NCBI GenBank assembly: GCA_019054805.1
Contig: JAHQIY010000034.1
Location: forward strand, 434,001 to 498,000
Reading direction: 5' to 3'
DNA from: Brachionus manjavacas
Taxonomy: Eukaryota > Rotifera > Eurotatoria > Ploima > Brachionidae
DNA: 64,000 nucleotides
A program made the position numbers and the translations under genes. Shown in pieces: positions 1 through 64,000 of this stretch; positions within the stretch are counted from its first letter, which is position 1; every line of letters starts with the position of its first letter. The notes under the pieces were generated by a model. The model searched no databases. It was given only the letters and a program-made list of their open reading frames with translations, and was not told the DNA's origin.

Positions 1-451
1 AAAATTGGCATGAATATTAAATAGCTTCTCTCTGATAAAAAAATAAAAACATACTGTTGGTATCATGCATCAGCCCTGAATAGGACACTGTTGAAAATAT
101 TGTTAATAATATTCAAAAAATTATAGCTTTTATTATAGTTAATTGCTTATTCCGCTCAAGAATTATGTAGAAAAAACTAAAAATAGCCATTTTTTTAGCC
201 TTATAAAAAATGTGTTCAAATTTAGGTTTTAATCAAATATGACTTTTGAATTGAACATGATATTAAAACAAACTATATTTCATTTTAACCCAGAGACAAT
301 TTTCAGAAAATAAAAATCTAAATTTTAGAGACAATGTGGGTTGCATAGCTATGGTCAAGGTCAAGTGTCCTATGTGGGGCCGATGCATGATACTAACAAT
401 ATAATTTTATTTTTTATCAGAGAGTAGCTAATTAATATTCACACCAATTTT
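1..451. mobile_element. MITE with ~88-bp terminal inverted repeats
   Basis: Bases 1-88 are repeated, inverted and about 85% identical, at 366-451. Both arms contain AATATTAA, TCTCTGAT and a TATCATGCATC(A/G)G block. The middle (89-365) has no open frame. The left edge may lie outside the window, so no target duplication can be tested. It resembles a non-autonomous DNA transposon; the family is not recognised. Confidence 0.7.
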
Positions 452-1037
452 GAAAAATATTTGCCTGTTGGAAGCATATTTTTTTTTCGAAACAAAAAAA
501 CGACAACTATTTTGGATCACCCGTTAGATAAATGAAGAAGAGTTACAGTATTGCTGATGATTGTACCTAAATTTACCAATCTTACAGTAAATTTTAAAAG
601 GACCAGAAAGCTCTTGTTTTTCTTATTTTTTCTATAATTCCGCTTAGAATATTAATTTTTCAAATTTTATAGCTTTTTTAATTAAAAAAAAAATACGTAT
701 TTTTTCTTAAATTTTTGATAAATTTTGCATGTAAATTTTGGCAAAATCTAGTAAAATAACCTCAAAAAATGTAAGCTTTGGAATTAGATCCATATTTTAA
801 TAAACTTAATCATCTTGGAGTTGATATCCCAGCAAACTTGGATTTTGCATCTATTGACAACAACAACAACAAAAAACAATTATTATACTTTTTGTTCTTT
901 TTAAAAAATTATTTTTTCATTTAAAAATTTCCCTCATTACAAGTTTAGATATTCGTTAAGAAAAGATGTGCTTTTTATCCTTTTTGACTTTTTTTTCTCA
1001 AGAGGATGTTCTTTTTGTAATTTTTAGTATTTTATTA

Positions 1038-2176
1038 CAGTGCTGCTACGATACCTTGAATTCACCATATTCTACGTAAATTATGGTAAATTCACGATAT
1101 TTTACCATATTTACCGTAAAATATGGTAATCTAAAAAAGGGTATTTTTCGTAAAATAACGATAATTATCGTAAAATACCAATAATTACTGTAAAATTCAG
1201 TGAAAAAAAAAATTTCAAAAATTTCTCTAAAAAAACCGATTTTAATGAAAAGAAATTTTTTTTTGAATTTTTGAAAAAGGAAAAAAATTGAAATTTGATT
1301 GAATTTTTTTACCAAAATTTACGTAAATTTCGGGAAATTTTTGTAAAAAAAGGTAAAAAATGGACAAAATTCAACAGAAAAGGAAAAATGGATTTTTTAT
1401 TATTTCATCCAATTTTTTTCTAAACAAATTATGAAAATTAATATTTTACAAAATAAATTTCATTTTCTAGCTTTTTTTGCTTTTAAGCTGTTAGCTGTCT
1501 TGTCCCAAGCTTCTTTGAATGTTGATACTTTTGGAATAATTTTACAAGCCCAGCTTTTTAAAAAAATTTATATCTAACTTTTGATTTCATTTAAAGCAAA
1601 TTATTTTACTTTTGATATTAAGCATTTCAAAAAATTTTGACAGTTGAAAAATGTAAGAAATATATAAATCATCTTAAAAATGTAAAAAATATTATAAAAT
1701 TTTATTATTTAAATTTTTTAATAAAACATTTCTAGGTTGTTGAGATTGTAAGTGAAAGAAATGGTGACTGGTCAGACCATTTAATTCTGATTGTATATCT
1801 TTTTTTTATAGAGCTCTATATAAATGATTTTTGATAATTTCTGTATATAAGAAAATAATTTAACATTTTCGTACTTAATATTTTCAAATACTGATTTAGG
1901 AAAACAAATAATTGACAAATAAATATTAATATTTTGTTTAGAAAAAAAATTGAATGAAATAATAAAAAATCCATTTTTCCTTTTCTGTTGAATTTTTACC
2001 ATTTTTTACCTTTTTCTACAAAAATTTCCCGAAATTTACGTCAATTTTTGTCACAAAATTCAATTAAATTTTTTTGTTTTTCTTTTTCAAAAAAAAAATT
2101 TTTTTCATTAAAATCGTTTTTTTTTGAGAAATTTTGGAAATTTTTTATTTTCACTGAATTTTACAGTAATTATCTA
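1038..2176. mobile_element. Nested MITE with large inverted arms (CAGTGCTGCTACG family)
   Basis: After TA at 1036-1037 the element begins CAGTGCTGCTACG. About 270 bp of the left arm (1178-1450) reappears inverted at 1925-2176, including the ATGGATTTTTTATTATTTC and AAATTTCGGGAAATTTTTGT blocks. The right terminus is missing, so the copy is truncated. A second copy of the family with an intact terminus lies at 42400-42725. Short frames at 1046-1315, 1781-2002 and 1988-2317 are only open reading through these AT-rich arms. Confidence 0.65.
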
Positions 2177-2414
2177 GGCCTACAAAATTGTAAAATATCT
2201 CCATTTATACAAAACTCATTGTTTATCACACTTTACCTATGGTTTAGGATCAGTTACATTGAATTTAAAATCAAAAGAGTATCTAAATGTGGCACAAAGC
2301 AAATGATATATTCTTAAGTGTCTAAAAATTTTAAATTTCAAAAAGCTTTATTTACAATCAAAACTCTCAGTTATTGAGACTTTAAGAAACAATCAATTGG
2401 CCTACTTTTTTATA

Positions 2415-2462
2415 TTATACTTCTCCTTTGGAGGTCAATTTTCATCAAATAAATAAATATTT
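2415..2462 (+). repeat. Hairpin plus AAATA tail (probable LINE 3' end)
   Basis: A T-rich run is followed by CTCCTTTGGAG, which folds on itself, then an AAATAAATAAATATTT tail. The same layout recurs at 35085-35150 and 45320-45392. I infer 3' ends of a retrotransposon or SINE family; no coding sequence is attached here. Confidence 0.4.
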
Positions 2463-3469
2463 AATCATAAAGATAAATTTTTATTACAAATTTGATTAGT
2501 AAAAAATTTCCAAAAGTCTTTTTTTTTATTTTTTGAGGCTGCTCTTTCATTTTTAATGCTGTCTGTAGCTTTAAACCAAGTAATCAGGAAGTATAGATTA
2601 AAATTAGATAAAATTTTTTTTTTCCTTTGAGAAAAGTTACGGATTTAATTTAGGATTTAGGGTGAGACGTTTAAGAAAAAGTTCACAGTTGACAGATTTT
2701 CAAAAGCTTCAGCAATTGATTTAGGGTTTTCATACTTATGATTCTGATTTCAAAAAATGATTTTTTGTTGACGAGTCACCCATTTTAGCACTCTTGATTA
2801 CCTACTTTAAAGATTTTTATGCTCAATTTTGATTCTGAATTATAAAGATATTGAGTTTAAATTACAGCAAGACATTGAATCAAAACATAAATCTTCCCTG
2901 TGTCGTGATCTGTTACCGGTTTAATAAAAATACAATACATATTCTTTGAAACCTTTATTTAAGTTATTGAACGTTCTGAAGTTACAGTCTTTAATAGGTA
3001 AGGTATCCCCAAAACTCTCCAGAACCCAATCGAAGTGATTTGAAGTAAGCTAGAGTATTCAGTGTGAAAGAAGAGAAAAAATGAATATGAAGAAATTATC
3101 GAAATATTTGATTTCCAAAAAAACTTGATTATTCGAATATATATAATTTAAAAATTCTATTTATTAGAGAATTTTAATTTTTTTTTAAACAAGATTCTAC
3201 TAAAATTTACATGCAAAAATTTTAAATTTTACATAAATTTAAGAAAAATTATGCAATTTATTTTTTTGATTTAAAAAGCTGAAAAATTGGAAAAAAAATT
3301 TAAGCTCTAAAATTAAAAAAGTTTTAAAAAGTGAAAAAATAAGAAAAACAATAGCTTTTTTGATCCTATTAAAAATTTACTGTAGGATATGTAAATTTAG
3401 GTAAAATTACCGGAATTTTCGTAATTAATAAACGAAATTTTACAAATTTTTCATGGCGTAGCGGTACTG

Positions 3470-4465
3470 ATATCATTAACTCAAATATTTTCAGATTTTT
3501 GATCTAAAATATTTTATTCTTAGCCCACTTGATTTTGATTTTTTCACTTTTATAAGTATTATCTAATGTATCATTTAAATCCAGCTATGTGGAAAAGACC
3601 AAAAAATTTAAAATTTGTAAAAATTTTTTAAAGCTTTATTTATCTGATATTTGATTCAATAAACGAATCATCAATTTATTTTTTTTAAGAATATTGTGTT
3701 TGAGAAGAGTATAAAATATATAAATAGTGAATTTCCACTAAAAAATAATCTACAGAAAAAGTACAAAAATAGAACTATTTTTTACCAAAATTTGACTTAA
3801 ACTTTTAATTTAAAAAGAAATGATTCTATTAACTTTTAAACAATATTTTTTCTTAAACATGTCTTAAGAATCGATTTAATTGAATAAACCCCTCCGACTT
3901 TTGCCCAAATTTTCAGTGATTTTTTTTCTTAATATAATATTATAAAAAAATTTTTTTATTCTTATCTTTAAGTTAAAAAATCTCTTGCCTTTTTATATTT
4001 TTTTCCTACCCTCGTTTTTTGGGGCTTATAAGCATTTAGACAACTAAGAAATATCTAACAGTAAAGAAGGTTTGTGGTTAGCATTTAAACTTAAGCTAAT
4101 ATAATAGATTTTTGTTAGATTTTGTTAATTTGATGATATTGGGGTCTCAAAAGATCTATAGTAATAAATCTTTCAAGAAAACATTTATTAGTCCTTTTTA
4201 ATTTTGGTCCTTTTTTGTTCTATGATTCACAAAGTTAGTCTTAAGAAGCATTTTGGAAAGCACCTTTTAAAAAAATCTTCGATTCTCTCGGAACAACCAC
4301 TTTTAAGGTAAATATTGCAGCCACTTATATATATTTATGCAGACTTGTTTTTAAGTCACAGTTTTAAGTCTAAGTCAGAAAAATTTAAGTCAAAGTTATG
4401 ACTTGACTTATGATTTTTTTTTTTTTAAGTCATAGTCAATGTCTTAAAAATTTTTTTCATTTTTT
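3470..4465. other. No gene seen (AT-rich)
   Basis: About 1 kb between two transposons. It has an imperfect purine/pyrimidine TAAGTCA-type run at 4350-4440 (TTTTAAGTC and AAGTCA words repeated). No open frame with coding character on either strand. Confidence 0.5.
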
Positions 4466-5931
4466 GGGTCTTGTACCATTCGTGGACAATTGTAGATGTC
4501 TGATTGGTGGACAATTAAAAAAAAAAATAAAAAAACATAAAATACCTGGACAATTATTCAATTAGGTGGACAATTAATTGAAAAGTTGGACAATTTTATT
4601 AGAAAAAAAATCAATCAAAATAATCAATAAACTTAGTCTCTCTAATTATTTTTACGACTTCTTAAATTATATTTTATCGGCAAATCACACGTACTCTCTA
4701 TTGCTTCATTATTTCTATCGCTATTCTTCTTTCTCCCTCTTTTCTTTGGAGATTTTTTTTCGACAATTACTTGGTCAACATTTTCAAAGGCTGGTATGGT
4801 GGCCGGAGCATCTTTAATAAGATTTAGTCTAGCTATCTGTCTAGATTTAGGACTTCCGCTATCACTTACAACAACTGGACTCTCCACTCTTTCCATAGCT
4901 GAACTATCACCAGCCTGATAATCATGGTCTCCGTGGTTGTCATACAATGGAAGGTCATTTGAGATTAATTCATCATCTGAAACAACATCAAACTCTTCGC
5001 CACCAGTCTTTACTAAAGCTTCAGCCATCTCATTCATATCAAATCTACTTGAATCATATTTAGATATTTCGTCGATAATAGCATCAGCGGCATCACCTCT
5101 TCCGGTCAAACAAGCCTTACGACGCCAACAAAACTCAACTAAATATGACTCTAAATAATCTCTGGAAACACCCCTCATTACTTTGATATGCACCTTAGCA
5201 GCATTCCAAACCGACTCAATGCTGTTTGTGTGCACTCCGTTTTCTGGATTAACGAAATAAAGTTGATGATTGACCGTCAAGTGTTTGAAGTGTTTGTCTA
5301 AGTCACGGATACGACTATAAGCCTTCCAACAATCTGAGTAGATCAAAGTACCAGGAAGGATAAACTTGTAGATAACATTTAATAAATTGAAGGCATCTCG
5401 TTTTGGCACAACGATAAACAAGCATAGTTTGGAACCTCGCTCGTACATACCAAACACCCATATTTGCCTCCTTTTTAGATCCTTGCCTTTGTTGTGTTTC
5501 ACTTTGATAAATAACGATAAATAACTTTGATAAATAATGAACTTCATAGCCATCTGACATTTTGGACATGCTTTGGATTTTGGGATAAGACCTTTAACTT
5601 TGAACCATTCGACAATACTACTTTGATCAAGTTCAATAACCTCAATCGCTTTGAATGATTCAAGTGGTTTACTAAGAAGAGTCATTTTTTGTAAACTTTT
5701 TGAAAAATTGTTTTTTTCAAATGTGTTAGCAGAGAATTGAATCAAAAAAGAAAGCGCTTAAATTAATTGTGATTTTTTTTTGCAAAACAAAATACACTTT
5801 AGTTTTAATGGACAATTTTTCAAATACCTGGACAATTATTCAATTAGGTGGACAATTAGATAAAAAAATTGTCCACCAATCAGACATCTACAATTGTCCA
5901 TGGACAATTGTCCACGAATGGTACAAGACCC
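4466..5931 (-). mobile_element. Merlin/ISXO2-type DNA transposon with 8-bp TSD
   Basis: Termini are inverted repeats starting GGGTCTTGTACCATTCGTGG at 4466 and the reverse complement ending at 5931. The element is flanked by a perfect 8-bp duplication CATTTTTT (4458-4465 and 5932-5939). The ends are packed with the word TGGACAATT: five copies on the left, about seven on the right, in both orientations. A 37-bp block (4540-4576) is repeated in direct orientation at 5822-5858. The single long ORF inside encodes an IS1016/ISXO2-like transposase. Merlin elements are known for 8-9-bp duplications and this transposase type. The perfect duplication suggests a fairly recent insertion. Confidence 0.88.
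4642..5745 (-). CDS. ISXO2-like (Merlin) transposase, internally deleted
   Basis: A 367-residue ORF. Visible in order: a CPKC zinc-ribbon half (residues 60-63), then WVFG and a conserved core with YSDCWKAY (second catalytic Asp, about D139), LTVNH, NPENGVHTNSIESVW (catalytic Glu, about E178), then a 130-residue acidic/basic extension ending in an AT-hook-like KKRGRKK and a YNLRSR motif. In family members the first catalytic Asp sits between the zinc ribbon and KYxRG..WVFG. Here that stretch is replaced by a short segment encoded by a tandem GATAAATAA-rich patch (5500-5550), so the first Asp is missing although the frame stays open. The copy should be catalytically dead. The C-terminal extension is unlike bacterial relatives. 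Intact termini and target duplication argue that it is a transposon gene, not a domesticated one. Confidence 0.85.
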   Translation of the reverse strand: MIQFSANTFEKNNFSKSLQKMTLLSKPLESFKAIEVIELDQSSIVEWFKVKGLIPKSKACPKCQMAMKFIIYQSYLSLFIKVKHNKGKDLKRRQIWVFGMYERGSKLCLFIVVPKRDAFNLLNVIYKFILPGTLIYSDCWKAYSRIRDLDKHFKHLTVNHQLYFVNPENGVHTNSIESVWNAAKVHIKVMRGVSRDYLESYLVEFCWRRKACLTGRGDAADAIIDEISKYDSSRFDMNEMAEALVKTGGEEFDVVSDDELISNDLPLYDNHGDHDYQAGDSSAMERVESPVVVSDSGSPKSRQIARLNLIKDAPATIPAFENVDQVIVEKKSPKKRGRKKNSDRNNEAIESTCDLPIKYNLRSRKNN

Positions 5932-5939
5932 CATTTTTT

Positions 5940-6308
5940 TAGTGAAGTTTAGTCGAGTCAACTAATTTTGTGATTTTAAAACTAAACTTTTTTTGGATTA
6001 AAATAAAAAATCATATTTATTTTTTAGTTTAAAAACAAGTCTCTATTTATGTATATAAAGAATCCTTTTTGAATAATATTGAGATGAAAGAAAAGGACGG
6101 TGCAGGACCTCTATAGATTTGTATTTCGTTTATTAAGTATGGAGAATTAACTGATTAAAATATCTAAACCTGACATTTATGTTATCGTATGTTTCTAAGA
6201 GATCAAAGTAATGATGAATGTTAAAATAAAATTAAAAACATTAAATTTCAAATTTTAAAACTTTATTTAAAAAAATTATTAAATTATGTAAAACTAAAAA
6301 AAAAGATA
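5940..6308. other. No gene seen
   Basis: Sequence between the Merlin element's target duplication and the SWIM ORF. It is AT-rich with no supported feature. Confidence 0.5.
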
Positions 6309-6908
6309 TTATTTTTTAAAAGCTGTTGGATTATTTTCAATTTCCGAATTTATTGATAAAGACCTTTTGATCATATCATTCGACGACGTTTCGATACCTA
6401 GAATATCTTCATTTTCATCCGAGTCATAGGCAATAGGTATAATTACATCTTATAATCTCAACCCTGGTTTTGGTATATTTGTGATATTAAATCTATCAAT
6501 AGCCATAAAATAAATCAGTGCTGCTACATGACTACAACATCCCAGTGTCCTTTTTCCTGTTTTACAACTACAGACCCATGTAATATCATCTAATTGATTA
6601 GAATTTGAAACATCGATTAAATCATAAACATCGATTATTTTCCCATTCGAAGCTGTAATAACAAATGGCTTCACAAGAGGTCGATTTTTGTATCCACTAC
6701 GTAATTTCCTCTGAATCATATTATTTGAACTTTTTTGGCAATAGCTGTAATCTCCAACTTCAACTTTTTGCTTGAAAAAGCAAGTAAATTCTTTTGCTAA
6801 TTCAATGGTTTTAATTTCTTTTAAGTTTTTTTTCCCTATTAAATCTCCCCTTTTTTTACAGCCTGTGAATATAGGGCAAAATCGCTTAGAAAGTTGATCA
6901 AGAGGCAT
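6309..6908 (-). pseudogene. SWIM zinc-finger ORF, probably transposon-derived, with premature stop
   Basis: A 152-residue ORF (6450-6908) contains a SWIM zinc finger, CxC...CxH, in the form WVCSCKTGKRTLGCCSHVAA near its C-terminus. SWIM fingers of this WxCxCxxGxRxxGxCxH type are common at the end of transposon-encoded proteins in invertebrates. The frame is interrupted by TAA at 6450-6452, but on the other side the same frame continues with an acidic SDENED segment to a second stop at 6309, so the original protein ran about 46 codons longer. The N-terminal part is not recognised and no catalytic domain precedes it. I read it as the degraded 3' end of a mobile-element gene. Confidence 0.6.
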
Positions 6909-7384
6909 TTTTTGTAATAATAATGTTTAAAAAATTAATTTAAAATTCAAATATAAATTTTTATTTCAAAATTTTTTAGATTTTTTTTTGTTTTAAAAAA
7001 GCGTTTTTTTTGCATAACTCTTGGACATAATGAGATGGAAATTAAAAAAAAAAGGAAAAATAAATATACTCGGAAAAAGGCGAAAAAAAAAGCTTCAAAA
7101 TGAGCTATAATTTTAAATTTTAAGATTTTTTTTCAATATTGTAAATCGTATGCCAACTTTCAATGGAGATCCGGCACCCTTCTTTAAAAACCCTAAAATG
7201 AAATTTTTTGACCATTTTTCAAGTTAATAATCTGTCAAAAATAATATCCTTGTGAATTTAAATTAGAAAAAAAACACCCAAAAAAAATTATTTTGATGTT
7301 TTTCTAAATTTTTGCTTCTAATTTTACCAATGTTTTGAGAATTATAAAAAAATTAAATTAAAGGAAAACAAAGGAGCAGATAAT
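6909..7384. other. Upstream region of the F-box/LRR gene
   Basis: AT-rich, with poly-A/poly-T runs. The F-box reading frame is open back to 7322 without an ATG. A short ATG frame at 7031 (26 codons) is the only upstream candidate for an initiating exon; GGAGCAG at 7373-7379 could be its acceptor. Neither is secure. Confidence 0.35.
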
Positions 7385-10300
7385 TTGCTTAGCTCAAAAA
7401 AAACGCCTGTCCTACCGCCGCCAACAAATTCCGCACAATCAATTGTGAATAATCCAGACAAGCCCAATTTATACCGAAGAAAAACTGTCATAGGTTCTTA
7501 CCGAGAAAAAGATTCCAATCCACAAGATAAAGCTAAGAATGTTCCAATTCAATCCATTGATTTATTTCCCAACAGAACTCAACAGCCTGATCAAAATAAT
7601 AATTCAAAAGTTAAAAAAAAACCAACCCAGAGCAGAAATCCAATCTGGGAATCATCAGTTTTGAAAAGACCAGGTTCAGCATCCAAATCTTTAGCTGCCA
7701 AAAGCGTTAGAAATTCCAACCGGCCAGTATCTGCTGGCCTCTTGACATACTCAAAGCTTATTGAAATCGAGTCCAGCATTCAGACCGAATTTAAAAATCA
7801 GACTAAAAATGATGAATCGGACAAAAATGAAAAATGGAACGAAAGTGAGAAAAATGAGTTTTTGAGCTTTAAAACAGATTGGTTAAATTTGCCAGATGAA
7901 ATTTGGTTGAGGGTTCTAAAGTTTCTAAAGCAAAACGATTTGGCCAAATTCGGACAAACATGCAAAGCATTCAATTACTTGTACAAAGACAATTCTTTAT
8001 GTAGTTTTTAAAAAATTAAAAAATTTTATCATAGTTAAATTTTTCAAGGGCGAAAAATTGAATTAAAGTACGAATATGATGTGAAAGATGAATGGCTTGA
8101 CTGGATCGGCAAGCGCAGACCAAATGAGCTCAATATTGTTCAATGTTCTGGTCATGTTAGTCTAAATGGAATAACCGGAATGTTCAAAAATATTGGAGAA
8201 AATTTACAGGCAAATTAACAAATGATTTGTTTAAAATATTTAATAATTCTTTTTTCTAAAGGAATTGAATTTAAGTAGATGTTCTGGTGGATCATTGTCG
8301 GGTGATAATTTTGCCCTTCAAGCCTCAATTCGGTGTCCAAATGTCACAAGTTTAGACTTAAGCTGGACTCTTTTGTCAAATCAAACCCTAAAATTGATAG
8401 TTGATTCCTTTAAAAAGTTATATTAAAAAAATTTTTTTTTATTAATTAAAAAAAATATTTAAGAATCGAGTCGATAAATCTCAGCGGTTGCAACATGATA
8501 CAAGAAGATGGATTTAATCAACTTTTAATTAAGCATGGAAATAGGTTCAAATTAAGCTTTATCTTTAGTCTACATTTTGACTAATACTTTAGTTTTCTAG
8601 TTTGAAAAATTTAGAGATAGCAGGATGCATACATTTTTCATCGGATGTCATCTTTAACATTGGGTGCTATTGTCGTAGTATAGAAAAATTGAACATCAGC
8701 AATTGTCATCGAGTAAGCTCAGAGTTTTATTTAGATTAAAAAAAATGATTAATCATCTTAAAAAAAGATTAAAAATGAATCAATTATCGAAGCTTGCCCG
8801 CAGTGGCTTAAACTTAAATGCATAGATCTCCGAGGTATAAAAAATGTAAGTGAAGAATTTAAAAGCTTTAAAATTATTTCGAATTAGAAAAGATTTGATA
8901 ACGAAATACTTTTTATGTTGTTTCCTAATTAGAGTTGATATTAAAGTTCATTTTTAGCGAAAGTTTCAGACTTTCGAACTTTTGAAAAGAAAAAAAACAA
9001 TCAGGAAATTAGAAAAAAGTCACTAAAAAATCAATTTGCAGGAGAAAATCACTCATCGTGAAAAATATTTCCTGATATAATATTTTAGGGGAATATGATT
9101 TCAGCACAATCAATTTCTGATTAGCACAATGAAAAAAACATTCAACACAATTCAATTTCTTTTAAGCGCAAAAAATTGTATTTAAAAAAGAACAACATTT
9201 AACACAAAAAAATTGTGCTTGAAAATAATTCTTAATTAAAAGAAATTTTTTTCAACACAAAAATTTTATAATATAAGTATTAAATTTTATTTTTTATTCA
9301 ATGATAATAAAGTATATTTCGAAGCTTAAAAAAAGAAATTAAAAAAAAACTAGTCTCTAGAAAACCATTTTTCTGCATTTTTTGCTCTACCTCTTTTAGG
9401 TTTATTGACAAATCGGTCCTTTTTTTAAACAGTTCTTTTAATGCCAATAAATGTGCACAATATCCTAATTCAGTGAAAAACTTGCAAGAACATTTCTAAC
9501 TGTTAAGGTTAACTTTATAAAAGGTAAACTTTAGTTGAATGCATTTCTTCAATTTTTGTGCTAAAAGTATTTTTTTCAAATTTTAATTTTTGTATTGAGA
9601 AGAAATCATTTTGTGCTGAGCGTTTTGAAATTGTGTTGAATGGTTATTTTTTTTTGTGTTGAAAAGGTAGACCCATATTAATAATAATTTTCAGAAATTA
9701 AAAAAAATGTTAAAAAACTATTGATTAAATGAACATAAATTTAAGCAGATTAATTATTGAAAATTTTAAAAGACAATTTAAAAATTCATTTTATGCAAAT
9801 GAAATTAAGAAATTAATTAACTTAATTAGTTAATTTACTTTTTTGTAAACTCTATGAACACAAAAAATGTGTAAAAGTATATTAAGAATATTTAAAAATT
9901 TTCGCATATATTAAACCAAGTTTATATAAATTTTTTTTAAATTCATTTCAAAATTCTAGTTATTTTTTGTCAAAAATATTTTTGCCATAAACATGGAAAC
10001 ATTCACATAGGCTGACAGCGATCTTTCATAATTAGGCATTTTTACCTAAAATTAGGAGAACGATCAAAAAAAAGAAAAGAAAAAAAAAATTTATTTAATA
10101 AAAAAGTGAAGAGAGAATAAAAAAAGAAAAAAAATCGTTTAAATTTTAAAAAATTAATTCTAAATTTTTTTTATTCATTTTATCGGCATCTTAATAATTC
10201 TATATTTTTTTCATTCCTTTTTATATACTGATATAAAATTAAACAAATGGAGTATATTTACGTAAAGTTCCTTTTTTAATCAGGAATGTAATCACAATTA

Positions 10301-12515
10301 TTAAAAATTTTTGTCTTTTTTAAATATTTAGAAAAAAATCACCATCAGGGTTGTGAAGTTCATTTCAATTCAATCGTTTCAATTCAGAAAAATTTGAATA
10401 ACTTTTTTACTAAAAAAGATAATTTAGTTCTGTAAGATGCTTAATTTTTAAGCACGCCATTTTAATTTTTGTTTTGTTAAGAAACTAACAAAAAGACTCA
10501 TAAACTCTCTGAACTCATCTTTGTCATTTTGTTGTTTTAAATCAAAGAGGACTACATGTCTAAAAAATGCCTTTTTGAATTAAAGCCAAGATTATTTGAT
10601 TATTACATTTGAAAAATGGTACTTACTATTATTGACCTAAGATTTAGGTTAATATTTTGATTTATTGCTAATTTTTTAAAAAAATCAAAAATATATTTTA
10701 GTTCACTTTTGAGTCATAGTAGAAATACATGGTAATGGGATTTTTTCGCCTAGATAACTGGATCATCCGATTTTTGGAAGACACGATGAAATTTTTTTCA
10801 AAGTAGCGATAGCTCTATCTCTTACCCCATTATTTACTTCTTTATAGCATTGCCTAACTGACTTATCATTCTTCTAAACTTTTTTTTTAAATCTTGATTT
10901 GCTTCTAGTATTAAACGTGTGAAACTGTTAAAGGGTCGTGATAATGTTGTCCTCTCAATTTTATTACTTGGTCTCCTTTTAGAGTCAAACTTGCATAGCA
11001 TTTTGAATCATGTTGAATTGCATGCACCTAGTTGAATTTTTATTGTCATCTTTCCATCTATAACGATATCCTTTTAAGATCTCTTTTTGGTTCGATTTGT
11101 TTTGCAGAGTGATACCATAATTGCTTGATAAGAATTTAAAAGTTTTTTATTTTGATTTAAATACAGTTTAATTTAAAAAAGTATATGAATTTATTTTATT
11201 TTTTTATGCATTTGTGTGAATGAAGTGTTTGAATGTTGAATGAATAGTTTCTTTTTACTTACATGTTTTCTTTGTTTCTCAGAATGAGTCTATACAAGAA
11301 AAAGAATAATCCTTAAACATTTTGAAGCTGGTTATTTCTAGTCCTAATAAAATTATTAGTAATTTTTAAACAATAATTTGATGAGAAAATTTACCTTTTG
11401 TTAAATCAAAAAAAAATTACCAATTTCTATTATTTTTTAGTTTGAAACTTTTTTTCAAAAACAGTATAATTTCATTCTTTCCTGAATTAATCAAATTAAC
11501 AACATGAATAGAAAATTCTGTCAACTAAAGTGGTATTTTTTCAATAGGACATAACCAAAACAATTTTTAACTTTCTTTCATAGTTTTGTAAGTGGGTTTT
11601 CAACACCTTGTCTTAATAAACTTCTTTTTTGCTTGAATAAATCTTTGGCTTAGAAAAAAAAAACAAAAAAACAGATCTCTTCAAAGAATTAAGCTTTTTG
11701 GTAGAAATCATTTTTAATGATGTACACAATAGAGAGAATGGTAGAGTCTTGCAGAGATTTGCTTTGAGGGGAAGCAAAATGCTGATTTAAATTTAGTGAC
11801 TTAGATTGTTTTGTTGAATCCTGTAAAATTTTGAAATCATTTAAAAAAATTTTAATTTGGTTAAAATTCGAACTGTCATTCTTTTATTTAGTTGAAACAA
11901 AAAAACAAGCATTTTTTAAAAATATTTTGTATTTTTTAGATTAAAAATAATTGCATATCAACTCTGGTGCGAAAATGTCCTCATTTGGAAGGCTTATCGT
12001 TAGGTGAATGTGTACATGTTGGTGATGCATCTGTGGTAGAAATTGCCACATACAGATCTGATATTAAGCAATTGGATTTGTGTAATTGTAAAAAAATTAG
12101 TGATGCGTCTATTCGCTCAATGGCTGGCATTTGTTCCAAGCTTGAATTTCTAAATCTTAAAGGAACAAATCTTACAGATTCAGGGTAACTAGTTTATCTA
12201 GAAATACCTTTTTAATTAAATTTTTTTTCCTATAAATTTTAGATTGATAACTCTTTCGGATTCAAGTTTTATAAAAAAAATTGATGAGCTGAACTTGAGC
12301 TTTCTTCCGATAAGCGAGTTTGTTTTGGTGAAAATTCTCAAAAATGCTGAAAGGTAAATTTTGAACATTTTAACTCAGAGAAAAAAACGACAAAATTTTT
12401 TCAATTTAGTCTAAAAAAAATACATTTATACGGGTGTTATAACATAAAGCGCTTGGACGACATAAAGGAATCAATCGGAATAAATGAAGGCAAAATTCTA
12501 GAGATAAACATTTGA
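7385..12515 (+). CDS. F-box / leucine-rich-repeat protein (FBXL type), 9 exons
   Basis: Exons: 7385-8000, 8049-8209, 8262-8416, 8464-8544, 8601-8712, 8768-8845, 11940-12184, 12243-12353, 12410-12515; all phases agree and give about 554 residues. Residues 1-155 are low-complexity Ser/Lys/Pro-rich. An F-box follows (LNLPDEIWLRVLKFL ... CKAFNYLY), its usual SLW restored across the first intron. LRRs of the CP.L..L.L..C type continue to the end. FBXL proteins are substrate receptors of SCF ubiquitin ligases; the substrate cannot be inferred. Most introns are about 50 bp, but intron 6 is 3.1 kb and holds a MITE. Intron 2 is GC-AG (CAG then GCAAAT). The initiating ATG is not identified; 7385 is a TTG in an open frame, so the start is provisional. 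AATAAA lies at 12555. Confidence 0.88.
8846..11939 (+). other. Long intron 6 of the F-box/LRR gene
   Basis: Begins GTAAGTG and ends TTTTTTAG. It holds a Merlin-type MITE (9088-9674). The rest is AT-rich with no exon-like sequence I can support; a 25-codon frame at 10731 is probably chance. Confidence 0.7.
9088..9674. mobile_element. Merlin-type MITE built of CAACACAA words
   Basis: The right end reads, as reverse complement, GGGTCTACCTTTTCAACACA. The left end is a degenerate match (GGGGAATATGATTTCAGCAC). Both halves carry repeated CAACACAA/CAGCACAA words, all pointing inward, for example 9102, 9116, 9135 and 9590-9660. Flanks ATATTTTA and ATATTAAT match at 6 of 8 positions, a plausible aged 8-bp duplication. 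No ORF. Confidence 0.55.
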
Positions 12516-12689
12516 AAAATTCATTTTGTTATCTTTTTGATAATTTTTGAAAAAAATAAATAAAAAATTCGAAATAATTTGAACTCTTTTATTTATGAAA
12601 TAATTTGGGATACTTTTTAAAATAATAAATAATTTCTGTAAATATTAGCAAAAGTTTTGATTCAATTGAGCGGCTTTAGAACGCTGACT

Positions 12690-14180
12690 TTAGGGTTCTT
12701 TGTTCATTTTAGGACATACTAGTATTGCAATCACAATAATGGCAATGAAGAATATTGTTGTTCCAATCCACAGCAATTGGTAGTAGTTAAAAGTCTGTGT
12801 ATAGTTGTGATAGTGATGGTGGTGATGAAATTGCTCCAAATCTTCTATTTTTGTTAAAATATTGTAAATTTAAAAGCTATTAATGAAATAAATGTACACA
12901 AGGGTTCACACATTTTAGAAACTAGCTATTTTTTAAACGATAAATTTCTGAATTTATCAAAAAACTTTTGTGCTTTTCCTTTCAGATCACCAAATAGACC
13001 TAAGTAGAAAAATTTAGATTAAAGATTTCAGAAGAAACGGTGAACCCACTTCTTGACTAACTCTTTAAAAAGAGAATTAGTCCGCGAACAATAGTCAAGA
13101 AGCTGTAAGTGTGACCCATAGTTTACATTCCCAGGGCTATTTAATTATTCACCTACCTTTGGACGAAAGGCCTTTGGGCATGGGATCCAAGTGCACTCGC
13201 TTCTCAACAACATGTCCTCCTTTGCCAATCAAGGACGGCTTCGGACCTGGTAAACTATCAATGTCATATATTTCATCAAATGATTGTATATTAAAATAAC
13301 CTTTTAGATTTTCGTTTGAATTTAGGTTTAGCTTTTTGTTTTTTTTCAAGTCATTTAGAATAAATGAGTGGCTTTTGGCCAATTTGGGAGTTGCTGTGGA
13401 ACTGGTGGTTGTGTTGCTGGGTTTACCAGTTGTGCTCAGGCTTGAGAGTAAAATTGTTGAGTTAGATGTTGTGGCAGTTGAGCTCACATTCGGTTTGCCA
13501 AGTGAGACAGAGTGGTCATTTTTGATACTTGAGGACTTGGAATAAAATTTTGTAGTGTGTACACTAGCTGTTGTGTTGGTATGATTTTTTTCGACAGAGG
13601 CAAATTTGACTGAATTGTTTGATGCAGGCATGGTAGATTTCTGAGAAGACAAACTGGGTGCTAAATGTGCCACATTTGCCACAGGTTGGGAAAATTTAAA
13701 AAACACTGGTTCAGGCTTTTCCTCAATTCGAACAAATGGAACTTGTTCGCTGGGAAAAATTTGCTGGCTGGCAGCGTCGCTCAATTCTCTTTCAGGAGCA
13801 GCACTGTCCAAATTTTGAGTCAAGTCACCCAAAAGAGCATTCAGCAGGTCATTTTCAGTGATCGAATTGTCCAGCTGGTAATCGCTGTCCAAAAACTCCA
13901 TCGGAGCCGGTTCGTTGGCATTTTCATTTAGAGGCAAATTTAGGCTATCAAAGTTTTGATCGGTGATCTCATGATCAGGTTGGCTTTGGTAAAAATTTGA
14001 TAAAAATGGCTCAATGTCGTCAGGCCGCTCTACCAAAGAAAGCAATTCCCCAATGTCAACATTTTGATTGTCTAGTTGCTGGTCAGCAAAAACAATTTGA
14101 TCTTGAGCACACACAGCTATGCTCGTTATTAGTAAATAAAAAGTTAATAAAAAATTTTGTTTTTTAGTCTTATGATTCAT
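12690..14180 (-). CDS. Secreted-type I membrane protein with His-rich juxtamembrane segment, 2 exons
   Basis: Exon 1 is 14180-13157, exon 2 is 12844-12690, intron 312 bp, about 392 residues. The frame is open upstream to an ATG at 14240, but the Met at 14180 begins a classic signal peptide (KTKK, then FLLTFYLLITSIAVCAQ), so I take that start. The ectodomain is acidic, then Ser/Thr/Asn-rich in its middle (likely heavily O-glycosylated), then contains a GPKPSLIGKGG segment. Exon 2, not visible as a long ORF, supplies HHHHHYH, a membrane helix (LLWIGTTIFFIAIIVIAILV) and a short tail ending KMNKEP. No known domain is recognised. It could be a lineage-specific surface protein. Its polyadenylation signal (12588-12593, minus strand) lies about 30 bp from that of the convergent F-box gene. 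Confidence 0.8.
13038..13119. repeat. Nested palindrome in the intron of the membrane-protein gene
   Basis: CTTCTTGACTA (13049-13059) pairs perfectly with TAGTCAAGAAG (13092-13102). Inside is a second near-palindrome, GACTAACTCTTT with AAAGAGAATTAGTC, giving two alternative folds. It may be a tiny MITE. Confidence 0.5.
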
Positions 14181-14240
14181 CTTGAGTTTTGTCTCGAATA
14201 TGAACTGGCTCTTTGCTAGACACAAATAATTAGATTCCAT

Positions 14241-16012
14241 TCATTTCGTTGTAACATAAAGCTAAAGAATCTGAGGGGTAATTATGGTCGGATTAGATAG
14301 AATAGAGTGTGAAGAAACTAAATTCAATTAGGACAGAGAGATTTGATTTTATGGCTTGGAAATAATCAAATTTTTCCGAACAGATCTAATTATCTTTTGG
14401 TTGAAGCAAAATTAAAAATTAAATTTAGAAAAAATTTTGCTATTATTGTTCATAATCCAGACTTTATAGAGTTTATTAAGCGAGAAATTGTGTGCTTTCT
14501 AAGCTATTATGCTAGAAGCTATTATTTTGGCTTCTATTTGAATGGTCAGTGCATTCTGAGCCGTTGCCATTTGGTCAGTATTATCGATCAGAAATAAAGT
14601 TAACTTTTACAAAACAAAACAATATTCCTGTCCTAAAAAATTCTATCTGATTTCAAATAAATTTGTCTTCTTTTCAATCTATTAAAGCCCTTAAACTAAA
14701 AAAAAGAAAAAAAATTGACGCAAAAATTTGAATGCAGCCTTTTTGATTGCAAAATAAATCCGACTGTATGATTTTTATTTTAAAAACCACCGGTTTAAGC
14801 TTAATTTGCAAAAAATAAAAATTTAAAGAGCTTTATCAAATTGCTGAAAAAAAATTTTTTGAATAAAAAAAAACAAAAGAAATCGTGTAACCAGAAAACA
14901 CAATTTTTTTATTCTTTTTAATAATTTATTCGAATAATTTTTAGTTTAAATTTTTTTCAAATATCATTCTAAAATTTTAAATTTCATAATTCATATTCTC
15001 TCTTCTTGCACTTTTTTATTTTGTATCTCTTTTGCAAAAATATGTAATTATAAAGTCAAGCAGGTCAAGAAGCATAGTTAAAGGAAGAGCAAAAAATAAA
15101 TTGTGAAGGAAATTCGGAAGAACATGAAAGAAGAATTAAGAAAAAGAGCCGGCGTTGTCAAATTTAGTAAAATTGAAAAAAAATATTTTTAATAAATTTA
15201 AAATAAAAATCATCTTCAAAAATAAGTTGCAATAATGCACTTTTTTACCTAAAAAAAATCTTTACTTTCTATTTAAATCAGTCAAAACAATTATTAAATA
15301 AATTCTTATTTATGTTTTATTTTTTGTCTTTTTGGTCAATGAGAAAATCTATTTGAGATTAAAAAAGGTTAAACATGGGATCTTGCACTGTTTTGCAATT
15401 TTTTTTGAGAATTATTTTTATCTTTGATTTTAAGGTGCATCTAAGGCAAAACTACGTCACTACCCTGGGATTCTAAATTTTTTTACATATTCGTGTTCCC
15501 CATGTATGATAACCCATGTATGGTGGTTTTTTTATGTTTCTACCTATTTCAGGTAAAAATTTATTTAACTTTGAAAAAAGGCGTTTTTTGATGCATAGCA
15601 ACATTAAAAACCCTTTTTTCTCCCAAAAATACTCCGATTTGTATATTTTTTTTTATTTTCTGATTTTAAATGCTTTAAATTTTATTATTCTTGATTTAAA
15701 AATAAAAATTATTCTTAATTTACCTGTTTTTTTTTTACTTTTATACCTTTTTTTTCACAAAAAAAAGAGCCGAGCTTCGTTGGCAGGTGAATATATCTAA
15801 TATTGTATATCAGTAGATAGATCTACTCAATACGCACAAACTAATGAAGAGCTTTTTTTTATATGATCCCTTAGACATGGGATCTTGCACTTGATATGTG
15901 TATCGAGCTAGTGTTCCTTCAGAATAAAATGTTTTAAGAAAAATAATTAAAATCAATTTAAAAAAAAAAGAAAAAAAATTTTAATTATAATTTAAAGAAA
16001 ATTAAAATGTAT
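14241..16012. other. Intergenic region, no supported gene
   Basis: An 84-codon frame at 14343-14597 (+) starts with TTG and matches nothing I know. A 94-codon frame at 15516-15800 is Phe/Leu-rich and looks like chance. A 17-bp sequence ACATGGGATCTTGCACT occurs twice in direct orientation (15373 and 15875), and CCCATGTATG is tandemly repeated near 15500. Confidence 0.45.
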
Positions 16013-16014
16013 TA

Positions 16015-16638
16015 CAGTCGTTCCTCGGTATAACGAGCAAGTTGGGCGAAAATTTTTGTGATCGTTATATCGAAACTCGTTTTATCGAAATCCCATTGAA
16101 AAAGATGGGCAATTTTTATTTTTTTATTAAAATTTTTATTGAAAAAGTTAAAAAAAAAAGATAAATAAAACTAAAAATTGAGCTTTTTTTAAAAAATCTG
16201 TAATACTGGATTGTTTGGTTTTACATTTTTCTAGTACAATATTTTCAGTATTAAACAAAAAGTCAAAAATATCGTGGTTTTTAACGAAATTCCATTTCTC
16301 TCTTTAAACTTGCACAGCCATCCATTACTAGCTTTGAATTCACGATGGCCTAACATTGTCGCAAGCTTTAGAGCCTGTAGTTGAATTTCACTTATTTCAT
16401 TTAGAAAGTGAAGTGGTAGTTATTTTTTGATCGCAATGTTTTTTTATAATTTCTATTTTAGTCTCAAGCGGAATACACTTTCTTTTTTTTTGAGCAAGTT
16501 TATCTGTCATTTTTTTCAATTAGATTAGACAGTCAAGTATTTTCAGTTATTTATATTCAATTTAAAAAGGTTCCAGGTAAAATATTCGTTATAAAGAGTA
16601 TCTCGTTTTCTCGGTCTCGTTATACAGAGGAACGACTG
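16015..16638. mobile_element. pogo/Tigger-like element with TA duplication
   Basis: Inverted ends CAGTCGTTCCTCGGTATAAC (from 16015) and CAGTCGTTCCTCTGTATAAC (reverse complement, to 16638), each flanked by TA. This terminus style (CAGT..TTCCTC..TATAACGA) is that of pogo/Tigger elements, and the interior carries remains of the matching DNA-binding domain on the minus strand. Confidence 0.85.
16239..16510 (-). pseudogene. pogo/Tigger transposase N-terminus, frameshifted remnant
   Basis: From an ATG at 16510 the minus strand encodes a basic stretch and the first helix-turn-helix (KRKCIPLETKIEIIKKHC), then stops. After a frame change it continues with the start of the CENP-B-type second domain: ALKLATMLGHREF followed by KASNGWLCKFKERNGIS, whose W-L-xx-F-K-x-R signature is characteristic. 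The DDE catalytic domain is absent. This identifies the surrounding element as pogo/Tigger and shows it cannot encode its own transposase. Confidence 0.75.
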
Positions 16639-16640
16639 TA

Positions 16641-17153
16641 AAAAGCTAGATGTTTGAAACGTTTAAATATTCGATAAATGAGAAAAAATAAGGGAGCAAT
16701 TGAAAAATTGAGTAGGATATTTGTTATATTTTGATTCGAAACCTTTTTTAGATTCTTCTTCTATTTTGACGACAAAGAACTGAAAAGTATTTGTGTTCAA
16801 TTCAATTCCATTCATTAAAATTATCTTAAATAGAAATGCCAAATAAAAAAAAAAAAATTTTAATAGATCAAATGGCTTTAAATTCATACTTTTTTTTGTA
16901 TATTATTTTAAATTTAAATTATTAATTTTTAAATAGTGACTTATTAATTATACCTCATATTTTTTTATTTTTTTAAGAAACATGAATCAGTGATATAATT
17001 TCACGCAAGCACTTTCGTGTGATCATAAAAAAAGAGATTGTTAATTTGGAAAAATTTTTGCCGAAACATTTTATTTATATTTTAAAAATTTAAATTAATA
17101 TACAAAAATTCAACTAAATTTTAAACCGATTTTTAAACAAATTTAAATTTAAT
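16641..17153. other. No gene seen; 3' flank of RECQL
   Basis: AT-rich. The 74-codon frame at 16663-16887 has no recognisable features. On the minus strand an AATAAA at about 17070-17076 could be the RECQL polyadenylation signal. Confidence 0.45.
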
Positions 17154-20100
17154 TTAATCACAATCAATTTCTACCACTTCAACCACTGAGCTCTTTTTAC
17201 TCTTCGGCAAATGACACGCATTTTGATCAAAATCAAGCTCACAACTATCAAAACTCAAGTCAGCCTCCAAATTTCTTTTCCTAGTTTTCAGTTCTTTGGT
17301 CTCATCACTCTGGATTTTTTCAATTTTTTCAATTTTTTGATTCTTTTCAATCTTTTTAGCCTTATCGCTTGGCGGACCAGTTCTGTCGATAAAAAAGAAA
17401 CTATCATTTTTTAAATGTACACTCAACGGACCTGGTACTATATAACAAATTGTATTGTAAGGTGTGAAATGAAAATCTTCTTTTAGGTAATTATTCATCA
17501 GCATGGTCAATATTAATTTTTCTACTTCATTTTGACTCAAATTGTTCGGATAGCAATGCGATTTTTTATTTTTAGAGACAATTTCTGAATAAACCAATTC
17601 AGCTAATTTGTTTGAAGTGATTTTTTTGTCAGATTTCGGCCTTTCCACTAAACTCAGAACAAAACATGCTTCTTTGTGAACATCAATTTTTTCAATTCCA
17701 TTTTCATTTGAATTCTTACAAAAATCACACATCAAATTGCATTCACCTTTATTCTCCCACACATCATCGTTGAAGTGTCTAGCTATCAATTTTCGTTTGC
17801 AGGTTTTTTTATCAATACAATAGTTAACAATTGAATACAAATTTTCCAAGCCTTGAACGAAAAATTTAAACCAAATAATCCAACTTTTAAAATAGCATAC
17901 CAGTTTGTTCAGTGAAAACCATGGTACTTTGACGAAAAACATCACCAAATCTAAAAAATAAGTTAACTAAAATGCTCACTTGAAGATAATGAGTGACTTG
18001 TAAGTAAAAAGCAAAAGAGCTAAATTTGTTTGAATCAACCTACAGTGACGCTGCGCTTTTTGTACCACAATAATAATCAAAAATTTGTAAAACAAAAATT
18101 TCCAAAACATTTAAGGCCTTAGACGTTTCCTTTTTGGTTTGGAGTTAAGTACTTGATGGTTTTTTTAGATAAATTTTTTTAAATTAACTAACAAATTAAA
18201 ATTACATTTTATAATTAACTCACTCGAAAGAAACCAAAGCTCTAAAATTTTTTTGAAATTTTTGCTTTTTATCACAATCTACGAAAATTCTGGTAAATTT
18301 ATGGTATTTTATTTTTGTAAATTTTCGTAAATTTACAGCATTTTACGTAGATCGTGGTTGATTTGGCAAGGGCAAGGGTCAATTATCGGGTCTATTGCGT
18401 TATGTGATCACTGGTTCACATAAAAGGTGAACCAACTTACCCAACCTAAATAGGTGATCAGTTGTGTTCACTTTTTAGGTGAACCAAAAATATGTGTACT
18501 AATTAATTAAAAATTTTTTCAAAATGATCACCTAAATTAAATTGTGTTCACCTAAAATGATACTTACCAAAAAAATTATGACAAAGTAAATAAAAATTTG
18601 ATTTTTCAAAATTTTAGCTTTAATAAATAGTCATCTTATTTTAAAAAAATTGCAAAACTTTCGCACTAAAAATATTAAAATTACAATAAAATGCTTGAAA
18701 TAATAATTTAAGAAAATTAAATTTCTAGAAAATTCTATTTTTTTTGGCTCACCTATAATTCAAAAAAATTAAAAAATAAATTTTGATTTTCGAAATAATT
18801 TTTTTTGTACACATATTTTTGGTTCACCTAATAAGTGAACACAACTGATCACCTATTTAGGTTGGGTAAGTTGGTTCACCTTTTATGTGAACCAGTGATC
18901 ACATAACGCAATAGACCCCAATTATCTTAAATGGTCTTATTACTGAATTACTTAATTATTAGTATTTACTTATTATTTATTACCACTATTCATGATTTCT
19001 GTCTCATTAGAAGTAATACTACTGAAACACAAATCATGATTATGAAACTTAATCTCCCCGAGAGATTATTAATGAACAAATTCACTAAAAATTTTTTGAT
19101 GGCTTTAGCTGAATGTGGAGTGTCTGGAGACTACATTGACGAGCTAAATCAGTACACAGAAGACATCAAATTTTCGTAATTATTTATTATTTTTTTAGGG
19201 AACTTGCTTTTTTTTGTTTTTTTTCTCTTTCATATATATAAAAACAATTTACACTCTCTAGGTACACTTTCTTAACTGTGAACCATGTTTGTGGCTGGTA
19301 AATCGACTTTTGCTCAAATAAATAAATAAATAATTTGAAGTAAAAAACAAAAAGCGGAACATCATTGCATATATTAAAATATACCAAATATTATCTATAA
19401 TATGGCAAAAAAATTTTTTAAAAGGAGGCTAAATGTTGCTGAACCAGAAATTTTCTGGAAACCAGTTAAAATTTAACTTCACAAATTAAAACCAGAGCTT
19501 GTGGTACACTTAAATAAGTAAGGAATCGCCCAGTCACTAATGATTTACGAACTATTTAATTTAAATTCGACGATCTAAATTAGCTAGTTAATTTCATAGA
19601 AAATAATTGATGAAAAACTATTTTTCAAGTAAATAGTATCTTTTTAATCTTCTTAATTTTTCACAAAAATTTTTAGAATGAAACAAAAATTTAGAAATAA
19701 GGGTTTTTTTCACTCAAATTTTGTTAAATCATTTATTTCATTTCTATAAACGATTTAAAATTTCTATTTTTTAAAATAGTTTACTCATCCCAGACAAATA
19801 AAAAGATGTTCACTAAAAAAAAAAAAATCTTTAGAACATATGAGTTTGCTTTACAAATTTTTTTTGATATAAAGAGAAAAAAAATTCATAATTTAGTTTT
19901 TTTTTATATTATTTTTTTTAATTTAAAAAAAAAAGAATTAATAAGAGGTAAACCGTTTAAGTCGAACTCGGTTAAGTCAAAAAAGCTCAAATCCTGAAAA
20001 ACACAAACGAGTTAGAGTAGCTAACTTCGTTCAGTTTGATAAGAAGAAGCACTTTGTTGAAGGACCAAGGAAGCAAGAGCTTAAAAAATATCTATTAATT

Positions 20101-23100
20101 AGACTGGGTCAAGCTTTCTTGATTTACCAAAAAAAAATCAAAAATTACGGACTTCATAACTAATCCTATTAATTAATTTTCCTTGATTTATCCAATTTTT
20201 TTTGTTATTTTCCTTTAATAATAATATATATTTTATTTTTAAATTTTAAATCTGAATAACAGGGTCTAAAAAGCCTACTAGGGTTCAAGTGTCAAATCTA
20301 AATTAAAATCCTAACATTTTATAAAAGTTAATTTTTAAAGTTTTTTGCCCATAATTTTTAATTTTGTGTTAAAATTATTATATTTGTGAAGAGAAAGTTT
20401 TTTAAAAGTAAAATTTTAAAGTGAAGAATTGTCAATAGTCATTTGCTGGTGGGTGACAAATTTCTATTTGTGCGGAACAATGGGATATTCTAGTAAAAAA
20501 AATTAAAAAAATTTTAATTTTAGCCTTTTTCTCTAAACCTATGCATCACCAGTTAAATTTAGAAAATTGGCCTCGAAAAAACCGAATTTTTCCAAACTTC
20601 AATTTAGTTCTTAACTTAAATCTTGATTGAAAATTTCAATTTATCAATTATTCGATAAGTAATTGAGCAAAATCTGCCAAGTTTATTAAGAGATTACTTA
20701 AAGAATAGTATGCTGTAAGCTGTCTCACCATCTCTTCCAGCACGACCACTTTCTTGATAAAAATTCTCCAGTGATTTACTCAGTGAATGATGTATTACAA
20801 ATCGACAATCTTGTTTATCAATACCCATTCCAAATGCAATAGTAGCAACAATTACATGCACTTGATTTTTGAGCCATTTATCATGGACTTTGGATCTTTC
20901 TTTTGAATCCATATTGGCATGATAACAGTCAGCCCTAATGTTTCTTGAAGACAGCTGTTGAGCTACTTGCTCGCCTTTAAAAATAAATAACTTTTTAATC
21001 CTTATCAAATTTTCAGCAAATTTTTTACTTTCTTTTTGAGAAAAACAGTAAACAATTCCGGATTGTCGAGGAAAGCTTTGTTTAATAAGAGAGGCCAGCT
21101 CGTTTATAAACTCCTCGTTGTTAGATGGCTTTTGTTTTATCTCATAGAATATATTGGGCCTATTAAACGAGGCTTTGAACAGAATACATTTTTGAATACT
21201 CAAAATTTTTTTTATATCATCAATGACAGATTGAGTGGCTGTTGCCGTAAGCCCCAAAATGCAAATATCAGGAAAAACTTGCTTCATTACCCCCAAAAAT
21301 TTATAGTCCGGTCTTATTTGAATTATTTAAGAATTTCAAAGTTAGCATTTTCGACACCTACCTGAAATCATGGCCATAAGTGGAACAGCAATGGACTTCG
21401 TCAACCACAAGTCGTTTGAAACGACCAATTTCGTACATTTTTTGTAGTTTGTTCATGAAAATTTTAGATTTGGCCAATTTTTCCGGTGTTACATACAAAA
21501 TTTTCAAATTGCTATTCTTATCCAACATTTCAGTGTGGATTTTCTTTACATGATCTTTGCTGCTTGAACCATTCAAAGTATCAGCGTTTATGTTTAGAGA
21601 CTTAAGTAGCCATAACTGATCTTCCATTAGAGACACTAAAGGAGACACAACCAATGTAACACCAGTGTCGATCAGCGCTGGTAACTGAAAGCACAAAGAC
21701 TTACCACCGCCAGTCGGCATTATAACCAAACAATCAATTTTACTCATTGTCACATTAATTGTCTCTAGCTGAAGAGGCCGAAAGGTGTCCAATTTAAATA
21801 CCTCTTTTAAAATTTTTCTCGCATTTTGACTCCATTCAAAATCTTTGAAAAAAAAAATCTTATTTGAAAATTTTAATTTAAATTAAATTTGTATATTTTT
21901 TTTTTGTGTATAATTTTATTATTTAAAAAAAAAACATATTGCAAAAACTTATATATCTATTTCAAATAATTAAATAAATCAAGTGTTAATTGGCCTTGAA
22001 AATAGATAAGGGAACTAGTTTGTTGATTTGACTTGAAACCTTGAGAAAAAAATTTAACTATTTGATTCTGATTTATCATTTTTACCTTTGACCAGTACTC
22101 TGAGAACTAACTTAAAATTTTGGCTGATTCCATTTGATTCTAATATAATTCAATCTTACAATTTTTTTTAGAATAATATTAAGTTGCTGGTTTTAATAAA
22201 AGAATAAGACTAAAGACCAAAATTTAAAAGAATATAAAAAAATTTAAAAATTTAAATTTAAATTTTGAATTTCAGATTAAAGTCAGGAATTCAAAAAAAA
22301 TGTTTATAACATGATTTCGATGGGATTAAATCAATATTTAACAATTTATAAGATAATTTTTTTTTCAATTTCAGATTTTTTAAAAATCAAAAAAAATCAA
22401 ATCAGACTTTTTCTTGGTCAAATTTTTTTCCTTACATGCAGTTTTTGAGGTGGATTGAATATGAATTTTATCCGACAGGAAGGAAAATAATTGAGAATTG
22501 ACTTTAAAAAACAAATATTTTTAAGTCAAGACTTGTGGCTTTATGACAATATTGTATTAAAAAACATGCCATGATCATCTAGTTGAACAGAAGGTATGAG
22601 ACCATTCGGCACACCTTGGGTTATAATTGTATTAATGAAAATAAATTTTTTAAAAGAAGCCTGAGATAATTGAAGCGATTTTAAATCGTTATTAATAGGG
22701 AATTTAATTAATTTCAAGGTAATTGAATTTAAGTTATTATCTAAATTTTTAAAATCAATTTAATTTTATTGACTCAGCTCAACTAAGTCTAATTTAACTA
22801 TTTTATTTCAATGATTCTTTTGTTTTGAGTTTAGATTTAATTTTTTAGAATTAGATTTTGAATTTTCTTAGCAAGGCTCAGATTTTACGAGTTATAACAA
22901 TCATAGTTTATCATTACTGATTGAAAATACATCATAGCCTTGGATCTTATCAAAATATAAAAGTTAAGAAAAAATTTTATACCAGTTCGATTCCAATCAA
23001 CTGTGAGATCGTTTTTTCTTCCACCAGACGAGCTGGGAATCAAGTTTTTGAGACTTTCCGAACATTCTTTTTTTCTACTTAATAAAATGTCACGCTCTGA

Positions 23101-23240
23101 TTCCAGCGAACTTATCTCTTGCCTAATCTGCGTCAGGCGTTTATCGATTTGCTTCAGTTCTTTATTTATATCTGCATAGGAATAAATTGAAGCGAGTCTC
23201 ACAATCTAATTGAAATCAAACCTTTTTCTTCAATGGACAT
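17154..23240 (-). CDS. RECQL: RecQ-family DNA helicase, RECQL (RECQ1) orthologue, 6 exons
   Basis: Exons (minus strand): 23240-23222, 23171-22983, 21842-21362, 21312-20698, 17950-17901, 17851-17154; all phases agree, giving about 683 residues, close to the usual RECQL length. A coiled-coil N-terminus precedes a superfamily 2 helicase core: [10 protein letters not shown] (Q-motif region), MPTGGGKS (Walker A), VDEVHCCS (DEVH box), [19 protein letters not shown]-type motif [18 protein letters not shown] and [10 protein letters not shown]. The RecQ zinc subdomain has its four cysteines (KTC, GEC, LMC, DFC), followed by a winged helix and a basic tail. RECQL unwinds 3'-5' and acts in replication-fork restart and branch migration in the nucleus. 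The five-residue aromatic-rich loop and zinc domain place it with RECQL, not BLM or WRN. Intron 4 is 2.7 kb and contains a MITE. Confidence 0.93.
18273..18357. repeat. 85-bp palindromic repeat
   Basis: CACAATCTACGAAAATTCTG at the left pairs with CCACGATCTACGTAAAATGC read as reverse complement from 18357. It shares TACGTAAAAT words with the CAGTGCTGCTACG family. It lies in RECQL intron 4. Confidence 0.45.
18388..18918. mobile_element. Merlin-type MITE with perfect 8-bp TSD, GGTGAACC words
   Basis: Both ends read GGGTCTATTGCGTTATGTGA and remain nearly identical for about 112 bp. The element is flanked by exact 8-bp duplications CAATTATC (18380-18387 and 18919-18926). The arms consist of alternating GGTTCAC/GGTGAACC and GTGATCAC/GATCACC words, also present once in the centre. 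No ORF. Near-identity of the arms suggests a young insertion into RECQL intron 4. Confidence 0.88.
18931..19179 (+). CDS. Hypothetical nested ORF in RECQL intron 4
   Basis: An 82-codon frame on the strand opposite RECQL. The first 28 residues are hydrophobic (AT-driven or a membrane anchor). The second half, from TTAG at about 19008, has codon use more like real coding sequence ([20 protein letters not shown]). No family is recognised. It may be an exon of a nested gene together with the open frame at 19945-20163, a transposon relic, or chance. Confidence 0.25.
   Translation: MVLLLNYLIISIYLLFITTIHDFCLIRSNTTETQIMIMKLNLPERLLMNKFTKNFLMALAECGVSGDYIDELNQYTEDIKFS
19181..19944. other. RECQL intron 4, central part
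   Basis: It includes an AAATAAATAAATAAAT run at 19314-19331 preceded by a weak CCATG/TGTGG fold (similar to other hairpin-tail sites), then AT-rich sequence. No supported gene. Confidence 0.4.
19945..20163 (+). CDS. Coding-like open frame, possible exon, RECQL intron 4
   Basis: Seventy-two codons open between stops, lacking ATG. The translation is strongly charged and balanced ([20 protein letters not shown], then [11 protein letters not shown]), unlike the Phe/Lys/Asn strings of chance frames in this DNA. It is on the opposite strand to RECQL. Family unknown. It could be an exon of a nested gene or a fragment of a mobile element. Confidence 0.3.
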   Translation, partial: EVNRLSRTRLSQKSSNPEKHKRVRVANFVQFDKKKHFVEGPRKQELKKYLLIRLGQAFLIYQKKIKNYGLHN

Positions 23241-24370
23241 GGTACAAATGAATTAGTATTTTTGGTTGATGCACATTTCTCTAATTTAAATAGTAAATTA
23301 ATTTTGTTTGGTTCTATAAAAAATTTTATGAAAAAAATTTTGACAGTTCTCAAAATTTAAACTGTTAAAGAGAATTTTTTTTTGTCTTTATTTTTTTTGT
23401 TTTTTTAAATGAATGAATTAAGACTCGGACAAATTGATCTAAATCTAAAATTTAAATTATTTCAAAACTTGAGATTTTTGTATTGGGGTTAGCTAAAAAA
23501 TAAACAATTTTAGGTAAATTTTAGGTGAATTTTCAATTTTTCAGAAAGTAATGAAAACAATCGTAAAAAAAAAGAAACTAGTAAAATATGAAATTTATTT
23601 TAATTTTTAAAAAAATTAAAAATTGCTAATTTTCATTTTTTCAATATAATGTTTTACTTGCTATCAATCTTTTTAACATTTTTGTAATACAGAATTATTT
23701 TAATTTTTCTTCAAAAAATAGTTTTCTTGCCTCTATAATGAAAAAAAATCTCCTCTTCTTATGAAATAAATTTTTCTCAAACATTTCATGACTTCTTAAA
23801 AAAATGGTATATTTTTAAATAATGTGGTAGAAAAAATTACGTTTTTATTTGATTTTTTGATAATTTAAAACAACGGAATAAAATTTTTTAACTTGTCTTA
23901 AAATTTTTTTAATGCATTTTATGTTTGTTTTTTTAAATTTTTAAAGCATTTTGTTTTTTTTTTTAAATACATTTTTTATCCGAAAATCTTATCCGTTCTT
24001 TTAAACCCAATTTAAAAAAAAATATTGTTCATGAACTCGTCAAAATTTTAATCTTTATTTAATTTCAAAAAAAAAATTCAAGTGACATGATTCATGTCAC
24101 AGTGAAATTTGTGATAAATGAACCGTGATCATCACTAGACACAGTTAAATCTTATATGAGTTCCATAGAAATTAGCAATCCTAAACTTGCTAAATTAAGT
24201 TTTTGGATAATATTTCAGAATAAATCAAATATAATATTTACAAAATTTTGAATGATTTAAGTAGTTTTATTCTACTAGATTTTTTTGATGGGTTGCAATT
24301 AATTTTTTTGAAGCAAGAATAATTTAGGGTAAATATCAAAGAGAAAATTTAACTCTTAAAAATATCTGTT
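23241..24370. other. Upstream region of RECQL; no gene seen
   Basis: AT-rich. It contains a perfect 19-bp palindrome, GTGACATGATTCATGTCAC (24082-24100). The RECQL promoter should lie near 23250-23400, but I see no defined element. Confidence 0.45.
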
Positions 24371-24377
24371 AAAAAAT

Positions 24378-25080
24378 ATAATAATAATAATAATAATAAT
24401 AACTGCAACAGGAACCGAAGTTTCCTGCAGAGAATGATAACAATAGATACCACTTTATGGCAGATGTGCTATAAATTTCATTTATTATGCTTCTTAAATT
24501 TGTCGTAGTTGTTCTTGAATAGGTTAACATTGGTTACATTTGTAGTTTTAATTGGTAGATTATTCCAAATCGGTACTATTCTGTTCGAGAAAAAGAACTC
24601 TCTTTGGTCACAATTTTTCGTAATTTGTCTCATGTATCTATTTTTTTTACCTCTTATATTATTTGCTGGACCATCAGCAAAAACAGAGTGTGCAATACTA
24701 TTAGGATGGTACCAATCAATTACGTTTATTTTAGTTTCTATTTTGAAGAATTGAATAGCGTCTCCTCTTTCTCTTCTCTCTTTTAAGGTTGTAAGCTCAA
24801 ATGTAATCTTTCGAGATAAGGCAGATGTCTTAATTCATAAACAAGTTTTTTTGATCTTCTTTGAACCTGTTCAAGTATCTTGATATCTTTTTGACGATAT
24901 GGTGAGCAAGCTGCAGATGCATATTCTAAATGCGGTCTTATAAAAGATGTTTACAGAGTCTTGAGTGTTGCTACATCCCACTTTTTAATTGTTCTTTTTA
25001 GTTGACCAAGTACAGAGTTTGCTTTTTAAGCTGCCTTTTTTGAGTGCTCGCACATTTTTAGATCGTTTGAGATTTAATAC
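24378..25080 (-). pseudogene. 3' end of a non-LTR retrotransposon (reverse transcriptase C-terminus)
   Basis: On the minus strand: FIRPHLEYASAACSPYRQKD, then ILEQVQRRSKKLVYELRHLP, LKRERRRGDAIQFFKI and RIVPIWNNLPI. This is the typical C-terminal segment of Jockey/CR1-like reverse transcriptases (RPHLEYAS..W.P, VQRRATK, RR.RGD, W..LP). After the stop come a GGAAACTTCGGTTCC hairpin and an ATT microsatellite tail (24379-24412), as expected at a LINE 3' terminus. The frame is broken in places and the 5' part is missing. Confidence 0.8.
24379..24412. repeat. (AAT)n microsatellite
   Basis: About ten AAT units. It sits at the 3' end of the minus-strand LINE fragment and probably began as its tail. 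Confidence 0.85.
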
Positions 25081-26239
25081 TTATTAATAAAAAAAAATCA
25101 AAGACATGATTCAATTATATGTCCTTTTATTTTATCAAATAATAAAATTAATGCTAAGATTGAATTCTGAAATGCTCTGAGTAATATAACCTTGAGTTTG
25201 AGAATTTTTATCATTTGACTCAGTTCAATTTTTCTATTTTTTTTTTATTTCAGGTACAAAAAAATTAAAGTAAAAATTGATTGTTTTAAATTAATTTTTT
25301 AACAAACGAAAAAATTTAATAACTTTGAATTCAAGTTATAAATTAAAATTTTTAAAAAATAATGTTGATCCAAAATAATGACAAATTTTTTAAATAAAAA
25401 ATAATTTATTTTAAGAAGAATCGTAATTAAGAAATTTTTAAAAGAAGACTTTTTTCTTTCACATTATGTTTTTTATTTCATTTTAAGTGTTAGAAAGTTA
25501 GTTTTTTTGCATAATCGAAAAATTATTTTATTTCAGTTCAATGTAAAGAAATTAGAACTTATGATAGATTAAAGATGTTTTTTTTATGACCAACAATTTT
25601 CAACGTGATAAAGATCTGGAGAACAGTGGCATTATTAAAAGCGCAAAATTATGGTCTGAACAGAAGCACCAAAATTGAATCCTAAAAAAGTTGGCTTTTA
25701 GATATATAAAAAAAAAAATAAAAATATTTTAAAATTTTGTCAAAAAAAATCTTTTCTTAAAAAATTAATTTTTTCAAGCTGATGAATTTAAACCCAATTT
25801 TTACAAAATGAACTATTAATAATTTTTTTAAAAGATAATTTTAATCATAAATCTGATAGAGATAATAGGTCAAGTTTACTTACTAAATTTTTTGAATAAA
25901 TTTATAGAATTTGTTTTGTTGGATGGTATTAAAATCTTTATTAAAAAATTATACTATCATTTAAAAATATACCAGTTTCATTAGAAGTTCAGTATGCATT
26001 TTTTTTTCTAATTAAGTATTAAAACTTTAAACGAATACTCAAATAGATGTTCATCCGACCATTAAAAAATAAAGTATAATTTTCTTAGGTAAATTTGAAT
26101 TCGATTTTAATATCTAAGATATAGACAAAAATAATTTAATAAATTAAAAACTCTTCTTATACTTTTAGTACTTGTTAATAATTAAATTTTTAAGATTTTG
26201 AACTAATAAGTTTAGTTGTAGTAGTAGTAAATATAGCTG
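25081..26239. other. No gene seen
   Basis: AT-rich sequence separating two fragments of a minus-strand retrotransposon, apart from the short frame at 25586. Confidence 0.4.
25586..25678 (+). CDS. Short coding-like ORF, possible exon
   Basis: ATG to TGA, 30 residues with mixed composition (MTNNFQRDKDLENSG and SAKLWSEQKHQN). It stands out from the AT-rich surroundings. It may be an upstream exon of the gene at 28405 or stand alone. No homology recognised. Confidence 0.2.
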   Translation: MTNNFQRDKDLENSGIIKSAKLWSEQKHQN

Positions 26240-26269
26240 TGATACAGAGGTACCTGTGTGAATTTAGGC

Positions 26270-26590
26270 TTTAAGACTACATCAACTCTTATCTGATCTG
26301 TCAATAATTACACTCGGTATTCCCTCTCATGTTACCCCCTTACAGTCATTTCCAACACTCATTATTCAGACATTCCATTGAGTCGTTTATGTACACCACG
26401 AACAAAAAAGGCCCAAGCATCGACCCCTGAGGTACCGAACTAGTAACTACTTCCTAGGCCGATTCTGCATCTCCCATTGTTTCCTTCCTCTTATGAAAGT
26501 CTCCATCCAACATAGCATTTTTCCCTTTACCCCATTTTCTTTCAACTTATGAATTAATTTGTTGTGAGAAAACTTTTGAAAAATCACTTT
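26270..26590 (-). pseudogene. Reverse transcriptase fragment of a non-LTR retrotransposon
   Basis: On the minus strand: DFSK-type motif A remains, HNKLIHKLKENGVKGKMLCW, then after a frame change VTSSVPQGSMLGPFLFVVYI followed by ND. The PQGS..GP.LF..YIND block is the diagnostic RT motif B. The reading then reaches a stop before the catalytic xADD box. It is consistent in order and strand with the C-terminal piece at 24378-25080 and may be the same insertion. Confidence 0.8.
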
Positions 26591-28404
26591 TCAGTAAATC
26601 AACTGAATTTGTCTACATTGAAATTTTTGTTACTAGATTCTGACATTCCAATAAATAGTTACACAGGCCCTCTTCTTTACGAACCCATATTAATGCTTCT
26701 AAATCAAATCATTCTCATTAAATATCTTATAATCTCATCCCTAATTCTAGTTCCTTCCATTATTTTACAACACACTGGGCACTGGGCATTATACTCTTAT
26801 TATATGTTTTTTTTTTAATAATTTTAAGTTCGCTTGCCCATTCACCAGAACAACTCTTTAGAACCATCGATGACACCTTGTCCCTTCCCATGGCTTTTGT
26901 CCCATCCAATTTCTGGTAGCAATTTTATTTAGAAAATAAGAAAAAATTAAAAACCTCAAAAAGCCCTGTTTTTATTTAGACTTTTATAAATTTAAAAAAA
27001 AAAATCAAGAATAAAATTTTACTTGTGATTTATTTTATTTGAAAAATTGATTAACTTTTAAAAAATACCAGACTTTAAATTAATTTTCTGCATTTAAAAT
27101 ATCTATTCCAATTTTGAGGAATTCTTGAAATATTTGAAGAAAAAAAAAGAATCATTGATTTTTTAGAAACTAGATGAAGTTCTAGAATTTAAAACTATTT
27201 TTTTTTAGTAAACTGAGAATTTATGACTATAACGGTGTTAGTTGACTTTATCATAAAACTCAAGCTGTTATCTATTTCAAACAAAGCACATAAATTAATT
27301 ATCTTTCTTAAGAAATTTATAGTATCAAAAATATTGAATTTTTGAGATCTTAGAAAAAATTGCTATTAGACTTTTTAATGAGCTAGGTCTTTCGTGTATT
27401 ATTATTATTAATAAAATATCTAACCATTAAATTTATTGATGCTATTAAATGGTGTTTATGATATGATTACTAGCATAGCTGAATTGAAAAATTATAAACA
27501 CGACAATGTCAGTTTCTAATGTTCTTTTTCATTATTTTCTTGTTATAAAAGTCAAATATGCTTGTTAGCAAATTTACATTTTTCATTTGTTTTACCAAAT
27601 TTTGAGATCTCTCTCACAATTTATGTACAAATGTTTATAAATTATATTTACTTAATAAATTTTTTTCAATTTCTCATTGGTTTTGTTTATTCAAAAAGCA
27701 AAAAGTGATTAAACTTTGGAATTCGAAGTCCTACAAAAATAAGAAAGAATATTTGTCGGCTTTTTTTAATTTTAAATGTGTCTAGAATCACTGAAAAGGC
27801 ATCGATACTCAAGAATAAAAGTCCATTTTAATTAATAAGAGACAAAAGAATATTTTTTACCAATCAAATATTTTAGTTCATTATTTTACAACTAGACTAA
27901 TAAAATTTTCTAATTTTTTATTACTTAAAATTGGAAAAAAAGAGTTATTTTTAAACATAATGAAACGAATTTTTTAAATGAATCTTTTTTACACCGAGAT
28001 TAACAAGTTTTTCAATCAGTCCTCTGTAAATAAAAGTTAATGGAAAAGGATTTCAATAAGTAACAAGAATTTTGACTTAATTTAAATTTTTTCCAATTTA
28101 TTTTCAACTATTTGCATTAGTTAAACTTTTTTTTGAGTCTGTTATTCAATGCTCAATATTTAATTTAACAGGATTCATTTTTTAGATGACTTTAAATTTG
28201 TTCATTTAAAAGAAATCGTACAAAAAAATTTTCAAAATTTCTCAGATGATATTTGTTTTTATTTCTTTAAAAGCTTCTAAATTTAAAAATCTAAATTTAA
28301 AGAAAAAATTTCAAAATCAAAAAATTAGTTTAAATTTTTATCGTACTTTTAAGATATTGCTGCTAAGATTTTTTAAATTTTGAACGTAATTACGTGATGT
28401 AAAG
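26591..28404. other. No gene seen
   Basis: AT-rich intergenic sequence. The 84-codon frame at 26564-26818 (+) is the antisense of the retrotransposon and flank. A 12-bp palindrome ACGTAATTACGT (28384-28395) sits just upstream of the ATG at 28405. Confidence 0.4.
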
Positions 28405-31400
28405 ATGAGCAGAAATTCGACAGTATTTATTTTCCTTCTCTAACAATCTAAATTAATATTCAAACGATTTTCGATAGAAAAACGATAAGACACCAAGACA
28501 CAGTGACGCTGATGCTGTCCCTGAGTTGAATTTTAAAAAAATTCTTTCAAAACGGCGATACACTGTCGCTACTTCAAATGGAAATTTGAATAACGATATC
28601 AGGAAAATGCTAGAAAACTTGTCAAAACGAAAGTAAATAAAAATTAAAATAAAAACATTTAATTTGTCTTTTTTTTAGAACTGATAACGAGGATACAATT
28701 GGAAAATTTCTTAGAAACCGCTCAGATTCAAAGTACTTAAATTGTCTTGGTTTTTTTTTAAATATTTATTTGAAAATTCTTGCAAAATATTAAAAATTTA
28801 AAAAAAAAATTTTGTGGAAAAAGTTGAGATAATTGATTAAATTCTGGAGGAATATAGTAAAAGCAGTTTTTAAATTCAAAATTTTTAAGTCACAAGATAA
28901 TCGTTGTTGATTCTTTTAAAATTTCTGGATAATATCTTAACTACAAATTTTCATAACTTAAAAACTTTGATTTAGAATGCAATAATCTTTAATTTTTGAA
29001 TGATCAACTCAAAAAGATAAGTTATTTTGTATGTTGTCAATGATATTAATTAAAAAAAATTCATTTTAACATGATTTAATCTAAAAAGAAACATAAAAAA
29101 AGAGGATTTAATTTTTCTTTAATTTTAATGTTTGACACTTATTCCAGCTTTGAAATTTTCAATAATTAAAATAAAATGAATTCTATGTTTGCTCATCTAA
29201 ATTAATTTTTTTTAATTCAATCACTTAAATTTCAAATTGGTTGTGAGACTTTAATTAATAGAAAAATTTTAATTTTGTATTTGTGTATTTTGTCTTCATT
29301 TTAAATCGATTAAAAGAAAATCAAATTTATTTTAAAAACCAGTTTTTTTGGTTGCAATTTTTTTGCAAAATGTTTTAAATTCAATTTTTTGAAAATTATG
29401 GTTTTGATTATTATTAGATCTTATTTTAAATAAATTTTTATAACTAATTTTATTTTAAAAACACAATCAAAAAATTAATCAAAAATTTGTAAATATCTAT
29501 TAAGTTTACAAATTTAATGCAGCGTTCTTTAATTACGTCTACCAGTAAATTAAAATTTAACTTAGAATCAAATTTAATACCAAGAAACTTGATTTATTTT
29601 TGGCTCACTATTCTATTTCCATAAATTTTTAAGTAAAGATTATAAATCACTTTTTTGTACTTAGAAAAGACTACTGAACACGACTTTTCGACTGATTTCT
29701 TCATTTTCCACTAAAGAAGCTATTGTTCTAGTTCGTTATTATCTTATTTTCTAGATTCCCCTTTTTGTTGTACATGAAGAATGTAACAAGATCATCTGCG
29801 GAAAGCATAGAGTATTCATTGTTTTGTTTCTTTTGGGGATGGCATTAATATATATAGAGCCTTGAGGGGCACTTGCGGATCTAATCCAGTCAGTGAAGTA
29901 ATGAGGTGGGTTCATTTTAATCAATTTGTAAACTAAACCTTCAATAAGATAAATTAAAAAGTTCAGTGATTTCTATTAATGAATTTCTTGGTAAGATTTT
30001 TAACTTTAAGTTATGAATTTGGTCAGATTCTAGCCACTTCATTTTTCAATCTTTTAAAAGCAATAATTAATTCATTTAAGCAAATTGGATCATTAAAACT
30101 TCACTGTTTTTAATTTTTAAAGAAGCATTTCCTTTTTTTTAATTCCTTACCATTTGAAATCAAATTTGGAATTAAATTTGATCCTTTTTTTTGATCCAAA
30201 TCTGTTTATTTTTTACAAAAAAATTTACTTGTCAGCGGGTTTTTCCCATTTTCTGAATGAATTTTGATTACAAATTTTTTTTTAAAAAGGCCTTAAACTC
30301 AAATGTAAGGCTCTTGGCAGTAAGTTTTCTGAAAGTTTCTTCAAACTTTCCTTCGTTCTTTTATCAGATTAACAATGTTCAGGGGAAGATTGGTTTAGTA
30401 GATTTTCTGAGAAAGGTAAGTAATGCTTTTATGTTTAAGAGAAATGATTTTTTCTGTAATTGTATCATTTAGTTGATCTATAGTGAGGGAACTTTCAGTG
30501 ATATTAAATATTTGAGAATCTAAAATCTCGCTGAATTTATAGTTAAACTTTTTAGCTGCTGATATTTTTTCTATTTGATTACCCATAGAAATAGATGCTT
30601 CAAAGTAATTCTTATTAAAAATATTAAAGGTAGGACGCTTATCGTTGATTACTGAAAAGTCTAATTCATAGATTATTCTTTCCAACATAATACCGTTATC
30701 ATTTTCCACTACGCAGCTAATTTGCTTTGTTCTGTCGTTTGGGTCACCACCTATAATGTTGTATCTACATTTTTTATTAACTTTTTTAAAAAGCTAAAAG
30801 TTCCGAATGCATTGGGTGGATAATAAAGACTAAATACAAATCATTAATTATTCTTTCCTAAATTCGGTTTTATACTAAGGAGTTCGGAATTGAATTTCTC
30901 ATATAAAAATATTAAGCAGTTGCAATTTCAACGTGTCAAAATAAATCTTGTTAAATTGATTTTTTCAGAATCAATAGTAATCCGATAAAGTGACAATAAA
31001 TTTTCACAAAAAAATGTAATTAATGGTATCATGTCGGTTTGGTGAACATATTAATCACCAAATTTCTATATTTGTATTCTTCAAAAAATTTTAAAAAAAT
31101 TACTTTTTTTTAAATTTTAATTATTAATAAAATTTAATGTTTTCCCAAGTGATTCTCCCAAAAAAAATAAAAAAAAATAATTTCCTTTTGTTTGCCTTGT
31201 AACAGTTTCAAATTTTTTTCACGTCTATTTCAAAATTGCTCAACACGGTGCTGAAAGTGAGGTAAATTACCATTTCAACCTTCCCGAGGTCCTCACTTTA
31301 CCTTTATCTTAATAAAAGCAAATATTTGATTTTATAATTAAATGATATTGTAATTAATTAGAAAACAACGCAAGGCTAAAATTATTTAATAAATTTTAAA

Positions 31401-32117
31401 ATAATTACTAAATGTAATGTAACACTTTTTTTGTCTGATTACATGAATTAGTTTCACGTGAAAAAAAGGTGACACAAGTAGGGATTCAACTAATTCAAAG
31501 TATATATTCTTCCCTCATCTCCTGGTAGTAGGCTCGCTAATTAATTTATAATTTATTTAAATTAGTCATATCATAGGTATAATAAAAGTGTAATAAAATA
31601 AAGAAGAGATAAATTTGCTTCTCAATATATTTTAAAGTTATTTTTACTTTTTTTTCTCAAAATGCGCCTTTGTATTTTTTATTTTTGAATAAAAATCGAT
31701 TAGCTTTTTTTTAAATGACTTTAATAATTTCACTCATGCGATTGCTGAATACATTTCAAAGCAATTATTTTAAGTTAAACTCTTAGTTTTATGTCGTTCA
31801 AGAGTTTTGGCTGAAAATTTAATTTTTTTTTGACAAACAATTCCTGTCACAGTAAAGATTTTTATTGATGATTTTTTAGCTACGTTCATTTAATGAGTTG
31901 AAATTTTAATTGAAAAATTAGTCTGAATGTTTACGTTTCAAAATTTTAACCAAAAAATAACAATTTCTCTTTCTGCTGATGTTTGCTTTTAATTTCTATT
32001 TTCCAGATTTCAAAATTAAAGACAAACAATAAGACAAAAATCTCCAGGAAAATTGTGACAAAAAAATTTATTCCAGCCACTAAATCAATAAAAAAGAGCG
32101 GAAACAAAAAATTCTGA
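28405..32117 (+). CDS. Hypothetical small multi-exon protein
   Basis: Recovered by splice logic, not by a long ORF. Exons: 28405-28422 (ATG), 28478-28632, 28679 to 28732-28749, 31206-31260, 32007-32117 (TGA). The acceptors at 31206 and 32007 have strong pyrimidine tracts, and the phases of the first three and last two exons agree. The join between exons 3 and 4 is uncertain: the best donor (28732) is in the wrong phase, weaker donors at 28743 or 28749 fit, and an exon may be missed. The product is about 115-120 residues, rich in Lys/Arg/Asn/Ser, with FKKILSKRRYTVATSNGNLN, KMLENLSKRKTDNEDTIGKF and a highly basic C-terminus (KTNNKTKISRKIVTKKF). No signal peptide or known domain. A dead LINE lies in intron 3. 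It ends about 370 bp before the androglobin X-box. Confidence 0.45.
29510..30840 (-). pseudogene. Dead non-LTR retrotransposon: endonuclease to reverse transcriptase
   Basis: Read on the minus strand from 30840: endonuclease remnants (LYYPPNAFG, then NIIGGDPND, NGIMLERIIYELDFSVINDK, RPTFN), a linker, a basic segment (about 30400-30240), RT motif B (APQGS joined to IYINAIPKRNK by a deletion), the catalytic box as YSMLSADDL, and a thumb segment QIKFLGIKFDSKLNF. Order and spacing match Jockey/CR1-type elements. Several frameshifts and the PQGS/IYIN deletion make it inactive. The 105-codon ORF at 30395-30709 is its longest surviving frame. It sits antisense in intron 3 of the hypothetical gene. 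Confidence 0.82.
31254..31316 (+). other. 9-bp stem-loop followed by AATAAA
   Basis: AAAGTGAGG (31254-31262) pairs with CCTCACTTT (31291-31299), and AATAAA follows at 31311. It overlaps the end of exon 4 of the hypothetical gene and its donor (GAG then GTAAAT at 31261), so it could influence splicing versus early polyadenylation. Confidence 0.4.
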
Positions 32118-32485
32118 AAAAATTGCCTCAATCATTATCGATTTAAATGAATTTAATTGTACACTTGATTTAGTTTTTTCGCAACTTAAACATTACCTTT
32201 TAGCTAAACTCCAAGCTAATCATTGAGGAATAATTAAATTAAATTAAATAAATTGTCCCAAAATGGAGTCACCATTCGAACGAAGGTCTTCTGTCAAAAA
32301 TTCATCTCGAATCGGGTTTGTATTTTATTTTGCTAGCTTAATCCAGCTCAATGGTGTCCGATCTAAATTTTAAAACGATTGTCAGATTAACTAAGCTTAA
32401 GTAAACTTCATTTTTGATAAATTCAAAAATTAATTATTTCATGTAGCCGAATATTGTAGACCTTTAAAATTTAAATTTTCTAACT

Positions 32486-32499
32486 GTTACCATGGCAAC
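32486..32499 (+). promoter_or_regulatory. RFX X-box in the androglobin promoter
   Basis: GTTACCATGGCAAC is a perfect match to the X-box consensus GTNRCC(0-3N)RGYAAC and is itself palindromic. It lies 107 bp before the androglobin ATG and directly upstream of TATATAAA (32500-32507). RFX factors use such sites to drive ciliary genes, and androglobin is known as a cilium/flagellum-linked gene. Binding here is inferred. Confidence 0.65.
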
Positions 32500-32605
32500 T
32501 ATATAAAATATTCTTTGCGTTTTTTTTTCTAAGCTGAAAATAATCAAAAGAAAAATAATAATTTAAAACAAAAAATTTAATTTAGCCTGTTATCTCCGAA
32601 AATTA

Positions 32606-35600
32606 ATGAGCCAAACTAAGAATTCGGCAAAGAGCGGCCTATCGGGTAACCGAAAAGCCGTATCACCAGCAGGAAAAGTCTCGTAAGAAGAGTTTTAAAA
32701 AAAAATTGATTAAATTGATATAATAATTAAAAAAGTCTCTTTTGAAAATTTTAATTTTTTAATTTTTATTATTATCAAGGGTGAGTAGTGTTGCTGCAGA
32801 GCCAAAAAAACAAAAATTACCAATATGGCCAGAATGGAATGAAACAGACATCAATTCTGAAAAATGGGAGGTGGGTGGAAAGGCCAAAGATAATAAATCT
32901 AAACCTGCCAGTGCACCGGTAATTTATTAAATCGCTCAAATTCAATTAAGATAAATTGGCAAATTTTGCAGATGTCAAATGGCTTTGAGGATCCGGATCC
33001 AAAATTTGAATGGCCACTAGGCATTCAATCAAGAATTGAGACTTTCAAGAGACCATCTGACATTTTTGAAAAAATTCCATTAATTGTTGATCCTGATAAT
33101 GGCCTCGAAAATTTTGATTTAATATCCCCCAACGAGCATCTTCATAACAATGAAGTATTTGATCCCATTTTTTCTGTAACAATTTTTGAGCAGCTTTTTG
33201 ATGTTTAGACCATGCGATGGATAATCAGCCAAATTCACAGCCTATGGGATATGTCCAAGAAAGATGTTAGATCACCAGCATTTCTGGGTAGCTCGCCATA
33301 TTTACAAGATATAGACATAAACTCAAATAAAGCGCTTGCAGCTGGTAGACTTTGGAGACCTTGGGAGCATATTTATGCTATTAACAAAGTGGTTAAAGGA
33401 CCATTTATTCCAGTTTACAATCAATATGGAAAATATGCAGTTAGACTTTATTTTATGGTGCCAATTGAAAAAAAAAATTTTCCTGTAGTCTAAAAAATTA
33501 AATTAAGGGTGTCTGGCGTAAAATTATTGTCGATGACTTGATTCCTGTTGATGAAAAAGGAGAAATGCTTTTACCACAAACTACTATTCCAGGTGAATTG
33601 TGGCCAATTCTACTTACCAAAGCTTTGCTAAAAATAATTTCACTCGAGTATATTTTTTTAATTTTTTTAGATTTATTTTTTAAAATTAAATTGGAAGCTT
33701 TAATCCTTCTGACTCAGCTTCAGAGTTTAATGACGCCAATGTTATAACTTGCTTGACTGGTTGGTTGCCAGAACCTTTGCCTTTGAGATTCGGTCACATG
33801 AGTGAAGTGTGGAAGTTTTTGAAGGAAACTCTGCCCAAATATCAATGGCCTGATGATAAACCCAAAAATCAGCTAGATGATGATCAAACTCTCCTAATTG
33901 TAAGCTATTAATAATCTTTACTTTACATAAAAAATTAAATTTTTGTAATCGCCGCGGCTTAAAAAGGCAATTAATTTTGATTTAAAAAAAACATTCTCAT
34001 TTAAATTTGACTTAGACTTGTGACTCCAAAATTTAAAAAATTTATTAAATGCAAATTTTGTTAAAGGACTCCTCGGAAATAAAAGACGACAATTTAGATA
34101 AGGACACGCGTTCTGATCAAAAACTAAATAAAAAAGCCAAAGACCCCAAAAACATGTCCGGTAAGGACACAAAATTGCAGCACAAAAAAGACCAAAAAGA
34201 CAAAAAGGGAAAATCTATGAACGATGAACCAGCACAAGAGGAAAATTTTGCTCCCGAATTTCCTGAGATGGTGGTATTTGCGAGCTTCACCGATCTTCCA
34301 CTAAATAAGCTATCAGCCAGCACAGAGGTGGCTGATCGGCGTGAAAAACTTCGAAAATACAATCTTATCCATGACTTTTCGAATCCCGTTTGGATAACTT
34401 GTACTCGCGATGTACCACTGAATCCTCCTCCTCCACCTGAAAAAATTCCGGTCTGGAAAACAATTAGACAAAAAAAGAAACATGTTGTACCATCTGACGA
34501 ACCAATAAGTAATTTTTTCTCTCTATAACTGATCAGAAGGGAACTAAGTTCTTCCTTTCAGCCAAATGTTTCAGGATTCTGATTATTAACTAATGTGATC
34601 ATGTGATCACAACTTTGGTAACCAAGAAAAGAATAGAAGAAAAATTAAGATTAGAAAAAACAAAACAAAAAATATTTAATTAAAAAATTATAATGGAATA
34701 ATGAAAGTTAAATTATTTTTTAATTAATTAAATACTGTGTGATTTTGCTTTATGACCTTTTACGCTCATTTCATCCTCGAAATAACCACTACACAAGTCA
34801 CTTCGTAGGATTTATCTTTTTGCTCAGGCTTGAAGAATTCTTCTTAAGCATATTTTTTTTCATTAGTATTTAATATGATGAATTTGTTAATAGAAACTAA
34901 TTAACTTAATTTATTTGTTAACTATCTGATCTTTAGTATTTTTCTGTGATCATAACAAAAATTTTGTGTTCAGCCTTGGTCACAGATAAACAGTTATTTT
35001 GGCAACAAAAAAATTGTAGCGAAAAGTGTCAATTCAGCAAGCTATAATTACAATTTTCTTTTATTTTTTGTCTCTTCTTTATTTTTTTTACTTCTCCTTA
35101 AAGGAGGTTAATTCAATTCAATAAATAAATAAAAAAATAAATAGACAATTTATAATTATTCGAATGATGAAATTTTTAAATGTCAAAAATAGCTACTAAA
35201 AAAAAATAAGTACCTAAATTTAAATTCTTTTATTGATTGATAATTTACCTCAAGATTCTTGTAGTAAATTATCAATTGAAAATATCATTTCAATTCAGAG
35301 AGTTTATCACTAGATCCAAAAAAAAAATCTATGAATAAATTTGGATAATTGTAATGTAACATCATTTAAATTTAATGAAGATTTGAAAAATAAAAAATTC
35401 TAACACATTTTAAAAATTGATTTTAAATTTAAGTTTATTTTTTGTCAAGTTTGTTTTTAAATTTTTTTTTTCAAAAGTTTTGCTAGAAAAGTTCGATCTT
35501 TTTTTTACTATTTTTTTACTATTTACTATTTATTTTACTATTAATATTTGAATTTTGTTTTTAAATTTAATTTTGAATGCTAGATACAAATACTTTTGGA

Positions 35601-38600
35601 ATAAAAAATTTAAAATAAACTTCTCAAAAAATCAATTTTTCAAATGTGTCAAAAATTTAATTTTTTCATTTTTTAAATTTACATTACATTAAAAGCCTGC
35701 TTTTTAAAAGTTATATGATATTTTATAAAACAAATGACAATTGTCTTTTTAATTTTTTTTTTAAATTAAGTCATTTTCTATTAAAAAGATTCGACTTCCA
35801 ATTAAGTGATAGGAAAATATGATATCCCTTTTAAATTTCTTATTTATTTGAAAATTTTGAATTAAATGATAATTCAAAAATTAAAACGTCAATTAATGCT
35901 ATACTATTTGCTAAAATGTGAGTAGTCTCAACTTTTCCTCCCATCTTTTCTTGGCTTGAAATTTTTTTTTTGAATTTTGATACAAAAAATATGGTCACAC
36001 TGACCAAAGCTATCACATAATTATCCGAACTGATTTTAGTACTTGATGTTTTACATGATTTCATAATCCTTTAAATTAGATAACTAAAGAAGAGTTAAAA
36101 ATTTTCAAAATTTAAGTTGCTGCTCCTGTGAAGCCTGACCAGTGGATAGAACTTAAATCACCATATTGTAGCTATAAAGCAGCAACGCCAGTCTCTGTAA
36201 TGCATACTAATCGATCAAATTCGCGATATGGCCGTCTAAAATCAAGGCCCCAGACTGCCATTCAAGGTATCGAAGAGATCGATGAGAAGAAATTAGATAG
36301 TAATTTGTCCGATTCCCAGTATGATTTAAAAACTATTGAAACAGAGGTAAACAAAATTTATTTACAGCTTTAGAATGTAAAATGGTAAATTTAAGAGTGG
36401 TGATTCATCCAAATCTAAGAATACTTCTAAATTGGCTTCGGATACATTGAACAAATCTAATTCTTCGGCTAAAAAAGAAAACAGTTTGGATGTTAAAGAC
36501 AATGCTAGGAACAGGGCACCGTCAGTGTCAAGCAGTAAGAATAAAATTTAATTCAAAAGAAAAAAATCAAAAAAAAAATATCTTTCAGTGTCTAAGGTGG
36601 GAAGTACTGCAAAATTTGATGAGGATCAATCGAAATCGGCTAAAATGAGTAAAATAAAAATAATTTATTTTTTATGGTTTTAAAAAAAATAAAGCTGTAG
36701 CTGGTCAAGAAACAGCGAGTTTGAATAATGCAACAAATCCTTCTACAATTGGAATCGAGCATATCAGCAACCTTGAAGTTAGAAACAGTGAAAGCGACTC
36801 AAAGCTAGTTGATGAAAAAAACAAGCTTTGGATGGATTTTGATGATTTTTTCATTTGTTTCAAGTAAGTCTATCATGAATTAATTTTTTCAAATGATTAA
36901 TAATAGAAGTAAATAAATGTAGTAGTAATAGTCATAGTCTTTTGGGTTGAGTATTGTAAAAGCTACTACTGTATTGTTTACAGTTGATACTGTCAATTTT
37001 GAAATAAAAAAAACAAAAATCAAAAAACTCAGCCAACTTTTTCCTAAAAGGCCCAAACTAGTTTCTGTAAATTTTATCAGCTGATGCATTTAAAGTAACA
37101 TCTTATCCCAACTTCTTCAGATACTCTGCAAAATAAATTGATTGAATTTTTACAGAGGCTAAAATAAGGCAGAATTTACAAAAGTAATTTTGAACATTGA
37201 GGAAAATAGTTGTTGGTTTTTTTTTATTCATTGAAAATTTTAAAAAAAGTGCTTAATTTTTTGGTTATTTTTGAAAATTAAAATTTGATTGAACTGAGGA
37301 CATCATATCGTAAATCCTTGCAAACTATCCCAGATCTAGCGTAAAATGGGAATAGCTCAAAATGGCATCGTTTAAAAAAGCAATAATTTGAAAAGGCGTA
37401 CAGGTAAAAAAAATATCAAAATAGCTTAATTATTTTTTTTTTAAATAAAGAAAAAAATGTTTTAGAATAGATTAATTGCCTTAATTTTTAAATAATTCAA
37501 TAAATCTAAAAAATTTTATTCAAATAAGGTGTCAATAAAAATAAAATCAAAACCTAATTTCTCATTATTTATTTATTAATTTAATTTAGCACCAATTCTG
37601 GCGATATATTAAAATTAAAAAATGTAAACTTAAAATGTAAGACAAAAATAACGATACAATTTAGAAATAGAAACTTAAATTTGTTAATTTAGTTTCAATT
37701 AAAATAATAATTTTTAAATTTGTAAATATAAGAGATTTAAAATAAATTTTTTTTTCCAATTCACTGATTGCTTCTAATTAAAATAAGCTATTTTGATACA
37801 TGCTTTTTTTATTACTTAGCTATTCTTATTATTTTTTTTTTATTTAAAGCTATTTTGATTTAAGCTAAATTAAATTAACAAAAAATTTACCTGAGAAAAT
37901 TGATGAAAGCTATTTCAATTATAGCTATTTTAAACGTAGCTATTTTGAGATAGAGCCGCGTAAAATAGATATATTTAAAGACATTTAACTAGGAAAATAA
38001 TTATTGTAGAAGCAATTTTTATATTTTCGAGGAGCAGATTTATTATTATTTTTTAGCAAAAAAAAGAAGCAATTATTATATCAATTAGGAGCAAAAATAT
38101 TTTTATTAATAGAAAAACAAATAAAAAAAAACAAATATAATATAAAAAGGCAAATTCCAATTATTCAATTAACTAATTTAGTTTATTTGTTTTATTTTTT
38201 GATTTCTCACTTTCTTATTGAACCGAAACTGTTTTTTTGGACGACCTCGTCCTCTTTTTTGCGACGCATTAGTATTAGAAGTCGATTGAGTAACTACAAA
38301 TTCGCTAGCAACTGACTCAATTGTGTTAACTACGGTCGTAATAGGAGTTTCGGCATCAGTTGAAGTTGTTGGAATTGAAAAAAGCTCTTGATTTAAAGGT
38401 CCGATTGATTTTCTTTGAAATGCTGGTAATGCTTTTTTACGACGACCTCTTGAGGAATTTTTTCGATTCTTAAATCTATAGTTGGGAAAGTTAGCAACTC
38501 CAAATTGTACGCGATACCAATGACATGCTTACAAACGAATTTCTTTTTCCAAAATTGACAAGAACGAATAATAGATGTTGATGATGACTCTTCAGATTCA

Positions 38601-41600
38601 ATAAATTCAGACATTTTCAATTTAGATTTGGATAAGCCAGTTATCTCCAGATTTTATAGATTTAGTAAAATTTGTCAACATTATAATTAGTTTTTTTTTT
38701 TATCGAAAACAAGTTAATTACAAAATTAATGAGTAAAAACTTATCATTTTATTTTTGATTCTCAAAAATTAATTCTGCTCCTGTTTGCAATAAATAAAGC
38801 TGCTATAATTGAATTAATAAGATAATATTCGACTTGCTTCTCTAAAATAAAATATAAGATATAAAATGAAATAAAATTGCTCCTTTGGAAAATATAAGCC
38901 ATTTAATTATTACCTATATTTTCTTGTATTACCAAGTATTCATTATTTGTTTTATTTCTCTTGGGGATGTCATTAATATATATACTGAATAAAAGAGGAC
39001 TAATTACTGAGCCTTGAGAGACACCTGCCGTTATTTGAAATTCTTCGCTCAAGCAGTCATACACATTAAATACCCTAGAGTCTAGAAAGGAAAAAAAAAT
39101 ACACTCAGATGATAAATGACGATTTCGGAGAAAAAAATGAATCTGTATTAATTATATTTTGCGTCTATTTATTAATTTTGCTATTGTTAATTAAAGATAA
39201 CTCTATTTTCAGTATTTTTGGTTTATGACTGATAATTTTTGTTTTTTATATTTATTATTTAATTTTTTTTTAATTAATAAAATTTTTTAGAAACCCAGAG
39301 TAATGTTAAAATTATTTATTTAATTAAGCTAGCTCAAAAAAAATTTCGGTAAATTTAGACTGGATAATAGTATTTTAATTTATTGATCTCATTAATATAT
39401 GATAAATAAAAAAAAGCACTGGGGTTATGGTGAATATCATATTTGATAATTATAAGGTTTGTTTTTGCACCACAGAACGGTGTGCAAATTTAGAAAAAAA
39501 TAATAAATAGAATATTAATATACAAATTTGTTAAAAATCACATGATATGAAGAGATTATTTAAGAAAAATAAAGCAATAAAGTAAAAAAGTAAAACCATA
39601 GATTTGTTCAGAATTTTGTCTAGATTTAAAAAAAAAGTGGGCTCATAATTGATTCCTCGGAGGAGATACGATTTAAACCAGAAAAAACACATTTTTTTCC
39701 TTTTTTAGCCAACAAAAACCGCCACATTTTTTTTTTTTTCTAAATTACATTAGCATGTAGAGAATTTTATGCTCTTTCAGAATATATATACTTTTTTAGT
39801 AAATTTAAGTTTTATCTTTGAGATTTTGAGTCTTAATGAACAACCACTTTCTAAAGGGTTTGCTATTTTTGGAACCCTAGGTATAAAAAAATTTTTTTCT
39901 AGCCCCCACCAAAAAAATTTTTTATGGGGTTTTCGAGGGCGTAGATTACGAATTTTGAGTCAAAAATAAAGAATTCAGATAGCACTAAAGTTTTGAATTT
40001 CGTGAACTTTAATAATTAATAATAAAAACTTAGTAATGATTATCTAAGGAAAATTTCTTTAATAACTTTCTTAGTTAAAATTTCATCATAAAATCCTTAA
40101 ATTTTCAACGATTTTCTAAAGATTCTTGATTTCCCGTTATTGATTTCCCGTTACTTTTGGGTTGTCTGGAGAATACTTTAAGATCATGATTTATTGATTT
40201 ATTGTAGTTATGAAAAATTAAAAATCAAAATAAATTTTTTAGTTTGCATGGCATTCATTAATTCTAATTTTCTTTAAAAAATAAAAAAAAAATAAAAAAA
40301 AATCCTAAATGATTGATTTGGAAATCAGGCTTAAATATAAAAACGAAAAATTAAATGAATTTACAAAATGCTCTGAAGGCGTTGCTAAAAATAAAAATTT
40401 ATTCAAAGTATAACTTTGTCAAATGGATCGTAAGTTTAATGTTTTAGGCTTATTATTTATTTATTTTAAATTAAGGCTAAATTCTATTAAAAATTATTTG
40501 TCATTGTTGTAATGTTTTTTTTTTCACATATTTTGCTGAATTAATAAAAAAATAAAAAGAAGAGAAAATTTTTTTTAAATTGTACAGTTTTGACAGATTG
40601 TGCAAATTGTTAAAACAAAAATGGTTGTTTCACTAAACGAATTTGTTTTAAATTCTTACAAAAAATATTAATAATTCTTTTAAATGTTTTATTTGTAAAC
40701 TGTCAGATAAAAAAAATTAAAAAAAGTAAATATAATTTATAAAAATGACAACCTATTGAACAAAAGAGTTATCATAATTGAATTGTAAAATTGATCACTT
40801 TTTTTTTAATTCTAAAATTATGCAATTAAGTATGTTGAAAATTTTATTTTAAATTTTTGAAATTTCGACTGATGTTAAGATTTAAAAAGTTTTTTTTCTA
40901 AAATTTTTTGCTTAAATTTGTGCTGTCCAATTTGAAATGAATATCAGTAGAGCCTTATAATTATTTATTTGTTAATTTAAAAAAAATTAAATTTATTTTT
41001 GTCAAAAGATACATTATTGTTTATCACAAACCATCGTGCTTTAAGTATAATGAAAAGATCAGTGATCTACGAGTAAGTAAACAAATAGCTTCAAAAAATA
41101 CATCATCTATAGATCTATTTTAGCAATTGATGCCACAGCATAAATCAGAAAAGAAGAAGGAAACAAATCCATCTCATCATTCAGCATCCCTCTCAGATGA
41201 AAAATCGCCAAAATTACTGTTCGTTGACAGTCTAGAACCAATTGAGCTGATTGTCTCATTTGCTTCCTTGTCCAGATGGTATGATCTCAAGATCGATATT
41301 CCTGAAAAATTTAGTAAAGCATCGAAAAAAGGCGAAAACATCATAGAACATGACGCAATGAGTATAACTGAAAGTAATTTACTTTAAAAGAAATTAAACG
41401 AAGTAGCTTTAAAATCAATTTTAATTTAGGCAGTATAAGAGATGGTGCGCCTCTTCAATCAGGAAGTTTAATGGCTGAGCCATATTCATGGAAGTCTCTG
41501 ATTACAGGCCAACCAGTTCTTAGAATTCACACTACGGCCGTTCGATCTTCGTTTTTGAGTCTTTCACCAGGCCGACATGTCTTGAAATTTATGGTCTCTG

Positions 41601-44600
41601 CGCCAGTCGGCTATCACATTCAAATTGTTTCTAATACAAAGTTTAACTTTGGAGATGAAGAAGACATTATGCCTAAATTGACAGATGTGAGTAACACCAA
41701 CTTTTTTTTCAATTTTCAAAAACTTTAAAATTTGATTTAAACATTGATCTGACCTGACCATAATTTAAAATTATCATTTTTAATATGACATAGATTAAAT
41801 TCTACTTTAAGAAAAAAAATCAAAAATTTAAATATCTAAATTAATTTTGAAATTATAGTTTAAAAGTTAAAAAAAATAAAAACTCAATTTTAGTGACATG
41901 TAATAAAAAGTGAGCACATTTTAAAGCTATCAACAATTGTTAACGCTTACAAAATTCTTTTAAAAATGAAAATTGAATTAACTATGTTAAAGTCGTATGT
42001 TTTTTTTTTAACATCTAATTAATTAGATGGCTGAACTAAGATAGAGAGTAAAAAAAATTTAAAATAATTCATAATTATTCAAAAGGCCATTGCCCTTATC
42101 GATTTTCAAGACTGATTAACACCTAATTTGCTTAATTATCTAAAAATAATAATTTAATGTATTGTAAAAATTAAAATATTACGTAAAGAATAATAATAAT
42201 TTGATTTAATTCAAATTTGATTTTTTGAACATACAATTAAATTTATCAAATAATTTCCACGCTATATTGTTAATTAATTTTATATTACCATATAACATTT
42301 TTTATTTTACAAACAATTTCTACTAATATTAAAATATTATTAATTATTATTAAAATAAAAATAATATTCAAATATTGAGTCTCATAATATGTTTAAAAAA
42401 AATTGAATACAACAAAAAAATCCTTTTTTCGCTTTTTGTTGATTTTTTACCATTTTTCACCTTTTTTTTACAAAAATTTACCGAAATTTCTGTCAAAAAA
42501 TTCAATTAATTTTTATTTTTTTACTTTTTCAAAAATTCAAAAAAAAATTTTTTTCATGAAAATTGTTTTTTTACGATAAATTTTGGATTTTTTTTTTTCA
42601 CTGAATTTTTCAATAATCATGGATAATTTACGAGAATTATCGTTATTTTACGATAAATACCGATTTTTAGATTACCATAATTTACGTAAAATATGGTGAA
42701 TTCAAAGTGTACCGTAGCAGCACTGTAGTTAAGTTGAACACACATTATTTAAGTTGAATAACTTGTTGTTAAAATTTTTCAAATTGCTATGAAATTAAAA
42801 AATTTAATTTAATATTTCAAATTTTTAAATTTTATCAATATTTTATTATGAATTTAAAAAAACAAAGTGTAAATCAGTCTTTTTAGACATGGGCACTAGC
42901 CTATTGATTTAAATTAAAATTGAACGGAACCTAAAAAATTCTGGAGTTTTTGACGATTTTTGTATCTCATTTCTTTAGTTTTCGCACTAACCAGAATTTT
43001 ATTGCAAAATCAGAAAACTGACAAAATTCTAAACAAATAATTAAGCTCAATTTTTTTATTTTTTTGACTTTTAAAAGCATCTCAATCATTTTGTCAATTT
43101 CAAAATTAATAAAAATCGAAATTTTTAATTTTTACTAATCTTTTAAGAAAAAATAAAGCCACGTGTTTATTCGTTATTTCTCTACATAATCGATTTATGA
43201 GAGGTGATTTTTTTATTTTGTATTGAAATTATTTTTAACAATCAAATTTTAGAAGCAATTTTAAATTATTGCTAATAGAGTTTCTAGTCAAATTCAATTT
43301 AATTTAAAAATCGATCAAGTATAAAAATAAAGAGATAAATTCTGGATTTTTTGAAATGAATTTAAATTTTAAAAATATTTAAATCTGTTTATTTTCTGAT
43401 GTAAAGGAAAGCTGTCGGTTTATTGACCAAGCTCTGCATATATCAAAATGTTTGAATGAAGCAATAAAAAATTTCAATGATCCCGATAAACAAAAAGCAT
43501 CAATGGATTTATTATATGCCCGCATAAGTCCACTCACTGATGATTATCGGTTCAATCAAGATTTAAAAGAACTATCATCCAGAAGTTTGTATGACACATT
43601 TCAGAGTTCATTTTACGAAATGCTCAGAAAAGCCTTAAACGATGTAGCTGACTCTGACATGGCCTATGCATGGAAAACATTTATGTTTGATACGACATCA
43701 AGCGATTTGTTTTTACTAAAAGACAAACGACCTGAGACCTCAAGCACAAATCGAGGATCAGCCAAAAAGATAGAAAAAAAAAGTAACAAAGATGGAGCCA
43801 AAGCTGATAAGGCAGATAAGCAGACAACTTTGCAGCCACCTGTTCAAGCACCTGTTGAGAAATCAGGCGAAAGTTTATCAGAAGAAAGAACTGAATATTG
43901 GAAACACCAGTATGATTTTGATTTAACACAAAAATAGACATCAAAGCATAATTTAATTATTTCTCTAGTGATCCAACTCCAGAAGAAAGTATTTGCTCAG
44001 TAAAAATTCAGTCGGCATGGAGAGGCTGTTTTGTCAGAAAAATGCTTGAAGCAAGAACTCCTGGTAGTTTTTTTTTTGAAAATTTTTAGCATTTTTAATC
44101 CATCATTTCAAAGGTACAAGCAAAAATTTACAGGTGACCGAAACTCTAAAAAAATCTTGGTCCATCATTGAACAGAATTTGCATGAAAATTCATTGTTTC
44201 TATTCAGGTTAGTTAAAAGAAAAAAAGAAAATTATTCCTCATTGAAAATTCTCTTCAAAAATAAAATTTTAAACTTGACAATTATAAAAAATAACACTTA
44301 TTGATCTAAGCTTCTGATTATCATTTATTATAAAACTTCTTAATTCAGTTTGTAATTCCCAAGACTCTGGTCATATTTTAAGTATATAATTCCAGTATTG
44401 GGTCACTATATTATCTTTGGTTTATTTTATTAAAAATAAATAAATTTTGAAAAAAAGTATCTAATCAAAGGTATGATTTGATGTTCTAATTTATTGGCAT
44501 ACCAAAGCCAAAATATTGGACACGAAAGAAATTGGATAACAAAAATATCATCGAAAATTTTGGTATTATTTTCGATAGCAATAGAATAATATTGACAACA

Positions 44601-47600
44601 AAAAAATTAAAAAAAAAAAGGATAAAATTTAAAAAAAAAATCTAAAAAAGCGACTAAATTTTCTAATTTTTTATTTTTTCACGATTTCGCTTAATCTTTT
44701 AATTTAAAGCCTCTTTTATTTTTCTTTGTTTTTTATAAAATTAATTTACATTTAATTTTGCAAACATTTTTAAATTATTTGAAAATTCTGGAAGAAAATT
44801 TTTTATTTTAAAATATAAAAATCATAGGTTCTTAATTATTAGCTTAGATAATGACATAAAATATATCAACAATTTTAAGTCATCATAATATAATTGAAAA
44901 AAAGTCAACATTTCATCGTGATCGATAACAAAGTTTTCCAGTTGATAAAATTTAGTTGGCATTAAAATATAAAACAATTAAATGATATCAAAACTTTTTA
45001 ATAACCTGATGAATCACTCATTTATCAGAAAGGGTTCCACTTGATAAAACTATCAACCAGACCCAGAAAAAATGCAAGATTATCAGGCTTCCATTTTGAC
45101 ACCACTGTTTATATCTATTTAGAACTAAATAATTAGAAAAATATAACACGGTGTGCTTTAATTGACTTTTTTATTTAAAAGAAAATATCAAAAAGTCTAA
45201 ACGACCGGGGAATTGTAAAATGATAACATCTAATCAATTTTTAATTAATTTAGGAGATAATTTAAACTCAAAAATTTAAATATTTTTCTTAGACTTTTCT
45301 AAATATATAAAACTTTTTCTTTTTTTTTTTTTAAATCGCCTATGTGGCGTTAATTGTAATATTAAATAAATAAATAAATAAAAAAATATGAATTTTTAAT
45401 AGAGAAAATATTAAATCAAAATATCATTTAACTTAACATTCAAAGGCCCGTTTTTTTTACTACGTTAGGACCAAATGAGTCCTAAAAAATCCTAAAATAG
45501 GATTTGATATTTTTTTTCTTATACTTTCAAAAAAAAATATTTATAAATTTAGCTAAAAACTTAAAATCATTTAGAAAAAAAAATTTCACTAAAATTCAAG
45601 AAAAAACGTTCATTTTATAAAATTAAAAAGAACACTGGGATTTTTTTAAATATTAAGATTATTTAATTCAAGTTTAATTTGAAAATTTTAAAGTTTGTTT
45701 TAGAAAAAATTTTTTATTAATATTTTTTGGTGGGTCCAAAAAACAACCTTGGACCCTTAAGTGCTAAATTGAAAATTTAATTTTAATATATTTGTATAAA
45801 ATGAATTCGTTTATTTTTTCATTGAAAAAAATTTGACAATTTAAACAACTTTCCAAAAACAGTCTTTCATTTTTTGTGCGATTCCACTTTTTTTAAATAA
45901 TAATGGGATCATCTGAGAAAATTTTTTGTTTGTAGTATCATAGGATTATTTTTGAAGATTGTTTCCCAAGGCGGACTAATTAATCTTTTAAGTATTCATT
46001 TAAAATTTTTAACTAGGACAATGTTTAAATTAAACCCTAACATAATGCAGTATTATCCATTTTACAAAGACGAATGGAACCGCATATCATATACAGACTA
46101 CAATGGTTCTTACTTAGAACAAGCTGCCAGTACCTGGTTTATTTTATTCAGGTTTATATTTAATCTTTAATTTTCCCAATTAAAAAAAAAAAAAAATTTT
46201 AAGAGATGTGTTTTTTGCTAATGAAAATGTTCTTTTATTACCAAAATTATATTCAAATTTGAACAATTGTCTACTCAAAGTAATAAATAATGATACTTAC
46301 AAAGAAGTGCCAAAAGTTTTTAACAAAGTGTCACCTTATACTTATGCCAAGAATAGACGAGGATATACCATTTTGGCCGAGGCAAGGATATCCGACCAGC
46401 CTGCTGCCGCTGGTAGATGGCGCTTGCGTTTAATAGGCTCTTCACCAGTGCTTATTGCTCCACGCAATAATAAACCAGAAATACAATCAAGTTTTGACAT
46501 AAGGGACACAAGAGATTATTACATACCTGCAGATAATAAAGTCATTATGAGGTTTTTAATTTAAAAAAATTTAAAAAATAAATATAAGCATTGATTTAAA
46601 AGATCCAAAGTTGTTGTTTCGGACGATCATCTAACTTCACTTCAACTAACAACTTCTAAGTCTGATGTGTACATAAAATTCACAATTTATGACAATGGAG
46701 AGGAAGTGTTGAGCGTTACTGGAAAAGGTACAGCTGTGATACCTGCATTTGTGTTCATGAAAGATCGGGACACCCAAAATGATCCAAGTTCACTGACATC
46801 AAGACCAGGATCAAAGACCAGTGTTCATCATCAAGGTATGATGGCTAAAATTTATAAATTTAATTATTTTTTGTCAGTTTTGTGACTAATTTTTTTAATT
46901 TTTTTTTAATTTTTTGGGATGAAAAATGTGATCAAATTTTGAAAAATTAGTAAAAAAATAATTGCAAAAATTCTGTCGACTAAAAGAAAATATTCAGTAA
47001 GAACATTATTTTTGACCAAAAATAATTTCATAATTGGAAATTAAAAATTGATAATTGGAAAGTTCTAAATGAACAAAAAAATTTCTTAATCATATGACCA
47101 GTGGGTCACAAAATTGACTAGCCCTGTTTTATTTGTTAAATATTCATTTATTTAAAATTAAATTAAGTTCCTGCAGGACGTGCGTCAAAACCCGGAGCAA
47201 ATCAAGCAGAAAAAAATAGAGAAGCTAAGAATAAAAGGAGCTCATCGGCTAACAGCACTGACTTAAAATCAGATCATAAACAAGGACATTCGGTAAATTT
47301 GTTTAAATTACTTTTTTTTCATTTCAAATGACTATTTAAATTTTTGAAGATTGTAAAAGTAAATATTTTAGAAGATACTTGTCTTGTATTAAGAAATAAA
47401 TAACTATTTGCTTTGGCTTTATAAAACATCTTAATAACAGATTGATATTAGCATAACTCAGAATCTATTTCTAATAAAAAAATATTTATTTTTAAAACTT
47501 GAATATAACAAAAAATAATCTTAATGATGCATCATTACTCCTTATTTTCAAAATTACAGCTTATTAAAAATAGACTTCTCTCTTTGTTTTTAAAATTTTT

Positions 47601-50583
47601 AATTTAAATAGAAAAAAATGATTCATGTTTGAAATAACTCAAAAAAATAATTTTAATTAGACAAATTTCATTAGTTTTTTTAATTCTAAAACTTAAATCA
47701 ACATTTTATTTTGTGTATTTAAAATTTGTAATTGAGAGCTGATAAAAAATATTTATTAACAAAAATTAAAAGCAGCAGTTGTTCGTTAACAGTTTTAAAT
47801 TAAAATATAAATAAAATTAAAGTTGTAAAAATTTCCAAACAAAACTTGAAGTAAATTTTTTTTACAGAGAGATTACATGAAACAGATAAGATGAGTAGAG
47901 ATGCATTCGATTTTTATTTAGAAAATCGAGTTTAAATGCCGCATCTTAAAGGTAAAAAGCTTTTTTTTTAAAGAGTATATTTTTTAAAGTTATAAAAATT
48001 ATTTTTTACTTTTTTTCAAAACAATTAATTTTGGATGTTTTTAAAAATTAAAAAAAATGTGAATTTGTTCTGAACTAAATGCGACATCAAGTCTTGAAGC
48101 TTTAAAGTTGCTAAAAAATTAAACTGTCACTTAAAATATTAAATTACAATTTTTCAACAATTATGTTAGTTTTGCTATTAGTGAAAAAAATATAGTTCGG
48201 AAAATAACCCGACATGTCAAAAAGAAATTTAATCCTTTTTTTCAGTCTAATTTTGTTGGCATTTGATCTTAGATTAAATCTAAAAAAATGATTTAAATTT
48301 AATTGTAATATTTTATTATAACTAATTAAAATCTGACATGATAGAGTATAAGCTATCAAAAGGTTAAATTAAAAAAACCAAACAAATCTTTGAGGAAGGT
48401 GAAAAAATTCTGCAAAAAAATTTGAAAATAGGGGGGGTAAATCAAGGACGAGATAGAGAAATACTAAAAATCTTAAAAAATTGTCGTCTCTGGTCAATTT
48501 TAATGTTCAAAACTTATATTTTTAAAAACAAATGAATACACCATTTTATAGCTTAGAAAAAAAGCTTTAAGAATCTGTAAAATAATAATAAAATATGAAC
48601 ACTAAGTCATGAGATTTTTCGACTTAAAAGGATACAAATATTTTTGGTGCTAATCTTTGAGAAATTGATCAGTAGATTGTTTACCTTTACTAGACCAAAA
48701 ATTTATATTTACTTTTATTATTAAAGTGACTATTAATAACTCAATTTATTGATAAAATTATTTTTTAATTGAATTAAATTAAATCATTAATATTTTTATC
48801 CTTCTGATTAAAAAACTAAAAGTAGAAATAAGCAAAATAAAATAAAAATTTGAAGTAAAATAAGTATGGAAAAAAATTAAAAAACAAAATGATTTATTTT
48901 AGTTTTTATAATATTTTTCAATTTATTTTGTATCAAGTGTCTATTAGAATTACTGATTAAATCAGTGTTGAAAAAAGGATTTCTTATTAAGCCTTTTTCA
49001 AATTGTAAACTAATTGTGAATTTAAAACTTTTAAAAAATGATCACTTAAAAAAATTAAAATTTTAATTTAAAATTTAAAATTATTAAAATTAACACGGCT
49101 CGAAAATTTTTTGTAAATCTAACAAATGAACTTGAATGAGCTTTTAAAATTAATGGGGCTATTAAAGTTGCATGTAAAAATACCACCCTTCTTAATTATT
49201 CTTTTAAAGATACATTTAGAAATGCGATCCTTTTTTTGGTGCTTAAATGATAAATTACAAATCTTAAAAATTAATTTTTTTTAATTTCAATTAAAGCGAT
49301 CAAGTAGTCGCCAGTCATACGGACCTGATGCGGAAGATGACGATTCAGTCAAAGTAACTTAATTGAATTGTCAAAAAACCTCAAGTCAAAATTTTCTTTT
49401 CCAAGAACCATCGGTACATTCTTGAAGCCGTGGTTTTAAAAAACAGCTGGCCTCTATCTCCATCGCAATGGGCTTTTGTGAACACGCTCAAAGAAAGCGA
49501 GGCAGCCGATCTAAAAGTGTTCTCAAAAGATCGAGCACCTTCGCCATCTAAAGAGAACAAGACAGTTAATTCGGAGAGTAAAGGAGCTGTTCTGAAGGCA
49601 GCGAAAGCAAAGGCTCAAAAGTCAAAGACAAATGTGTCAGGCCAATTGTCGTCCATGTCGCGTCCAGCTTCGTCTGCATTTGACATCACCAAGCCACATT
49701 GGACTTTGAAATGGGTCTCGGATGCCTCCTCATCGGACAATATTGAGATAAAAAAAGACACTGATCGAATCGAGGAGATAAAAGCTCTGAAAAAAGCGTG
49801 GGAAAGCCACGAAATGGGACGCTCTGTCAAAGCGATGGCCTCGAGGCATAGATTCCTTAGGGAAAATTTGGTAAAGGCTGACGGTGGTGCGGTCACAGAC
49901 GAAGAGCTTGATAAGCTTAACGAAGATCAAGAAAATCAAGGACAGAATTCAGCTAATAAAAATGACAAGGCCAAAAAAGGTGACGACAAGGCCCAAAGAG
50001 GAGCCAAGTCGAAAAAAGACACCAAAATTGAGATAAAAATTGAAAATTTACCTCCCTCTGATGGAGAGCCTGGAGTCAATGACGAAGTTCTAACAAACAC
50101 CCCACCAGCTCCTCCGAAACCAAAGATTGTCCTTCCGCCTATTGACATCGATCCATTTATTCGAGAGTCGTATTACGAGCTAAAATTAAAGGATGACAAC
50201 TTCGAAAAAGAACAAGCTCAAATGCGAAAAATTGAATTTGATAAATTTAGTTCATTTAAAGAGCAAATGAACAAGTTTAGGGAAGAAGAACGAAAGTACA
50301 GATTTCAGCAAAAGATTAAACAAATCGAAGAATGTGAAGTTTTGCAAGTAAATTGTTTAACAATTGATTGATTTTTAAAATATTTAAAATAAATTTTTAG
50401 TCAAAACTTGACGCAGCTAGAATGGAAGTTATGGAGCCCAGAGAAGCATTTAGACAAATATTTTTGGAGGCCGAGCGAAAAAGATTGGAAGAAATTGCTA
50501 ATCAAGAAGCTGCTCTGGCATCCCAGCAAAAAGTCGATACAAAGAAAAAAGGATCGGCTGGAAAAGGAAAAAAGAAAAAATAG
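32606..50583 (+). CDS. ADGB: Androglobin: calpain-like domain, split globin, IQ motif; 24 coding exons
   Basis: Exons: 32606-32682, 32780-32918, 32972-33154, 33209-33457, 33508-33647, 33698-33899, 34067-34508, 36117-36346, 36396-36534, 36589-36648, 36695-36863, 41009-41072, 41124-41373, 41430-41686, 43407-43909, 43969-44063, 44114-44207, 46017-46151, 46204-46551, 46603-46835, 47168-47292, 49297-49353, 49406-50347, 50401-50583. Phases are continuous, giving 1771 residues (vertebrate forms about 1650). Order: PIWPEWNETDINSEKW N-terminal motif; calpain-like domain (MRWIISQIHSLW, GVWRKIIVDDLIP, LTGWLPE); a WMDFDDFF segment; circularly permuted globin (SCRFIDQALHIS onward); IQ motif (KIQSAWRGCFVRK); remaining globin helices (VTETLKKSWSIIEQ); RWRLRLIGSS and GKGTAVIPAF modules; coiled coil; GKGKKKK end. 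Vertebrate ADGB serves sperm flagella/cilia. Oddities: the globin F-helix region lacks any His. AATAAA at 50623. Confidence 0.93.
34509..36116 (+). other. Androglobin intron 7 (1.6 kb)
   Basis: It holds a GTGATCATGTGATCAC double palindrome (34595-34610), a hairpin-tail repeat (35085-35150) and tandem TTTACTA units (35505-35545). No exon-like sequence. Confidence 0.6.
35085..35150 (+). repeat. Hairpin plus AATAAATA tail (probable LINE 3' end)
   Basis: T-rich run, CTCCTTAAAGGAG stem-loop, GTTAATTCAATTC, then AATAAATAAATAAA. Same architecture as 2415-2462 and 45320-45392. Confidence 0.5.
37348..37958. mobile_element. Merlin-type MITE with perfect 8-bp TSD, AGCTATTTTGA words
   Basis: Left end GGGAATAGCTCAAAATGGC, right end (reverse complement) CGGCTCTATCTCAAAATAGC; both fit a GGGTCTATCTCAAAATAGC ancestor. 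Exact flanking duplication CGTAAAAT (37340-37347 and 37959-37966). The word AGCTATTTTGA or its complement is repeated many times, especially at 37785-37945. No ORF. Confidence 0.8.
38178..38620 (-). pseudogene. MULE-type transposase C-terminus (SWIM finger and AT-hook tail), frameshifted
   Basis: On the minus strand: SCQFWKKKFVCKHVIGIAYN, a SWIM-like finger with the first Cys of CxC replaced by Arg. After a frameshift near 38445 comes a basic tail (RGRRKKALPAFQRK), then a Ser/Thr-rich stretch and an AT-hook (KRGRGRPKK) to a stop at 38178. Finger followed by a KRGRPKK tail is typical of Mutator-like transposases in invertebrates. The catalytic part is absent. Confidence 0.65.
38930..39070 (-). 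pseudogene. Reverse transcriptase motif-B fragment
   Basis: On the minus strand: TAGVSQGSVISPLLFSIYIN, then DIPKRNKTNNEY. Same family as the LINE at 29510-30840, which has PQGS, IYIN and IPKRNK. Confidence 0.75.
41687..43406 (+). other. Androglobin intron 14 (1.7 kb)
   Basis: It carries a half copy of the CAGTGCTGCTACG MITE (42400-42725); otherwise AT-rich with no gene-like sequence. Confidence 0.6.
42400..42725. mobile_element. Partial copy of the CAGTGCTGCTACG MITE
   Basis: It ends ...CCGTAGCAGCACTG followed by TA. Inward it shares the ACGATAA, TTTTACCATTTTT and ACAAAAATTTACCG blocks with the element at 1038-2176. The other arm is missing. Confidence 0.65.
44208..46016 (+). other. Androglobin intron 17 (1.8 kb)
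   Basis: It contains a hairpin-tail repeat (45320-45392), clustered AGGACC/TCCTAAAA words (45467-45510) and a GGGTCC/GGACCC stem (45741-45765). No exon-like sequence. Confidence 0.55.
45320..45392 (+). repeat. Hairpin plus AAATAAATA tail (probable LINE 3' end)
   Basis: T-rich run, CGCCTATGTGGCG stem-loop, TTAATTGTAATATT, then AAATAAATAAATAAATAAA. The stem sequence differs from the other copies although layout and spacing are kept. Confidence 0.5.
47293..49296 (+). other. Androglobin intron 21 (2.0 kb)
   Basis: AT-rich, no gene or repeat I can support. The minus-strand frame at 48144-48359 has no coding character. Confidence 0.55.
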
Positions 50584-50629
50584 AAGAGGAAAAGTTTCTT
50601 ATTTTTTTTCAAATTAATTTTTAATAAAA

Positions 50630-51725
50630 TTCATTATTTGGACTTTAATGTGACAAAATTTATTTTTTCTTAATTTTCATTTTTTTGTCTAGCTAGCAAG
50701 CCTAAAAAAGCACTTATTTAGGCAAATGGAAATAATCTACACTTTTTTCTAGACTTATGTGTTAATTGAGTTTCGAGATTATGTCAAACCTCCGTTATTT
50801 TAACTAGGGATCTAAAAAATTTTACACTTGGAATTCAAATCCGTAAAAGGGAACAGTCTTAGAGAATTAACTAAAAAAAAACTATTAAAAAGAATTGCTT
50901 ACACTATTAAAAGCTAATTAAAACAAAATGGTTAGATTTAAATCAAACAAATCTTATATTCAATAAATTGTGTAAACAAAAATTTATTTTTGGAACTAAC
51001 ATGATTCCAAAAATTTTTGATTTTTCAAAGTGCTAAACAACGCAATTAATGATCACTTAATTTAATTATTAAAGCTGGACTGATTCAATTCATGATTGAA
51101 CTTTTAAAGTACTTTAGTTTTGTGTCGATCAAGAAAAAAAAATTAACAAGGATTCAGTTGTAGATTCTGTCCAATCTTTGGCCAAATTAGCAAGAAAAAA
51201 TAAAATTGAATTTTTTTGTCTTGAAGCTGGACTTAAGCTGAAGTAAAAAGAAATTAAAAAAAAAATTCAATTTTATTTTTAATTAAGAATAAATAGATGT
51301 CAAGAGCTGGGCCTCTTGGTTTTAATTTTAACTGAAAAAAGGAAATGCAACAAGGCTTGATTAGGGTTCATCCTCTCAGGAAATGCTCAAAAACGATACA
51401 GTAATTCTGGCCCAATTGAACAAATAACTAATTTCCTCGGGTCTAAATGTGACTCTACTACAAGAACCTTTTCAGTAAAAACCATACATTCACATGTCCG
51501 CAAATTAAACTTCTCAAGGCATAATCTATCAAATCTTATGACATAAAAATGGATAGAGTCATGAACTATCAGGAGAACCAAAATATTAATACGATCCTTA
51601 ATGGACCTGGCCTTGGAATATGCGACCATTAAATAAAAGAGGGCAAATAGCCAGGCTACAGAGCATTAAAAACAGAATGCTTAAAAAAAAAAAAAAGAAT
51701 GATTAGAAATGTCTAGAGTGGCTTG
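50630..51725. other. No gene recognised
   Basis: 3' flank of androglobin. The segment 51340-51660 is less AT-rich and has an 80-codon minus-strand frame (51387-51629; contains DRLCLEKFNLRTCECM). It may be a relic of a mobile element next to the foldback element, but no family is recognised. Confidence 0.4.
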
Positions 51726-51881
51726 AAAAAAATGAGTGCTATCAATTATTAAAATTTATTAATTTTGATAAGACGAGGTTAACATAACCAGAGATTTTCT
51801 CTAGTATTTGAGATTTTTAAAGTTTTTTGCTTCAGTTCTATGAAAGTTTAAGTAACCGCTCGACAACAAGTTGCCGTATTT

Positions 51882-52115
51882 TTGACCGCCAGTATTAATT
51901 TTACGATTGGTTTTAAACGTTTCTTGCTTTTTGATACCTACGGTGATAATCATTTTATAGAATTCGCATCTGATACCCAACTTGAAATTATGAGTCAATC
52001 TAAGCGATGGCACGTGGGAGGTTCTTTAAAGCAGCGCTTTAAATATTTTATCAACTTTATTAGTTACATGCATGTATTATGGCCAAGAAGCAAGATTATG
52101 TGTTTCTTTTATTAA
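51882..52115 (+). pseudogene. Mutator-like transposase fragment, left arm
   Basis: Contains FLLFDTYGDN, FASDTQLEIMSQSKRWHVGG and FKYFINFISYMHV, matching the start of the MULE catalytic domain (FATD..L..L..S..W..DGTF....F.QLY.IH). The expected first catalytic Asp in the DGTF box is Gly (HVGGSLK), so it is inactive. It ends where the arm ends. Confidence 0.7.
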
Positions 52116-53456
52116 AGTCAAAAGCTGAACAAAGATGTTAGAAAAACTCGAAGAAAGTGCATAACAACCCAATTAGAATTTATCACCATCCTTAAAAGTC
52201 AGTAACTTAATAACTGATGATTAAAATTATAAAAATAAAATCATGTATATTCTTAATATGTTGAAAGTTTTATCGTTAGGGAAGACAGAAAAGAAACAGT
52301 TTTCGAACGACTTCATCATATTAGTAATTCCGAAAGATTCCCGAACGGAAAAATTAATGTGTTATTTTTCGTCAATCGGGCTCAATAACAAAGTTTTACA
52401 AGACTATCTCTACTATATAACCCTAACCCTAAACCGAAGGCCCACGAAAAAACAACTTAGTACAAGGCTACAGTCACAAGATTGATTCTTATATCGATTT
52501 CACCCATCCTTATATCTGTCCTGCGATCAACGTTCAAAAGCCTCAAAAGAACGACATTTTTTAAATATTATCAAAGGCTCAATGGGGTCTTGACACATTT
52601 TTCGAGAAGACCAGTAGATATTAAACGAGCACAATTCATAAAGCATCAAAAGACAATATTAGTGATGGATAAAATTAATTGGATCGAATACATGCAAATA
52701 ATAAACCACCTTTTTCGATACGACAAAGAATCATAAGTTCAAGCGATTATTTGATTACAAAGGTTACTGTCATTATTTCAATCAAAAAAGTCGAAATGTC
52801 GAGATTCAAAGAAAAGTGATTCTTGCAAAATATTGAGTTCAAATGATTCGAATAGGAATTTTGGCCTTAAAAGTCAAGACTCATTTTCATACGAAAAACT
52901 GATCGAAAATTCGCTCAATTTTAATTTACTAAACGGCCGAGTATCTAGAAATAATTATTTTAATAAAAATTAGAGAAATTTTTTATTTTTAAAGAATATG
53001 CAGTGATGTTTTGACTTTGTTCGTAGTAAATTAGAAATGGCTCAAAGCTTTGTTAGCTGACTAAGTAATGAGGGAGCATTACTGCAGAAAACTGACAAAA
53101 ACAGGAATAAAGCTGAAAAAATAATTAGCACGATATAGTTAAAATTAACTTATTACATCTAAAAATTGAAAATTTGAAAATATTTTGCTCAAAATATATC
53201 AAAAATTAACAATTAATAATCTGTTAATTAAAATAAAATTTCTTTTTTTCATTGGGAAGTGAGAAAATAATTTAAAAAAATTAAAAATTAAATTAAACGG
53301 TGATAATGAAAGAACAAACCATCGATCAGCTGCAATCAATTAATATGATTGCGTTTTCTAAGATTTTCCCAAATCTAAAGTTTTGTAAGCAAAAGTTTGA
53401 ATTTTGACTTTAAATAATAATTGATGCATTATTTGCATTAAAGAGTAATTGATTAA

Positions 53457-53714
53457 CTAAAATTCAAAATCAAACAAAAACAAATAAAACAAACACATAA
53501 TCTTGCTTCTTGGCCATAATACATGCATGTAACTAATAAAGTTGATAAAATATTTAAAGCGCTGCTTTAAAGAACCTCCCACGTGCCATCGCTTAGATTG
53601 ACTCATAATTTCAAGTTGGGTATCAGATGCGAATTCTATAAAATGATTATCACCGTAGGTATCAAAAAGCAAGAAACGTTTAAAACCAATCGTAAAATTA
53701 ATACTGGCGGTCAA
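53457..53714 (-). pseudogene. Mutator-like transposase fragment, right arm
   Basis: Inverted copy of the left-arm fragment with the same HVGGSLK change, reading outward-in on the minus strand. Eight residues extend past the arm into unique sequence. Confidence 0.7.
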
Positions 53715-53868
53715 AAATACGGCAACTTGTTGTCGAGCGGTTACTTAAACTTTCATAGAACTGAAGCAAAAAACTTTAAAAATCTCAAATACTAGAGAAA
53801 ATCTCTGGTTATGTTAACCTCGTCTTATCAAAATTAATAAATTTTAATAATTGATAGCACTCATTTTT

Positions 53869-54239
53869 CTCCAAAAAGCCTAATTAGCTTCAAAAATACG
53901 GTACGGTTGTCTAACTTTAAAACAGTAATTAAAAAATATATAAATTTGGAGCGCTGTACTTTTTGAGTGTGAAGTCAGATTTTTAAAATTTTAACAGATT
54001 ATGATTCAGCTAATTAATATATAACATACAAAAAATTCAAACTGTTCTCATTAGAAATTTTAAAATTGGAAAGGAAAAACTAAAAAATCATAAAAGAACT
54101 AAACTGTTCAGAATTTTAATAATATTTATTCATAATTACATCAGACAGTTTTTAGTTTTTTTCTTTATAAAATTAAAATTTTTTAAGATCAATCATTTGT
54201 TTCTTCATCATCTCTAATTTCCATCTGGTTCTTCTAATA
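53869..54239. other. No gene seen
   Basis: AT-rich flank between the foldback element and the SWIM relic. Confidence 0.45.
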
Positions 54240-55331
54240 ATCTTTGCAATGCATCAAAGCAATATCATAAAAAGTAATGTGTAAACATGTCCCTATCACT
54301 CTTGTATCATTTCTGCATGTACAGAACCAGCCTTTTATTGGATCATTATCATTTATATCACAGCTTTAATTAATGACGTTTTAAACTTTAAACTTTAATG
54401 TCTCGATTTTGGCTTAACTTTTATAAAATTAGGCTCCTCTATAAAATGCTCGTACATTAAGTCTCCATGTTTACACTGCTAAAAACAACTTTTTGAATTT
54501 GCTAATTGATTAACTCCAATTATTTATTCTTTTAAATATTCTAGGCTTAGACTCGGAAAATCTAATTTGGAAGGGCGGATCAAGTTTTTTTTTTTTACTG
54601 GATTAAGTTCTTTGAAAATTCAATTGCCTCTTGCTGAACTTCATTATTTTTATTCAATTGCATTGTCATAAATTCAGAAATATCTTCATCGTTTACTTTG
54701 GAAACAGTTCTAAGGGGTTTATATTTATTCACTATTGCACAAATTTCTCAAAAGTCATCTCCAATAATGCTTTTATTAGGAACAAAATTTTTGAAATATT
54801 GCCAAGTTTTGACTAGACCACATTAACCGCCCCAATTACCCAATTACCCACTGAAAAAAATTGAAAATCAAGAATGTACCTTTTCAAGAAAGAGTAAATG
54901 TTTAAATATTAAATATTCAAATTAAATTGTTGTTTAATAGTTCCAAATTAAAGTCTAGGTCCAGACTTTTAAAATTTTTTTTCAAAAGTCCAACTCCGGA
55001 CATTGACACTTGCAGGGCCGCCACAATAACTACCTAGAACGGCAGAAATTTTATTTGTACGTGATTCTAACTGATGAATTGATGATGCTATTTATTTGAC
55101 TCAGTTAAATTTAAAATTTTTTTTTTTTTTTAATAATCAAAATAAATGTCTTTGGCTTTTGAAAAAAAAGTCCGGACTTGACTTGAGACATGTGACTTTT
55201 GTACAACTCTTTAATAAAAAAATATTTTTATTTAATTTTTATATCTTTAGTATCGATAATCTTTTTTACCTATTTTAGATTTATTTTGAATTTTTTTATT
55301 TAAATTATTTTATTTTTTGAATTTTACTTAA

Positions 55332-55402
55332 GCACTGGTGGTTCAGTGGTAGAATGCTCGCCTGCCACGCGGGCGGCCCGGGTTCGATTCCCGGCCAGTG
55401 CA
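55332..55402 (+). tRNA. tRNA-Gly (GCC)
   Basis: 71 nt. Acceptor stem GCACTGG/CCAGTGC, discriminator A, A-box TGGTTCAGTGG, anticodon stem CTCGC/GCGGG with loop CTGCCAC (anticodon GCC), B-box GGTTCGATTCC, and a T5 terminator immediately after. All stems pair. Confidence 0.97.
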
Positions 55403-55461
55403 TTTTTAAATTAATTTTTATCTATTACTATAAGATTAATATTATAAGAGGAAAAAAAAAA

Positions 55462-55533
55462 CTCCGTGACGGGGAATTGAACCCCGGTCTCCCGCGTGAC
55501 AGGCGGGGATACTCACCACTATACTATCACGGA
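55462..55533 (-). tRNA. tRNA-Asp (GTC)
   Basis: 72 nt on the minus strand. Acceptor TCCGTGA/TCACGGA, discriminator G, A-box TAGTATAGTGG, anticodon loop CTGTCAC (GTC), B-box GGTTCAATTCC, followed by a run of T. It converges with tRNA-Gly 59 bp away. Confidence 0.97.
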
Positions 55534-56010
55534 TTTACATTATTTATTATTTTTTTTTCTTTTCTTTTAAAAACGTTCAATGTTTAACTATAAATTTTTA
55601 TTCAAAAATTTTTAAAATAACATGATTTTTTTTAACAAACATTGGCACAGCATCATTTGCATTCATTTGATCAAGCCATTTAGAACAAACGCCATAGTGA
55701 TTTGATTTACACAAAGGTGCATACTTGTATCAAACCAACTGCATGGTTAATATGATCAATTTGTAACTTTGGTAGTTTGGTTTTTAAGAGGCTTGAATTT
55801 GGCTTTACACTTAGAAACTCTCCAAATATTTGGACAAAATTTGGATATCCATTTAATTTCCATTGTTCATGTGATGTGATGTTTTCTTTGAGAATTTCAA
55901 TTTTATCATTTGGCAAAGGTGCATTTTACAATTCGTCCAATATGGCATCAACTAATTTTTTTCTAATTGAAGCGGATATGCCCACATGATCACCAAGTGG
56001 GGCGGTTAGA

Positions 56011-56975
56011 TTTTTAAGAAACAAAAAAACTAAAAAAAATTATATTTATTATTAAAGGAACTGTTCATTCAAAAATGAAAATAAAATTTTTAAATTAAAT
56101 CTAATTTTAACTAACGTAACTCTGAACATTTTGAATTAGATTTTATAAAATCTGAAAACCGGTTGAATAAATTAAGAGAATTTTTATTTTTATTGTCCAA
56201 TTTCAAATACAAACGCTGAACGGTCTTTTTTGTCTTAAGGAGGATTAAAAATTATTTGAGGAATTCAATGAGCCAAGAGCGTCAATATGACAAAATCTAT
56301 TTCAAGTATGGAAGCATGGAATCAGAAGAAGTCGTTCCTTTTTAAATGTTGATAAAATTTTAGAAGTTTTTGTGAAAAGTAAAAATAGAACATAATTTCA
56401 AAAAATATATATCCGTTTAAAATTAATTAGTAATAGTGTATTTCTGTTAAAAAAATAATTTTTATTATTTTGTATTCATTAAAAACCTCCTGTTATCCCA
56501 CTCCACACCATCTCACATTCTTTGATCAATAAATTATTTTAAATATGGTTTAATTTTTTGTGTTTGAATTACAAAATGTATTCAATGTTGAAATAACATT
56601 GAAAAAGTGCGATGTTTCAAATTATTTTTTCAGTCTCAAATAAAAAATAATTTTAAGTTTATATTTCAAGCAATTTCATATTTGAAATTAAACTCTTAGT
56701 GAAATAGAATGAGTTTAATTTTTTTTTTCAAATCTGAAAATAATATTGAAAATTCTTTTTTAAATTTTAAATAATTCATTTATTTATTTTGTTTCTCGAG
56801 CAAATGCTCATTCAGACTAGAAACATATGAAAAAACTAAAAATATAGTTAAATAATATAAAATTAAATAAATAAAAAGAATAAAAATGAGCATTAAAAAG
56901 AATAAAGATGAGCATTAAAAAGAAAAAAAAATTGATTCATTTTGATTAAATTTTATATTCAATCATTAAAAAACA
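56011..56975. other. No gene recognised
   Basis: A coding-like scrap at about 56250-56345 (+; a frame with MTKSISSMEAWNQKKSF, and another with a stop) may belong to a decayed mobile element. The rest is AT-rich. Confidence 0.35.
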
Positions 56976-57566
56976 GGATCTAGTCGGTTAGGTGAACCAT
57001 AGTTCACTTAATATCCGAAATATTTTGTTCTCAGGTTTTGTGAACTATTTGTTCACCCAATTTCTTTGTTAAAAATAGAATTAGACGGAAAATTTTTAGA
57101 TTATGCGAACAAATTGAATAAAGCCCAAAATTTAATAGAATGCCTTATTCACGAAACTGAAATAAAAATTAGTTAATAGCTTATTAGGTTTTTTTTTGGA
57201 GGAGCTTTAGAAATAGCATTAGCTATGATCTGGTTCACTTGGTACTACTCTTTCCATAATCCTAAATACCTAAATGCGCTCTCTTCTTAAATCGTTGCCT
57301 TTCAGCATAAATAATAAAAATTAAAGAAAATTAAAATAAATTGTTCACCCTTTAAAAGTTAGACTTTCGAGAACGCAGATTCATCTATTTCGCAAAATTT
57401 TCCTACTCCACCCAACTTTAAATTTTCTATGTAATTATCTTTTCTATCTTATTTTTTATCATTACATTAGCTTTTTTAAAATAGGTGAACTAATAGTTCA
57501 TAAAACCTGAGAACAAGAATCATTCCAGTAACAGGTGAACCATAGTTTACCTAACGGACTACACAA
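56976..57566. mobile_element. MITE with GTGAAC words, possible Merlin-type
   Basis: Inverted ends share TAGTC(C/G)GTTAGGT, then GAACCATAGTTCAC-like words and a TTGTTCTCAGGTTTT.TGAACTA block (57030-57065 with 57480-57520). The outer sequence is GGATCTAGTC on the left and TTGTGTAGTC on the right. If GGATCT is the terminus, the 8-bp flanks AAAAAACA and GAAAAACT match at 6 of 8. No ORF. Confidence 0.6.
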
Positions 57567-59879
57567 GAAAAACTTTGTTTTCTTCTTGAAAAAATTTGAC
57601 TTTGATGATAATTTACTTTCGTTTGGTGCTTTTTAACAAAAACTCAATTGATAAAAAATAGAAATCAGAGCAATAGTTTTTTAAACTACAAATATTATCT
57701 TAAGGATCATCATTTCACAAACCTAAAGCCAAAATTCATAAAAAACACCAAGTTTTTCATGCTTGCAATATTTACTTAAAATTATTTTTTATTTGAAACT
57801 GAAAAAAATATTTGAACATATTATGAAAATAATCAAACCATATGTTTTAGTAGATTTTTTGAAAAAAAAAAAAATTTATTAATTTTTTACTCTTGAATAC
57901 TTAAAAAGATCCGGAAGTGTTTTGGCAAAACGTTCTGTTGCAAATGACATGTTTTTTTAAGAAGGTTATTTTGAAGAATATTAATATTTAAAAAACTAAA
58001 TTCTATTTTTATTTTTTTATTAACTTCATAATCATAAGAAGGCAATGAAGATGAAAGATAAGTGTTAGATGAAATGATAGAGGTGGAACGTTTTGATAAT
58101 GTTTCATAAATTTTTCTGATACTGAATGATGATAACTAATTATTTGTTTATTTTTTTGAAATTAATTTAGCCTCTATCTCCATCACAGTGAATTTTGTTG
58201 AAAAAAAAAAGTTAAAAGGATCGCTTTTATTTTACAAAAAGAATTTATGTAATTCAATTTTTTTTATTTATTCGAACAAAAAAGTCCGAATAAAATAAAC
58301 CGAAAAATATTCTTAAAAGCTTTAATTTGTAATAATCATTCAGTTATTTTGTAAAAAATTTTAAACAAAGAATTACCAATGTTTTAGTACTAAAAATTCA
58401 TCTTAAATAGATCATAGAAAAATGAATAATTAATTACTAGCATTTTAGATTCAAAAGTCCAAAATTAAAGTAGAAATTTGCATTTTTTAAATTTGTTCCT
58501 CAAATAATAATTTTTGATAACTTAAATAAATTAAATGGTCTTTAAAAAATAATTAAAATGATCTCCTAATTTAATAAGAAATGATAACAGAAATTAATGA
58601 TTTGATTTCCATATTTTATTTTTTTAAATTTATTATAATAAGTATAATTGTACGTAAAAAATAGAAAAGTGAAAATTTGATTAATTTTTTTGGGGGGCGA
58701 TCTCGTCTTTTTTTTAACCATAAATTTGTAAAAAAATTATCAAATTATATTTTTTTAACCACTTTTTGTTTTGTTTACCACAAATTTAGCTAAATTATCA
58801 AAATTATTTTTAATGTATCATAAATCAATTGTATCTTCATAAATTTGATAAAAATATCACCCAAAAAAATTTGTTGTTTACACTTCATTCCACTGATTTT
58901 CATTCAAGTTTGTGCGATCTGATCTTCAAAAATACTTTCTATTGAAAGTGTCTCAGACTTGTTTTTAATTAACTAACTTTAGCTAACTTTTTATTTGTAA
59001 ATGATTTACAAAAAATATTAATTCGCTAAAATATTTTTTATATTTTCAGATAATTTATTTTTTTTTTTCTCTTCCAATTATTTCATTATAAGCTATTTTG
59101 ATCTTCCCTAATATATTTTAATTTTTTTATTACTGCTAAAAGATTTCTTTGATTATTTTATTACTCAGTTATATCAGATCCAAAATCACCAGTCCTTGAA
59201 ACTAATGTCACTGAATACGATTATTCAAAATAATAATCTTAAAAAAATAAATAAATCTGCTGAATTTTCATATTTTAGTTCAAAGTAAATTAGCTATTTA
59301 TAATTGCATAAATTTTAATTTTAATTTTAAAGAAGAATTAAAGTAAAAAGTTAAAAAATTAGTTTTTGGCCAAGTTATTACATGTTTTTTTGAATACCAA
59401 AATTTGTTTCAAAATAACTATTTTTTAATTATTTATTTCAGTTAACGCCTTGACGCGATGTAAAAAGAAAAAAATTAAAAAAAAAAGAATGTAGTGTATA
59501 AGACCAAGTTTAAGTGTTATCCAAAAAAAACTAAAAAATTAAAATAAAAATAATTTTAACGCGTATAAAATATTGCAATAACAAAAATAATAAAAAAAAC
59601 AAAAATACTGAAGTTAGTGTCAATTTTATTTAATATAATCTAAAATAATATAAATTGTCAATTATAATTGAACTAGTATCTTTTTTTATTTTTGATACTC
59701 TGATTTATTTTAAATGAAACTATTATTTTTAAATCAAATCAAATATGCTTTGATAAAAAAAATATCGAAATTAGTAAATGATTTCGGTAAATTCTTTTAA
59801 AATATAGCTCATAAAAATGTTTCCTTGATTTACTTTGAATTTGTCCTTTATCGAAGAAACAACGATCAATATTTGAGCA
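57567..59879. other. No gene seen apart from an androglobin-exon relic
   Basis: AT-rich. At 58171-58202 there is a short match to androglobin exon 23 (see findings). No open frame of interest on either strand. Confidence 0.45.
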
Positions 59880-60174
59880 AAATACTCAGAGGAAAAGGCA
59901 AAATTTATCTACCATTTGCTCATTTATCACGCTTGAAAACGCCGTCCAGGTCGTCTAAAAATTACAGCAGGTGCTTTGTCGAGGCAACCTAACGAAACTT
60001 AAAAAATATCTGACTTAGGCATTAGTAGTTGCGAGGGTCCGATACAGATCTAAGTATTAATGACGAAGCTCCATCACAAAAAAAACCCAGACATGAAACA
60101 AAAAAGCGTGGCCCACCAGTGGGTTCCAAAAAAAATAAAATATTGTTGTAATTAAATAATTTTTTTTGTAATAG
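59880..60174 (+). pseudogene. Tail of a MULE/AT-hook-type transposase
   Basis: Short frames on the plus strand read KRRPGRLKITAGALSRQPNE, then after a break SDTDLSINDEAPSQKK and KKRGPPVGSKKNK. The RRPGRPKK..GAL..QPN and KRGPPxGSKKNK patterns are typical of C-terminal AT-hook tails of SWIM/Mutator-like transposases. Nothing of the catalytic domain remains. Confidence 0.5.
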
Positions 60175-60394
60175 AATAATTTTCTTGTACCTGAAAAAAT
60201 AAAAAATACTAATTCCGTTATCTTTGTTTTATTTTTTATAATATATATTAAATAAAATAAAATTTTTCCTAAGTTCAGTTTTTTTGTTTTTTTAATAAAT
60301 ATATTTGACTCGTTATACAATTATATGCCTAATTTTAATGTTAATTTTTCTTTTCTATATTAATTTTACTAATTATTATTCATTTTATATATTA

Positions 60395-60647
60395 CAGTGG
60401 TGTTCCGAATTTTGTATATTACCATTTTTTACGTTAATTGTAAAAAAAAAATTTCAAAATTAACAAGAATTTTGACGTTTTTTTTTTAAATTGAATTTAC
60501 TTATCTTTCCAATTTTTTTAAAACAGAACTTTATCAAAAAAAATTTTTCGAAATTTGTGTAAATTTTAGTGAGATTCAATTTTTTTGCAGATTTAATTCT
60601 TATAAAAATTTATGTAAAATATGGTAAAAAAAATCCGAACACTAATG
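60395..60647. mobile_element. Short TA-type MITE (CAGTGGTGTTCCGA)
   Basis: Left end CAGTGGTGTTCCGAATTTT after TA; right end, reverse-complemented, CATTAGTGTTCGGATTTTT. The interior shares GTAAAATATGGTA-type words with the CAGTGCTGCTACG family. Confidence 0.6.
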
Positions 60648-61358
60648 TGTATTTTTTTATTTTTTTTTAAATTAGAATTAAAATCAATTTTATTTTTTTT
60701 ATGAAGTTAGAAAAAGTGCTCTTTTAATTGTAAATAAATTGAATGTTTTATTTTTACTTCTAGACCCCCGGCTATAAAGATAGATTACAAACTCATAATA
60801 TTTACAAAAAAATTATCTGCCCCATTAACGAATTCAATTTTTAGTAACCAATTTTTTTGTTGCAACTCGAACACTTATTTTGTTCTGAATGAATCAAATT
60901 TATCTATCTATTTAGAGTTGTCTGTAGCTAAATCAGCTTATTAACAAGATTATATTTAAGTTTTAATTTTCATTTTAAAAATTAATTATAAAATTAAATC
61001 CGCTTGATTTGATCGATTAAATCAAACTCGATTCAACTCGAGAGAACTCGATTTCGATGACTTGGGGCAATTTAAATTTCAAGACAAGAGACTTTATTTC
61101 ATGGCTCGAATTTATCATCATTTAAGAAAAAAATAAACAACTTGTTACAGTGAAAAATTAATTAATTGCTCATTTGAAAAACACTGTCTCATCGATTTAG
61201 TATTCATCTTGAAATTCCCAAATTGATTTTCCAATTTTTTGTTCCATCAATTTGCAATTCAATTATTTTAGAAGAAATTTTATACTTTTTTAATAAATCT
61301 CAGATTTGAAAATGTAGTGTCTCACTTGAATTAAACTTATCAAGATTTAGAACAAAAG
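60648..61358. other. Upstream region of the bHLH gene
   Basis: AT-rich. A GATTTGATCGATTAAATCAAA palindrome-like patch and repeated AACTCGA words lie at 61008-61055. Possible regulatory DNA; no defined site. Confidence 0.35.
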
Positions 61359-61970
61359 ATGAGTGAAAATTTTTTCATTTCTAAACAAAATAAGGAAAAA
61401 ATATTCCGGGTCGAATCTGAATCCAAGATTGTTGACAGAGCTATGAGCCACAAGCGCAAAGAGTGCCGACCAAGAGCCAACCATAAAAGAGTAATGAGCC
61501 AGAACATGACTGAAGAAGAGGCGCAAGCGGTAGCCACAGCCACCAGATTAAGCATTAATGCCAGAGAGCGGCGCCGAATGCATGATTTGAACGACGCTCT
61601 CGATGACCTAAGATCTGTAATTCCATACGCCCATGGTCCTAGTGTCAGAAAGCTGAGCAAGATAGCCACTTTGCTCCTTGCCAAAAATTTTATTATGATG
61701 CAAAATAATGTGATCGAGGAGCTGAGGCGTGAAATGAACGCCCTTGTGTCACAATATTCAATTACTCATAATTTTTTCAACTCGAACGAAAGAATGTTCG
61801 TGAACAGCTTTGCTTGTTTGGCCAGTAATTCATTGAGAGATTTTGATTGCAACAGCAAAAAGTTGTTTGACTCTTTTGCCATGAACTGTGACAAGGAAAT
61901 TGAATCTATACAAGGCTCTGACATGAATGCAAGTCCATCGAAAACAAACGATTTTGAAGATTCTATTTAA
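61359..61970 (+). CDS. BHLHE22: bHLH transcription factor, BHLHE22/BHLHE23 (Olig superfamily)
   Basis: A single-exon, 203-residue protein from an ATG in AAAAGATGAG. The bHLH domain occupies about residues 62-118: basic region and helix 1 [20 protein letters not shown], loop [13 protein letters not shown], helix 2 [30 protein letters not shown] and the loop [18 protein letters not shown] are the signature of the Beta3 group (BHLHE22/23), sister to Olig; HGPSVRKLS is the Olig-like variant. The basic region has the E and R residues needed for E-box binding. The flanks are unstructured, acidic C-terminally, and not conserved. Vertebrate members are neural transcriptional repressors, so a role in neuronal specification is inferred. 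Lack of introns is usual for this family. Confidence 0.92.
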
Positions 61971-64000
61971 AAAGGTATTTTTTTGGGGATCAGAAAATTT
62001 TTTTTTTTCTAAATTTAACAAGTTAGAGTAAAGCTAATTTTTAAAGGGGGTCGGTACGGGAAAGGTAGAAAAAAATTAAACTTTTTATCATACTAAGAAA
62101 ATTTAGCATTAAATTTTTATTATTTGAAAAAATATTCAAGTATATGAATTTTTTTTCGCTGATTTCAAATTTCTCTTTAAAATTGAAAAAAATCTGGAAG
62201 TTAATTTTTTTAATGTTTTGCTGACCCTCACATGGGGTACTTTTTAATTTGATTTAAAAAATTTAATTACAGATTCTGAGTTTTGAATCTTAGAAAATTT
62301 TATGTTGATTTTATGATTTATTGTTTTAATCAATTTTGTAAAAAAATGGTAATTTTGTTTTTAGGCAGTAAAAAAAATTTAAATTTTGGAATAAAATAAC
62401 TGTGAAAGGATATCCTTTAGAGACTTGTATCTAAAATCCGTATTTACATAACACAACAATAATTTAGCTTATTTGGTTTATTTTCCTATAAAAAATGATT
62501 AATTACAATTCAATTTTAATTCCGTCATCCGAAAGGTGTTTTATGAATTAAATAAATAATAATTTGAACAGAAGATACTAAAAAATTCATAGAAATAGAA
62601 GGAACGAAAGAAAAAATCTTGGTCCGGATATTTTTTTGTCGGCAAATATTTATTATCTCAATTTCAAAAATAAAAATTAAATTCAAAAAAAGGGTTTAAA
62701 ATACCTTTTATTTGTTAGCTGGTACAAACTTAACCAAAATTTAGTTTCTGAAATAATCATATTATAATGATTAACTGATGCATATGAAGCTTGCCAGGGT
62801 TATGGTAGAGACTTAATTTGACTGATACAAATTTTTTTATCAGCTGATGCATTTTGTAAAACAACTATTAAACTAAAAAAAATAAAAGTTATTTCAATTT
62901 TGAAATTTATGTTTTTTTTTTGTTCTTAAGTCCACAATGCCATTGTTCGACTGGCAAGCTTACAAACAAACTAATTCTGATGAATTACAGAATTAAATAA
63001 CTCGAAATCTAAACAAATTAAAAATAGTCTTTTCATTCGAAAAGACTGGAACATGGTCAAATCGTGATAGTGGTTGCACTCAGTTAGATCTTTCTTTCTT
63101 TTTTTTATTTAAAAAATTTTGATGACTATTTTTATTTTTAATTTTAACATAATGAGACTTATTCATTAAGGATAAATAAATTCTTAATGAATTCTGTATT
63201 TTTTAGTTTTAATTTTTATTTTAAAAATGAATCAAATAATAAAAAATGATGTCAAATTCAGTACAAATTGAACAAAAATATTTCAGTTTTTTGGGAAAAA
63301 TAAAAAAAAAAAAAAATTCTCAAAAAAAAATTTTTCATGACCGCAAAAATAAAAAACAATGAGCTTTAATTTTATTAATTGAATTTTTTTTATTAAATAT
63401 TAACTATTTAGCTCCATAATTTAGGCTAATGTTAAAAATCAAATATTGATTTAGTAATTAAATATATCTTAATTAAAATTTATTTGAATAAAAAACAAAA
63501 TTTAATTTGACAGAAAAAAAAACAATTGATCAAAAATTGAATATTAAAATTATTTAAATTTTTTAAATTTAAAACATAATTAGATAGTTTTCTTTGTTTT
63601 GTTTTTTTTTAGAAGGTTCTAAATAATATTTTTATCTCTTTTTCCACAATGTTTCATGGATTTAACTTTTAAAAAACCATTTCTCGTTTTGTACTTTATG
63701 GTAATTTTAATCATTATATTAAAAATTAAACATTTTAGTAGTTCATTAATATGTGAGAAATTTTAGGTAATTAATCAGTTGAGTTTTTGGAAATACTTTT
63801 ATTTTTTAATTGAGCTAATTGAATGAGCACTTTTAAACTATTTTTATCTCAATTAAAAAAGCATTATAAATTTTAAAATTTTAAATTTAGAAAAAAAACA
63901 AGATGATTCTTAAAAATTAAGTTGTATATCAAATTTCTCAAGTTTTTGGTATTTTTACCAATTATTGACACTCAGTAGTTGAAGTCATCTTTTTTTGTTG
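61971..64000. other. Downstream region, no supported gene
   Basis: AT-rich. A TTAAG acceptor-like site followed by a 20-codon frame (62931-62999, MPLFDWQAYKQTNSDELQN) could be a terminal exon of an unseen gene. A perfect 9-bp stem with ATTC loop (AGTCTTTTC/GAAAAGACT) lies at 63026-63047. Confidence 0.35.

Follow-up and report, generated by a model that had tools for sequence, protein, structure and literature searches.

Merlin DNA transposons have been described with a DDE_Tnp_IS1595 transposase domain, an 8-bp target duplication (TSD) or one of 9 bp, a GG tip and several families and TIRs per genome, with at least seven families with different TIRs in a single genome (available text of PMC8101967). 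That a genome can contain several Merlin families whose inverted repeats differ is thus already published. The bacterial IS1016 group of the IS1595 family (here L001 and L002) has the same transposase domain as the rotifer element E1 described below and an 8-bp TSD. Its inverted repeats are short, 14 bp in ISApl4, which has the ends GGGGCTGTACTAGA and A/T-rich 8-bp duplications (excerpts of PMC12561309). Mutator-like elements (MULEs) have TSDs of 8–11 bp, and for many of their groups the listed zinc finger is of the SWIM type (excerpts of PMC6446971). In the unrelated piggyBac/piggyBat superfamily, the ends combine a short conserved tip with reiterated motif-and-palindrome binding sites, and unrelated palindromes are bound by differently folded domains (excerpts of PMC11707139). 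A literature search for Brachionus together with Merlin gave no match.

Here, our analysis of a 64,000-bp stretch of Brachionus manjavacas DNA (the window) identified five small transposon remnants, four of which (E1–E4) had been noticed in a sequence-only reading, whereas E5 is newly found (Table 1). E1, E3 and E5 look like one Merlin group in which the tips and the layout have been kept while the repeated end-words have drifted, and E2 is probably a transposon of another kind. Our overall reading, with a probability of roughly 0.7, is that E1, E3 and E5 have a Merlin frame served in trans by a transposase, that E2 comes from another superfamily and that E4 is either Merlin or Mutator-like.

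Table 1. Positions of the elements and of their parts in the window.
Feature	Position	Strand	Description
E1 Merlin element	4466–5931		1466 bp, internally deleted; tips GGGTCTTGTACC; exact 8-bp TSD; ends 30/32; PF12762
E1 left TSD	4458–4465		CATTTTTT; right copy 5932–5939
E1 left inner array	4547–4595	+	TGGACAATT at 4547, 4567, 4587; 20-bp period
E1 transposase frame	4642–5757	-	Stop to stop, 371 aa; DDE_Tnp_IS1595 at residues 87–213
13-bp repeats	5501–5537	+	3.1 copies, at deletion junction in E1 transposase
E1 right inner array	5809–5857	+	TGGACAATT at 5809, 5829, 5849
E1 right end, bases 17–32	5900–5915	-	GTGGACAATTGTCCAT
E2 element	9088–9674 (about)		CAACACAA/AGCACAA words; tips GGGAATAT (from 9089) and GGGTCTAC
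E2 basic tail	9359–9415	-	RFVNKPKRGRAKNAEKWFS; next frame
E2 SWIM zinc-finger remnant	9433–9495	-	KCSCKFFTELGYCAHLLALKE; PF04434
E3 TSD	18380–18387 and 18919–18926		CAATTATC; exact 8 bp
E3 non-autonomous element	18388–18918		115-bp inverted repeats, 98% alike
E3 left end, bases 17–32	18404–18419	+	GTGATCACTGGTTCAC; right copy 18887–18902, minus strand
E4 left TSD	37339–37347		GCGTAAAAT, 9 bp; right copy 37958–37966
E4 non-autonomous element	37348–37957		AATAGCT words; tips GGGAATAG and GGCTCTAT
E5 decayed element, absent from the earlier reading	56976–57566		GTGAAC words; left tip GGATCTAG
E5 left end, bases 17–32	56992–57007	+	GTGAACCATAGTTCAC; right copy 57535–57550, minus strand, GTAAACTATGGTTCAC
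KGNDLRRERI*VFRIMERV in E5	57246–57302	-	10/19 identical to KGKDLKRRQIWVFGMYERG of E1 transposase
CEIDESAF in E5	57371–57394	-	Resembles first-aspartate block of IS1595/Merlin transposases

A bare GG tip combined with an exact TSD and 7 of 12 matches between inverted repeats is within chance in this window, where such pairs number three with an 8-bp duplication (null mean 1.25, maximum 3) and one with a 9-bp duplication (null mean 0.6, maximum 2). The case for the elements rests on longer inverted repeats and on iterated words. When an exact 8-bp TSD was combined with a 32-base inverted repeat of at least 22 matches, five pairs were recovered: E1 (30/32), E3 (32/32) and three others (22/32 each). 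Thirty random sequences gave 0–2 pairs each, so that the three further pairs indicate a random null that underestimates the background somewhat. GGGTCT occurs 14 times in the window (mean 5.4 and largest count 12 in 100 shuffles), and five of these occurrences are element ends. The iterated words noticed in the sequence-only reading are real: 12 of the 13 window occurrences of TGGACAATT lie inside E1, as do 4 of 6 for CAACACAA in E2, 9 of 29 for GTGAAC in E3 and 6 of 12 for AAATAGCT in E4. The commonest 7-mer with at least three G/C is present 12 times in E1, 7 times in E3 and 5 times each in E2 and E5, compared with at most 4 times in 1131 overlapping 600-bp background windows; E4 scores only 2, the word in question being A+T-rich.

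E1 is a Merlin DNA transposon copy in which an internal deletion of the transposase gene took out the first catalytic aspartate. Its exact 8-bp TSD and the GGGTCT at both ends are as originally described, and the transposase is indeed of Merlin type (PF12762, DDE_Tnp_IS1595, E = 2.2e-20, 73.7 bits for a cut-off of 27; NF033547, 75.2 bits for a cut-off of 75), although in the form of a deletion product. The match begins at profile position 27; positions 1–26, including the first catalytic aspartate, are absent, and the same block is missing from E1 in the alignment with the bacterial loci L001 and L002. E1 therefore differs from Merlin elements with a complete catalytic DDE triad, which marks it as a dead copy of the family and is no ground for its exclusion from Merlin. 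The window yielded no intact Merlin transposase. E1 and E3 both have 8-bp TSDs and GG-starting inverted repeats, with GGGTCT on all four ends. Compared with Merlin as described in the available text of PMC8101967, which does not mention subterminal words, the ends here carry iterated short words and a first dyad at base 17. The right inner array of E1 has TGGACAATT in direct, not inverted, orientation relative to the left one, and in the 5900–5915 region the right end is longer than the left one by 14 bases. Among viral_contigs, 10 stretches fitted a pattern from the E1 protein, none of them a relative, and the exact inner-end patterns of E1 and of E3 had no match. A possible older inverted repeat surrounds E1 (arms 4325–4354 and 6029–6058, score 35), too weak to call.

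E3, whose exact 8-bp TSD and GGGTCT ends were also borne out, belongs together with E5: they have in common the end frame, the GTGAAC word and modules every ~50 bp, which speaks against the notion that each element has its own word. When the left 32-mer of E3 was compared with both strands of the window, the two best matches outside E3 were the two ends of E5 (23/32 and 22/32), followed by matches of 20/32 and 19/32, the last being the right end of E1. E5 has a decayed right tip (TTGTGTAG), and its flanks, AAAAAACA and GAAAAACT, are alike at 6 of 8 positions, a result equalled by 402 of 20,000 random intervals. Judged from short translated stretches, E5 appears to contain a decayed Merlin transposase. 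Its best 19-mer against the E1 catalytic domain scores 44, compared with no more than 39 in 102 other 591-bp segments and in 300 shuffles, and for KGKDLKRRQIWVFGMYERG the runner-up among 127,882 six-frame positions has a score of 24. The window contains a single match to the motif [VILC]E[IV]DE[ST].[FY]; it lies in E5, upstream of and on the same strand as the stretch matching KGKDLKRRQIWVFGMYERG, and none of 60 random sequences contains one. In a scan with all E1 19-mers, an N-terminal one also reaches 44, at 35490–35496, outside any element. The E5 coding stretch is interrupted by stops and frame changes; none of three E5 pieces matched Pfam, one piece had no NCBIfam match, a home-made HMM (four bacterial sequences and E1) did not find the stretch, and bacterial first-aspartate consensus strings scored with BLOSUM62 placed the E5 block outside the top five. 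The decayed coding stretch nevertheless supports a tie between Merlin and the second word type, GTGAAC, of E3 and E5. In E3 itself there is no Merlin coding trace (best 19-mer score of 23 against the E1 catalytic domain), as expected of a non-autonomous element, which would lack one.

The tip GGRTCTW is common to E1, E3 and E5 (apart from the decayed right tip of E5), and a word beginning GTGNNC follows at base 17 in all three. Bases 17–32 of the right end of E1 and of the ends of E3 and E5 can be read as a dyad, two half-sites around 4 bp. The pattern GGRTCTWN9GTGNNC, which was composed after these ends had been seen, has five occurrences in the window, namely on both sides of E1 and of E3 and on the left of E5, compared with 0.01 on average over 100 shuffles. 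Over bases 7–32, E1 and E3/E5 agree in register at 12–14 of 26 positions, whereas every cross-element pair involving E2 or E4 has a position null of at least 0.22. This modest similarity suggests that the inner ends are not simply unrelated, although with one or two copies per lineage the ends and words rest on single sequences. Independence beyond the first six bases, which had been claimed for all elements, thus applies to E2 and E4 and not to E1 with respect to E3 or E5; given the single end frame of these three, to speak of a separate and unrelated word for each element goes too far. We regard it as unlikely that the resemblance between E1 and E3/E5 reflects chance or convergence, whereby any dyad-binding transposase acting near a GGG tip could place a GTG palindrome there. 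The position null for E1 versus E3/E5 is just 0.002–0.027 per pair in all eight pairs, uncorrected for their number, and these pairs are not independent, amounting to one or two independent comparisons at most, which favours such an explanation. Against it stand the identical offset (base 17), half-site skeleton and tip, as well as the resemblance of the E5 coding stretch to the E1 transposase.

E2 contains a SWIM zinc-finger remnant (PF04434, E = 0.0011, 18.9 bits, just below the curated cut-off of 19.6), which points to a transposase superfamily other than Merlin, the kind of finding that the sequence-only reading had named as telling against it. The basic tail downstream, RFVNKPKRGRAKNAEKWFS, is, we infer, a frameshifted continuation of the SWIM piece; the piece at 9350–9424 had no Pfam match, and a PDB search with the SWIM piece gave one weak match (E = 0.76). 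No Merlin coding sequence was found in E2 (best Merlin 19-mer score of 28). The MULE catalytic domain is absent from the Pfam matches of two E2 pieces and may simply have been deleted. E2 is a remnant of another superfamily, most likely Mutator-like, although SWIM zinc fingers also occur outside MULEs. Of its two tips only the right one is GGGTCT, and the imperfect TSD once assigned to it has dissolved into the background, the best duplication within 3 bases of its ends being equalled by 621 of 2000 random intervals.

E4 was originally given an exact 8-bp TSD at 37340/37959, and its true TSD is 9 bp, GCGTAAAAT: the ends agree at 31 of 40 positions in the 9-bp register versus 13 of 40 in the 8-bp one, which is ruled out. 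Its tips, GGGAATAG and GGCTCTAT, are not GGGTCT, a start that is present on all four ends of E1 and E3 and on the right of E2 and fails for E4 and the left end of E2. No transposase coding was seen in E4, whose frames were read by eye and compared with the Merlin domain alone. A 9-bp TSD is compatible with both families, and E4 is either Merlin or Mutator-like. We give about even odds to the proposal that E2 and E4 are both non-autonomous MULEs, resembling Merlin only in their GGG start. It would account for the SWIM remnant, the left tip GGGAATA common to both and the 9-bp TSD of E4, which lies within the MULE range (excerpts of PMC6446971), but no MULE catalytic domain appeared in the scanned ORFs of the window (10 ORFs, 4 + 3 pieces), E4 has no recognised coding and the inner ends of E2 and E4 are unlike (position null of at least 0.30 in three of four end pairs and 0.83 in the fourth).

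The broader proposal that Merlin accounts for all four originally noticed elements, with mutually unrelated word arrays that each fit a separate transposase, now appears improbable. GGG tips are indeed shared (GGGTCT on the four ends of E1 and E3 and on the right of E2, GGCTCT on the right of E4), published Merlin TSDs allow for the 9 bp of E4, and a genome can host at least seven Merlin families with different TIRs (available text of PMC8101967). It is contradicted by the SWIM remnant of E2, by the likeness in register of E1 and E3/E5 and by the word common to E3 and E5. A single Merlin set comprising E1–E4 was ruled out by the SWIM remnant and by the clean split in the inner-end register comparison, and the 9-bp TSD of E4, with no coding clue, likewise speaks against it. 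In A+T-rich DNA, short GGG tips and 8–9-bp duplications are thus insufficient for joining elements into one superfamily.

For the Merlin frame of E1, E3 and E5, one can envisage that a full-length Merlin transposase encoded elsewhere in the genome would bind the reiterated dyad half-sites, pair both ends and cut at the GGG tip, with staggered cuts at insertion producing the 8-bp duplication. The catalytic complex would keep both the tip and the placement of the first dyad constant, and the sequence of the half-sites and the inner copy number would vary along with the DNA-binding portion of the transposase in each lineage. Each word may plausibly be paired with a transposase of its own. The design would be the same as in piggyBac/piggyBat, for which binding and structure have been shown (excerpts of PMC11707139), both being putative for the Merlin elements here. 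The dyad in fixed register adds a modest new detail. More tentatively, in a reading that we consider less likely than not, Merlin ends could carry a two-part code, fixed in GGRTCTW and the base-17 GTGNNC dyad and drifting in half-sites and copy number until families within one genome become mutually blind; the drift of words and the turnover of arrays, the latter illustrated by the 14-base difference between the ends of E1, would split them. Should the frame prove constant across many copies, Merlin would offer a good natural series in which to follow the co-change of transposase and binding site at a fixed cutting site, in our judgement an open question for many cut-and-paste transposons.

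The ISApl4 ends are close to GGGTCTTGTACC of E1 (excerpts of PMC12561309). Among 66 bacterial PF12762 loci, which include repeats of the same places (L001/L004, L002/L005 and L003/L006/L007) and for most of which the match end used was approximate, 13 have an exact 8-bp TSD, compared with 1 of 300 mismatched pairs. A looser test found a GG tip in 3 of 66, and 10 of the 13 loci with an exact TSD have mostly CG-starting tips, which argues against one tip throughout the PF12762 family. A single 9-bp pair at L060 may be due to chance. Ends of the form GGCTCAAG are present in L047, L048 and L051.

Sequence of the four insertions reported earlier (E1 to E4) was read directly and their ends were compared with one another; a fifth element (E5) was added. 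Of the exact 8-bp duplications that the sequence-only reading had assigned to three insertions, those of E1 and E3 stand, whereas E4 is better fitted by 9 bp: its ends then match at 31/40 positions, against only 13/40 in the rejected 8-bp alternative. The imperfect duplication proposed for E2 is at chance level, being equalled by 621 of 2000 random intervals, and of the GGGTCT or close-variant starts attributed to all insertions, GGGTCT itself is present at all four ends of E1 and E3 and is not the start of E4. Duplications alone are little proof in this DNA, because a GG tip combined with an exact duplication and an inverted repeat of 7/12 stays within the range of chance in the window and, in a longer test (exact duplication plus a 32-base inverted repeat with at least 22 matches), 22/32 is also reached by three other 8-bp and four other 9-bp pairs.

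Elements and genes located in the window
Feature	Position	Strand	Remarks
E1	4466-5931		exact 8-bp duplication; ends 30/32 over 32 bases
E1 transposase frame	4642-5757	-	DDE_Tnp_IS1595 match, starting at profile position 27
E3	18388-18918		exact 8-bp duplication; ends 32/32 over 32 bases
E4	37348-37957		9-bp duplication GCGTAAAAT
tRNA-Gly gene	55332-55402	+	
tRNA-Asp gene	55462-55533	-	
E5	56976-57566		found via inverted repeat 57025-57516 and GTGAAC words

The ends had also been described as unrelated past six bases. With bases 7-32 (counted inward from the tip) compared in register, this holds for every cross-element pair with E2 or E4 (at least 0.22 in a position null), but not for E1 versus E3 and E5, which agree at 12-14 of 26 bases (0.002-0.027, uncorrected, eight non-independent pairs). 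At base 17, E1, E3 and E5 carry GTGGAC, GTGATC and GTGAAC. The pattern GGRTCTWN9GTGNNC, composed post hoc once these ends had been seen, has five matches in the window, each falling on an end of E1, E3 or E5 and leaving one of their six ends unmatched (mean of 100 shuffles, 0.01); with two mismatches there are 19 against a mean of 10. Such a fixed-register dyad is not mentioned in the portions of the Merlin literature covered by a narrow search.

A scan of both strands with the left 32-mer of E3 gave, apart from E3 itself, the two ends of E5 as its top matches (23/32 and 22/32), followed by one of 20/32 and by the right end of E1 (19/32). In both E3 and E5 the word module is repeated about 50 bp further inward, with words starting at bases 17, 27, 40, 67, 79 and 92 in E3 and 17, 27, 65 and 76 in E5. 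A larger inverted repeat (56612-57819; arms 56612-56672 and 57760-57819) encloses E5. GTGATCA words also occur at 34579-34984, with the 7-mer GATCACA four times in one 600-bp window; judging by a 20/32 match at 34579, this is possibly another decayed E3-like end.

The iterated words are concentrated to differing degrees: 12 of the 13 window copies of TGGACAATT lie inside E1, four of six for CAACACAA inside E2 (where words are present at both ends) and six of 12 for AAATAGCT inside E4, while GTGAAC has nine of its 29 copies in E3 and eight in E5. Counts of the commonest 7-mer with at least three G/C exceed all 1131 background windows in E1, E2, E3 and E5, but not in E4, which is low in this test because its word is A+T-rich. 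The inner words of E1 form direct 20-bp-period arrays at both ends, and its right end has 14 extra bases, TGGACAATTGTCCA, compared with the left.

Aligned with two bacterial PF12762 transposases (L001 and L002), the E1 transposase lacks the first-aspartate block, in place of which stand 13-bp repeats (5501-5537); both features would fit an internal-deletion copy. A tblastn of the window with three transposases as queries revealed no Merlin gene besides E1. PF12762 was present in 119 of 297 and 46 of 298 bacterial genomes in two samples. Its loci show exact 8-bp duplications with inverted repeats in 13/66 cases versus 1/300 mismatched pairs, with GGCTCAAG tips in three looser matches and CG tips in most others. 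The ends of ISApl4 (IS1016 group), given as GGGGCTGTACTAGA in PMC12561309, are close to those of E1. Most likely, a Merlin transposase supplied in trans by an intact copy elsewhere would bind the reiterated half-sites, synapse both ends and cut at the GGG tip. The closest demonstrated parallel (PMC11707139) is that of piggyBac and piggyBat, whose unrelated tip palindromes are bound by differently folded domains, whereas here we infer binding. The coexistence of several Merlin families with different inverted repeats is already published: PMC8101967 describes at least seven in one genome, with 8-bp duplications.

The minus strand of E5 reads CEIDESAF, then KGNDLRRERI*VFRIMERV, which is 10/19 identical to the E1 transposase. 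The best E5 score against that protein is 44, with controls (102 segments, 300 shuffles) at 39 or below; 44 is also reached by an unrelated N-terminal E1 19-mer at 35490-35496. The coding pieces have no Pfam or NCBIfam match, the stretch is missed by a small HMM, and its first-aspartate-like block, CEIDESAF, falls outside the top five when scored by the bacterial consensus.

In E2, the remnant of a SWIM zinc finger (E=0.0011, narrowly missing the cut-off) is followed by a basic tail in another frame; PMC6446971 lists both SWIM and duplications of 8-11 bp among the features of Mutator-like elements. About 520 bp right of E1, ORF 6450-6926 (-) matches the SWIM zinc-finger family PF04434 (E=0.00033). 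To the right of E4, at a distance of about 220 bp, a SWIM-like stretch, recognized by eye, and a RGRRKKALPAFQ tail occupy two frames (38178-38653, -); neither piece matched in NCBIfam, nor 38178-38528 in Pfam.

G+C is about 25% across the window, and Pfam matches among its ORFs include androglobin, a bHLH factor, RecQ-type helicase domains and F-box, from which the DNA is taken to be animal. ORFs 24478-24834 (unmatched in the Pfam scan) and 38903-39151 (-) resemble non-LTR retrotransposon fragments. Two more inverted-repeat elements lie at 1-451, which starts at window base 1 and may extend past the edge, and 1181-2173. A further inverted repeat (51725-53871; 389-bp arms, 99% complementary; spacer 1369 bp) could be a feature of the assembly or else a large foldback of recent origin.
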